64,000 nt of DNA from Apostichopus japonicus (lineage: Eukaryota > Echinodermata > Holothuroidea > Aspidochirotida > Stichopodidae). Below are positions 1 through 64,000 of this stretch, piece by piece (within the stretch, counting starts at the first letter, position 1; every line of letters starts with the position of its first letter). The stretch lies in contig NC_092564.1 of NCBI RefSeq assembly GCF_037975245.1, forward strand, positions 19,480,484-19,544,483, written 5' to 3'. The translations under genes and the position numbers were made by a program. A model generated the notes under the pieces. That model saw nothing but the letters and a program-made list of their open reading frames with translations, was not told the DNA's origin and made no database searches.

Positions 1-1326
1 TGATTTGATGAATGCATCAAGTTGCAGCCACTTGGGCCATTTTTTAATGCTAATGTCAGTCTATACTGTCCCCTCATATCATGCTTCAAAGCACTCACCA
101 TGACAGTATGAACAGTTCCTGTAGTTCCTTTGTCTGATAGAAAAAGTGATATTCATACTGCAGGGTATACTGACAATACAATTACTTTGAAGCATGGCAA
201 GGAAGTAGTTCACAAAAAATGAAATTGTTCCAACTGGGGGGGGGGGGGGAGACACTGTTTGAAAATGAAAAACACCTTATGAATATGCATGACTTGACTT
301 AGGGGGAGGGGCTCCAAGTGGCATTCTGAAACATTTGATAATGTGGTGCATTTTCCGATGCCTTCAATTATGATGTCTGCTAATAACCAACATTGCAGTT
401 TGCAATTCAATACCAGTGTTAATTTTTGAGACAATCACCTATTCCAATATGCCGGGGTACTTGTTAAATATGTTGGCAGCCATATTTATCAAATTGGACA
501 TTTTTCTTTGTCAATTTGAGGCTGCCTGTGTGCATCATTTGCTTGTAACAGACAATTACTTGTTTGTAGATGAGACGGTCTATGGAATCAATTTCCCACT
601 CTTACCCATGGGCAAGTTATGCCACTGGGGCAGGGGTTTAGATATATGACCATGTATATGTTTGATATATTACTCTCTGACTTCAACAAGCCATAAACGT
701 ATAAATCTACTTACACCAGGGTTGGCCAGGGGCAAGCATATTGGCTAAGATACTCATCACAGAATGGCAAAGGAACACCCAGGGGAGGTACGCCGCCCCC
801 TCTCTCTCTCGTCTCTGTTATCCGTTGAGTAACAGAATCCGTCTCCGATACGCAATTTCCCTCCTCGACTCCTGGTGATGAGAGTATTAACCAAATCCAT
901 CAAATATTATAAACTAGAATTAAAACTTATTAAAACTGTCATCATATTTATCTCAATTTATTCAAAGACTTCAAATATTTATCCTCTACGTTAAGTAACT
1001 TCCGAAATCCATAGTGCTCTCTTTTCATCTTTAGTTCAATGGCTTGCATGCCAGGCCTAGATTTCAAAATCTTAGCCAATTGCCAGCCAAATGCCAGTGC
1101 TTATTTAAAACACAAATTTTTTTCAAATCAATGTCCTTGACCTTAGTTTGTCTAATAAGCATGGACTAACTTTCTTTTAGGGTGAATACTCTTGTAAACA
1201 TAGCCGACCCATCTCCCAGACTGTAACTACACCACACCTAATATTTGCCCTCCCATCCCATGACCCCCTGCCCTCCACCCCTCTTCCCCTGCCTCTCCTC
1301 GTTCCCTATTGCTTGTGTCAATATAC
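1..1326. other. Non-coding stretch left of FN3 exon 14
   Basis: No exon was recognised on either strand. It holds a run of 14 G at 236-249 and AT-rich unique sequence. It should be an intron of the FN3 gene, whose later exons would lie beyond the edge. Confidence 0.6.
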
Positions 1327-1539
1327 CTCCTTGTGCAGACACTGGTGTAATGAATGAGATAACAGGAGAGAATGGACCCAGGGAAACACCAGCGAAGAAG
1401 AATGCCTGAATCCTGAAGGATGCTGTGATGTTGGTGGTCAATTTAGGGACTGTAGCTGCCATAACTGCTCCCTCCACTGGCAGATTCTGCCAATCCAACT
1501 CGCTAGGTTCAGCTACTGTACTGAATTGCACGTTGTAAC
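1327..1539 (-). CDS. Exon 14: second half of FN3 domain 10
   Basis: Acceptor TTTTCAG at 1540-1541; best donor GTATAT at 1326. It is 213 nt, phase 1 to 1, encoding GYNVQFSTVAEPSELDWQNL and then an F-G strand segment ending GPFSPVISFITPVS. This corresponds to GYIIYYSTDV...DWV of neogenin FN3-6. The 3' boundary is less sure because the frame stays open further to 1238. Confidence 0.83.
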
Positions 1540-4500
1540 CTGAAAACGATCAATAAAAAGTCAATACTTCAAATGATCCTTCAAGTTCACGCTGAAAACC
1601 TTTTTAAATTTAAAGAAGTAACCATAAAGCCAGCAGGCTTAGTGATTCCTTGCCTTATAAGTTTATATTGTATATATGGAATCACCTATTTGATAGAGCA
1701 GCTGAGGAAAAATGTGTCCTGAAGTCAAGTACCAGAACATCATACCAGATAATTTAATCATTGCAAAAGGTATTACCCTTCTGAATGTTGATGACAGATA
1801 ACAGTCATTGGAAAGAGTGGAATACCCTTTCAGCCACTTAAAAGAGAGAAGGTAAAATCCTATGACAGTTAGTTAGATCATAGAAATAATTGAGTTTGCC
1901 AAGCTTACAAGGTTTCCAGACTTTGACCTCTGTTGAGCTTCAGTGACCTTCCTTCAGCATCATATTTGGGCAAGTATTTGGTCGGTATCTATCACTTAAT
2001 GTACTGGTTGTAATAACAAGCACTAACAAGGACAACTGTTATTGGTTAAGGTCAAGTGTTGTGTGTCACATTAAATCCCTTGAGGTCTTCAATATTGAGA
2101 ATTCATAGCAGTTTAAGACATTGTGCAGTATTTCTAATGAAATTTAGATACAAATAACATTTTGAACATCATCTTAAACCTGTACCAATTACGTATGGTG
2201 GGCATATGGATGTATATCAAGACAGTGAGAGTAATGAAAGATTACCCTGACATGGTGGTGTAAACTTTCAGGAATTAAACATTAGCTTCTTAAAAATGCA
2301 ATCCTTCCCAACTTCATAATAACAATATTAATTAAGATCTCACTAAGTATCTGCTGTTCTCTACAACATGTCCTTGCACAAAATGTCACTCTGAAACCAA
2401 AAGCTTATTACTGACCACATCCCTAACTAAGAAAGGTTTCCAGGGATTGAATTCTGCTAGCTTTAAACACCCATTGACTTGAAGCAAATTATCCAGCTAC
2501 AGTGCTTTTAAGGCATTAACGCTTTCCCCCGTGCTGACCTCAAATGACCTTTGAATTTTGCAAAGAATTACTTGGCTCTTGTACTACATTATAGGGAAAG
2601 TCATATACTAATATGACATCTCATGAAACTGCATATCTCATGATGCCATTTTTTAAATTTCCAGAGAGTAACCTCTGCTGAACCCAAATGATCGGTACCC
2701 TCCAACGAAGCTATAGCAATACATAACAGCTACCTGGAAATTTTCATAGTGTTCAAGTTTGACACCTGGTGACCTTAAATGAACTCTGACCTAGATTAAA
2801 ATGTGTGCAAACTATACAATACACAAGACTATCATACCTTTCACATTCTGGTTCTGGAGATATAGCACTTTGGATATATTCACATATTGACACCAAATGA
2901 CCTTTGACCTCCACCACAAACAATAGGGTTTGCTAAACTAAGTACAGGAAATCCACATGCCCAAAAAAAAAAGAACTGCACCGGCGACCTTTGGAACAAA
3001 TTATATGACATAAACCCTCTTATATTTGCCCTATGAGTGGTGATCTCTGACCTAACAGAGTGTAATTTCAATGAATCAAGAGCTAACCTGAGACCTCTTC
3101 TGTTCGCTCTAGAGGAGGAAGCCAGTTCAAGGTAGCATGGATGTAATTTGGAAAATCGAGCATCAGCTGGACAACGGTTAAAAGACGGGGTGCTTGACCG
3201 TCAGCTGAAACAAGAAAAAAAACATGGAGAAGATACCAATGTGACCACTTTCAGTACATAGCTTGAAGTCTTTAGATGAAGGAAAATTGTATACAGTAAC
3301 ATACCCTATTCAAGATATTTAGACATATTCACACACAAGCCAATCACTTTTTCAATTCCTTTTGCCTTCAGCAAGCTAGGAATTGAAAAAACTCCTTTGT
3401 TTGCATCTCAAGGACACAACTTGTTTTCCTCCCTCATCAACTTCTCACTTTCATCCCTCACACCATTTTTCCTCCAATAAACACAACTCCTCCCTCATCA
3501 CCTCTTCCCACCCAATTCTCCCCTCTGCATTCCTATCCACACACCAAACTCCATCCTCATCACCTCCTCCTACACCATCCCCCATCTGTTTTTTTTTCCT
3601 CCAGACAAACAACTACTCCCTCATCACCTCCTCCGACAACCTCCCCCATCTCTGTTTTCTCCCTCACCACCTCCTCCTGCACCTTCCCCCAGCTCTGTCT
3701 TCTTCCTCCATACCCAAACTTGGACCAGACTAATACATACTCTCTGACAGAGTCGTGTTTCTGACAGCAACGCTGTAGCCTGAGGTGACACCCTCCACGA
3801 TCGTCTGGACCGAGAATTCGTACTCCGTATCTGGGATGAGATCACCCACGCTGTGCTCAAACTCCCGAGTGTTTGCAAACAAGTAGTTTGAACTAGCAGG
3901 GTTACAAGAAATGAAAACTTCTCTCATTAGGATTGCCAAAACATCCATTTCCAAGAGTTCCAACGTGAATGGCAATACACTATTATATTACTTTATAGTT
4001 TATTGTTATTTGATGTATTGAAAACACACAATCCATTGCTAGAGGCCTACAAATCATACAAGGATAGATGATAAATTCTAAATTAACATTTGTTGGATAT
4101 GAGCAAAACCCCTGGAGCACTTGAATTCTGATCAACCAAGCTGTGACATTTAATTCTACCAAAACTCTGCACATTTGGCATCACATGGGACGCAGGAATG
4201 CTGGTGTATATACATGCTTCCCAGGATCATAATCACACCCTGTGTTTAATATATAGGGTCACAATTACCAACATTTCTTTCACTGGCATCTATGAACTCA
4301 CAACAACAATTTCCATAGTTACAGGGGTTTTGTACTTCTGTCAGGATCATGCGAATAACAAATAATTAAAAGGACAGTATTACAAGATTAAAACAAATTA
4401 TTAAATCAAAAAGTAGTGAAGAGAAGCGGCCTAATGTTCACAGTTATACTGCTTGATAATTAGAGAAAGAGCAGATAAAGGTTTAATAAAAAAAAAGGAA

Positions 4501-7500
4501 CCAAAATACTGACATAAATAAACAGATTGCCTTAATAAATTGAAATAAACCCTTCCAGCAGGAGAGGGGATGGGGTGAGGGAGTAGTATTGGGATCTGCA
4601 GCCCCAGCAGACTTTAAATTCAATTAAGTTTCATAACAATTCATAACAGTAGAAACAGTTCATTGTAAATGCTTTCATGTTCAAGAGTGTGCAAGTGGTT
4701 GTCATAGTTTACAGGTCAAATCAATTGACACAAATACACGTCCTGCATCGCATTCTTACATACCCTGTCATTTACTTTAAGTCTACAAACAGAAAGGATT
4801 TACTTCAAAAATTGCAACTTTTGCCAAATGATTTACTCAATTTGCTGATTGAGTACTAATTAAACTTACTTAAAAAGATATATTTAGAATACAATTTATG
4901 GGGGAAAATCAAAGGAAGGAAAACATTCATTATTCGTGCCACATGGTACATTATCGAGAAACATTCTGCCATAAATTAATCTGTGTGATAGTGATTTGAT
5001 ATTTAACATTGCTTTACAAGCAGGGTGGGAATTTGGCAAAAAAAGTTGGTAAGCATTTTTTCATTTTTTGATGAAATGTGCTTACCAACATGAGCCAAGA
5101 TTTCGCAGTTGGTAAGCACAATTCATGAATCGGTAAGCACAGCAAAATGACCTGAACGCTGCTATCCTTTTGTGAAAACTTCTGGTTTGCGGCACAAGTG
5201 TACTTTATATCGAGCCGACAGCGGCGACGCAGATAATCCAGTCAATGCATGTTCGATCGAAATAATTACAATCCCTGTCCATCACATTGAACTCTCCGAC
5301 CAGACAATACTGGGTCGAATACTCGACTTGGTATTAGTTATTCAAATACATGATCAAAGGAAATGTATCGACTGGAGATCGTAAAAAAAACTCTGAAAAT
5401 CAGTAAAGAAATTACCAATTGTGTACGAAAAGTAAGTTCGGTCCATTCAAATTTTACGAAAGATCCAGCAAAACACTTTCGAAAAATTCACGCAAAACTG
5501 GTATATCGTGCTACATGCAACTAATGTCATGTAAACAAGGCTCTAGTACACCCATTTATGAATAAACCGTAAGACCACATCTGGTGTTAAGTGGGGGGAA
5601 AAGAAAGTATTTTTAGAATTTCCAAAAATACGGAAAAAATAATGTCCTACCATAGTTAAGTGTATAGCAAATAGCCTAACCACCTCGTCTGTTACGGATC
5701 TCACGTAACTACAAAAACACAATTAATTGTATTTTGCGAACTTGACGTTTTCTACAAGAACATAGAAATAATTTTAAGCATTAGTTAAGCATGCCCTGTG
5801 GCCTAAAACATATTTTATTACAAGGTTTACTTTCATAAAGATGGCCATAGCTTGATATCTTGTGCTGCGTGTATGAACTGTGCCTCGTGTATCATGGGGA
5901 ATACTCCATGAAACGTTTCTTGGAAACGTGCCAAAAATGTTAACAAACAGGTGTTAGACAGGGGATGAGTGCACAGTTGTTTGGCAGGGTACCTGGGAAA
6001 ATTCTGAGCACATGTATAGTATGAACTACGCAATTGCCGTCGGCAACTGCGTAGTTCATGTGTGAAGTTAGAATAATTTGCGATGCATACACAGTCAGTC
6101 GTAGGTATGTGACGGTTCAGGCACGATCGCTGAGCTAGCAGCCAGCTGTGTGCGGCCGGTTCGTTGGTGCTTTTTGCTAGCTGTGCGACAAATTAATCCT
6201 ACGTAACTTAGAAGCAGATTGCAGATAAGCCTACTACAGTCCGATGCAGTCACTTACGGTCAGAATTTTTGGTACGCTCATTACAAGGGTGTGTAGTACT
6301 AGGCCCATTTGATTTTATTTTGGTAAGCGATATTTTCATTCCAGTACGCTAGCGTACCAGCGTACCGTAAAATTCCCACCCTGTTTACAAGGTCTGTCGT
6401 AAAACAATCACACCATCAATGCTGCCAAATCTCGATAAAATCTCAAGCAAAGATCTCTGTAAAGCGGGCCACATGCGGCTTGCCAGAGATTTTTTTGCGG
6501 CCTGTGAGATGTCTCAAGAAAAAGAGAAAAAAACAATCTACTTTCATCATCATAAAAAACGAGCTAGCTGCTTAGAATTTATCGGCACTAATGATGCTGT
6601 CAGATGGGCCTATATAATCCCCATTAATTATCAACTGTAATGTATTGACATTATGTTTTGTGAATACAGATTAAGTACACACACTTATTGCTTGATAGAT
6701 CCCGGAAGCAAAGGTTTGAAATCAACAGCAGGTCGTTGGTTAGGTGGGGCCTAGTCAAGTTTTCACTCCTAATATCTGGCCCATTCATTCAAAAGGTTGC
6801 CCACCCCTGAACTAGAGCAATATCGATCAGACAAGTCTATGACTTTCAAATGTTCACAGTCTCCACTCTACAATGATGGAGACCTTCTAAAATGACATAG
6901 GCAAAGCAAGTGAAGGAGCTAGACAACGGATACTGAATATCCCGAATAGTATCAAGGGTCAGCACTGACCAAGGAGCTAATGACACACTTTGACTGAACA
7001 ATTACGCAGCAAACTGGACTAATGTAACGATGATACATCCAGCTTGAAAGTGACCGACAAAAGGCAGCGTAATAATATGCAGCTGTGTGCTGTTAAAGGC
7101 TACTACCGCTATCATGTGAAATTATATGCATAGCAAACAACTTGAGTTATCAGGTCAAAGCTGACAACAGCTAGGTCAAGAGTACCAATTTAATCACCCA
7201 CTGCAGGGGAAGTCTGATCAACCCTCCATCCTAGTCCGTCCTTAAGTCACAGTTTGAACCATCCTTTTGTTACAAACTAAACCAAACCCATTCTCGAGTA
7301 TGAACAGGGCTAAAATTCCTTACCTGCCAAAATAAAGATTTGATGGGTGGGTCTAGACAGCTTTTAGCTGTCCTCAATTATTTTCGACCTTTAACCTTAG
7401 TCCGTTGTATTCACTAGCATGTAATCAGCTCCGATAACAAATGATCAAAGACAAAATGAGATTGCACACGTATAAGGGGGACTAAATCTATTTTTGTAAT

Positions 7501-10500
7501 TTTTAGGATGCAATATTTTTAGGCTGTAATATTTTTTAAGCTGTAATAATTTTTATGCGATTTTGTAAATTGCTTTGAGATCATTGTTTGATGTAAAGCG
7601 CTATATAAGAATAAATATATAAGTGTGAAGTTTGTAGCGGGGTGGACTACTAAATTTCTATGTGAACCGCAAGCCAAAAGCAAATTGATTTACATTCACA
7701 CAGATATTGGCAGAAGCAATTCACCAGATATGACTGAATGTTGTTGAAGAGCGCATGTTTGATAATTACAATTTGTTTAATGAACAAAACTTGTCAACTA
7801 AGTCAATGTCATTGATATCACCTACAGGATGATAAGAATCACATACAAACATGAAATCTACTCTGTATGTAGCGTGAACATTTTTTCCGAATATATTTTG
7901 TGACAGTTCAAACTTGAAAATGGATGATTCAAAACGGATAAAGCCTACCTGATAAGTCCATCTGATACGGAACCACTGATGGCAAAAGGTAGGTAGGTTT
8001 TTCAATGCATTATTACCCAAAAACGATCATTACGTCTTTCTTAATTCTGGTTAACTGTACAGCAGTTTCATTTGGCAGTGAGAAAATCCAAATGACTCTC
8101 TTTTTTTTTCACAAAGTTGACAGTTTACACTGAATAACGTTCAATTTCCTAACTTTGTTTTCTCATTTAATTAGGCAATCATATTCCATTCTTATAGCTT
8201 TCCAATCCCACACTGAGTTTTCTTTCACGAAATGACCGAAAATGTACGCATAACTTAATGAAAACTTCTCTTCTTTTTCAAATGGGATTCTTTTACTGGT
8301 ATAAAGAAAGTGTCCAGCTGAGTATGATAACTATAAGAAAACAATGATAATCATTTAATTACACTCACTGATTTTAACATTCATTTGGTTTAAAGTTTGT
8401 AGGATGATGTCTTTGGTTTCCATCACCAGCGTTGGTTTTTCGAAAAATATTCGGCGGGTTTGTTAGCTTGTAGGCCGCACACAAGCAGCTGCTTCATTCA
8501 GCATTGATTAGTTTATGACAAGTTTCAATTTACAGCAGACTATGAATGCTATTTAATGGACTTTTGGGGCTAGATTTCTGGGACCAAAATTGAAACCTTT
8601 GTTCTTACTACAGAGCCATCTATAAACCTCATATTGCCCATGCTGCACCCAAAGGAAAGCCACTTATCCCAGCCTTGATCTCAATATATCTTACACATGT
8701 ATTACAAGCATATTAATTTGCATACCAATCCTTTGATGTTTGTTTTTCTTGTCACAAGTAATTCTGTCCTAATTAACCTAATTAGCAAAAGTGTTATAAA
8801 TGTCACATATATATATGAGAAACCAAATTTGGCTTAAAAATTAAAAGATCCACAAACTTACCTCCCCCTTCTACCCCCCCCCTCTCTCTCTACACCCCTA
8901 AAGTGTAAAGCATGCTTACCTTCCTTGTACTGGTCTGTAACGAAGACTATAATAGCGTGAATCAGTCACACCTGTCACAGGTGACACTGTAGGATCCATC
9001 CATACGATTCGAGCAGAGCTGGACGTCAAGATTTCCACTGACAGGACGCGAGGAGGTACAAATCTTGCTGCAAAACAAAAGAAAACCAAAAAAATTGAAC
9101 TTGGTCACCTGCAAATTACCTTTATGACGAGATCTGACATACAGTCAGTCAAACAATCATAGCACGAACAGTGGTTGCCTTGTTCTTCTCGTCGCCAGAT
9201 TCACTCAGGTTTGCTTGAGCAATGGTCGTTCTTAGATCTAAGAAAAGAAAGTTTATTCTTTTGAACGAGCAAAGAATTAATTGGAATAAATTGGGATTTC
9301 TAGCATTGACCTTCAGGAATACAAGCAATGTTTATTTCAGAAAGTGACAGAGTGGGGGAAGTGGAGAAAACGCTGCTTTCAGTGTATATGCATTAAAAAA
9401 AAAAAAATTGTGCAGGATAAAAACAATTTGATACCTCCGAATTACCTGACTAGAAGTGACCTTAAACAAATTGCAACCTATATGTTCCCATTGCAATGTT
9501 ACTTTATAATCCAGCTGAAATCAACAATGTTCATAAACACAAACGTCTGACTCAACTGTTTCAGATCGATAAGAACCGTCCTGGTTTTCGACAGAGCGAT
9601 ACTGTCTGTACTTACACACATAGGTCGTGAACGTAACAGCAGAGGGGGCAGTCGGCAGTTCTCTCCGGATCGGTTCCAATATGGCGTGGAACTCCACGAG
9701 AGGTTCCAAGTTTCGGAACGTGTAGCTATTCTGCCGGTAGTGGAGACGCAGCGAGGTGCTCAGGGAGATGGCGTCTGCGTCTATCTTCAGTAGATACCCC
9801 AGGAGGGTTTCATCTTCCTCGTCTATCGGAGGCTCCCACCTCAGTATCACAGTCTGGCCATGAATTTCCGCCTCAAAGTTCCGGACTCGATATTCGTTTG
9901 CACTGACGTCAATTATGGGAGCTTCCGTGGGAGGTAAAGCATCTGTAAGAAAAGTTTGTAACGAGATGTTATATCAACGTCAATATATCAACGTCAATTT
10001 CGGGAGTTAGAGCATCTGTAACGAAAGTTTATATAAAGAAAAAAACTGAAAAAGGAAACAAACCTTAAAAACAAACCTACAACAGCTTGACTACTGAAAT
10101 GTAGAAAAATTTTCAAGATCTTCCATTCTGAATAGGATTAACAGCTGACCAGGGGAACTGTCTGCAGGAGGGGGGGGGGACAAAATATTACCACTCTAAT
10201 AGAAACCTTAACTGCTCCCTGAATGATAAACATTTTGTGAATATCAATTAAATTGGTGGTATGATAGTATGATCAATAAGCAGTAATTTTTGAGTTATTG
10301 CTCAGGGGGCTTGGTAAAATGAAATTGTTGCTTAAATATGCAAAATATTTTGGACCAGTATTTTATTCCATTATTACTGGGTCACTCTAATCCATATCAG
10401 GGGTAAGGTGTGAAAAATTAGTCCCTCACTCCACAGTCCTGTTAAATCACACTGACATTGACACTGACATATGTAAATATTGGAAGGATGCACATTTTGG

Positions 10501-13500
10501 GTAAAATGACTTGGAAATTCCGTCACATGTAGTGGCTGCAAAGCATTTCTAACAGGGAATAATCCAACCAAAGCTTACAGCTTAAGTACAATTTTTTTTT
10601 TACTTTAAAAAAAAAGGCAATCTTCGCAATCATTTTCCAGGCATACTTATCTGTTATTTCATATTTGCTGTATTGATTTAACCAGAAATCATTGAGAAAT
10701 TCTGCAGTGCTCAAGTACATCCTCATCCGCCATCCATCTCTGTTACATCATATCAAAAAGACTTTCTACTATAAACTAGCCGCCAGCATTTGACCTTTAA
10801 TGTACCAATAGGTACCTCATTATACTTTCCGAGGTAACTCATTTAGCCTCATGATACCTTCAAGATAACATATCCATCCAATGTATACCCTCCTACATAA
10901 CATAGTCAACCAAATTATACCCTCCTATAGAGGTAACATATTCATCCTCATTATACTTTCCGAGGTAACTCATTCAGCCTCATTATACCTTCCTAGGTAG
11001 CATTCAGCCTCCGTTATTATATCTTCCCTTAGAAACACATTCAGCCTCATTATGCTTTCTGAGGAAACATATTCAGTATCATCATCATACCAATTACCAG
11101 GTAACATGTACACTACTTTCCTAGGTAACATACAGGCTGCCTTAGAAGTACTTTACTAGGTATTACAGATAATCAAATTTAACCTGTAGTTATTCTGGAA
11201 CGTGCAGGGCTGCTTGGGCCACCTTCGTTGAAGACTCGCAGTTCCACAGTGTAGCGTGTATCTGGTTGGAGGTTGAAGAAGGTATACGATGTCTCCTGCT
11301 TGCCCAGTGTGACTGGATCATTTCCGACTAAAGTCAGCTCGTAGCTTTGGATCGGCTCGATGGGTTGTTCCCACATGATAGCTATCGTATCTGTCGTTGC
11401 CTCTGCAGACCTTATGATGGGCTTGGGCAGAGGACTCGGGGCTTCTGCAACAATGTTTTTTAGGTATCAAATGATTAGTATCTATATGTAAAGCAAAAGA
11501 AATCTGGGAAAGGCGCATTACACAAGGAAACAGGCCAGGGGGACTTCTGCTTTTAGGGGGTGTCAAATGCTTCTCTAAGGGGACAGGCATGTCCTATCTT
11601 ATAAAATCACAACATTCTTTTGACAATTTCTTTGGGGGGCCAAGACTCCACCCCCGCCCCCGGACTAGTATCAGGTATAATAACAATCCTAATACTTACA
11701 AAGTAAAATCAAGAAATGAATTTTGTTAAAGGAAAAGAGACACACCTATCATTTTCCAAGTAGGTGACATGTAGCTGCCTGACCCATGTCATATAGCCTA
11801 AGGCATATCCTTCATTAGGATCCTTAGTTGTTTAATTGAAACTCCTGGCACTTTTATACACAATTTAAGCAGAGAGTAATTACTGAAGTCATTCAGGGCC
11901 TACTCTTTGGCAATCCAGTGCAAAAATGTGCTGTTTAAAATTTCTATATTTGCATTCTATTATAATTCAACATTAGGTCTACTTTATAGGCTTCACAAAA
12001 AATGTATATTTCATTGTTACTCTGTCAAATCTTTTCAACTTAAATGTGCCTTTTTCCAATCTTTAATGTCTACCACATAGACAAACTACTTCCACTCAAT
12101 GAGTATGAGGCAACAGCGATAGACGTTATACACGCATACAGACGTACGGCACGCACACATTCACACATACAGACGTACGGTACGCACACATTCACATACA
12201 CAGACGTACGGCACGCACACATTCACCCACACGTACGGCACCCACATACAGATCGTACGACACGCACATACAGACCTACGGCATGCACATTCATACATAC
12301 AGACATACGGCATGCACACATTCAAACATACACACGTACGGCACGCACACATTCAAACATACACACGTACGGCACGCACACATTCACGCATACAGACGTA
12401 AGGCACGCACATACAGATGTACGACATGCATATACACACATACAGATGTATGGAACGCACACATTCACACATACAGACATAGGGCACGCACACATTCACA
12501 CATACAGACATACAACACACACATGCAGACATACGGCATGCATATTCACACATACAGACGTACGGCAGGCACATTCAAACACACAGACGTACGGCACGCA
12601 CACATTCACACACACACAGACGTACGGCACGCACATTCACACATACAGACAGATGTACAGCACGTACACACTCACATACAGACGTATGGCACGCACATAG
12701 AGATGTACGGCATGCTCATTCACACATACAGACGTATGGCACGCACACATTCACACATACAGACGCACGGCACACACATTCACATACAGACGTACGGCAC
12801 GCACATTCACACATACAGACGTACTGCACGCACACATTCACACATACAGACGTACGGCACGCACATACAGATGTACGACCCCACATTCACACATACAGAC
12901 GTACCACACGCACACATCCACACATAGAGACATACGGAAGCACACATTCACACATAAAGACGTACGGCAGGCACACATTCACACATACAGACGTACGGCA
13001 CACACACATTCACACATACAGACGTACTGCACGCACATACAGATGTACGGCATGCACATTCACACATACAGACGTACGGCAGGCACATTCACACATACAG
13101 ACGTACGGCACGCACATTCAAACACACACAGACGTACGGCCGCACACATTCACACATACAGACGTACGGCTGGCACATACAGACGTACGGCATGCACATT
13201 CACAAATACAGATGTATAGCACGCACACATTCACACATAAAGACGTACGACACGCACACATTCACACATACAGACGTACAACACACACACATTCATACAT
13301 ACAGACGTACGGCACGCACATTCACACATACAGACGTACGGCACGCACACATTCACACATACAGACGTACGGCACGCACACATTCATACATACAGTCCTA
13401 CCACATACTCTCATTAAGTATCAGTATGTTCACCTGTTGAGAGTCTCTCGGTGGCTGGAGGACTCACCCCTCCCAGGTTGGTGACTGCCAGGGCAATAAA

Positions 13501-16500
13501 GTATTCTGTCGACGGCTCCAAGTTTGTGAAGGTATAGGAGGTCTCCTCTGGGCCGAGGGGTATCGGTGATGATCCATCGATGGATATTTCATAACTGAAG
13601 ACATCCTCTGAAGCCCTGCGCCAGTTGACGGTGATACTGTCCGTTGTCGAAGAGTCCGACTCGATGATAGGGGCCGGAGGGATGTTCAAAGGCTCTGGAG
13701 AAAAAAAGTTAGATATATGCGATATAACATGCCACTTCCTTTTACTGTCGAGTCGAGTCATCACCCGATGAATTGACCCGACTTGAGAAGAGTCAGGTAT
13801 TCAAGTCACTGTATCATCTCTATGATGGGGAGAAGATTTGAAATTTAGTGACTCGTCAGGTCTAGAATTGCACAATTTTTAGCCACCTTGCTATCAAGTT
13901 CTCACTGGAGTTTTCCTGGATGACAACAACTCACATCAGTTATTAACTGTACAGGCTTCTGAGAGCAGCCTAATTATACTCGCTGATAATTAGCAGTAAT
14001 AGGGGCTGTGAAGTCAGGTAAGGAATTCATGCCCAAGCATTTGACTGTCGATTGCTAACCCACTTAACATGTGTTAATTTTCTTGCTGTATCCTGGCAAC
14101 CTCCCCCCCCCCCCCAAGAAAACAGTGCATTTTGTCTACTGTCAAAAGGCAACAAAAACTGCCATGTAGCCAATAAAATAGCCTGAACATCCAGGCCTGC
14201 CAGTGTACTGTAAAGTAATATCCCTGGGTACTCTTCCATAATGGCTATATATATCCAAATTTATCTTCTTGCCCTCAATTTACCTGTGCATTAATTGCCC
14301 ATTTGGATATAAGTCTATAATATGTATGTCAGCTCTGTTCTTGAGCAAGCGAGTAAATAGTATATACAGGAACTTTTTCTCTGGAAGAGCACAAGGCAAA
14401 TGTTAGTTGCAATCGTACTTTCACAAATTTGAAAAAAACAGTTTATCAAAAGTCTATCATATCACAGTTAGAGAATTTTCTAGAGGCCCATGAACACGTG
14501 ACCGTTGTGATAACTTCCTGAGCTTCTCTGAAATGGCATTTAACAAACTATGACCTTGTGGTTCTACAACATATATATATATACAATCCATCTTGTATTT
14601 GCTCTTAAAGGACTATTTTGGTAGTTGAGGTTGAAAGCTTCAAAATTTTAATAACCAAACTAGCAGGAATTTTTCTGTAGCCTTAGGTCAAACACCACAT
14701 CCTCATAATATTTGGTATCATGCAGATATGAGAACTTACAATCGAATCAGACAACAACACCTTTCTGGTTTTGATTATATAAAGAAAACCCTGTTCTAGA
14801 GTGAGATGTAAAAGCAGGTGTAGTTTTAATTTACAATTTAGAATTTTCTAGAGGCCCATGAACACGTGACTGTCGTGATAACTTCCTGAGCTTCTCTGAA
14901 ATGGCATTTAACAAACTATGACCTTGTGGTTCTACAACATATACAAACCATCTTGTATTTGCTCTTAAAGGACTATTTTGGTAGTTGAGGTTGAGAGCTT
15001 CAAAAATTTAATAACCAAACTAGCAGGAATGTTTCTGTAGCCTTAGGTAAAAATCCACATCCTCATAATATTTGGTATCATACAGATATGAGAACTTACA
15101 ATCGAATCAGACAACAACACCTTTCTGGTTTGATAATTTAAAGAAAACCCTGTTCTAGAGTGAGATGTAAAAGCAGGTGTAGTTTTCATTTACAATTTAG
15201 AATTTTCTAGAGGCCCATGAATATGTGACTGTCGTGATAACTTCCTGAGCTTCTCTGAAATGGCATTTAACAAACTATGACCTTGTGGTTCTACAACATA
15301 TACAAACCATCTTGTATTTGCTCTTAAAGGACTATTTTGGTAGTTGAGGTTGAGAGCTTCAAAAATTTAATAACCAAACTAGCGGGAATGTTTCTGTAGC
15401 CTTAGGTCAAACACCACATCCTCATAATATTTAGTATCATACAGATATGAGAACTTACAATCGAATCAGACAACAACACCTTTCTGGTTTTGATTATACA
15501 AAGAAAACCCTGTTCTAGAGTGAGATGTAGAAGCAGGTGTAGTTTTCATTTACAATTTAGAATTTTCTAGAGGCCCATGAACATGTGATAACTTCCTGCT
15601 TGAAACCTCGTTTACAGGAAGCATCTTCACCCATATAGACCAAGGATCACTCTTGGACGACTACCAAATTACTAATAGCGATACCATAAACAACAGACTT
15701 ATAGAAAAAGTAAAACTGTTCGGACCTTCTCATCCTATGAATCACTCTCTGCCAAACAACCCGCAAAGAGACGGCCTGGCCTAGAGGAAAGACGTCTCCC
15801 GAATAAAAGTTGCGTGTTGTCAAACAAACTGACCGCAAATAGAGGGAAATGGCTGACACAACCACATCCTCAAGTGACTGGTATAGAAATCCAACAATTT
15901 GAAGGGAAGTGGTTGTGCTAACTGGCTGTAAAGTTTTGTTGGTAATGCTGTTAAATGCAAATGTCAACAAGAGTAATAACTTCCTACATAAATTAATGCT
16001 GGCCAATCAATGTTCACAGTAGGCAGAAATATGAAGATACTTTTGGCTAAAACGACACCAAAAAGAACTCACTCTGTCTGGTACAACAATATGTAAATTA
16101 TTAAAACTGCACAAAGCTTGCAATTATTAACATCACTTCGCGTCAAAATGGAGCAGAACAATTTACGGCAAACTATTGAAATATATCATGAAACATATGT
16201 ATGAATGCCAACCAATTAATGTTCACAGTAGGCAGAAATATGAAGATACTTTCGGCTAAAATGACACCAAAAAGATTTAACTCACTCTGTTTGGTACAAC
16301 TATACGTAAATTATTAAAACTGCACAAAGCTTGCAAAAATTTCAATCACTTCCCATCAAAATTGAGCCGAAGAATTTACGGCAAACTATTGAAATGTATC
16401 CACAGTTTGATGCATTTTATTGGCCTACCTGTGTATATTCTTGAGGTTGCAGCCTCACTGGATCCACCAGGACTGAGTGACCTCACTTCAATGGTGTATT

Positions 16501-19500
16501 CTGTGTTTGGGTCCAAGTTCGTGAAGGTGTGTGAATTTTCGAGAACCCCCAGGGCCTGCCTATCGATGCCGACCAGCGTAATTTCGAATCGGATGACGTT
16601 TGGATCGACTGACTGCCATTCCACGAAGATGCTGTCAGATGTGGCTTGGAGGTCTGTGATGGTGGGGGATTGTGGTGGTCCCAAAGGATCTGTTCAGCAA
16701 GAGAAAATAACGACATATAGTTACTTCTTCTCATAATCAACTGCTAACGATAGATCCAAGTAAAAATGGACATTATTAGCTAACAATCGATGAATTATTC
16801 GGAAAATGATAGACAACGATAGACCCGACAAAGATATACTCAAATCGGATTGAAGGAGACTACTTTATTATTTTAAATTCAGGTCAGGACTTGACCCTTC
16901 AGGGAAGGACGACATGGGCCCGACAGATCAAGTGACCGAGAATTAAATTACATTTTCCATTTTCCAAACTTCTCCAATTTTAGGTCAGTCTGGGGTCGGG
17001 GTGACCAGGGCATACAGAGGTTGCAATTCAAATTAACCTGCATCTATATAAACCCTCCCAGTTCAATTCTCAAGCCGATGTCCATATATCATACACGTCT
17101 TAGTTCTATCAAACCTTGTGTGTACTTGAAGCAAAACATAAATCTTAAGGCAGACAATGATTTTGACAAAGAATTCATTTTACATATCCGGGCCAAGTTT
17201 GAATTTCTCTAGATTGTTTCAATAATTCTCCTGTTCACCGATCTCCCTCCGACATATTCTTTCCTGACAGAAAGTAGAAAATCCCTACTGAGCTTTTTAA
17301 CCCAACTGATGATGGTCTCCCCACCCCCCTCCAACTGCCCCTCCACCTCCACCAATTTAAACCCACCAATGAAACCATTTCATTTGAAAATATGACAGCC
17401 ATTTCAAACTTCATGAAGGTGTTCTTACTTACCAGTGGCAACAGACTGTTCACTAGGGGTACTACTGCCAACTTCGTTGACAGCCTTAATTCTCAGTACA
17501 TACTCTGTATCTGCAGCCAAGTCAGAGAATGTGAAGCTTGTTACATCTCCTCCGGCTGTCTCTGTGCCGAGAGGATCCAGAGTTATCTCATAACCGGTCA
17601 CTTCTTCGGTGGGAGCTGTCCATCTCACAGTGATGGAATCTTCTGTTGACTCCACCGAATCGATCACAGGAGGTGAGGGTGTCAGTAGCTCCTCTGGAAA
17701 GTGAAATCATGAAGACGAAACTATTCAAGGAAAGGCACAACATTCATGCAGTGACTAGAATACTGTCAACTTCGATAAAAGAGCTACTGTGACCTCCGTA
17801 TACGGCTTTAAATTACCGTAAGATCAAACTCGTAGAGGAAAACCAATGCCCCTCAATATATATTTTCTGTAGGCTTATGTGGACTTCTTTTATCTGTTAA
17901 TTGGTATCAAATATAACGCGTACGGCCAAACCGTGGTTGGGCCATTAAAATAAAAATATAAAAATTAAAATAAAAACTTGGTGGTACATTAGGTCTACAA
18001 AACTAAAGACATATAAAGAGAAGTTTAGCTCGTTGAGCATAATCACTCCTTACGAGCAAAAGAGAAAGTGCTGTTTATCAAAACAAAGCCCAAATACTTT
18101 AAAAGGAGACATCCCATCCCAGAAAAAGGAAATATGTACGGAAAGAAGTAGACCAAAGACAAAAGTCATCCCTGTTTTATTGGACCTATAGAAAAACAGA
18201 GGACTTCAATCTTTTAGGATTTTCCATGACGGCTGAGCCATGACTCACAAGAACCCCCACCCCATCACCCAACCCCTACCCATCAGAATAGATGCTCAGA
18301 ATGCATGAAAGCTACCGTGGACTATGGAACATGACATTAATCAATAAATTAACATAACAGCGGTATCCTTCCCCAGACATTGAAAACTGCTAACAAATTT
18401 TAGGCTGACATAAATAATGTCTTTTTTGGTGACCCACTTTTGGGTCATTTGGCCCCCATAGTTTGGACCGTCAAAGTACTACATCTCATCCCCTACATTT
18501 CAAATCAAGGACGCTCACAGAATCCTCTGGCTTTTTACCTGTCGTGACCTTGTCGATGGCAGCTTCCCCAGGTCCATTCTCGTTCACAGCTCTGACTGAG
18601 ACCAGATACAGAGTTCCTGGCGTCAGATCTTCAAAGACGTAGTAGTTTTCGTCCCAGTTGATCTCGAGTGTGTCTTCCTCCAGGTCGTTGATGCCGATGC
18701 CAACTATGAAAGACCTTATGTCATCACCGGCCGGAGCCCAGGATGCCTCGATACTGTACACGGACGGTACGGTGGTGAACGACTCCGGAGGGTTTGGTCG
18801 TTGCTGCTCTGTTTAAATAATAACATATCGACGAACCTGAAGGAAATACGTCTACCTTTCATCACACACTAACAGCATCATCATCAATACGACTGTTCAA
18901 AAGACCAGGTTAAACCTCATGACATACGATCAACTCATGTCGATGACTACCAGCTTATTTCCCTTCAGCTGTTAACCCAGATCTGACAAAACCCTGACAT
19001 TGGGTAATTTGCACACAGTAATCTGGGCTGAATTTTTCAATAACCAGCTAACTACACAGCAGATTTTAGAAATTTAGAACTATTTCAATAGAATCTGAGC
19101 AATTCATCGTAAGTAATGCAGGTATGAACTGATTCTGATGGGGGCAATGGAATATAGCAACTTCACAGTGATATAAAACAAAATTAAAAAGTGACAAACT
19201 TTAAAGCAATTCATTTTTTTTTTTTAAATCAACTGACTATCTGGAAAGCAGTGCAGTAAATAATCTACAGTTACCTATATATGAATTCAAGAGTGCCACC
19301 TGACTAGGACCCACTGCGTTGACCGCACGGATTGCCAGAACGTAGTTAGTACCCGGCTCAAGATCCCTGAAGGTGTGGGTATTTACAGAGGGACCCAACT
19401 CTACCGTGGTTTCATCCGGCGAGTCCCTCCCGATGCCCAGGATGTAACCGGTAAAGTCGTCCCCCTCTGGTTGTACCCACCTGGCGAAGATACTGTCTAT

Positions 19501-22500
19501 ACCAGGCAGAGCGTCAAAGAATTGTGGCACCCCTGGTACTGTTGGCTCCTCCACCGCTACAAAACACAAAGAGCATCGTAATACTTAATACTAGTCATTC
19601 AGAAGTTGGCAGCTCACATGAAACATATCATACTCTTGTAATTATAAGTTTTACTTGAAAACCTTCAGCAATATTAGGAATTTCTAAAGGTGACTTCAAT
19701 ATCCACTTGGTGAAGTGTAGGTGCTAGATAGGCACATGATGAACAAGACTTCCAAACCCCTAAAGACAAAAAAACTTTTTTTTTTATGGGAACTTAACAG
19801 AGTGCATACCTCTGCGTGTGAGTATGTGTGTGTGTGCACTTGGTTTGTATTCTGACTGAGGACATGAATGAAGTAACTCCAAGTCCTCATGCAGAATCAT
19901 TTGAAAAGACTCACCACGTCGTCAGAAAAAGTCCATTGTTAAGTGATACTGATAAGGTTAGGTTATGTGGAATTTAACAAAGGGAAAAACAATGGGGTCC
20001 TCAATCTGAATGTAAAACACATCTGTGTGTCTCTGTGTGTCTCATAATCTGCACCCAAGTTTGCATTAAGTTGCATTTCTGCAGCAACTTTGACAAGTGT
20101 AATTAGATTTGAAGTGTATGAATGGGGGGAGAACAGCATTCTCGAAACTTCCGCCAAACTTGGATATTGAAGTTAGGACACTTTACAATACTACCCATGG
20201 ATGCAGTTCAGGCGAAGTCAAGGGACCAGACAAAATCACACCAAGCACATGCAATGAAGTGAGGCATCCAAGTCGTATGACTGCGCCACATCCAGCTCAC
20301 TTGCTGCATCACTAATTTACTTACCTGTCGATAGTGTCGATACCTCGAGTTCATCGCTGCCTCTTCCAACTCCGTCCTGAGTCTTAGCAAAGACAGAAAA
20401 GATGTACGCGGTACCCTCGGCAAGATCTACGACACAAGCAAACCAAATCAGCAATTATATGAGAAATTACTTGAAAGATCCTGACCTGTCAAAAGGCAAT
20501 CACCTGGCTTGAAATTGATCACAACGACTTATGTCTGCCATGTGTCCTCAATGACATTGTTCTCTGTCCATAATGGGAGTGATCTACTAGACCAAAGGCT
20601 TCCTGACACAAAACATCCTTTCAGAACTACAGTATACTGGCAATACTTACCTTAAACTCAACAATATGTGTGAAAGTTCTGTATAAATAAATGTTGTGGG
20701 AAAAAAAAGGAATTTATGAAATGAGATGAGATACAATCGACTTAAATTTCCAAACGCAGGATCGGTGAAATTCTCAGAAATTACATAAAGTGCATAAAGA
20801 CAGTTGCAAACGTCGACATTAGTCAAATGATGAACAACTGCTTGAGTTTAAGTATATATGTCAACTAGTGACTTGAAGGGGCCTACAGCACAGGTGGGAC
20901 AAGTTTGACACACAGTATGTGCATGCTTGCCAAAACTTTTCAGGTTTGAAAACAATATTACTAACGCTACCCACTAAACCTTATATCCCAACAGTGATTT
21001 TATCCAACGGAAAAGCTCTTCTTCAGAAAATAAATTTCACAGATTTGCAGAAAATGATGAAAACAACAGATGCAGTATATACTTTGTGAAGTTGGCACAA
21101 AGGGCCTACCTGTGACAGGATAATTCAACATACTGTAGCACACTGACAGTGCACAAATAGAATTTTCAGTTTCCCACATAACATATCATTGAAAATCTGC
21201 ACTTTAGTAAAACTGCCACTCATGAATTTTTTGCCACTGCTCACTTCATCACCTTTCAAGATGATAAGTCTGGAACGTTAGCCTGTGTGCCTTAGTGTCT
21301 CCCCTTCCTTGCTCCAGAGTCACCGTGGCCCGCAAGATTAACTTATAGTGTCCCCCTGCATTGCCGCAGTGTCAACGTGGCCATCAAGATTAACTTAGTG
21401 TCACCCCTGCCTTGCCCCAGAGTCACCATGGCTCGCAAGATATAGTGTCTCCCCTGCCATGTCCCAGAGTCACCTTGGCCCTCATGATTAACTAATAGTG
21501 TCCCCCCTGCCTTGTCCCATGGTCACCGTGGCCAGCAAGATTAACTTAGTGTCCCCCCTGCCTTGCCCCACGGTCACCGTGGCCTGCAAGATTAACTAAT
21601 AGTGTCCCCCTGCCTTGCCGCAATGTCAACGTGGCCCGCAACATTAACTAATAGTGTCCCCCCCTGCCTTGTCCCACGGTCACCGTGGCCAGCCTTGCCC
21701 TAGACATGCACCAGCAGATATGGAAAGATGGTGGCAGGTTGTTACTTTGTGGGAAGTTTTCTTAGGTTGCTGCCTACTGTGAATTGAATAACAAGTCACA
21801 TACCTGCTACTGTGTAAGTTGTTTGGGTCTTCCTTAAAGTTAATTTCTTCTCCTTCCTGTCAGACGCCTCCCTGTAATTCAGTCGATAGCCTTTCAGCTT
21901 TTCAGCACCCACCAGAGGAGGGTCATTCCAAGAGAGTGTAATGCTGTTGGTGGTAACATCAACAAGTTGAAAGTTTTCAGGAGCTGAAGCTGAAATGAGA
22001 TATTAATGAAAACAATTTTTAAGTGAAAGTCGAGAGGAAAACGCACCGTAAACTAAAGGGCCCCAATATGGACGCCTATACTACATATAGATACTGGACA
22101 CCCTGCTTCCCAAACGTTTTCTTTGGCCAAGCCTTCTTGTGAACTTTACCTTTGATTAGCCATGACTCACTAAATCAGCAAATATGTGCTCCTGGTGATT
22201 AAATAATAAATTAAACTGCACATTAAATTAAGTTAAAATAAAATAAATTAGGTTAGTATATATTAACACTAAGTACATAAACATGCCAGACCTGCAAATG
22301 GGCGGCCATGTTTGTGACGGAATGCATTACATTTGATTTGTAATTCACTGTTAACCATTAAACAACTGCGATGCAACCTTTCAAGATCTCTATTTCAAAA
22401 CTGCTCTCTGAATCATTCATGCAGCACTAAAATATAGTTTTCAAATGTAAATTCCAGTGTAATGTACATGATACATGTGAAGATTAGAATTGTTAGAATA

Positions 22501-25500
22501 ACCAATGGATAGGGATTTCTTTGATGTGTAAGGAACATCTCTGCTTGCATCCAGTAAAGTTTGTTTTTTATCTTTGATCGATACTTTAATACTTACTTAA
22601 GATTGTTCTTAAGTGAAAAGGCGGCAAAAGGGAAGGACAACAACGACAGTTACTGTATAAAGTCATGGATGTCGATTAAGGCAGGATGCGGCAATGAATT
22701 CTACGATATATTTTGCCTATACCCATCATACTATTAATATCATTGTACAGTGATTCAAACTGACAAAATATTGTATCGTGTGTAATCTGATTTATTCTAA
22801 TCTTAGCAATGGGATACCAGAGAGAGGAAGATAGTTTGATCAATTAAAAGACAGAACATCTTTAAGTTGTTTGTCTCTGTAAAACTGTCTGTCAGTCTGG
22901 TCTAAATGAAGATACCAGAATTATATTATCAGTCACAAGAGGAGGTTCTTTGAGACATGCTGTTCAGTTCAGATTTCAAGGTTGTAACTGACTGGCATCT
23001 ATATCCAAAAAAAAACATGGAAACTGAGAGTGAAAATCATCTTGCTTTATTAAAGCTAACAGGAACATGTCAATAAAGAAAAGCAAACGTCATTTAAGAG
23101 AAAGCTTATAAAACCTCATCAGACAGAGGTAGTTATTCCCTATTAAAAGTGAGTGAATAAAAAAACAAGGGGGTGATAAAAATGTGATGAATTCTACTAT
23201 TTATCGTTCTGTTTAGACTGCTACCTGTCAATTATCTTTGTTTTCTTCCTCTCCCATGAACTGCCAGAGCATTTTATTTACCACATTTAAAGGGACGTGA
23301 AGAAAGGCTCGGTTGGAAAATCGCAAGCGGTCTGACCTAAATTATATTTGACTTTGTAATCTTCACTGTTTGTTAAAATGTGAATGAAGCACTTTCAAAA
23401 TATATTGTTTAAAACTATCCAAAATTAGGTATACAGATAAATCAAGTCTGTTATTAAAGTTCCCTTATTAGTCACCGAGTTTTGCCAGTACTAATGTTAG
23501 TACTGATGTTCAGTATCATTATACGTCCTATCAATCACCCGTTGTCATGAGCCCTTTCAATTTAAGGTCTAATGGAATTATTGTCAATGATTTTCAAGTG
23601 TTGTTGTAAGATCACATTAGATTTTTGTCCTACACAGCCTGGCTGCAGCCCCCTCATCATCCAACTTTTACTGAACTTGTGCCTAAACCAACACACACGC
23701 TTTTTAGAGATTGTAAATGTGATTCTCTCTGTATGGTAACAGTACACGCTATTAGAGATTTGAAAAGGTTTGCATGGGGCAAAGCTAGATAAAGTTGTTT
23801 ATGGAGTGAGTATATATGGCAAGCCCCAACTTGACCAACCGACTGATAAAAACCTGAATTATCAAGCACCAAACTATTAATGCTTAATATGATTTTTGAT
23901 CGATAAACCTGGCTCATTATCCAAGAAAATGGGTTCAGTCAGTGACAATCCATGTTTATCACAAGATAAACATGGACTGATCAGGCGAGAAACCTGGATT
24001 TTTTCAAGTGATAATCCTAAATTATTACTAATACTGATGAACCAAATATATTTTTTTTTTTAATTTTTAAACAAAATTGTTGAGCATTTGGCTTGCCATC
24101 AGAGCATTCAAGAGGAAAGATATCACAATTTCTTTGCTTCCTTCTGCTATATGTCAGCCTTTGATGAGCATTCGATAGAATTATCAGAGACTTTGGGAAA
24201 GTACTGTTCACCTCCCTTTAACAAAGCGCTGTTATTCTAGCCTATTGGCCTCTGTGTGAATTCACCTTCAAATGGATCCACACATGTATATATTCCCTCT
24301 GGGTGATACCTGAGGGTGCTACCTGTCAGACATATCACAGCAGGTTATAATGCACATTGTAAGTCTATGCCTATTGGAATGACTCAACTGCATGGTATCC
24401 TATTATATTAATAAGTTTTACTTGACAAAACAGAAGGAACTAACATTGTTTGTCATCTCTCAGAATTAATGTCAAAACATTTCAATTACCGTCGTCCGTC
24501 GTCGCATACTAAATGAACTTTTATTTTCACCCTTGTAACCTACTTTTCAATCCTGTCTACAGGTTCAAAGTCTGACGGCTTTTCACTTTCACATACTTTC
24601 TTGTACAAGTCAGACATTTGATAGATACCAATGTCAGACGCCAGAAATTTTCCATGCTTTACCATGTATCAGAATCTGATGACAGTGCAGTTTTGGTTTA
24701 GTCAGCTATTTCAAACTGATGAAGAAACAGTTCAAACATTTTGAATACACAGTATCTGATCTGATTTGATTTTGAACATACAGTATCTGACAACTCACAT
24801 ACCATTTACACATCATTTGTGCAGTATAGCACACTAAGTACTAGTACTTTTGTTCAATATCCATCAATTCCATCCCCATTGTGTTCAGTCCTCCTCTATC
24901 AATGTCCATTTGACAAACCTCCTTTAAATATAGACAATTTGAATACTGATTTCTGAAGCCTACATATTTAGGCTTTGGGATTTAGACAAGGTTCTTCAAC
25001 TTCAAGATGTTTTGTTAATGAGACAGCCATTGAATAACAGGGTGAAAACACCTTGGGTACCACTGGTAGAAACATTCCATTGTAGGTAGGGGATGACCAA
25101 CGCAGTTCAGACTCGGTGTCAATGCACACGGCAGGATCTGACGATTTACACTTTTAAGACTTATTGTCTTGGGATTTCAGTTCAAGTACTTCGTACCAAG
25201 AAGTGTGAATGTCACAAACAAACAAAATCACCTTTAAGCAATCATTTGGTTTGTCATTTAAAATTGCAGTATGGCATACTTTCCCTTCCTGTTTTTCTAC
25301 TATGAAGTGATCGATGCTGCAAAAAAATGGTTTTTACCTATCATAAAGGAAATAAAGTGTTTGCTTGTGAAATTGTGACTTTGGAAACCTTGCACTCTAA
25401 ATCTAAAAATTTCCAACTGGCTATTGGAGTACCAAAAAAAAAAAATTTAACAGAACTTTAAATTTTACTTTATACAGAAAAAAAAACTTTCCGGATGGTT

Positions 25501-28500
25501 TGGCAAAAGTTCCAAAAGCTAGAGACAACCAAATGCAGAATGGTAACTTTTAAGGTTGACTTTTGACCAATCTCTGGTTAGAAATGCCCGTTATGAGGTG
25601 ATACCATTCCAACCAATAGTGTAACTCATTTTGCACTTGAATCCTTTTTCACATTGTATTTAGGCCTATTGGACACTCCTCAATGTCGTTGAATAATTTT
25701 GATGGTCAGAATCTTTCAGCATGCTAAACTTTGGTGCCAATTCTGATTTATAAGCCTATATTAGCCATGAACTTCCCAGCAGCAACTTCCCCACTGATGT
25801 AGACACACTGTCTGTGTTGAACACAGAGAAAGATCATAGAGCTACCATTTGGGCCATGCTATAAATGCCATACCTTGATCTCTCAAGGATCACCTTCATC
25901 CCCAAAGATGCAAGCTGCCTACCAGAAGATGAACTTTCACAAATAAATCAAGAACATATGTCAAAATGTATAGGATTAAAAAAACAAATACATAGAGACT
26001 TCTTGCAAAATAGATTGTTAACAAAATGGCAAATGGTCCAAAAAATTAGGAAAAGTGATAAAAGTCTGTTTTTTACTGAAAAGGTTGCTGTGACTATACT
26101 TAAAGTTCATAGTAACCCATATGAAAGTCTACCGGTGATAGGAAGACTGTATTTTGTAGCTAACCCTACATATTAGATGGAAAAACTTCTTTCTATGTCT
26201 AAACTTAACGCAAACAATATGAAAATCAACAATCATCGAATTTAACATGGCTTTGTAATTATCACCAGGAACAATGGAGTGCAAGGAGAAGAAAGGATGT
26301 ATAAATAGAAAAGACAGGTGGGAGTATCAAGTTTGGTGGAAGAGGAGAAACAGATTGGAGAGCAGCAGGAGGGGGGGGGATAAACAGTGGGTGGAAGAAG
26401 TGGGTGGAAAAAGTGGTGAAAGAGGGGAAAGGGGATCAAATGTGGCACAAGGGGATCAGGGGGAAAAGCAGAGTAGGGAGGGATAAAAGAAGAAGGGGCA
26501 GGCCAAGAGGTTAATATTTAAAATGTTTAAGAAGTTACAGACAAGAATTCCTTTGAATATTCATAGGTTATGTTAAATATAGTGATATACATCTTTGTAC
26601 TGGCATATCAAAGTTGACCATCTTGCATAGCATATATGCGATGCGATACTAGATAAATTGTTCCCAGTGAGACGTACTTAAGTCCATGTTATATTGCAAC
26701 TATTGTGCTGACTGGGTAGCTCCCTTGGAGCAGTTAATTGCAGACATGCTCTTAAAATGCTGAATAAATTGAGAATGCTCATGAAGCAGATCATGCATGA
26801 AGCTACTACTATATTTACTCACAATGGCACCCTGTAGTACCTCAATTCTTACAGAGCTATATGTGCAATGTATAGGTTTTCATGGTTATACAGGAAATTG
26901 TGGAAGTAACCAAGTAGTTTCAAATATCTGAAACTACTCAAGTTGAGGAAACAGTAACAAGCTTGTAATTCGCTTAAAGAATTAAAAAAAAAGAACCTCA
27001 ACAGTTTCCCATAAGAATTCCAAGGTAATTATCATGGTTGATGACTTTTTATTTTTGTGAATAATGTATTTGAAATGTCAGACAATGGGATGAGATATAT
27101 GTGATTAAGTGCATAAAATTCTCTAGACAACAATTAGTGATTGATACCCCAAATAAATTGTGCTACATCCCAAAGAAAGACTGAAGGCGACATGACTTAA
27201 AAACTAGCAAATTCTTCGTCAGTCCTAATCGTAAATGAGACTATGTATACACATTTTGCCCTGTAACGATAGTCATGGTCAGTCGTGTCATGAACAGTCG
27301 GGCTATGTGCTGCGGGCTCAAAGTTTTATAACATATTTATGTTCTCCCTAGCTATCTGACAACATTGAGGAGAGCTATACATTGTGTCGTTATATGAATG
27401 GCACCTACCCTGCCAACCCAACACAGTATCCCCCATTCCTCTCCTATTCCTGCCACCTTCCCCCCCCCCCCCACCCCAGAGATCCAACAGATTTGTCTTA
27501 CATTACCACCTCACAGCTTGCAATGTTTAAATATAGGCCCAAGTGTCTTGCTAGTGTTGCAAACTAAACCAGTTAGGCTCCTGAGGATTCAAAGTTCAAA
27601 CTAAACTCAAGAAAAGAATTTACAAACAGGAAGATTTATGGTACAGTGCGGACATAAATCACGATTTAATAGGCCTTTTTTTTGGCAAGCTCGTAAATAT
27701 TTACATTTAAAAGTAAAAATTGTAATTAAATCATTGTAACAGAGTGCAGAGAGGCCAAGTTGGCTTCTGATTTTCCAGAGTTTTCTAGTATTCTGAGCTA
27801 TCTAGAAATGGAATAGAAGGACATGAATCTACTAAAGTATATATTATAGCAATTTTGTCTTAACTTACACTAAGATCCCATCGCAATTACTATGCAGTTT
27901 ATTATTAATTGGACCAGTCAACTTTCATTTCAACTAAAACAGAAAGAAATTGTAAATTATGGAAATGCTTGGAATTTTGCATGTTTCATACAAATTTTCT
28001 CATTTTTCAATATCTGATTGATTTGAAAGATTCGGTAATCATTGGCCAACTGCAAATGTTGTTTTAAATTGTCAAAACTATGGGAAATTGGCATTTTTGC
28101 AAATTACAGTATATTTAATTCTGCATAAATTCCAAAACTTACTGGTTTGGATATTTACGAGTGACGAGCTTACCTGTCTCCTCACAACCTTAGCACCTCA
28201 TTCTACCGTGCCTATAAAGTCCTGGTAAATAAATAACACTGTGTGCCCTCTATGACCGGACCCCCCTTCCGGTCCCTCCTCCTTTTTCATTCTACCATTC
28301 CAAGTGCCTACACGCATATTTTTCTTGTGGATAGTTTCCTTGGAAAATTGTCTTGGTTTTCTTCGACGATCGCCGGAAGTTTTTTAGCTTCGGATCTCTA
28401 GAAGTTTGACAGTCCTTTCCTGACCGATAAGTATCCTTTTTGTCAAAAAGGGAGGGTTTTGGGGACTGTTTTCGTAGTGCGTTTCCTCCTCGGGTTGGTT

Positions 28501-31500
28501 TGCGGCGGGGTTAGCAGTTCCGCGAAACTGCCGCGAAACACGCGATTGCGTGACATGCTGAATAACCGGATTAAGGAAGATTACTTCTTAGTGATAAATG
28601 AACAACAATAGAAGCTTAACGTAAGAAGGGAGAACTAGGGAGGGAATTAGGCTTAGGTGGAGCGTAGCGTAACCTAGCAACGGTAAACAAGGTAACGCTA
28701 CGGGGTGGCCTAACAAGAAAATGGAAGCTGAAACGAAAATGAGAGAGCGAGAAATACATACAAAAAGGAGTGAATATACGTGAGCAATATGAATCCCCAA
28801 AAGGGGAACGAGAGAAACTAATTGGGGGGAAGAAGCTAGTAAACAAGCTAAGAAAACACAATAACAACAACACGCTTTAGCGTGGGGAGGAATAGGGCGG
28901 GAACCTAGGCAGTTTCGCGGAACTGCTAACCCCGCCGCAAACCAACCCGAGGAGGAAACGCACTACAAAAACAGTCCCCAAAACCCTCCCTTTTTGACAA
29001 AAAGGATACTTATCGGTCAGGAAAGGACTGTCAAACTTCTAGAGATCCGAAGCTAAAAAACTTCCGGCGATCGCCGAAGAAAACCAAGACAATTTTCCAA
29101 GGAAACTATCCACAAGAAAAATATGCGTGTAGGCACTTGGAATGGTAGAATGAAAAAGGAGGAGGGACCGGAAGGGGGGTCCGGTCGTAGAGGGCGCACA
29201 GTGTTATTTATTTACCAGGACTTTATAGGCACGGTAGAATGAGGTGCTAAGGTTGTGAGGAGACAGGTAAGCGAGGAGCGAAGTAAATAGGTATAAATCA
29301 ATTTTACTGACATTCAGAAAACAGCAATCGGGCATTTCTTCAATATTAATATATTTTTTGATATATAATTTTTTTCAAAGTTCAAAACTTGTTCACATTG
29401 TACAGCCTACTATAGACTCAATGGTAGCCTACACCATGCATTTCATTAGACACACAATTTTGCATGTTTCATACAAATTTTCTCATATTTCAATATAGCT
29501 GATTGATTTGAAAGATTCGGTAATCATTGGCCAACTGCAACTGTTTTAAATTGTCAAAAATATGGATAATTGGCATTTTGGCAAATTACAGTACATCTAA
29601 TTCTGCATAAAGGAATAAATCAAGTTTACTGACATTCAGAAAACAGCAATCGAGCATTTCTTCAATATTAAGTTCAAAAGTTCAAAACTTGTTCACATTG
29701 TATAGCCTACTATAGACTCAATGGTACACCATGCATCCCACTAGACACACAATTTTATTTCTAACAATGCTATTTTTTTTTTCTATTGTGTAGTTAAATA
29801 AGCGTATAACCATGAAAATATACCTTCTGTCCAAAATGTTATCCTATTCACAGAAATCAAATCAACAAGCCGGTGAAATGTTGATGACATTGACATCCTA
29901 CGTTTGTATGTACTGTAGTGTACAGTACATACAAAGTAATGGTCCCAAACCAACACCAAATATTTTGACCACAACAGAGCCAATACCTAATAGTGGAAAA
30001 TAATGTAGCTTCAGAGTGAATAAGTGTCTCTTATTCAATAGTTATGTGAAATTCAACTGGCAGTGAAGCAAACTACTCAAGGGTATTATGTTAATATGTG
30101 TCCTTGGAACAGCTCCCCTGCGGATACAGAAATATTACTTGCCAGAGGTGATGTCAGTCCTCTTACGTTGTCCGAGACAGATATCTGCATGATCTCAGAG
30201 AAAAGGCCAAAAACTTGGGCAAAAGAGTACATTCTCATGATTCTACTAGGATTAGTTACGACACCAATTATACCAAAACCAGATTTTTTAAAATGTTGAG
30301 ATAAATTTAATGAGGCTTTACTGCTATAGCAAGACCATGTAAATGTCTACTACTCTACTAGAAGAAATAATGTGCAGCATGTTGTCCAAGTGTTCAGTAT
30401 ACATATAATGTAATTATGGCCTCCCCTACAGGTGGTCATCATTCTATCCAACAAATATATGGCAACCTGCAGACAGAGCAGACAGCAACAGGAAACCAGC
30501 TTTGGGCAACAGACCTTATAGCCTTATAACCTATACTGATTAAATTACACTAAACACAGATACGATCAGATACGATCTGGCATAAATTGGTAAGAAGGTA
30601 TGGGCGTAACCATTGTTGGACAGTGTTGGAGCAGCCTGGGGCGCTAGCAATAAGTTGCAAGGTACAGGGGTCTACCACAGGCAGGTCACCATGAACATTG
30701 CATCATATCCCATCATCATTTATAAGTGACATGTAAATTTATGCACCATAGTTGTATCATATCCCACCATCTTAAGTGAGATGTAAATTTATGCATCATA
30801 TTTGTACCATACCACACCATCTTAAAGAGAGATGTTAATTTACACACGGTGTTTGTATCATATCCCACCATTTTAAGTGAGATTTAGTTCGCCTGGGTCC
30901 GTCTTCAATCTTTTTTTTTTACAATGCTGCAGACTTTCTGTAACAGCTTCATCTTTAGTTTCAGCCTACTGTAAACAAATAGTATAACTCCGGGCGAAAA
31001 ATACAAGCTTGTCAACTTGCCTTTTCACAGATGAAGAAACAAAGCAATACTCTTGAGAAATTACCAACAAAGCACTACACCAAATGTAAAACCTTAAAAC
31101 CAATTTTAAACTTCTTATTGGTAATGGTTTCACTTTACCAGAATATTTAGGTCACTCATTTTAAAAGTCCATATCTTCATCTCTCTAAACAGGCAAAACG
31201 TGATTCAGTCAAAAACAGATTGAATGAACCACCTGAAAATTGATCACAAGATGTGAAACACCTGCTTGCCCCCTTTCTACAGTTCTACTATCATTTCCTC
31301 GGGTACAGGTGGCAGGCTGTCCTATGGGAACATGCTATATCAGGGAATTATTTATCCAGTATCGCATTGCAAAATGCTACACAAAAATGGTCCAGTTGCT
31401 ATACAAGTGTAACATATGAATAGCAGTTTTCTTTGCATGAACTATAGTATTCAATGCGAGTAAAAATTCAGAGCCTACAAACATGCTACACAAAATTTGA

Positions 31501-33571
31501 AAGTTAAATAATTCCCTTTATATGCTGTACGTTCAGTTTCAACTCTTGCATAGTTGACACCTTTAATTAGCTATACAGGCAGGTAATCATTTAGGGTTCA
31601 TAGCAGTTTTGAAGTTGCTGGATTTTTGTCTCCTAAAAAGTATTATGGTTTGGATCTGGAGTAATAACCTTGTACACATCCTTGCAGTAGCAATATATAG
31701 CAAATGCCTACTTTGCATAGCATCTTGCTATGCAATATGGGATCAATATATTCCTGGCAGGACACATCTTTAAGTAGTTTTCCCTGAAATTTTGTCTTCC
31801 AAATTATGATACTTTTGGCATTATTTGTCAAGTCTGCCCAGCCTTTAACCAACCATTAAAAGTTTACCCTGCTCTGGACGTATGGTGAAAATCTCAGTCC
31901 ACAAATTTGATGTTTCTATTTTTGCTTCTACTTTATTTTACAAGTCCTAGTGTGATTTGGGTTCATTGAATCTAAAAGAATACATTTTATGTAACTAGCA
32001 TAAAAGGCAAAACGAATGCAACAAATCCAGTCTTTAAATAACGACCATAATGATACAATTCAGTCAATAAGAAAACATTATGGGAAGTTATTGGAACTAA
32101 GAATCTCTTCAAAGAAATGGCTTCCCAATTCACACTTTACACAAATTGATCATTTGAGGTTGATAGACTTCCTATATAGTTTGCTGCTACCACACAATGA
32201 GTCAATGACACAGTAACCAGATAAATCTTGTTTCACAGTTCACCGATTTTGAATTCATTCAAGCAACTGCTGAATTTGCTCCTTGGTGGATTTTCTCTGA
32301 AAAGTAACAAGCTTTCTTGTGTGAGCTTTCTTGTGAAATGATAACTAAGGAGTAATCAAGGTTTATATTGTTTGTATCAAGAAAGGGAGGGAGGGAAAGA
32401 AAGGGAGGGGAGGGAGAGGGGAATTGGAAGGGAAGGGGAGGTTGAGGGAGAGGAGAGGGTGAGTGAGGGGGGGAATGTTGCCATTCTTGTATGCTTGGAC
32501 ATGTAGCCCAAAAATGTAATAATGCAAAAATATATTATTTAACTTGGATAGCTTTTTAGACAAAAGATAAATTAGGGCAAAACAAGAACCTGATAGACAT
32601 ATACAAAAAACCTAACTACAACTCATCCTCACCCAATCCTAGGGTTACTACATTACATTGGTTAAAAAGATTTTAGTCCAATTGAAAACCTTTAGAAATC
32701 GGTGCAATTTATTCTCATTGCAAAAATGGAACGATCCTGATTAACCAGGACTTGTAACACACCAAATCCCCCTTCCCTTCCCCCACACTATACCTATATC
32801 CACTAGGAAAACAAATGATTGCATGGTTATGCCTATAAAAGTTGATTTATTAGCAAGAGATCAAACATTACAAGATGAGAAAAATATGTTTAAAATATTG
32901 TAAAATTATCTGTGCACATGACTTGACAATGATCATAAATCAAACAGGCACATATGTTACTTAATGTTTCTGCAAAGTTATTGCCTGAAGGGGAAGTTCT
33001 ATTCTACTGCTTGTAGGCTAGCATAGTCTTGATTCTAGTCTTGGCAAAGATCTGTGGTCTGATTTGAAAGATATAAGCTTTAAAAGTTCTTAGAATAGGA
33101 AGTGACAAGTTCAGCTAGACCAATAGGTTAAAGGAATAGGTTAAAGAAAATTTTGCAATTACTAAATATTTGACCTAACTCGATGTAGAGCGAAGTTTGG
33201 ACTACAGCTCTCCATAATCATAAATCTAGACATAGCCTAACAGTAACAATTAGCAGCCTTATTGTTTTTACTGAAGTGAAAGCCGACAAGTTATAGCCTA
33301 TCTCAGTTACTGCGGCACTAAAATTAACATGAGACAAGTGTACCCAATGGCTAATGATAATTTCTTCCCCAAACTCGTTCATCTCAAACGCATGCAAATT
33401 TGACTAAATAGTTGGGTATATCAGTTAATATATCACCGTGACAAATTCGTAGAACAAATGAAGACAAGTATTATTTATCTTACTGAGCCTACCTTTTCTG
33501 CCTAACACGGGTACGATGGCCGCAACGAGAACCACTGCCAGGACACTGAGAGAACAAATACAGTTGGTCAT
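1327..33571 (-). CDS. Neogenin/DCC-like FN3-repeat protein (partial gene, 3' end off the left edge)
   Basis: Fourteen exons with consistent phases (79, 186, 102, 282, 270, 261, 261, 261, 261, 327, 148, 152, 117 and 213 nt) give about 973 codons in the window. A hydrophobic signal peptide is followed by ten FN3 domains. Domain 1 carries GYRLNYREAS, like GYKIRYRKAS of neogenin FN3-3. Domains 2-8 carry GIG and YTF-x-(N/D)L-x-P patterns of neogenin FN3-4. Domain 9 has VTDSRYYSLRYRP, like ITDSRYYTVRWK of FN3-5. Domain 10 matches FN3-6. In vertebrates FN3-4 to FN3-6 of DCC and neogenin bind netrin and RGM, and the proteins act as guidance or dependence receptors at the cell surface. No Ig-domain exon was recognised. 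Any transmembrane segment and cytoplasmic tail would lie left of position 1. The family call is fairly sure; the domain-to-domain correspondence was judged by eye. Confidence 0.82.
1540..3087 (-). other. Intron between the two exons of FN3 domain 10
   Basis: AT-rich unique sequence with no coding potential, repeat or hairpin of note. Confidence 0.7.
3088..3204 (-). CDS. Exon 13: first half of FN3 domain 10 (neogenin FN3-6-like)
   Basis: 117 nt, phase 1 to 1 (acceptor GTTTCAG, donor GTTAGC). It encodes APRLLTVVQLMLDFPNYIHA and TLNWLPPLE, matching the A-C strands of FN3-6 with the NWxPP core. Confidence 0.87.
3415..3722. repeat. CT-rich degenerate tandem repeat (CTCCCTCATCACCTCCTCC-like)
   Basis: Repeated pyrimidine-rich units containing CCCTCATCACCTCC run up to 18 bp from the donor of FN3 exon 12. 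On the transcribed strand this is a purine-rich GGAGGAGG tract. The long ORFs over it are composition artefacts. Confidence 0.8.
3741..3892 (-). CDS. Exon 12: second half of FN3 domain 9
   Basis: 152 nt, phase 2 to 1 (acceptor CTGCTAG, donor GTATGT). It encodes SNYLFANTREFEHSVGDLIP followed by DTEYEFSVQTIVEGVTSGYS. It corresponds to the NANATTLSYLVTGLKPNTLY region of neogenin FN3-5. A 5-kb intron separates it from exon 11. Confidence 0.9.
5021..6383. mobile_element. hAT-like element with 14-bp TIRs and perfect 8-bp TSD
   Basis: The left end CAGGGTGGGAATTT and right end AAATTCCCACCCTG are perfect inverted repeats, flanked on both sides by TTTACAAG (5013-5020 and 6384-6391). This is diagnostic of hAT-superfamily insertion. 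The 1363-bp interior has GGTAAGCAC repeats near the left end and a long hairpin at 6021-6060 but no transposase frame, so it is non-autonomous. It lies in the 5-kb intron within FN3 domain 9. Confidence 0.88.
6021..6060. repeat. Near-perfect 18-bp-stem hairpin inside the hAT-like element
   Basis: ATGAACTACGCA and TGCGTAGTTCAT pair, then after one mismatch TTGCC pairs with GGCAA across a 3-nt loop. It is a subterminal palindrome about 320 bp from the right end of the element. Confidence 0.8.
6392..6809. mobile_element. Remnant of a second hAT-like element (right end only)
   Basis: The segment ends GGTTGCCCACCCCTG, a widespread hAT terminal-repeat type, and contains a GCGGGCC-rich inner stretch. 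The matching left end was not found; the 5021-6383 element may have inserted into it. Confidence 0.4.
7500..7616 (+). mobile_element. LINE (L2-like) or SINE 3' tail relic
   Basis: The sequence contains TGTAAAGCGCTATATAAGAA followed by TAAATATATA, preceded by a T-rich stretch. AAAGCGCTATATAA is the typical 3' end of L2-clade retrotransposons and the SINEs that share it. No upstream coding part remains. Confidence 0.45.
8920..9067 (-). CDS. Exon 11: first half of FN3 domain 9 (neogenin FN3-5-like)
   Basis: 148 nt, phase 1 to 2 (acceptor TTTGCAG, donor GTAAGC). It encodes RFVPPRVLSVEILTSSSARI, the core WMDP, then VTDSRYYSLRYRPVQG. The TDSRYY-x-(L/V)R motif is a hallmark of DCC/neogenin FN3-5. 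Confidence 0.9.
9205..9237 (-). CDS. Candidate 33-nt microexon in the FN3-8/FN3-9 linker
   Basis: A strong acceptor (CTTTCTTTTCTTAG) is followed by 33 nt, open in the phase-1 frame (LRTTIAQANL), and a possible GTGAAT donor. Including or skipping it keeps the frame. Vertebrate DCC and neogenin have an alternatively spliced linker at this very junction (FN3-4 to FN3-5). Its use here is inferred from signals only. Confidence 0.3.
9616..9942 (-). CDS. Exon 10: FN3 domain 8 (FN3-4-like copy 7)
   Basis: 109 codons, phase 1 to 1 (acceptor TCTTACAG, donor GTAAGT). It has VILRWEPPIDEEDETLLGYL and LRLHYRQNSYTFRNLEP. That last stretch is the closest match in the window to the KQRYYTIENLDP strand of vertebrate neogenin FN3-4, so this may be the ancestral-position copy. 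It is 22 residues longer than the 261-nt copies. Confidence 0.9.
9985..10015 (-). pseudogene. Truncated duplicate of the start of FN3 exon 10
   Basis: About 70 bp upstream of the true exon on the minus strand, a copy of its acceptor (GTTACAG) and first codons recurs, reading ALTPEIDV against ALPPTEAPIIDV in the exon, and soon meets a stop. It is a small local duplication that leaves a decoy acceptor. Confidence 0.5.
10790..11165. repeat. Degenerate tandem repeat (about 35 bp, GAGGTAACTCATTCAGCCTC-like)
   Basis: Units with GGTAACATATTCA and CCTCATTATACTTTCC recur about ten times with many changes, ending just before FN3 exon 9. Confidence 0.65.
11184..11444 (-). CDS. Exon 9: FN3 domain 7 (FN3-4-like copy 6)
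   Basis: 87 codons, phase 1 to 1 (acceptor GTTGCAG; donor GTTAAA is weak). It has AIMWEQPIEPIQSYELTLVG and YTFFNLQPDTRYTVELRVFN. The reading frame and exon length match its neighbours exactly. Confidence 0.92.
12130..13397. repeat. 31-bp minisatellite, about 1.27 kb
   Basis: Units of the type CACACATTCACACATACAG plus ACGTACGGCACG repeat about 40 times with small deletions. The frame runs open as His-Thr-rich peptides on both strands because the unit is stop-poor; these are not genes. It sits in the intron between FN3 domains 6 and 7. Confidence 0.93.
13434..13694 (-). CDS. Exon 8: FN3 domain 6 (FN3-4-like copy 5)
   Basis: 87 codons, phase 1 to 1 (acceptor TTCTCCAG, donor GTGAAC). It has ITVNWRRASEDVFSYEISID and YTFTNLEPSTEYFIALAVTN. 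The intron 3' of it begins next to the 31-bp minisatellite. Confidence 0.93.
14473..15598. repeat. 360-bp tandem satellite, three full copies and a fragment
   Basis: Copies start with GAATTTTCTAGAGGCCCATG at 14473, 14841, 15200 and 15560 (periods 368, 359, 360). The first copy is longer because of an (AT) run. Copies differ at only a few positions. It lies in the intron between FN3 domains 5 and 6. No coding potential. Confidence 0.92.
15998..16402. repeat. 209-bp tandem duplication beside FN3 exon 7
   Basis: The segment with TGTTCACAGTAGGCAGAAAT and ATTTACGGCAAACTATTGAA occurs twice, at a spacing of 209 bp. The second copy ends 26 bp from the donor side of exon 7. Confidence 0.85.
16429..16689 (-). 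CDS. Exon 7: FN3 domain 5 (FN3-4-like copy 4)
   Basis: 87 codons, phase 1 to 1 (acceptor GAACAG, donor GTAGGC). It has IFVEWQSVDPNVIRFEITL and HTFTNLDPNTEYTIEVRSLS. A 209-bp tandem duplication lies in the intron directly downstream of its donor. Confidence 0.93.
17433..17693 (-). CDS. Exon 6: FN3 domain 4 (FN3-4-like copy 3)
   Basis: 87 codons, phase 1 to 1 (acceptor TTTCCAG, donor GTAAGT). It has ITVRWTAPTEEVTGYEITLD and FTFSDLAADTEYVLRIKAVN. It is the first of four consecutive exons of exactly 261 nt. Confidence 0.93.
18539..18808 (-). CDS. Exon 5: FN3 domain 3 (FN3-4-like copy 2)
   Basis: 90 codons, phase 1 to 1 (acceptor AAACAG, donor GTAAAA). It has ASWAPAGDD around the core Trp, FIVGIGINDLEE and YYVFEDLTPGTLYLVSVRAVN. 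With domain 2 it is the copy that best keeps the Gly-Ile-Gly strand of neogenin FN3-4. Confidence 0.92.
19275..19556 (-). CDS. Exon 4: FN3 domain 2 (FN3-4-like copy 1)
   Basis: A complete 94-residue FN3 domain on one exon, phase 1 to 1 (acceptor TTTGTAG, donor GTAACT). It has the core Trp in IFARWVQPEGDD, the GYILGIGRDSPDE segment and THTFRDLEPGTNYVLAIRAVN. The GYxxGIG stretch resembles GYAIGYG of vertebrate neogenin FN3-4. Confidence 0.92.
20325..20426 (-). CDS. Exon 3: second half of FN3 domain 1
   Basis: 102 nt, phase 1 to 1. It encodes DLAEGTAYIFSVFAKTQDG and a polar tail, the F and G strands of the FN3 domain (the L-x-x-G-T-x-Y pattern). The domain is split between two exons, unlike the seven single-exon domains that follow. 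Confidence 0.88.
21293..21700. repeat. About 57-bp minisatellite, seven units
   Basis: Units resemble AGTGTCCCCCCTGCCTTGCC followed by CAGAGTCACCGTGGCC and GCAAGATTAACTAAT. It is GC-rich against an AT-rich intron and lies between the two exons of FN3 domain 1. Confidence 0.88.
21804..21989 (-). CDS. Exon 2: first half of FN3 domain 1 (neogenin FN3-3-like)
   Basis: The acceptor TTTCAG and donor GTATGTG flank 186 nt, phase 1 to 1. It encodes the A-E strands of an FN3 domain, with the core ITLSWNDPP and GYRLNYREAS. It has no internal ATG near its start, so it is best recognised by translating the splice-bounded segment. Confidence 0.88.
23948..23975. repeat. Short perfect hairpin
   Basis: CCATGTTTATC and GATAAACATGG pair perfectly around ACAA. 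It is isolated in the first intron of the FN3 gene, and no terminal repeats or target duplication were seen around it. Confidence 0.6.
27973..29756. repeat. A-B-A'-B' tandem duplication split by the foldback element
   Basis: Segment A (27973-28129) recurs as A' (29456-29611), both starting AATTTTGCATGTTTCATACA. Segment B (29291-29460) recurs as B' (29612-29756), both containing ACTGACATTCAGAAAACAGC. The foldback element sits between A and B of the first copy, so the duplication came first. Confidence 0.85.
28168..29272. mobile_element. Foldback (long-TIR) DNA transposon, 365-bp arms
   Basis: Arms 28168-28532 and 28908-29272 are inverted copies of equal length with only about four visible differences. 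They start GCTTACCTGTCTCCTCACAA. A 375-bp spacer has no transposase. Flanking 9-mers GAGTGACGA and GAGGAGCGA agree at six positions, a possible decayed 9-bp duplication. Long TIRs with 9-bp duplications suggest a MULE or foldback element, but the superfamily is unresolved. Confidence 0.88.
29903..29935. repeat. Perfect 15-bp-stem hairpin
   Basis: TTTGTATGTACTGTA and TACAGTACATACAAA pair around GTG. The stem is perfect but short, and there is no flanking pairing of the kind seen in a microRNA precursor. Confidence 0.75.
32380..32472. repeat. G/A-rich purine tract
   Basis: An almost uninterrupted GGGAGGGAGGGAAAG-type run of about 90 bp with several G-triplets, which could form a G-quadruplex or triplex. 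Confidence 0.75.
33493..33571 (-). CDS. Exon 1: start codon and signal peptide
   Basis: The ATG at 33571-33569 has an A at -3. It opens 26 codons beginning MTNCICSLS, with a long Val/Ala/Leu core ending PVLGRK, a typical secretory signal peptide. The exon ends in phase 1 at a GTAGGC donor. Joining it to the next recognisable exon (21989) preserves frame and makes a short mature N-terminus before FN3-1. That join crosses an 11.5-kb intron and is inferred. Confidence 0.75.
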
Positions 33572-34468
33572 TTTGCCTGTTTCGTTGAAGCAATAAAACT
33601 TCGAGAAAAAAACGAAATGGTGATATGAGGTAAAGTCAGGAAAACGTATTTGTGGTATTTCCTTCTAAGCCACCTAACACTATTTATTCTTTTAAAAAGT
33701 CAGACTTCCTCCAGTTATGCCTGCACACGCGTGGTGGTGTAAACTGCCGTGCCACAGACGAGATGACAAGTGTTTTCCTGTACCACGTAAACAGCAGAAG
33801 TTCACCAACTTTCAATTTCACGAACTTCAAGGTGCCACCAGCAGGACGATTTTACTGTGTCGGCTTATACTCTATGCATCGTCTGCTTATCGTCTGCTTA
33901 CCGTCTGCGCGGGGAAGTATTACCAGTTTAATGGTAATACGTCAATGCGTGTACTATCGAGAAATGCCATGCCCCGTAGATTCCACCCTTTTATTTATGC
34001 AGTGCAACAATCAACGATACCGCTGTTTTGTGGGGTCCCCCTTCACACCAACCCACTACTTTTGAATGAACAGTGTACAGCTGTAGTATAATATCTTCAA
34101 ACTTATCATGTACTTGTGCGGATGTTCAAGGAAAGTTGAGCCTAAGCCGGGAAGCCTTGCCAGGGACTTAATTACATCATTTTGTGAAAAGAAAAACTAT
34201 ATAAGTGCCCTTTACATAAATGTGTTGGTACTGAAAAAGGGCTCCATTCGGGGTTTTACCAACAAAAGTGCCCTTACTTTACAAAAAAGTGCATAACTTG
34301 AGAATAATATTTAAAAGAAAATCTTATATATATAAAACGAAATGCACACATGATTCATATTTTCGGAGAACTTTGAGGTGACTTGCAGTTTAACAGCTTT
34401 TTAAATAAATGATTTCCCATATCAAGTCCTATATCACACTGTCTTATAACGTTTACCGTGCCCTAGAC

Positions 34469-35414
34469 CCAGGTTACTCAACCTGGGGTCCGCGGACCCC
34501 TATAGGGGGTCCGTGAAATTTATTTGGGGGTCCGTGAGGGCAAAGGGGTCCGCAGGGGGTCCGTGAAAAAATAAGGGTCCGTGAAAAAAATAAGGGTCCA
34601 CGAAAGCCGAAGAGGTTCGTGAAAAATGGAATGAGAGATATAGTCGAAGGAAGAAGTATGTATGCCTCTAGAAATCTAGGCTAGGCTAGCCGTCAATACG
34701 TCGGACCCTGATGATCAGACCGTATCGTCAGTAGTCGATAAATGTTGAATCGTGCGTTCCCGATGAAAACAAGTAATATAGTTTCTCATTGGTTTGCATT
34801 CGGTGAGGTATGGGTAACATGCCATCCGAGTGTTGTGTACAACTTAACTGCACACTATACATCCTAAGATGCAGAGCAATAACTATGATGCGTTGCTCAC
34901 TGTTGACACAGCGAAGCGCGGTAGTTATAAGGCTTTGGTGGAGGAAAAGTTATAACTAACTTGGATTTGACACACACACAAAAAACGGTGCCATTTGCAG
35001 CTATCTCCGACAAAGAAAACCCATAATTCTCATGACCTCATGCAGAATCAACCAGTTTGTATCTGACAACTCATCGCTTCCAAATTAAAATTTAATTGGG
35101 AAATATATAATTTGAAAGTAAGAATTTCCAAGTAGGCCTATGCCTAGCAATATTTGCAGGTCTAGGAAAACTGCATTCCAGGCCCAGAAAAATGCATTTC
35201 TAAACATAAATTCTTGAACATAAATTTACTTCAAAAGTTACAAACTAATGCACCATTTCGCATCTAACCCTCAAATACTTAAAAAAATTCAAAAGGGGAG
35301 GGGGGCCCTCCCCTTATACCCCTCCCCCAGGCCGGCGGTCACTGTCCGGGGGTCCTCCAAACATTTCAGTTTATCTCAAAGGGTCCCTGGATAGAATAAG
35401 GTTGAGAACCTAGG
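34469..35414. mobile_element. hAT-like element with perfect 8-bp TSD CCCTAGAC
   Basis: The left end CCAGGTTACTCAACCTGGGG and the right end GGTTGAGAACCTAGG are imperfect inverted repeats of the common GGTTCTCAACC hAT type. CCCTAGAC flanks both sides (34461-34468 and 35415-35422). The left interior is a series of GGGTCCGTGAA repeats. No transposase frame. Confidence 0.87.
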
Positions 35415-36891
35415 CCCTAGACTGATCTCTCTTCAGCCCCCGGTAGTTCATGTTTGATGATAGCCCTAAAGTAAAAGATAATATAAATATACCCCTTCCC
35501 CCGTATTTCATGCGTATTAATGTTATCGAGTGATGGAAAATACAGAAACCACAATCAGGAAGGCCGTTAACTGCTACATATGATACTGATAGCTGCAGGG
35601 AAGGTGAAACGGATGGCGACAATAATTCACCACAGTGGGGGTGGCGTAGGCTTCGCGGGAAAGTAGTACATGCGGCTTGGACTTGAACAGGAACTCGACC
35701 ACAAAATAGCTTCCGACCGAAACAAATCCTCTATGTTTTCCATATCACAAATGTTAGTAGGACTATCTAACTGTTGTTGTAGTTGTTTTTCTTTTTCGTG
35801 TTACTTATATTCTTTTAATACCAAAAGCAAAATTAAATCTTTCAGCAAATGAACCTTTTTTATTACAAATCACCAACACGGTTGAAGTCGGGTTACTTTT
35901 CGTTATAAGTATTTTTTCATGACAATGGGCACTTAATGTCAGCTCTCAAAAAAAGTGTGGGTATGTGCCTCCGTACCAGCCCTGATAAACCGCCCAGTGG
36001 ATCTAAGTGTGGAGGGTACTACATTCTGTTTATGTTTATTGTCACTTGTACTGAAACTGGCGCATCAAGAAGTAGATTAAGTTAGTTTTCAATGTCCAAC
36101 GGTCGAAATAACTGCTAGAAGAATGGATACAGCCTATATATATGATATATTGCTAAACCATGGCTTTACTGCTGTCATAGGAATTTGTCACAGAGGATGT
36201 CGAGGGGCGGTGGTGCATCGCCCTTAATCACAAGATTGCATTAATTGGTGATAGACGACTTTATAAGTTTTTTTTTAAAGAAACTGTAAGGTAATATACC
36301 CAGAACGTTTAGTGCTGTACTAGAACTTTTCCCTTGTGATAGTTACGTTGAAAAGTATCTAAAATTTGAAGAAAAAAAGTTTGAGTAATGATATGCGCAT
36401 ACAATTGTATACAGTGCTTTATATATAGAGCCTTACCATGCTTGTCATTAGACAGTCAAATAGGCGGTCCTAAGATTTGCCCAATCACATTGAGTTATAT
36501 ATCAATGGAAAGGGAATGTTAGTATCGTTTGTTATTCGAGAGGTCGAAGTTTTGACTTTTCTGATGCAATCTCGCTTTGAATGGAAAAACACCCCAATTG
36601 GTGACACAGATTATATTACACTGACAGTGGATAGGTCAATGGAAAGGTCAAATCGTCAGTGAACGGAACGGAACGAACTTCCTCTAAAAATGGACGGTTC
36701 TAGACGTCTTTATCAGGACTTAAAAGTTCACAGTGGTTGACGAAATAAGTTTGTCTACTTTTTACATCAAGGTTAAAGTGCAATCGGATGAAAATGTGGC
36801 GAAATAAAGAAAATGATTAATCTCAACAGTGCAGCATACAGGATGTGTCTTGATCGACGTGTATATGAGGGCGTGCTGCACAGAGAGGAAC

Positions 36892-37003
36892 CAGAGCCGT
36901 ATATAGAGATATACGGCTCTGAGAGGAACTAGAAATTACTTTCCGCTATGAAGGAACTCTAAATGGAACAGAGCCGTAAATATCTCTATATACGGCGTCT
37001 CTG
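36892..37003. mobile_element. Small MITE-like unit with hairpin ends
   Basis: 36892-36921 is a perfect hairpin: CAGAGCCGTATAT and ATATACGGCTCTG around AGAG. 36969-37003 is a related imperfect palindrome (CAGAGCCGTAAATAT to CTCTG). The two ends are also inverted relative to each other. The target duplication is not resolved. Confidence 0.5.
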
Positions 37004-37089
37004 TGAGGGAACGCATAGCAATTGATTACCCCCCCCCCCTAAATTACCCATGCCACTCGAATCAGAAATCCGGCTATACGGGGCATGAA

Positions 37090-38009
37090 CATGGGCGGCG
37101 ATCATGGGGGGGGGGGACGGGGGAACATGCCCCCCCCCAATATTTTAGGTGGGGATATAGTATCTAATATTCCCCCCCCCCCTGATATTTGGTGGCATAG
37201 TTCTTCTTTTGTGGCTATAAATAGAAAATAATGCGTGAGATTATTTATCCAAATCATATTTGGCGTTGGCTAAAACTTCATCCAACACATGCTGCATGAG
37301 GTAAATGACACTTCGTTGTCGTTTCTGTGACCTGTGACCGTATAGCAAGTTGTCACTCATGATTATTATCATAATGTCTTTACATCTCTTGTGTATGAGT
37401 GTAAGTACGTACAATCACATATATGATCCACATCGATATGGTTTAACTGGGTTGGCTGGGGGCCTGTTTCCTACAAGATTACTAACCGCAGGCGCGTAAC
37501 CAAGGGGGCGAAGGGGCGACCGCCCCCCCCCCCTCCTCGAGCATATTTTTTATGATATCGCTAATATGAAAATTGAAAATGCTTAGATGCAACTTACAAG
37601 GCCTGGGAAGTGCCATTTCAAGCGATCTGGAAGGCATTTTCGGCCAAAATTTTCATTAACGCTTCGCGCCAAATCATGGTGGCGCTACGCTTAGATAGTT
37701 TGCCTACAAGCTTCACCCCTCCCTCGGCAAATTCCTCGCTACGCGCCTGACTAACCGTGTCACAGTTTTTTTACTAAATATCACCAAAAAACGTCACAGA
37801 CTTTGACCGAAAGTAATTTTTATTTCTTTTCGAAATGATTTAGCTAGACGGACCGCATCCGTAATGAAATTGGGTCTGCCGATGCAAAAGGAAAATAGGG
37901 CTATACAAAATATCACGAAGCGCGCGAACAATTTGGGGGATGAAAGTTGCTACGCGCCTGCACCCAAGCAAATGACCCACCCCATATTTGAAACAAATCG
38001 CCGCCCCTG
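37090..38009. mobile_element. hAT-like element D, copy 1 (composite, carries nested element E)
   Basis: Ends CATGGGCGGCGAT and ATCGCCGCCCCTG are inverted repeats with one mismatch. Flanks GGCATGAA and GGCATGAC match at 7 of 8. It is closely similar to 51609-52483 throughout, including the nested element. C-rich tracts lie just inside the left end. No transposase frame. Confidence 0.85.
37489..37749 (+). mobile_element. hAT-like element E nested in D copy 1 (perfect TSD ACTAACCG)
   Basis: Ends CAGGCGCGTAACC and GCTACGCGCCTG, with ACTAACCG at 37481-37488 and 37750-37757. Its interior is the shared core (GGCCTGGGAAGTGCCATTTC ... GCGCCA loop TGGCGC). It is 261 bp long. Confidence 0.87.
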
Positions 38010-39038
38010 GGCATGACTGCTCATACAAAAAAATATACAAGTGGTTACTGAACGCTCTTCCAAAGTATACACTTTGTAATTATTATGTTCAATGTAAGGT
38101 TATATTACTTTTTCATTATTTCCGTTCCCATCCGACCATCGCGACACTTTAGTAGTCTAGTCTGTTGAGTTTGTTTCACTGTTATTCAATGTATTTCATT
38201 GTCTCTTGACTCGTAATAACCTTCTTCAAAATGGATGATACAATTTTCTTAAGCGACAAATCTTCGGCACTGACAAACATTCATGTAGAGAGCAACAGGG
38301 TGCAACGATGGGTTCAGCGATACTCTTTGTAATTTATTTACGGAGATATCAGCAGGACAGGATGAAACATAATACTTATGCCTATTGGCTGTAGATGGAA
38401 TATTCGCTTGCAACTTACAATGCCTCTGGTTCGTATCATGTTCACGGCTACTCTTCTAATTTATTTGAATCATCGAGGTTTAGCAAACCGATGGTATGGC
38501 ACGCAAATATAAATATTATATTTATTTTTAATTTTTTACTTTTACATCATTATGTCCAATGCAATATAACAAAATGCACGCGCAAACCAGCCAGCAATGA
38601 ACTATATAGGCCTACCTTATCGGTATACATAGTACGTTATAGCTTCAAATCATATCATATATAATCAAGAATTATCGCAAAAGAAGTTGGTTAAAGATGC
38701 TTTTTATATCTGCCGCCGATGTTTTGTTTCGAAACATACACAAGCTAAGTTTGCTATATGTTTCACGGATAAAGATATGTTATATATTATTATTATACAG
38801 GCTACAAATTTATATATGTGCAAGCTTAATTTCCCTGATTCGATATAACCTCTGAATGTGGGGATGAATATAGGAATGAAACTGCAGCTAGCTCCAGGTT
38901 GGTGCCTTTCCAAGTTTGTCGTGTACAAATGAATAAAGCGCAACGTGCTAGTTACCATCTGTCAAACATCAACACCCAATATTCCTACCGTTGATAGATT
39001 ATTTTCCTTGCTCATTCTGTAGATATCAGCTATAAGAA

Positions 39039-39076
39039 ATGGCATTTGATGAGACTAGTCCAGCTGACGAGAGAAG
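39039..39076 (+). CDS. SRP19: SRP19 exon 1
   Basis: 38 nt encode MAFDETSPADER and two bases of the next Arg. The donor is GTTTAA, a weak site, but the split codon AG|G and the SPADxxR match to vertebrate SRP19 support it. It is too short to be found by ORF length. Confidence 0.85.
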
Positions 39077-42000
39077 GTTTAATTTCTAACTTTTCACTTT
39101 CTGTTCTGTCTACTCTCTGTAGGACTTACTGTTCAGGCTTAGCGTAATGATATTGATAGGCCTACAGGTTACAATGCATACGTTAAATAAAAAAAGAGTC
39201 CAGTTTTCGTGGAACTAGACCCAATGCATTCGATGCCAAGTTTGACACCCTTTGTAAAGATTCTTATAATATGGATTATTTCTTTTAAGTTTTTTGGTCT
39301 CGTTCCAGAAATTAGGATTAACTAATGCATACGAATATGAACACAGTTCATGGCCCTAAATCGACTAGCCTAGTCCTGGAATTCTGAAATGAACAACAGA
39401 TTGACATTACTGCATTTCTTGGTAAAGTTGTATCCAATAATGTTACCATTTTAGAATATAGTTTCAGATGGTCTCCTTTTCTGTTGCAGTTGAGGTGGCA
39501 TTTTATAAGTTTTACACTGCAACTCTGCCAACTCCAGCCAAAAAGAGCTGAGCAAAAAAAGTACAATAAGAAACATTCACCATTGTGACTCCGAGTCCAA
39601 CTTCGGCAAGAATATCCTATTCAACAAGATGTCAATGTTCTAAACTCTATTCTGTGTAGTTATCAAACAAAATTATGAAGTAATGCACCTAAAATTAAAC
39701 AATCTCACATCCGATGGGACTCCAATCAAGCATTAAATGTAAACAAAATTGTGGAACCAAAGAAAAGAAAAAGTTATAATTCTTTGCCACTTGGCTTCCA
39801 TCAATTGGCAAAAACATCCTGTTACCGAAACTGTGCCAAGAATACACTGTGGTTCTCAAGCATACCCTAGTGCGCTCTCTTGTACTGCGCCGGTACCAGT
39901 ATAACATAGTATCTTGGACTGGCTTTTGAAGTGATAAGTTCACAATTCTGTAACGCATATCATCGCTGCGACTCCATATCAAAAACACACTTAAAAAGGT
40001 GTGGGGTGTTCTATAAATTACTCCCATTTGCTTGGACTGTAGAAGTTGTAACAGCTGAAAGAGGATATAAAGAGATGAGAACAGCCCTATCATTTCCTTC
40101 TTGTGTGCATTAATTGCAGACTCAGTGCCACAAGAGGGATAGAATTGTACAACATCCATTGCTCAAAAGCTTGGGAAATGTCTCTGCATGAACTTACGTT
40201 ACAAGTCAAAGGTACGCCTCGGGTGCATTAATTTCTAAACCTATTTTATTTCAGGTGGATCTGCATCTACCCAGCATACATTAACAGTAAGAAGTCTAGT
40301 GAAGAAGGGCGAAAAGTTTCAAAGGCAGATGGTGTCGAAAATCCAACAACAAATGAAATTAGGGACGTGTGTCAAGCATTGGAATTCAACGTCACAGTTG
40401 AGGTATGTAAACAAGAAAAATGGTGTTTATATGAATAAGTTTTACAGAGATGCCATTACCCAAATCAGTTTAACTATATTTTTTCTACTCCAAGAATTGC
40501 TCTGATTTAACTCATCGCTGAATAAGATATTATATTCTCATTGGTACCACTGAGAATGACAAGTATTTACATTTTGCATCGCACTTAAGAGGATTATGAA
40601 TATCGCGTATCAAAATTACTGAAAATACATTTCAAATGTGGTGCAGTGTACAAGGACTGCCAAACAGTACATGTAACTTTTGCTTAGATGTTTTGCTGTT
40701 CAACATAAAGTATCCACTGTACTGTAATCTCAGTTGGCAGTTGAATCTTAAGAAATTGTTACTTTGTGAGCTTTTCGTGAATATAGCGTGGTAAAATGTT
40801 CGTAATACAATACCCATTATAAGCATTTCATTATTTAATACAATTGATCAGTATAAATTTTATTTACTCTCTAAAAGGTACACATGAACTTTTTTTCAAC
40901 AATGTAGGAGATGTTACTCCATAGTAACAATTTTTTTTTTACCTATTTCCAGTTTATAGCATATATATTAGATAAGAGTATTGAAATAGCATATTTGTCA
41001 ATTGGGGAGCATTTTGTATGAAGTGGAAGAGCCAGCAGGAGCAAAGAACAGTTTGTTAAAAAATATCTCAGTTCTCTTCTTATAGAAAACAAAGACACTG
41101 TGTAATAAAAAATAAAGTTACGTTTTTGTTATTATTTTCAAAAATACTTACTTCAATTGAAATTGTGTGAGATCTGATTGAAGGTCAACCATTAGGTTAG
41201 CATGTGAACATAAGTATGGATATGTTCTTTGCCTTGATGAACACGAGTCCCTTCTGTTTACTAACAATTATATATAAGTGATACTCTGTACAAAAGCTTT
41301 AGAGCTTGAAAGTTAAAGCCCTTCCGAATAATACAAACAATCTTTAAGAATAACAACTTATTTGGACTCAGGAAGGTGAAGAAGGATGAATTACTGTACT
41401 CTTATCAAACTTCCTAAATTCTTAAATGTGCATTTGACGTCTGCAGGCAAACAAGATGTACTCTCGTGACCAGAACAGAGATCCTCAATTTAAAGGTCGG
41501 GTCAGAGTTCAACTCAAGAATGAAGATGGATCTCCGGTGCTTGCAGACATTCCAAACAGTAGGTTACGGTTGCCGCACCATCTTGTCACGTACTTTAAGC
41601 TAGTTTAGGTTAGGCTAGTTGCTAAACCTATAATCCTCGTGTAGACTGTTTGAAATTCACGAGGACTGAATTCTTTCATTCAGAGTTAAAATCTTCTCTG
41701 GCCCAGACACATTTTCATCTCGGTAATGAACACCAAAAGAAGTTAGAACCCCTCTAAAATATATTTATTTTTTTTTTTTTTTTTAATTGAAACTTGACCA
41801 GTCAAAATGAGCTGTATTGCTAGGGGGCGTTAATGTCAAATTGGAATAAGAAGATTATCAGAAAAACCTGCTCTCATGTGTTGCAATGGTAATCAGTCTT
41901 GTCCTTTCATCTTTCCTTTCTTCAATATTGCATAAAACTAGGATGAAATAGTATTTTTGTGTCCCTACAAATATAATATTGTATTTCATTGTCACATTTA

Positions 42001-42329
42001 CAAACCTTTGACATTTTTCTTTCATCAAGTCCGGTGCTATTTTTCAGTGAATCTGGGAAGTATTCAAATTTCTGTTTTCAGACATTTTCATCTTTCCTTA
42101 GATGGTTATGTAGGGCCACATTAACAGGTTCAAAAACAAAATTCAGCTTTACATGAGAAAATACAAAATATGTCACTGTTTGTTTGTATTTTTATCAGGA
42201 AAAGCCCTCTACAGAAAACTTGGAGAACTCATACCAAAGCTAAAGAGCAGGCAACAGAGGCAGGGAGGCGGTGATTCTTCCTCCGGCCAACAAGGAAAAG
42301 GCAAAAAAGGAAAGAAAGGAAAACGATGA
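39039..42329 (+). CDS. SRP19: Signal recognition particle 19 kDa protein (complete, 4 exons)
   Basis: Four exons (39039-39076, 40255-40402, 41447-41558, 42199-42329) with canonical GT-AG ends encode 142 residues; human SRP19 has 144. SRP19 binds helices 6 and 8 of SRP RNA in the nucleolus and prepares the site for SRP54, so it serves co-translational targeting to the ER. Visible family marks are SPADERRWICIYPAYINSKK at the N-terminus, VENPTTNEIRDVC in the middle, NKMYSRDQNRD and GRVRVQLKNEDGS in the RNA-binding core, LGELIPKLKSR, and a Lys/Gly-rich basic tail ending KGKR. The start has G at -3 and G at +4 and aligns with the human start. It is divergent from the FN3 gene and collinear with the cholinesterase gene. 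Confidence 0.95.
40255..40402 (+). CDS. SRP19: SRP19 exon 2
   Basis: Acceptor TTTCAG, donor GTATGT, 148 nt. It encodes WICIYPAYINSKKSSEEGRK and VENPTTNEIRDVCQALEFNV, the most conserved half of the protein. Confidence 0.96.
41447..41558 (+). CDS. SRP19: SRP19 exon 3
   Basis: Acceptor CTGCAG, donor GTAGGT, 112 nt, phase 0 to 1. It encodes ANKMYSRDQNRDPQFKGRVR and VQLKNEDGSPVLADIPN. Human SRP19 has KNKMYSREWNRDVQYRGRVR at this place. Confidence 0.96.
42199..42329 (+). CDS. SRP19: SRP19 exon 4 and stop codon
   Basis: Acceptor TTATCAG, 131 nt, ending TGA at 42327-42329. It encodes RKALYRKLGELIPKLKSRQQ, a Gly/Ser/Gln linker and the basic tail GKGKKGKKGKR typical of SRP19. Confidence 0.95.
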
Positions 42330-45300
42330 ATTTTCACGGTATGATCAACTCAGGACCGCAAACAGCAAACATGTTTGGCAATTCTCGGTATGGAAGAGAT
42401 CGGAATCTTTGAAGAGTCATAAAAGAGGAACATTGGAAGTGTGGCTTGCATGTGATACTAATGATACTATTACAGACTGTAATGTCAACTTATCAGGAAA
42501 CAAGAAGACCTTGAGCTTCAATCATTTTTCAATACCATTTGTCATTTTGGGATCCTTGAAGTGTTCAATGGAAAATGAGTTTTTGGTTGTGATTTTAACA
42601 TCTGCAAACTGATTCTACTATTTGATAGTGCCTCTGGAGAATTCTCTTGACACTTTTGTAAAACTTGGTGAAATGACAACTCACGTAGCCAAATACATAA
42701 GGCATATATGGAAATAATTCCATTCTTTAGCGTCAGAGAGTTGCAAAAATGCTTGATTAGTATCATTGCAAACAGTATCCATATAATGCTATCAGAGTAA
42801 AAGCGTTGGTTAAATGAATTTTCGGTTGACGTTGGTCGCTTTCATTTTGCCGGTAGTAACCATCAGCTATATAATTTCAAGAAAGATTTGCTATTAAAAA
42901 GCAGAATGAGTTGTGGAAATGCTGAGTGAAGTTGAACTAAAGAAGTAAAAAAAATTCCAAGTCCTGTTCATTTGTTAGCTATAAAATATGTTCTGTAAAA
43001 GTAATGGTAATATCGGCTGCTCCCCTACTCTGACGACTGAATTATGTAAATCGGTGAAGTTGGGTCTTCAACCGTATTAAATGTTTCGCTGTTGACGGTG
43101 CTAAGTAACAAGCGATAACATCTTGTCAGTTTCCTGCTTACCATTTACTTAATAAATAGTTGTGTAGGTTTTGTTTTAACAATATGTGAATCTAACATTT
43201 TAAGCCACTGTTCTTACCATTACAGTGTTGTAGGATTGTTTTATGATTATTTGATTATTTTACTCTTCTTTTGTTTTCAGCAAGTTAATGTTGATTATAT
43301 TATTTAGGTAAAAGAAATCAGTTTATCAAAGCTTAATTTACAAGAAAGCAGTGTGATCTGGCTAAGCAGTAAATGTGACAGTTGGTCATTGTCAGTAGTT
43401 AAACAAATGTTCAGGGCATTTTGGTACAGGTTATCATGTTAAGTTGGCTATTGTGTGTGAAGTAAAAGTGAAAATGTCATTTTTTGGGGGGTGAAGGAAA
43501 TTTAGTTGTGGGAAATGTTCCTTTAAGTATTATTGCTTAAAGTGGGTGGAAGTGAGAATTACTGGACTGCCAACTCAAATGTGGATTTATTAATAGTTTT
43601 TCCTCAAGACGTTTCAATTTTTACTCACAACAGTTACGTATTAAGTGCTAATGTATTGCATGTGTTTTGCATGTGTAATTTGGGGTTGTAAGCTAATATA
43701 TTTTGTGTATTTTGGGGTTGTAGGCAAATGTATGTGTATAGCTCAGAGGAAGCACACATTTCAAGGGGCAGTGGGTCAGTTGACTTTGATGTAGGGGAGG
43801 CATCCACAACTTCAAAAACCTCAAAAGTTTCTGAAACAATGAATCCTCTGTGCATTCTATACCATAGATTCCAGTATTTGAATTTTTTGTTTAGTCTTTT
43901 GTTTTTTTCTCCAAAAAGTAAACTTTTAATTACTTATATTCATTAAACATATGGTATTTGAACATTGTTACTTTACAAAAGGAAAATTAGTATCCAGTGG
44001 CATGAAAAATTCATTGTAAGCATATTACCTAAAGAAAGTAAAATACATATTAGATGAATTACACATTGTTATGTGTGTTTCATATACAGAGTCGTTTCTG
44101 GGTGTGGCTGTGTGTCAAGATCATAAAACAGCTCTGGTTAATAACATTTTATGAAGGGAAAGGGTAACATGCAAATCTAAAAGCATCTGCAGAAGGAGAT
44201 CGAAATAAATATGAGATGAATTTCACCCTGCTACTTGTCCACCTGACGAAAAGGGAAGAGTTCTAGGAATGGTTGTGCTTGAGAATGGAATCTCATGGTC
44301 TATAGGTCAAGATATGGACATTAAACTTAAATCATAAATCTAATACAGAAAGTAATGCACCTCATTACTTTTTTTTTTTTTCATTTTCATGGACACATTG
44401 AGTGATTTTAGTGTAATAGACTGAGCCTAGGCTCTGTCAATCAGGTATGTTACTTCCGATCTCTGTATGACCTGTGACCTTCATACCCTGATAACTTGCC
44501 GCTGTTCTACCAAGTATCGCTCACTCCCTCTGTAAATAACACTCCACAACGGTCGGACAGCGACAGAGGAATGGGAACAGCCAATGGGGAGGAATATATA
44601 CAGAATATACTGTAAGTTCGGGGTAGGGCAGTTTAAGGACAGACAGGATTCGCCTTTAGACGGACAGAGCCTGGTAATTAATGAAGACTTAAACCCAAAA
44701 CTTGATTATAACATAGAGAAGTTCCACCGACATATATACACTTTAACTTGGCTATCGAAAAGGAAAATATTTCCCCAAACGGGAAGGGAGTCAATCTTGC
44801 TTCGGCGTGACCATCAGCTCTTGATTCTGATATGTTCAGGTATATCGCTCACGGTCTCAGAACATGGAACCCGTCTCTCTATACAGAATAATAACTGAAA
44901 CTATCAGTGCATGTGTGCGAGAGTAAAATACACAACTGCGTCAAAAGCCAACTGTTTGTGGACAGGCCTGAAGAAAGGGCGAGGATCAAGGGAGATACAG
45001 TCCCTTGGCCTGTGGGTCCTTAGGGGCCCGGAAAGTGACGGATTAAGACTTGTGGAGGCCTTAAGCTATATCAAGCTTGGAGGCCCCTTATTTGAAAATG
45101 ACACCAAAAGGTCTCACAAAATTTGAAAACATATGTCTTACATATTCAGCACACATTAAATTTTAATGAAGCCCGCCCCCCCCGTCCCCCCCCTGGTCCA
45201 AAAAAAATCTGGAATTGGTTTTTTTTTAGTCTCCTGCGGATTGTGAGACCCTAAGCTGTAGCTTGTTTAGCTTATCCGGCACTGGACCAGGAAAAAATAT

Positions 45301-45888
45301 GGGATGAATAATAGCGCGTTCTCATTTGCATAACATACTAAAGGAAGAGGAAGGTGTTCGGCGACATCGTCCCCGGCCCGACCGTGCACTTGGTGGCTCC
45401 AATCCTGGGTATGGGTACATGTTTCATAACTTACAAATTGTGGGAATTGTAAATGCTTTAATTTGTCATTGTGAGGTAGGCCCACGCACCCAACCGTGAT
45501 TCGAGAACAATGGAACGTGTCGGTGGACACTGTCAGTACTTATAATATCTGCCAGGTATTTACATTTTATTTAATATTCTACGTTATGCTAACCAAGGCA
45601 TGTGCTGTGACAATATATCATTTTTAATCTTCATGAACTTTGGCCTTTCAAGTCCTTGGTGTAAAGAATGGTGTGAGACTGAACCGTGGGACAAACACTA
45701 GACACTCGATGAACTATTTAAACAATAGCTGCACCTATAGACACAATCAATAATAAAACTACTTTAAACAATAACATATTCTACCAAGAGCTTCAGTTGT
45801 GAGAATATACTATACAAGCGAATTAGTGTTGCTCATCGCCATTTGTCCCTTTAGATGGGAGAGAAATTTATTTACTAATTAAAGCAAA
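42330..45888. other. Spacer between SRP19 and the cholinesterase gene
   Basis: The first part is the likely SRP19 3' UTR. The rest is AT-rich, with a C-rich and T-rich patch at 45173-45230 inside a possible degenerate transposon (about 45030-45290, loosely inverted GTGCCGGAT-type ends). No further gene was recognised; the promoter of the cholinesterase must lie near its right end. Confidence 0.55.
43151..43156 (+). terminator. Possible SRP19 polyadenylation signal (AATAAA)
   Basis: An AATAAA hexamer lies about 820 bp after the SRP19 stop codon, in AT-rich sequence with no further coding potential. It is the first clear hexamer noticed downstream. Its use is unproven. Confidence 0.3.
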
Positions 45889-46056
45889 ATGTTCTCTCAA
45901 AATTCGGTTGCAGCAGTCATTTTGTTGGCGGCGGCTGCGGTAGCATTCGAAACCGACGTATATGTGGATGTTGAACAAGGTAGGCTGTTAGGTCAGACCG
46001 TTGATTTCATCGAAAATGAATTCATCAACGTCTCAATGAAAATAGACATCTTTAAG
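45889..46056 (+). CDS. Cholinesterase exon 1: signal peptide and N-terminal strands
   Basis: The ATG has an A-rich context (GCAAAATG). 56 codons, donor GTGAGA, phase 0. The sequence begins [19 protein letters not shown], a clear signal peptide, then [13 protein letters not shown], the usual esterase opening (V-x-x-x-x-G-x-L-x-G). A possible N-glycosylation site is NVS at 47-49. Confidence 0.9.
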
Positions 46057-49000
46057 GTGAGAAGCCTTTTAATTATTTCTATTCTGTACACTTAATGCTT
46101 CATCAGATGTAAGTTCTGTATTTACGGTAAATATCAGTGGCGGAGAAACAGGGGGGGTTGGGGGGGTTTTAACCCCCCCACTTTTTGAAGATGGGGGGTT
46201 GGCCCACACAATCAACCCCCCCTAGTTTTTGCCAGTAATGTTCTGTTATAGCCTATGTTATGTGCTCCAAATGGCATTATAATCAAATTATTAAATTTGA
46301 AATTGTTAAAGTCATTTCAACCTTTTACCTGGTAGGCTACATCAACAATTAACGACCGAAAACCGAGTTAGAATTGACCGACACATTATTTCTAGCCCCT
46401 TTCCCCCAACTTGCGCATTGGAACTTGTAGCTCATAGCGCTAACTTCACCCCACAACAGAAATACACAAAATAACGTTTTGTTGCTGTTGAGTAGCTTTG
46501 GAACTGTATACACTTGCCAACTTCAACGAGGTGAAGGAAGGAAAAGAAAAAGAAGAGAGAAAAGGACCAAAGGATGGAGTAGAAAATACGGCAAGAAAAC
46601 GGGAAGAGGAAGAGGAACAGTGACAAAATTATTCGAATTTGTAAAGCAAACAGCAGATATCACATCATATCAGTGAGCATGAAAATGGCGTTCCACGATA
46701 AACAGCCTCCAAACCATGGGCGCAGATCCTGGTGAGGACAGCGGGACGCGTCCCCACCAACTTTTTCAGTAGTGGGGACATGATATACCGTGTCCCCACC
46801 AATTTGTCTTTGCATTTCAAGTTCCCCTGTATGGAACTTTGGCGCAGTTTGATCCAGCATTGTGCAAATGACATGCAGCAGTTCTCATTTTATTGTATTT
46901 TATCCTCAGTTGTTAAATATACGACGGAAATGGCATTTGCGGCAGTCTATATTTGTTTTCTGGGAGAGGACCCCAGACCCATCGTATATACAAAAGTCTA
47001 CTTGGATTATTTGTCCCCTGATTTTCTTTCTGCAGACGCCCATGTATTTCTCCAAACTAAATTTCTAAGCAATGAGATCTAAAACTTGAGGAGGTTTAGG
47101 AGCATCATTAGGTCTGGGAAGTTTTATTTCCGGCGATCTGGGAGTTATATTTGCCCCAAAAAATCGTACGCTACGCGCGAACCCATGGTCGCGCTCCGCT
47201 TAGATAGTGTCATAGAACAGACACGCGTCCCCACAATTATCCAAGACTGATCTGCGCCCATGGTCAAAACTGTCGATGTGTGTAGTGTTCGGTTTCGGAA
47301 ATATCTGGTATATTTTTATTTCCTTCAACGAAATTTTTTAGTAGCCGTCTGAATTTTCGAAAATTCCCTAACCAACATTCTTCATCATACTTCATCATAC
47401 TCGTGCAATTTTGACCCGTCTGTTAGGGTTTGAAGGAGGTTTTTCTATATCGGTTGTCCATAGATGATATTTTGTGCAACATTATGGGTATGTTTTGAAG
47501 TGAATTTATTCACGAGAATTGTGAATTTTCAAATTCTGAACAGTGGGGCTGACGGATATTGTGGGCCGCGATGAAGAATCACCTACAAAAGCAATGATCC
47601 ACAGGATATGTGATGAAGTCGAACATGATGTGTGACTGGTGACAATCTTCAAAAAGGTTATAGATGAGAAAAAAAGTATTTGGAAAAAACTTGGTTGTCA
47701 GGCAAAAGTGTACATATGGTTGGTCAGTTTCAAGCCATTTCAAGTGCCATTTCCGGTGATCTGGGGGTACCAAAACCAGAAATTTTCTTGTACGCTGCGC
47801 GCCAACCAATGGTGGCGCTCCGCATAGATAGTAATACGCGCCCCCCGGGTTAGAAAATCCTGCATACACCCTGGTTAAATCCAGCTTTTCAAGGCCTGGG
47901 CAGTGCCATTTACTGCAATCTGGGAGGCAATATTTGCCAAAAAATTCTTGTGCACTTCGCGCCAACTTATGGTGGCGCTCCACTTAGATAGTGAGCCAGC
48001 AGTTATGACTTTTTATTTCATCAATGGCCTGCAACCCCCCCACTTCTGACAAGAAATCTCCGCCAGTGGTAAATATGTCATGCCGGTAAGCCTACAGACG
48101 GCACATTACAATACATTTAAATAGAAAATGTTGAATCACATCGACGTCCACTCGTCCCTTCACCTCCCTCCCCCCCCCTCCTCCTCTACACTCCCCAATC
48201 TCTCCCCGCCTCCCGCCCTCTCGCGAAATCCACTATTGTTTTTAACAAGAATATATATATATATATATCATCTCTACATGCCATACAACTATAGTTATAG
48301 GAATCAAAACGATCGGGCAGAATTAGCTATATTTCATTTCTCAACTTTTCTTTACAATGTTTCGAAAACTTAAACGGACTTATTACTGTATACAATCATC
48401 TTTATGGAGTGAGTCCGATTTTACGTTTTGAGGCCTGCTCAATTTATCACAATGTTACATGTAAGGACACCATGTTCAATTCTCTACAGATTCAATAACA
48501 TTTTTGTGCAGTACTGACTGTGTCGTTGTTATTGTCACCGATGTCGTCTTCAATCCGTCGCTCCGTTCATTTTGTCGTAGCCGTCGTCGTTCTTGTTTTG
48601 CTGTTGCCATAACGATGCTGTTAATATTATCACAGTTGTTCCTCTCGTTACTGTATTCGTCGTAGTTATGATCGTCGTTTCCTCTTCTGTTCTCGTCGTC
48701 ATCTCTGCCTTCCATGTTGTCATTACTGTCATCTCGTCCTTGTCGCTGTTGTCATCGTCGTCGTCACCGGTGATGTCGTCATTCACTCACTGTTGTCGTC
48801 GTCGGTAGCCGTTATTGTTGTCGTCTTCATCATTCTTCTTGTCACAATTGCAGTTGACCTCTTCGTCATCATTGCTGTTGCCACCTTTATCGTTCCCAAT
48901 GCTGCTCTCTGTGTCGCTGTCGTGGTTGTTGTAACTGATGCTGTCGTTTTCCCCTGTCTTTTTCAAATGGTGATTCATTCTGAAGGGCGTTCCATACGCA

Positions 49001-52000
49001 GAACCACCTGTTAGATTTAGGGCTCCAGAACCCAAACAGAGCTGGGAAGGAGTTTATAACGCAACTGTGTTCTCCGATTGGTGTTCACAATATGTCGAGC
49101 CAGACTCAGATCCTTTCGTTCAGAGTGAAGACTGTCTCTATCTCAATGTCTTTGCCCCCAACGGATTGGTAAGTACTAATCTATATCAGACGAATGAGTC
49201 GTTATTATTATTATTATTTATTATATTAGATGCAACTGTTTCTCCGACCAGTACCAGATTCTTCAGGATTGTTGTAGTCTGTTTGTTAGTTCTGAAAATT
49301 GATCTTGTTTTAAAATCATTGTGCTTAAAAGAAAAACAGAATGTTATGCGTTTGGCTGAAATGAATCATTGTTATGAAGGATACAAGTGTTCTCGTCCTG
49401 CAGCTCTTCCAAAAAAAATCCCTCTAATGATCCCACAGAAGCAGCGACAACGTTACGAAGTGAAGTTCCCTTTGTCAATAAATAACAAAAAACAAAAACA
49501 AACAACAAAAGGGACATTTAGTTGGAAACATATATAATTCATTTGAAAGATGATTTGCTGACGTTTCGGGGAATATAAATTGGGGCAATGTACCAGTTAG
49601 TTCTGATTCTAATAAATATCAGCTGACGGCAGTCTAATCAAATAGCCTAGCTACTGCTCTTGTCTTTCAAGGGAGTTACAATGATGTCCCCGAGAAATGT
49701 GTCCTTTGTTTATGTTAGAACCAATAATGTTATCTATAAAGATTTTTTTTTATCTTTCTTCGGAAACAAAACAAAGTTCATTTACATTTTTAGTTTTCGT
49801 TGAAAGACTGAGTATTTACTGTATATGCCTAATTGGAGTTGGTAGAATTTAGCTGAATCTGACATACATATGTAACATTAGATACCACTCAATCAAAGTA
49901 AGAAAAATATGTTGTTATAATCATTCTTCTGTACTTAGACTTAATATTCGTTTAGAAAACAATGCCCAACTCAACTTGTAACATCGCTTCCCTGTAAATT
50001 TGAGTTAGGATGCATAAAATAGTAGTAATATCCTGCTAAAAAAAATACAGCCTTAAAACGGTGTTTCTTAGTTTATGGGTGGAGTATTCTTTCTCCTTTC
50101 TGCTTTTCGTTTATTTTTGCCCCCTTTCGTCTTGTCTTCTTTCACAATACAGACTGACAAGGTACCAGTAATGGTGTTTATTCACGGCGGCGGATTTACC
50201 GTTGGCAGTAGTATGAACTTCCTTTACTATGGAGCGCCGTTAGTCGCAACAGGAAATGTCGTGGTTGTCAACGTCAATTTCAGATTAGGCGCCCTCGGGT
50301 TTCTTGACACAGGTACATAGACAAATGATGAACTGATCAAGGCCAGAGACGTGACCCACGTTTTCATATTCCAACTCTTTCATCATTGCTTCATAGTTTC
50401 AATACACGGTAGATAATATCAACATACGTTAAATTTATTCCATAAATAAAGCCTTCCAACTTTATGGCATGTCTTAATTGTGACAATATGGTCGTTGTGC
50501 GAAGCTCCATTTATGATGATTAGCCATGCACTCTAGTACTTGGTGTCTTAAAGAAGTATGAAAAAATGCTTTCTTCCCTCCAACTAAAAGTTAACGGTGT
50601 CTTACTGCAACGGGGACGCATAACCTGTCACAAATTAAACCCCTGTAGGCAAGGGCGGCGGAACCGGGGGGGCACAGGGGGCACGTGCCCCCCCACTTTT
50701 CCTCAGGTTAAAAATGTGCCCTTTTTCTACCTAAAAATGGAGGTGTCTCAAGTTAGCAAGAGGCCAGTGAACCAGAATGAACACTCGGGAAGGGCCGTTT
50801 CCGGCCATCTGGGAGGGTTTGTAAAACCAAAAATTTTCTTGTACGCTCCGCGCCAACTAATGGTGGCGCTCCGCTCAGATAGTCGTGCATAAAACTTTGC
50901 AAATCCTGGCTACGCCCCTGACTTTTAGTGAATTTCTGTGGGTCAAACTCAAAGCTATTTCGAATGGAAAAATTTGTTAAGATATTGACAAGAAATAAAC
51001 TTTAATTCGGAAGATTCCTACATTAGCAACTAGCATGATTTTACCTCATTTTGTCTCAAAAGAAAACTTGTTCCTTGTTTCCCAATTTGCACATTGGATA
51101 TTGCAGTGCTAGTATGCATATTTTCCTTGAAGGGGGGGGGGATGGAGTGATGTGTATACGCAAATAAGATAATACAATAAGAGTTATAAAGGGTACTAAA
51201 TATAAGGCTGCATCAGTCCAATCGAATTTCTACAAAGTGCCCTTTGATATCGGTGCCCCCCCCCAAATTGAAAGTGTTTCCGCCGCCCTTGCCTGTAGGT
51301 GATGTAAAATTACATATTCAGGATCTACAACCTCCCAATAAGGGTCACGGCTATGTGGGGTGCCTTCGGGGATACTGACATATGCAATGTTTCTAAAAAA
51401 AAACTGAACAAACAGAGTGTGTAGTACCGTGTTCTTATATCCTTCTTTTCCGTAAAATTTGCATTTTTTTCCAATAAGACAACCTCCCAACTTTTTCCCT
51501 TGAGTCTTTTATCGTCCATGCAGCTACGATTCATTTATATATAACAATTATGTTATGTTCTCACAAGGTTTAATTCACTGGTCAACAACACGTTGAGACT
51601 ATTGCTAGCATGGGCGGTGGGGGGGCATGTCCCCCCCCCCCAATATGTTAGGTGGGGATATAGTACCTAATATTCCCCCCTCCCATCCCCAATATTTGGT
51701 GGCATAGTTTTTTTTGTGGATATAAATAGAAAATAATGCGTGAGATTATTTATCCAAATCATATTTGACGGTGGCTAAAACTTCATCCAACACATGCTGC
51801 ATGAGGTAAATGACACTTCGTGGTCGTTTCTGTGACCGTATAGCAAGTTGTCACTCATGATTATTATCATAATGTCTGTACATCTCTTGTGTATGGGTGT
51901 AAGTACGTAAAATCATATATATGATCCACATCGATATGGGTTCACTGAGTTTCCATTTGGCCTGTTTCCTACAAGATTTCTAACCGCATGCAGGCGCGTT

Positions 52001-55000
52001 AGCCAAGGGAGACGAAGGGGGAGACCCTCACCCCTCCCACCTTGAGCATATTTTGTTATGATGTCGCTAGTAATTTCAAAATAGAAAATGCTTAGATGCA
52101 ACTTCCACGGCCTGGGAAGTGCAATTTCCAGCGATCTGGGAGGCATTTTTCGGCCAAAATTTTCATGGTGGCGCTATGCTTAGATAATTTGCCTACAAGC
52201 TTCGCCCTTCCCTTGGCAATTACTTGCTACGCGCCTGTCTAACCGTGTCACAATTTGTTACTAAATATCACCAAAAACGTCACAGACTTTCACCGAAAGT
52301 AGTTTTTACTTTATTTCCGAAATGAATTAGTGAGACGGACCGCATGTATATGTATATGTATATATATACAAAATAGCACGGAGCGCGCGAACAATTTGGG
52401 GGATGAAAGTAGCTACGCGTCTGCACCCAAGCAAATGCCCCCCCCCCCACCCCCTCAATATTTGAAACAAATCACCGCCCCTGATTGATAGAAAGCTGGA
52501 CTCTGCAGCTGGACCAGCCAGTAGCCGCTGTATGAGACGTACCTGACATCGTGTTTTAAGCAAATACGCAGGTGTAGCTTTGTAATATTTTGTTCGCTCT
52601 ATGCATTGGTATACCATTGAACCCAAAGTGAGCCCAGCTTTCGATGATTTTGTAATGATAGGTCAAATGTTTTTAAAGTATGAATAATTTATTTATGCGT
52701 TATTTACTCTTACAGGTGATGATGCCTCTCCTGGTAACTTTGCTCTACTTGATCAAGCAGAGGCTTTGAAGTGGGTAAAGACCAACATTGAAGCGTTTGG
52801 AGGTGATAGTGCAAAGGTCACGATATTTGGTGAAAGTTCTGGAGCTGGAGCTGTTGACCTTCATGTAGTCTCTAAATACAGTCGTTACTTGTTTGATCAA
52901 GCTATAACCCAGGTAAGAACGTTTACAGAAACGGGAACGTTTACAGGAACGTGTACCAAGGGCGGCGGAACCGGGGGGGCACAGGGGGCACGTGCCCCCC
53001 ACTTTTCCTCAGGTTAAAAATGTGCCCTTTTTCTACATAAAAATTGAGGTGTCTCAAGTTAGCAAGAGGCCAGGGAACCAGAATGAACACTCGGGAAGGC
53101 CGTTTCCGGCCATCTGAGGGGTTTGTAAAACCAAACATTTTCTTCTACGCTCCGCGCCAACCGATGGTGGCGCTCCGCTCAGATAGTCGCGCATACAACT
53201 TTGCAAATCCTGGATACGCCCCTGACTTTTAATGAATTTCTGTGGGTCAAACTCAAAAAAACTATTTTGAATGGAAAAAAATTGTTAAGATATTAGCAAG
53301 AAATAAACTCTAATTCGAAAGATTCCTACATTAGCAACTAGCATGATTTCACCTCATTTTGTCTCAAAAGAAAACTTGTTCCTTGTTTCCCACTTTGCAC
53401 ATTGGATATTGCAGTGCTAGTATGCATATTTTCCTTGAGGGGAGGGGGGGGGGCGTTGATGGAGTGATGTGTATACGCAAATAAGATAATACAATAAGAG
53501 TTATGAAGGGTACTAAATATAAGGATGCATCAGTCCAATCGAATTTCTGCAAAGTGCCTTTTGATGTCGGTGCCCCCCCAGATTAAAAGTGCTTCCGCCG
53601 CCCTTGACGTGTACAGAAACGTTTACCGAAAGGGGGGAGGGGGGAAGGGGTTCTAAAATAATGATTTAATAAATAATAATAATAATCAAAAATTTTAATC
53701 AAAAAATGATTTAACAATAGGGTGAAATTATATATCCGAATGAAACGAAAGTTGCGAACTATATACCCAAACCTCTTCCAACCAGCACCCCTTCTTCCGA
53801 TATAAGGCAGGCTCATCTTTAAATGATCTTCAAAAATGTTCCATTATAAGTCTTACGGACGACCAAAATCTATCATTTTTTATGGTCCTTCTTATTGGGC
53901 GAGTCAATTTGATCTTGCTAGTTATGCCACGCTTACGTTTTCTTCGGTTTTGAATTAAAAATTGTAGAGGAAAATGGAATTGAAATTTTATCCTTCACTA
54001 AAAAGGATGTTTTACTGATTATAAAGAGAAGTTTGCACCAAATATATAGATTATAAAGATAGTTTTTGCTTTTCGTAGAACCAGAAAGTAATCTTGATGT
54101 CTTTCCGCTTCATGTTACGTAAAAGAGATCACCAGTTTCAATATCTGTGAGAGGATCGACCGACTTTTGTCTCACTTCCTTTAGAGTGGATCTGCAATAA
54201 CTGCTTGGGCTTACAGGGAAGAATTTGAAGCTATGAAACTTGACGAAGCTTTTAGATTAGGGAGAGCAGTGGGATGTAACAACAAAGACACTCAGGAACT
54301 CGTCGATTGTTTAAGGACACTCGACCCCCAGTACCTAGAAACTGCAACGGTAGAGGTATGGCAGTCTTCTTACATCACGTGACTGTATTACGTCACATAT
54401 AATGGACTACATTGTAAAACATGCGCGCAATATTTTACGTGTGTGTGTGTATGAGGGATGGGCTTGCAGGTGGCGCCAAAGTAATAAAACCCCGAGCTAG
54501 CAAGACGGAATCTTATTCTTTTCAAGCAATTGTCTATAGCTCAGAAAAAAAACGAGAAGCATCTAACAGGAGAGAAGCCATGACTTCACAATGGACCGGC
54601 TGAGGGGGGTTGGAGCCGTTGAAGCCGTAGAAGCCGTTGGAACCGACTACCTTATAGTAGTACTGCGGTCGTCCTCCCGAAAAAAAAATATGAAATTTAC
54701 ATTAGGTCTACAATTGGTCGTAATTTGTCGTAATTGGTCGTAATTTTATTTTTCATTTTTGTGTGCGGTTGAAATACGGAGTGGGTTTCATTTTTGTGTG
54801 CAGTTGATATACGGAGTGGGTTGTAAAGCCCTTAACCCCCCCCCCCTTCCTCTACGCCATTCTTTTGATAAGTTCTTTCTCCTTATCTCCCATTTTTTAT
54901 TATGGTCTTTACGATACGATAGAATGTAATCCGAATGGGCCCGACGATAGATGGCGTTTTCCTTGATGAGTCTCCTTTGAAATTATCAGAGCGTGGAGAC

Positions 55001-58000
55001 TTTAAAACTTGTCCGATTATGATTGGATTCAACAAGGATGAAGGGACTATATTCCTCTTGAACGACGTGCCTAATGTCTTTAACTCCGATGACCCACCTT
55101 ACGTCAACAAGACCTTATTTGATAGGGTAAGAAAACTGCTATGTCACAACGAAATACAACAATGATTGTCCAATCGCATGCATGTGATTAGCACCTTTAT
55201 GTATTAGCCGTATTTTCATTCATTTTAAGTAAGTCTAGCTTGTTAACCTTTCGCAACATTTATACCAGAAAGCGGGGGGAAACGAACTAAACAGACAATG
55301 TATCTTGATAAACTTGACTAACATTTGGTAATTGTAAAAAAGTCTGCACCCAACTTGTTATCGATTGAACAAGCCCTGTTCATTTTCTCTGTTTATGAAT
55401 AGCCCCCTCGCTTTTGTAAACTTCACACCGCCTTGTATTCTCTAAATAGAAATTAATTTTACAAAGAGAAATGTCTTATTTGGTGATGTTTTGTAATATC
55501 TTCCACTCTGGATAAATGATTTGAATCCATCAAATGTCTTCAACTGTTGAAATTACGCATTTTCGTACTACAGCATCATAAGAGAATCCACGCAGATATC
55601 CCTTGGTGATTTATAATGTCTGCAGTAGGTGTTTGACACAATCTATTTATATTCCTTTAACTACGCTCATCGAATATCCCACTAAGGGCCCAGGGCGGTA
55701 GGGAGGGACCATTAGTGGCTCCATGGTCCATCAACCACCTTTTGAAGATGTAATAGCGCGATACAAACGCACACAATGATAACGTATTTTGTTGCAAATA
55801 CATACTAACATTAACAGGTTCTTTGTTTGATTATTAACTTGCAATTACTTTCTTTTCGTGCACTGGCATCAGTCCGTGACCAGGTCGCTCTTGATCAATA
55901 ACGGAGTTTCTCACGTGATTGTGGAGGACGCCGTGAAGCAGCAATACGTTCCATGGGAATACGCAGACCACGAAGATTTCGATTACTTTGAGACTTTCAA
56001 CCCAATTTATGGTGATGAAGTATTCAGTTGCCCATCCCTAGTGAGAGCGCGTGCGCACGCAATGATGACGTCAGGACCAGTTTATCTTTACTTTATGACT
56101 GTTGTGCCAACGGTGTAAGTTTCGTTTTTAATAGTAATACTAATAGCAATAACAATAATAATAATAACAATGACATCAACAAGAACGGCAACGACAACAA
56201 TAATAATAATAATAATTAGTATAATAATATCGTGACATACGGTACCTCTGGATGAATAGTAAGTTAATATTTGATGTCAACATTTCTACGAGAGCAAATC
56301 TAAGGGCACAGTGGGACTAGGGGAAGGGGAGGGGAAGCAGGCGACGAGTAAAGAAAAAATATAAACGTGAAGGAAACGGTGTGACGAGTTGTGTGGATGG
56401 CGGGGGGCAGTGGCGTAGCCACGGGGGGGGGGGCTTGGGGCGACAACCCCCATGAAAGCTTGTCGCCCCAGTCGCCCTCATTATATATCATTGGTCTAAA
56501 ATGGTCTCGAATCTCCATGATGACCACTCATGAACGACCTTCGACCGCGGACCGGCGGTAGGCTATAGTTGCTGAAAAACCTGACGTGACATAGCGCATA
56601 GGCCGAGAAGTCTACAGTAGTCGCACTGTACTGAAAACGCATGTTAACGACCGTCGAATTATAATTCCTGCTCTACAAGACTAGAAACACACATAATGTG
56701 TACTACTGAATCTGTGTGTTCGACTGTCAGTTTGACATATAGTTCGGTCATTTCAGTATGTTACTTGGCTGAAAGCCCAGTCAATCTTTCCTTATTTTCC
56801 ACGCGCAATTTGCAGATTTGTCGAAAAATGTCAATGCCGGTGTCAAACTCACAAAAGATATGTCATGATATTTCGAAGTAACTTACCAGACTGTTTTTTT
56901 CTATTTCACTAAACTATTTGATGACCATATCAAGACATGGGATCTCAAAATAAAGGATGTTGAGAAAACTTGAGCAGCTTACAAGGCCTGGGAAGTGTCA
57001 TTTCCAACGATCTAGGAGGCCTTTTTAGCTAGATTTCCGGTACTCTGCGCGCCAACTCAAGGTGGCGCTCCGCTTAAATAGTAACAAGACGCCCTCCCAG
57101 GAAATGGTCAAGCCCCCCGCGCCCCCACTGAAAAATCCTGGCTACGCCACGGGGGGGGGGGGGGAGGTAAAGCCTAAAGTAGGGGAAGAGTTAACTTAAC
57201 GATGCCTGTAAGGAAGACAGGCGGACTATCTCTTCGCTATTTGAGTTGTTTAAACCGTTCTTTTCTCGGAAAATGAAAACAATCATGTTGGAACGGTCAA
57301 AGCTGGATCGTCACCATATAGTTAATAGGACATTCCTTACATTTGACATGTTTTCAAGGTGGATATTGTGAATAAAAAATAAATTTAGAAAGATTAAATG
57401 CACACACCAGTTTTTACAGGACTGTTACATATCGAAATTAAAATTTTAGCTTGAATTCTTTGTTATTAAATCGACGGTTTGCAAAATTTCCCAGAAGTCG
57501 GAAAATTTATTTACAGTTTTCGGAGCTTGCCGAAGGTATTTTTCCATACATTCTGGGCATCTATTATGAAGGGCGAGGGGGGGGGGGTAGTCTAGATCAT
57601 GCCTCATGGGCATAAAAGTTGTCAGAACGCTGATTAATATTTATATCTGAGTCAGTATGGTTAAACGTGTGTATATGTACCATATACCCCCCCCCCCACA
57701 CCCCATGCAGTTTCGAAACCATACTACACACTTTAGAATGTTTGAAAAGTTTAAAATGCCTGCTATCATGTATGTAACACTCGTTGTACTGAAATGTATT
57801 TGGTGACGTAACTGAGAAGAAGTCTCCTTTAACTCAGAAGATTCATATTTCTCCCATTGTGCCATAATATAGACATATTTGACAGTAATTTCGTCGTTAT
57901 TATGACCTTTGTTGTGACACTGTTTCCAACTAGCGCTCCTTTTGCTGTTATCCAGGTCCGTTCATGGTAGTTATGGTAACGGTCCCAAATGGCTCGGTGC

Positions 58001-59834
58001 TGCCCACGCTGAAGAGTTGCAGTACGTGTTTGGATATCCATTTATTCCAGAGCTAGAGACTATCCATGGAATACTGACCGATCCTGAAAAGGAAATTTCA
58101 GTCAAGTTTATGAGATTCTGGACAAACTTTGCCAAATCAGGGTAAAACCGTCGAGATGACATAATATACATTCAAACTATTATCACTTGAGAGCTATATG
58201 GGCATAATGTTATATAAATGCCATAACATGCAATAGACCTATACCTTCCGCGTGCATATAGCAGCTAAGTATAATACCTTCTTTGTGAAAAGATGGATGA
58301 TAAATGTATATGTGTTTGTTATCCCTTGTTTTGTTTCTGAATAATTTATTTGCTACTTTTTTATCTGTTTTTGTTTATGTTAGATGTTCTGTATGTTATG
58401 TTGCTAAGTACTAATTTTACGCAATTAGCAAGTTTACTAAGATAAGCTTATGCTGTGTCTAATAACATCCACTTTCACCATAAACTGATTCCAGAACAGC
58501 AACACAAAATGGAAACTATAAGTTCCCCTCTCCATGAGTAAAAATCACGTCACGACTTAGACGGTGACTTTGTAGTGACGTCATGATTAAATTCGTCGAT
58601 GTACTAAGAATTGAGTGATGTATACCTATATCAGATCCGCCTTTGTTTCAAAGAGATATAGGCACTATGACACATAACTCTATTCACGTATAGGCTCAAA
58701 GAAATATAGGCACTATGCCACATAACTCTATTCAAGTATAGGCTATGTTCATCGTCCATTACATAGCCTACACTCTGTAAGGCAATAGTCTACCGCCAAA
58801 TGTCTCGCTAATACAGCTATTGCTATTTGTCCGTGTTATTTATATACAGCGATCCAAGTCGTGCAGATTCCTCTTCATCCTCTGGGGGAGGGGAGTGGGC
58901 GTGGCCAACCTTCACTGTTCCCGAGCTACAATATAAAGAGCTATCATACAACATGGCTGTTGGAAGAGGATTGAAAGCTGACGAGTGTGCCTTCTGGAGC
59001 GAGTTTGAACCGGAGTTACAAAATGCTTTAGGTATATAGATATGTTGTCAATGTAGTATATATGACTCTATATATTAGACATGATCTAAGCTGACGTCTT
59101 ACATAATATCAGTACTTTTTAAGAAATGTCACCGAAGATGGTGCCCGGGCACGAAAACTAAACGACTTAACTGATCCACCCTCGGTTTCATGTTTATTTA
59201 CCCTTTATTGTACTTTTCTCGCCGATTTTTTGTTGTTGCTATCCCCTCCCCTCCCCTCCCCTCACCTCCCGCGCCTCCATCTTAATCCTAAAAGAGTGAG
59301 CATTCACACTTTGATAGTGTCCAGGATATAGTTACTGTTTTGAGGAGTAATATTCACTGTTACCGAAGAGTGGCTTCATTGAAAAGAAGGTCGAAGCAAT
59401 TAGAGGATAATTTCGCTTTATTTTGGCGCTACAATTTTAGCATTCCACCACACTTAAGCTAGCAGGGGACTTCGCTCCTTAAAAGGTGATTATCCTGATG
59501 ATCCTGAATTCTCTCAAAGAGTGAATTTTCACTCGTAATAATTATGGAGTTATAATTATGTTATATAGAAACCTACAAACTAACTGCTTGTTTTCTTATA
59601 GCGTAAATAAAAACAATCCGTCGTTTTGACCACCAGTTCGTGAAGTAAAAAATAAGATTTTGCTTCACCGAATTTACATATAGGGGAAAGCGTTATTTAT
59701 TTCATTGTATTTAACCCTCAGCTTCAATGGATCAGTCCGAGTTGGAATGGCGGGAAGAATTCTCCGGATGGCAAGATGACCTGGAAGAATGGAGAATGTC
59801 GTTCTCCGATTATCAAAATGAACCCACCTGTTGA
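45889..59834 (+). CDS. Cholinesterase-like type-B carboxylesterase with C-terminal WAT/T tail (complete, 10 exons)
   Basis: Ten GT-AG exons with matching phases total 1806 nt, giving 601 residues; human AChE has 614. Residues 1-19 form a signal peptide, so the enzyme is secretory. The alpha/beta-hydrolase core shows SEDCLYLNV (103-111), oxyanion loop HGGGF (128-132), nucleophile Ser211 in GESSGAG, Glu333 in NKDEG and His459 in GAAHAEEL: a full catalytic triad for ester hydrolysis. Residues 568-601 copy the tetramerisation tail of vertebrate AChE-T/BChE in length and aromatic spacing, so membrane or collagen anchoring through a PRAD partner is likely. The C89-C106 loop is short and lacks Trp84 of the choline site, and acyl-pocket Phe288/Phe290 are replaced, so acetylcholine may not be the substrate. 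All ten exons are intact and several introns contain hAT-like insertions. Confidence 0.93.
46135..48068 (+). mobile_element. hAT-like element in cholinesterase intron 1 (perfect TSD GTAAATAT)
   Basis: Ends CAGTGGCGGAGA and TCTCCGCCAGTG are inverted repeats with one mismatch, flanked by GTAAATAT at 46127-46134 and 48069-48076. The 1934-bp interior has C-rich tracts near both ends, two copies of the shared core (about 47740-47830 and 47893-47995) and a nested second element (46715-47262). No transposase frame. Confidence 0.87.
46715..47262 (+). mobile_element. Nested hAT-like element with CATGGGCGCAGATC ends
   Basis: Perfect 14-bp inverted ends CATGGGCGCAGATC and GATCTGCGCCCATG. Flanks CTCCAAAC and GTCAAAAC agree at 6 of 8. 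It carries the shared core at about 47108-47218, with a double change in the hairpin stem (GCGCGA / TCGCGC). Confidence 0.75.
48505..48960. repeat. GTC/GTT triplet-rich low-complexity tract
   Basis: About 450 bp of degenerate GTY triplets just upstream of cholinesterase exon 2. It gives long open frames on both strands (Val/Ser-rich or Asp/Asn-rich), which are artefacts. The pyrimidine-rich plus strand supplies the tract before the exon 2 acceptor. Confidence 0.85.
48986..49168 (+). CDS. Cholinesterase exon 2: GVPYAEPP to SEDCLYLNV
   Basis: Acceptor TTCTGAAG, donor GTAAGT, 61 codons. It encodes [28 protein letters not shown] and [14 protein letters not shown] (carboxylesterase-B signature 2). 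Cys89 and Cys106 should form the first disulfide; the loop between them has only 16 residues and no Trp. The exon starts just downstream of the GTC/GTT triplet repeat. Confidence 0.93.
50153..50312 (+). CDS. Cholinesterase exon 3: oxyanion hole
   Basis: Acceptor AATACAG, donor GTACAT, phase 0 to 1. It encodes [18 protein letters not shown] and [24 protein letters not shown] supplies backbone amides of the oxyanion hole, and [10 protein letters not shown] matches the esterase consensus YRxGxxGFL. Confidence 0.95.
50650..51291 (+). mobile_element. hAT-like element A in cholinesterase intron 3 (perfect TSD CCTGTAGG)
   Basis: Ends CAAGGGCGGCGGAA and TTTCCGCCGCCCTTG are inverted repeats, flanked by CCTGTAGG at 50642-50649 and 51292-51299. 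642 bp; C-rich tracts near both ends; shared core at about 50796-50885. Very similar along its length to the element at 52957-53606. Confidence 0.9.
51609..52483 (+). mobile_element. hAT-like element D, copy 2 (composite with nested E)
   Basis: Ends CATGGGCGG and CCGCCCCTG; flanks ATTGCTAG and ATTGATAG match at 7 of 8. The interior follows D copy 1, with the nested E (about 51993-52228, CAGGCGCG to CGCGCCTG, followed by TCTAACCG). E here has lost the left half of the core hairpin. Confidence 0.82.
52716..52912 (+). CDS. Cholinesterase exon 4: catalytic serine
   Basis: Acceptor CTTACAG, donor GTAAGA, phase 1 to 0. It encodes [40 protein letters not shown] and LFDQAITQ. Ser211 sits in G-E-S-S-G, the nucleophile elbow. 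A hAT-like element begins 44 bp past the donor. Confidence 0.96.
52957..53606 (+). mobile_element. hAT-like element A, copy 2, in cholinesterase intron 4 (perfect TSD ACGTGTAC)
   Basis: The same ends as 50650-51291, with ACGTGTAC at 52949-52956 and 53607-53614. It begins only 44 bp after the exon 4 donor, inside a small GAACGTTTACAG repeat. Shared core at about 53092-53190. Confidence 0.9.
54185..54355 (+). CDS. Cholinesterase exon 5
   Basis: Acceptor CTTTAG, donor GTATGG, 57 codons, phase 0 to 0. It encodes [34 protein letters not shown] and ends [11 protein letters not shown]. The Trp after SGS corresponds to the acyl-pocket Trp233 of Torpedo AChE, and the two Cys form the second conserved disulfide. 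Confidence 0.93.
54700..54825. repeat. Short tandem duplications in intron 5
   Basis: GTCGTAATTGGTCGTAATT units are followed by two copies of about 40 bp containing TTTCATTTTTGTGTGC and ATACGGAGTGGGTT. Confidence 0.75.
54923..55126 (+). CDS. Cholinesterase exon 6: catalytic glutamate
   Basis: Acceptor CGATAG, donor GTAAGA, 68 codons, phase 0 to 0. It encodes [30 protein letters not shown] and [12 protein letters not shown]. Glu333 in KDEG is the acid of the triad. The acyl-pocket region reads NVIRMGP where AChE has FRFSFVP. Confidence 0.93.
55873..56114 (+). CDS. Cholinesterase exon 7
   Basis: Acceptor GCATCAG, donor GTAAGT (inside ACGGT|GTAAGT), phase 0 to 2. It encodes [20 protein letters not shown], a partner-helix region, [12 protein letters not shown] and [13 protein letters not shown], matching the C-P-x-x-x-x-A and YLY-x-F elements of esterases. 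Confidence 0.92.
56143..56217. repeat. AAT/AAC trinucleotide microsatellite
   Basis: Imperfect (AAT)n with AAC interruptions in intron 7, starting 29 bp after the exon 7 donor. Confidence 0.85.
56408..57152 (+). mobile_element. hAT-like element in cholinesterase intron 7
   Basis: Ends CAGTGGCGTAGCC and GGCTACGCCACGG are inverted repeats with one mismatch. The flanks are G-rich (GCGGGGGG and GGGGGGGG), so the duplication cannot be fixed exactly. Shared core at about 56980-57085. Confidence 0.78.
57956..58141 (+). CDS. Cholinesterase exon 8: catalytic histidine
   Basis: Acceptor ATCCAG, phase 2 to 2, ending TCAGG|GTAAAA. It encodes [33 protein letters not shown] and [11 protein letters not shown]. 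His459 aligns with the catalytic His of GVIHGYE in Torpedo AChE, and F-x-x-FAKSG is the usual helix before the C-terminal domain. Confidence 0.94.
58648..58745. repeat. About 51-bp tandem duplication in intron 8
   Basis: Two copies of a segment with TATAGGCACTATG and CACATAACTCTATTCA and GTATAGGCT. Confidence 0.8.
58850..59031 (+). CDS. Cholinesterase exon 9: end of catalytic domain
   Basis: Acceptor ATACAG, donor GTATAT, phase 2 to 1. It encodes [40 protein letters not shown] and [16 protein letters not shown] (the C-x-FW-x-x-F-x-P motif). If the donor is not used, the frame closes two codons later (stop at 59037-59039), giving a short read-through form. Confidence 0.93.
59722..59834 (+). 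CDS. Cholinesterase exon 10: T-peptide (WAT tetramerisation domain)
   Basis: Acceptor CCCTCAG, phase 1, stop TGA at 59832-59834. The 34 residues from DQSELEW to the final Cys have the same length and spacing as the AChE-T tail of vertebrates: W574, F578, W581, W588, F592, Y595 and a Cys near the C-terminus. Only one of the seven aromatic positions differs (Asp for Tyr). The tail forms an amphiphilic helix that assembles tetramers around a proline-rich anchor. Confidence 0.9.
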
Positions 59835-60866
59835 ACATAATAGTTTTCTAAGCCCTTTTTTAGGATAACTCGAGTAATTTGAGTGTTTTCTTAATTGATG
59901 AACAAATTCTTAATTACATTGTCCGCCATGCCACAGTGAAATATACCCCATGGGAACGTGCACTTCCAAGAACAAAAGAACACTCTTCCTTCGCATATTT
60001 CCTTCACAAAGAAGAACATTCCCAATGGATGATGTGGGAGTGAACGTGTGGATAAGTGGGTGAAATGGAAACGATTGTACATTCTATGAATATTCATGAG
60101 GACACTTATCACACCCTATCACCATGGTTGGGCTTAATATTGTGAGGGTGTATCAGAAAGATACTGCATTTCCATGAACAAATGGATGCATACATTTTCC
60201 CGTCGCATTATATCTCATTGACAAACATGAAAATTTTCTATGGATATTTGCTAACGGCTGCGGAAAATTCATGGAGTGTATACAGTTTTATCAAGTCTTA
60301 TCCGAAAGCTTTGAGAAACTATGGCTTAAACCGTTGTAATATGTTTCTCCAGAGACAAGCCTTGAAATTTCAAGTACAGTACTCTTGACCGTGTTCTGAG
60401 CGTTCAAGTGGGACACAAGGTATACTGGTGCTCTCTCTCTCTATCGTGAATTCAAAAAGGGTTGTATAGGTTATGCATGAACGTTTGGTTGATACATATA
60501 TACATGTAAACATGAAATGCAGATTCAAGAAAGTAAATCTGGAAATCAGCAGCATTGAAAAATGGCGATGAAAAGAATCATTTTACCTATCGAAGTTTCC
60601 AACTTGAAGCTACGGCGTAAGAAATGTGAATATTTTTTTTCACTATAGCATGCACGGAGTTACAGATAACCTAAGGTAAGATAAACCACGTGGCATCACC
60701 GAGTGACACCGAGTTGTTGGAAGGCCAGTATTTCGAGCCCATGTTGTACTGGTATGTTTGAAACTGAGGATGTGTAATTCGTACAGTGTGGATCGCTTCT
60801 CGACTAAGATCATGGTACGTTACCATGTCACAGTGGTATACTTACTTGACGTAACACTGTTGTGAC

Positions 60867-61339
60867 CAAGGGCGTAGGAACCGGTGAAAAATATGGGGGC
60901 GGAAGTATCATTCCGCCCCCCCCCCCGCTTCGCAAGTCATAAAACCCCTTTTTCATTTCTCAAAAAAATCTAATATAACACTCAAAACTTAAAATAATCT
61001 GTCATGATTTTTTCCAAACTTATTCTCAACATGGTGATGACTTGTTTGTGCGATTGTGGATAATCATCAGTAAAGAACCAATTGCCCTTGGTGCTCAGAA
61101 CATTTTGGCAGAAAAAAAATCTCATTTGGAGCACCAAATTGCATCTAAGGCCAGGTGAAAATGCAAAATTATTTACAAAATGGAGTATATTGCATCAAAT
61201 TGCTTCTGAGGCCACCTGGAAATGCAAAATATTTTCAAAGGGGATGGGGACACCCCCTCTCCTGAGACCCCTCCCCCAGGCAGGCCGGCCATCAGTCTTC
61301 ACCCCCCCCCCCCATTAAAAGTACCTTCCTACGCCACTG
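60867..61339. mobile_element. hAT-like element C (perfect TSD GTTGTGAC)
   Basis: Ends CAAGGGCGTAGG and CCTACGCCACTG are inverted repeats with two mismatches, flanked by GTTGTGAC at 60859-60866 and 61340-61347. It contains an internal duplication (GCATCTAAGGCCA / GCTTCTGAGGCCA). It lacks the shared core. Confidence 0.86.
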
Positions 61340-61540
61340 GTTGTGACCATGCGGTAACAGTCTCGATGTAAGGGGACTGCGGCGGTGGATCAAGGTTGTT
61401 TGGTTTTTCGCGGCCAGGCTCAATCTTTGCTGACTTTTCTTGACACGTATATCTTTCCCCCATTCGAAGGTTCGTGATATTACGTAATTTGTGAAAATCA
61501 TGAAAATCGTGAAAATCATTTGTGAAAATCATGATCATTT

Positions 61541-61543
<3 letters not shown>

Positions 61544-61634
<91 letters not shown>
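61544..61634. repeat. (TA)n microsatellite, 91 bp
   Basis: An uninterrupted TA run, preceded by GAAAATCAT/GAAAATCGT short repeats. Confidence 0.97.
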
Positions 61635-61637
<3 letters not shown>

Positions 61638-62313
61638 GCTTGTGCAGAAGTTTAGTTTTTTTTTAGATATCAGTGTCCGAGAAAAAAAGACAAACGTGAG
61701 TGTTGTTAATATTGTATTTTGTAGTGAGGGCTCCTCTGGAAAGCAGTGCTTCTGCACTGGGCAGGATTACCCTCATTAAAGATGACAATAATAAAAAAAA
61801 ATAATAATAAAAAAGTAATAATTCTCTATATCTATTCCATGAATGCAGTTTTCAAGAAAGATAATTTTTTTTAAATATGTTAAACCTCTGCATGTAATTC
61901 TCCTTGAATGCTAAATGTTGTTGATGGCATTGGCACCACAGTGCATGCATGCCTTACTTGTTCATTAAATGGTGTATAAATTCTAATTATTCAACCAAAA
62001 CGTTCTTTATGACTTCGTATGAACAGCATTATCTGGCACCCATTGGTGAGATATTACACAATTTGTCGTCAGAAAAATGTGTATAATGAATAACATTCAT
62101 TTTGTGCCTTAAAATCACCCTTTCAAGGACGGTAATCTTGATAAGTCGTAGACTGTTAAAAGCCACTTTCTATAAGTCCAAGTTGTATTTTTATACACAC
62201 CTGAGGTTCACAATAAAAAGTGACTGGCCCATGTTATCTAACACACACCAACTATCTTGAAAACCAGAATAGCTGTGCAAATACTATAGCACAGATTTGT
62301 GTTTGCCCTTGGA

Positions 62314-62584
62314 CAGGCCCGTTGCCAAGGGGGGGGGGGGGGGCGAAGGGGACGACCGCCCTCCCCCTTGAGCATATTTTTTTATGATATCGCTAATAAT
62401 TTCAAAATCGAAAATGCTTAGATGCAACTAACAAGGCCTGGGAAGTGCCATTTCCAGCGATCTGGGAGGCATTTTCGACCAAAATTTTCTTGTACGCTTC
62501 GCGCCAACTTATGGTGGCGCTACGCTTAGATACTTTGCCTACAAGCTTCGCCCCTCCCTTGCCAAATTCCTCGCTACGCGCCTG
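62314..62584 (+). mobile_element. hAT-like element E, free-standing copy (perfect TSD CCCTTGGA)
   Basis: Ends CAGGCCCGTTGCC and GCTACGCGCCTG, flanked by CCCTTGGA at 62306-62313 and 62585-62592. It is close to the E copies nested in D (271 bp) and has the full core with the GCGCCA/TGGCGC hairpin. Confidence 0.9.
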
Positions 62585-64000
62585 CCCTTGGACAATATGA
62601 TATCAAGACTAATTAAAAGTCTGTCATAGTCAAAGGAAACACAAACCCAATCATCATGTGTAGCTTCTATGTTAGGTATATGGTTGTGAAGAATAACTCC
62701 CCAAGTCGCTAAGAAAACTCAAGTTGCTCCGATTGGGAGATATCCTACTTTAAAAAATCGTGTCTTGGATCGAGCTGCTTCAGTTTGTAAATTTGTGATC
62801 TCAGAATGCCACTTGGATCTGAAACCTTTTACTCTCTCATTGTTTTCCTTTTCATAATGACGATTGACACTGTAACCCCTTATTATTTTCTACACGGGAA
62901 TCGGTTTCAATGACCACAGGGCAACCCTTCCTTTATAAAAGCTCCTACCTCAATCAGTCCCGGTAAGCTTTAGAACCCCGCCCCGCCACTGCACGTATAC
63001 AAAACGAACTTTGGGATCAAAACAATGCACGCTACTTTATCTGACATTACTCTGACTGGTCAGTGGCTTAACCTTTGTCTTCTATCATACAAACATTTCA
63101 TTGACCAAAGTGTGAACAGTTTTCGGTCCTCACCTCGTCACAAGAAAATTGTTGCCCAACAATATTATAACCGCGAGCCACAACTTCTTGTAACGCTGCA
63201 CAAGGATATGACCTTGCCATCGCCCAGACATATCGACCAATAATTACTTGTCTAGACATCAAGGTCGTTATCAGCTTGTTCAATGGTCAAAGTCAAGCAG
63301 CTCACCGTGATAAAATATCCCTAGGCACATTGACACTGAATATTACGGCGCTATGTGTATGTAGGTTACCACATAAAACTGTGCCTTCATTTCCTATCTT
63401 AATAGATGTCGCATCACATCATTTATACATCATCGCATTCGGTTGAAAAACTAATTATTACTATAATGCTAATTAGGCTACTACGTACTGTGGTCATTTG
63501 TAGTTTCCTATTTTTAATCGTACTGAGCATAAATGAGCTTGCGTAATTATGGACAATCAAACAAGACAAAACAAGTTTTTTTTTTTGAACGCAAAGACGC
63601 TCCTACATTTTATAAAAAAAACACATTTCTAAATTAGTTATTATGTGATGAAGATGAAGGTTTTCTCTTTTGTTGTTTTTGGCTGGAGTAATGCATGAAT
63701 TTACGACACTCGCACAGCTTATATTACTAATTTCCCACCTTATAAGTATATGTTAGGCTTGGATAACTTCAGTGACTGTTTGCAGACTTTTCGAACCGTC
63801 TGAGCCTAGATATATTGGTCATTGACGATAAACGAACTCTTTAGCCTGTGGTCACCTAGGTGGTCAATTACTAAGCAGGGATCGGTAATTGCAAACACCA
63901 CGGTAACATCGATAGTTGAATGTGCCATTGAGTTATCAAAGGGAAAAAAATGTGAATTAGAATGATATAAGAAAGAAATTTGTGGAACAGCGCCGTCTTA

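Follow-up and report, generated by a model that had tools for sequence, protein, structure and literature searches.

The neogenin/DCC receptor carries four N-terminal Ig domains, six FN3 domains, a transmembrane segment and a Neogenin_C tail with the motifs P1-P3. The 64,000-nucleotide stretch of the Apostichopus japonicus genome analysed here (hereafter the window; C4:19480484-19544483 in the coordinates of our genome searches, G000:C4) holds a minus-strand gene, running from 33571 down to 1327, with ten FN3 domains against six in that receptor. An earlier note on this DNA had proposed a neogenin/DCC-family ectodomain that lacks Ig domains and carries FN3-4 in seven copies, and that could serve as a receptor or decoy.

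Of the 14 exons in the window, one codes for a signal peptide and 13 for FN3 domains. Spliced together they read through 973 codons in a single frame; every intron has GT/AG borders, and the start phases are 0, then 1 ten times, then 2, 1 and 1. Pfam matches fn3 in ten stretches of the joined protein (E 2.6e-105). The same 13 FN3 exons were recovered by a local FN3 profile at E <= 0.006 among 3,121 ORFs of both strands (next best 0.8), partly by construction, because the profile was built with the window domains included. The motifs GYRLNYREAS, VTDSRYYSLRYRP, GIG and YRQNSYTFRNLEP, which the earlier note had quoted, are all present in the translation, and its account of a signal peptide and ten FN3 domains on 13 phase-compatible exons is borne out by the introns, the phases and the Pfam matches. 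Confidence in the window exons is high. Two weak donors, GTTAAA and GTTAGC (Table 1), could speak for a decaying pseudogene or an assembly join. Against this, the model extended by two exons left of the window counts 16 exons and 1,051 continuous codons with zero stops and zero frame errors, and we regard decay or misassembly as exceedingly improbable. The modelled product up to exon 16 is acidic (112.5 kDa, pI 4.3). Two repeats sit in the introns between the FN4-type exons: a 31-base minisatellite with about 43 copies (window 12131-13395) and a 359-base unit repeated in tandem about three times (window 14472-15588).

Table 1 Exons of the gene in order of transcription. Positions of exons 1 to 14 are those of the window; exons 15 and 16 lie left of it and are given in chromosome coordinates.
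Exon	Position	Strand	Content
1	33493..33571	-	Signal peptide MTNCICSLSVLAVVLVAAIVPVLGRK; phase 0 to 1
2	21804..21989	-	FN3 domain 1 (FN3-3 type), first half; intron position as in the FN3-3 domain of the C3 gene
3	20325..20426	-	FN3 domain 1, second half
4	19275..19556	-	FN3 domain 2, FN4 type, GYILGIG; best five PDB matches of the model are FN4-containing DCC/neogenin chains
5	18539..18808	-	FN3 domain 3, FN4 type, SFIVGIG
6	17433..17693	-	FN3 domain 4, diverged, FN4-type clade
7	16429..16689	-	FN3 domain 5, diverged, FN4-type clade
8	13434..13694	-	FN3 domain 6, diverged, FN4-type clade
9	11184..11444	-	FN3 domain 7, diverged, FN4-type clade; weak donor GTTAAA; AlphaFold2 pLDDT 94.3
10	9616..9942	-	FN3 domain 8, FN4-type clade, 11-residue insert, long branch
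11	8920..9067	-	FN3 domain 9 (FN5 type), first half; end phase 2
12	3741..3892	-	FN3 domain 9 (FN5 type), second half
13	3088..3204	-	FN3 domain 10 (FN6 type), first half; weak donor GTTAGC
14	1327..1539	-	FN3 domain 10 (FN6 type), second half; end phase 1; gene continues left of the window
15	C4:19478538-19478382	-	Thyroglobulin type-1, first part; start phase 1; ends AT/GTAAGT (slash, exon end)
16	C4:19475183-19475107	-	Thyroglobulin type-1, second part, CYCVDELG; ends C/GTAAGT, phase 1

The identity of the FN3 domains was examined by scoring the ten window domains one to one against 20 reference domains and by two domain trees. The first tree has 31 rows (TNR3 and TTN78 left out); the second has 33 and includes domains of a further FN3 gene on C3 (TNR3, TTN78, domain 10, canonical FN5 and FN6, and one partial FN4-type copy of the C3 gene left out). 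Domain 9 groups with FN5 of DCC, neogenin and the canonical sea-cucumber neogenin at 99/99* in the 31-row tree and scores highest with neogenin FN5 (43.7 bits); its intron has phase 2, as in the canonical FN5, at positions within two residues of each other. By these similarities domain 9 can be assigned to FN5 with high confidence. For domain 10 the best reference is neogenin FN6 (35.4 bits), and its intron interrupts, in phase 1, the G codon that precedes Y, identical to that of canonical neogenin FN6; the grouping with FN6 is neither demonstrated nor rejected by the 31-row tree (p-AU 0.40), in which domains 8 and 10 stand on long branches. Taken jointly, domains 9-10 match human neogenin FN5-FN6 best (3p4l, E 2e-22) among 177,635 distinct PDB sequences.

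Domains 2-8 group with FN4 at 83/92, not starred, in the 31-row tree, and one to one a clear match to FN4 is found for domains 2 and 3 only. Neogenin FN4 is the top reference for both (40.8 and 42.0 bits), and the GIG strand of FN4 is retained in each. For domain 2, an AlphaFold2 model (pLDDT 94.9) aligns with its five best PDB matches at TM 0.88-0.90 by query length, the output not giving the aligned part of the longer chains. Neogenin FN4 also ranks first for domain 8, though weakly (18.0 bits). Domains 4-7 have tenascin or fibronectin domains as top references and score far higher among themselves. Structure comparison of the domain 7 model against the PDB does not single out FN4, with DCC FN4 chains only at ranks 6, 12 and 27. 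We therefore grade the FN4 assignment as good for domains 2-3, which probably are FN4 domains, and as moderate for domains 4-8, which may be of FN4 type. The closest relatives of domain 7 genome-wide are domains 6, 5 and 4 (48, 43 and 37%), and those of domain 2 are, in order, domain 3, canonical FN4, a C3 domain and domain 4. Since these nearest relatives are mostly domains of the gene itself, most of the FN4-type repeats arose inside the window gene or its ancestor.

Domain 1 has titin as its top reference, followed by neogenin FN3-3. Neither tree settles its placement with FN3-3 (p-AU 0.20 in 31 rows, 0.32 in 33 rows), and the name FN3-3 is given mainly because its intron agrees in place and phase with that of the FN3-3-type domain of the C3 gene, which itself groups with DCC/neogenin FN3-3 at 95/95* in the 33-row tree. 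The tree, the scores and the FN6 intron together place an FN4-FN5-FN6 block in that order in the gene. The proposed arrangement of one FN3-3, seven FN4, one FN5 and one FN6 domain is thus largely supported, FN6 by best score and intron, and domain 1 by intron position; at the level of the domain tree it holds for domain 9 and, moderately, for domains 2-8.

We then asked what lies on the 5' side, where neogenin would carry its Ig domains. Exon 1 is the sole minus-strand candidate in 21990-64000 to pass a signal-peptide filter made for this analysis (start, hydrophobic core, cleavage and phase-1 donor). One plus-strand candidate also passed; it lies at 45889, where an esterase gene is inferred to begin: a carboxylesterase-family gene with PF00135 in two exons occupies window 45889-53017 on the plus strand, head-to-head with the window gene, and probably bounds its 5' side. 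Pfam found no Ig exon in the 42 kb upstream (nine frame stretches, minus strand 21990-64000), the only match being DUF5479 at E 0.75; an FN3-bearing frame used as positive control gave fn3 at 9.8e-23. With a DCC Ig1-4 profile, too, the window yielded no Ig exon (best E 0.71), and FN1-FN2 were not found in the window gene. Both searches agree with the earlier statement that the gene has no Ig exons. Right of the window, Ig exons occur on the plus strand at C4:19570488, 19599536 and 19607648, and beyond them comes an FN3 exon at C4:19655393; they probably belong to another gene.

The animal's canonical neogenin is found elsewhere. A genome search with human neogenin FN5-6 leads to a minus-strand locus on C4 at 14.76 Mb, with 42% identity over 62 FN6 residues (E 1.6e-7). 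Of the 93 matches only one ranks higher, and it belongs to a different FN3 gene. Its DNA reads FN4, a split FN5 and a split FN6. DCC Ig4 matches there at C4:14775958-14776230 (44%, E 1.2e-12), the only Ig match at the locus among 109 scored of 277 candidates, and Neogenin_C (PF06583) has its one genome-wide match at C4:14736277-14736363, 24 kb past the canonical FN6. The split FN5/FN6 exons of the window gene are absent among the 93 matches. A genome search with domains 9-10 returned their own four exons and two weak matches elsewhere (E 0.04 and 0.13), without reaching the canonical neogenin. Because these searches failed in both directions, the two genes must have diverged strongly; no close copy of the window gene was found. 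Since the canonical gene lies 4.7 Mb away on the same chromosome, the window gene is judged, as far as sequence comparison reaches, to be an extra, strongly diverged neogenin paralogue separate from it. The window gene is of neogenin descent, and the animal's neogenin is the canonical gene with Ig4 and Neogenin_C.

This second locus also speaks strongly against the view that the window holds the ordinary neogenin with its Ig exons overlooked. Single-half Ig exons can evade profile scans and exon 1 is a prediction. Nevertheless, the 42 kb upstream are free of Ig matches, the esterase gene apparently starts head-to-head at 45889, a canonical gene exists elsewhere, and a thyroglobulin domain, which is not known as a part of neogenin, is present. 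We rejected this candidate as largely refuted, and its chances are very slim.

That thyroglobulin domain lies on the 3' side. Exon 15 alone, in its raw frame, gives a thyroglobulin type-1 half domain of 18.5 bits, below the cut-off of 20.6, whereas spliced exons 15-16 match PF00086 at 38.9 bits, and exon 15 starts in phase 1, the phase that exon 14 requires. PDB matches of the spliced exons are thyroglobulin, saxiphilin, invariant chain, EpCAM, TROP2 and IGFBPs. The link of this domain to the window gene, drawn from phase and profile, is of moderate confidence. A read-through of exon 14 as the last exon was ruled out, as phase-matched thyroglobulin exons come next. At least one further exon probably follows, because exon 16 ends in the consensus donor GTAAGT in phase 1. 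The next same-strand gene, a PF03407 nucleotide-sugar transferase frame (C4:19441501-19440654, minus, E 2.8e-34), lies about 34 kb beyond exon 16 with zero N in between; within the 264 kb taken for this comparison, all 2,500 N are at C4:19415984-19418483.

This space bears on whether the protein is a membrane receptor with an unrecognised transmembrane exon, and possibly a short tail, after exon 16. The donor of exon 16 leaves room for more exons, a short transmembrane exon could escape detection in the 34 kb, and a hydrophobic phase-1 exon candidate occurs at C4:19467360. That candidate is, however, low-complexity sequence, and the other hydropathy hits were judged low-complexity or chance, so that a hydropathy scan of 40 kb and splice-aware scans yielded no convincing transmembrane segment on the 3' side. 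In the 40 kb left of the window, Pfam places only the transferase above cut-off across 12 minus-strand frames; the matches below it are the thyroglobulin half domain, MgrB, SURF6, Mago_nashi, New_glue, CFAP143 and Orf78. No Neogenin_C tail was found in the window gene, PF06583 matching the canonical gene only. No convincing P1-P3 motif was found in 121 kb on the 3' side, where the best scores are 21-28 against self-scores of 65-125 and the hits were judged low-complexity or chance. Five motif versions were scored on both strands; for three of them the minus strand lies slightly above the plus-strand control (21 against 18, 28 against 19 and 28 against 27, a margin of 1 to 9 points), and the best P1-like hit falls within the reading frame of the transferase. 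Searching with a DCC tail by phmmer returned nothing at E <= 5. A membrane receptor thus appears unlikely. The earlier note had suggested looking left of the window for a transmembrane segment and P1-P3; that flank gave no convincing candidate for either and thyroglobulin-1 exons instead, which weakens its receptor reading, and an extra, apparently secreted neogenin-derived mosaic is the better label.

Comparison with known systems brings out the composition of this mosaic. With neogenin/DCC (frazzled, UNC-40) it shares the FN4-FN5-FN6 order, the FN5 and FN6 sequence and the FN4 features of domains 2-3, and with the canonical neogenin of the same animal the intron positions given above. In contrast to these receptors, it has about seven FN4-type domains instead of one, almost no FN4-FN5 linker and an added thyroglobulin-1 domain, and no Ig, FN1-FN2, Neogenin_C or convincing transmembrane segment was found in it. 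A partial parallel is the C3 gene (G000:C3:30246491-30261368, plus strand), in which a split FN3-3-type domain is followed by several single-exon FN4-type domains (four and one partial, with an SYG/YYG strand). Where the window gene has its FN5-FN6-thyroglobulin-1 end, the C3 gene has seven EGF-like exons, of which Pfam confirms one and six were named by eye. The 33-row tree rejects neither a group of window domains 2-8 alone (p-AU 0.57) nor one of the C3 domains alone (0.55), and is thus compatible with one multiplication of FN4 or two. The two genes suggest that FN4 has been multiplied and recombined in more than one gene of this genome.

Tenascins and fibronectin are long secreted FN3 rods. 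The window gene also codes for a long FN3 rod; its model differs from theirs in having no EGF, fibrinogen or FN1/2 modules and in an FN5-FN6 pair that matches neogenin. Testicans and nidogen are thyroglobulin type-1 proteins, and like such proteins the window gene has one thyroglobulin-1 domain with PYC, QC and CYCVD motifs, here joined to neogenin-type FN3 domains. An alternative reading is a secreted matrix or adhesion protein of neogenin descent, used in the manner of tenascin or fibronectin, that has lost netrin/RGM binding. Such a use would fit the tenascin or fibronectin top scores of domains 4-7, the long branches of domains 8 and 10, and the matrix-like make-up of the C3 gene, which joins FN3-3-type and FN4-type domains to EGF exons. 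The GIG strand and the best FN4 scores of domains 2 and 3, the precedence of FN4 chains for the domain 2 model and the preserved FN4/5/6 order speak against it, and we hold it to be possible but short of an even chance.

According to PMC8063088, the LN domain of vertebrate netrin binds FN4 with high affinity, while its LE3 domain makes a lower-affinity contact with FN5 on an adjacent receptor, leading to receptor clustering, and RGM binds FN5-FN6. PMC5563286 states that DCC needs about 19 linker residues between FN4 and FN5 for netrin cell binding, and names R884, Y895, M921, W931 and R865 as ladder residues of DCC FN5. In the window gene domain 8 runs directly into FN5, with the linker almost absent. 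By an alignment in which residue numbers on DCC were assigned by hand and R865 could not be placed, domain 9 keeps R884 and Y895, while M921 is changed to Q and W931 to Y. The missing linker and the two changed residues add to the case for a matrix protein. The earlier claim that the ligand-binding end was kept accordingly stands as a statement about sequence, qualified by these losses. Domains 2 and 3 would be the likeliest netrin-binding units, and our confidence that the protein binds netrin is low.

Beyond a signal peptide, ten FN3 domains and a thyroglobulin-1 domain, the nature of the protein is what we infer. Our best reading, with a probability of roughly 0.4, is that the gene may encode a mosaic of neogenin origin that is secreted, carries a thyroglobulin-1 module and possibly acts as a decoy for netrin. 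Because no transmembrane segment was found, the protein would be secreted, as an acidic FN3 rod. The FN4-type and FN5/FN6 surfaces that it retains might let one rod bind netrin at several sites without signalling, and it might either compete with the canonical neogenin for ligand or pre-concentrate ligand for it; the thyroglobulin-1 domain could serve as a protease-resistant or protease-inhibiting matrix module. A more specific version, in which a neogenin gene copy lost its Ig head and signalling tail, multiplied FN4 about seven-fold and gained thyroglobulin-1 to become a soluble multivalent trap for netrin (or RGM), and in which this trap opposes or assists the canonical receptor encoded on the same chromosome, is rather doubtful.

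Alternative splicing and shedding are familiar sources of soluble decoys of guidance receptors. A gene devoted to this role and assembled from neogenin's ligand-binding end, with FN4 multiplied and a new C-terminal module, would, if true, be an unusual way of tuning netrin signalling, and nature's own test of which FN4 surfaces count. The sea cucumber is a regeneration model, and as the canonical neogenin is in the same genome, both genes can be tested side by side. The second gene, with its FN4-type and EGF domains, hints that in this lineage FN4 now moves between genes as a module. Among echinoderms, PMC7555569 reports DCC homologues in a sea-urchin database and PMC10396339 a neogenin-like marker in sea-star neurons. 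In one open-access literature collection, neogenin, thyroglobulin type-1 and fibronectin type III were not found together, and no description of such a gene was met among the items listed there on neogenin Ig loss or soluble or secreted neogenin/DCC, one of which (PMC10838306) uses the term 'soluble neogenin' twice. Elsewhere in the genome, FN3 exons form a very large array at C23:15068877-15124715, where many are spaced about 510 bases apart and have near-equal scores.
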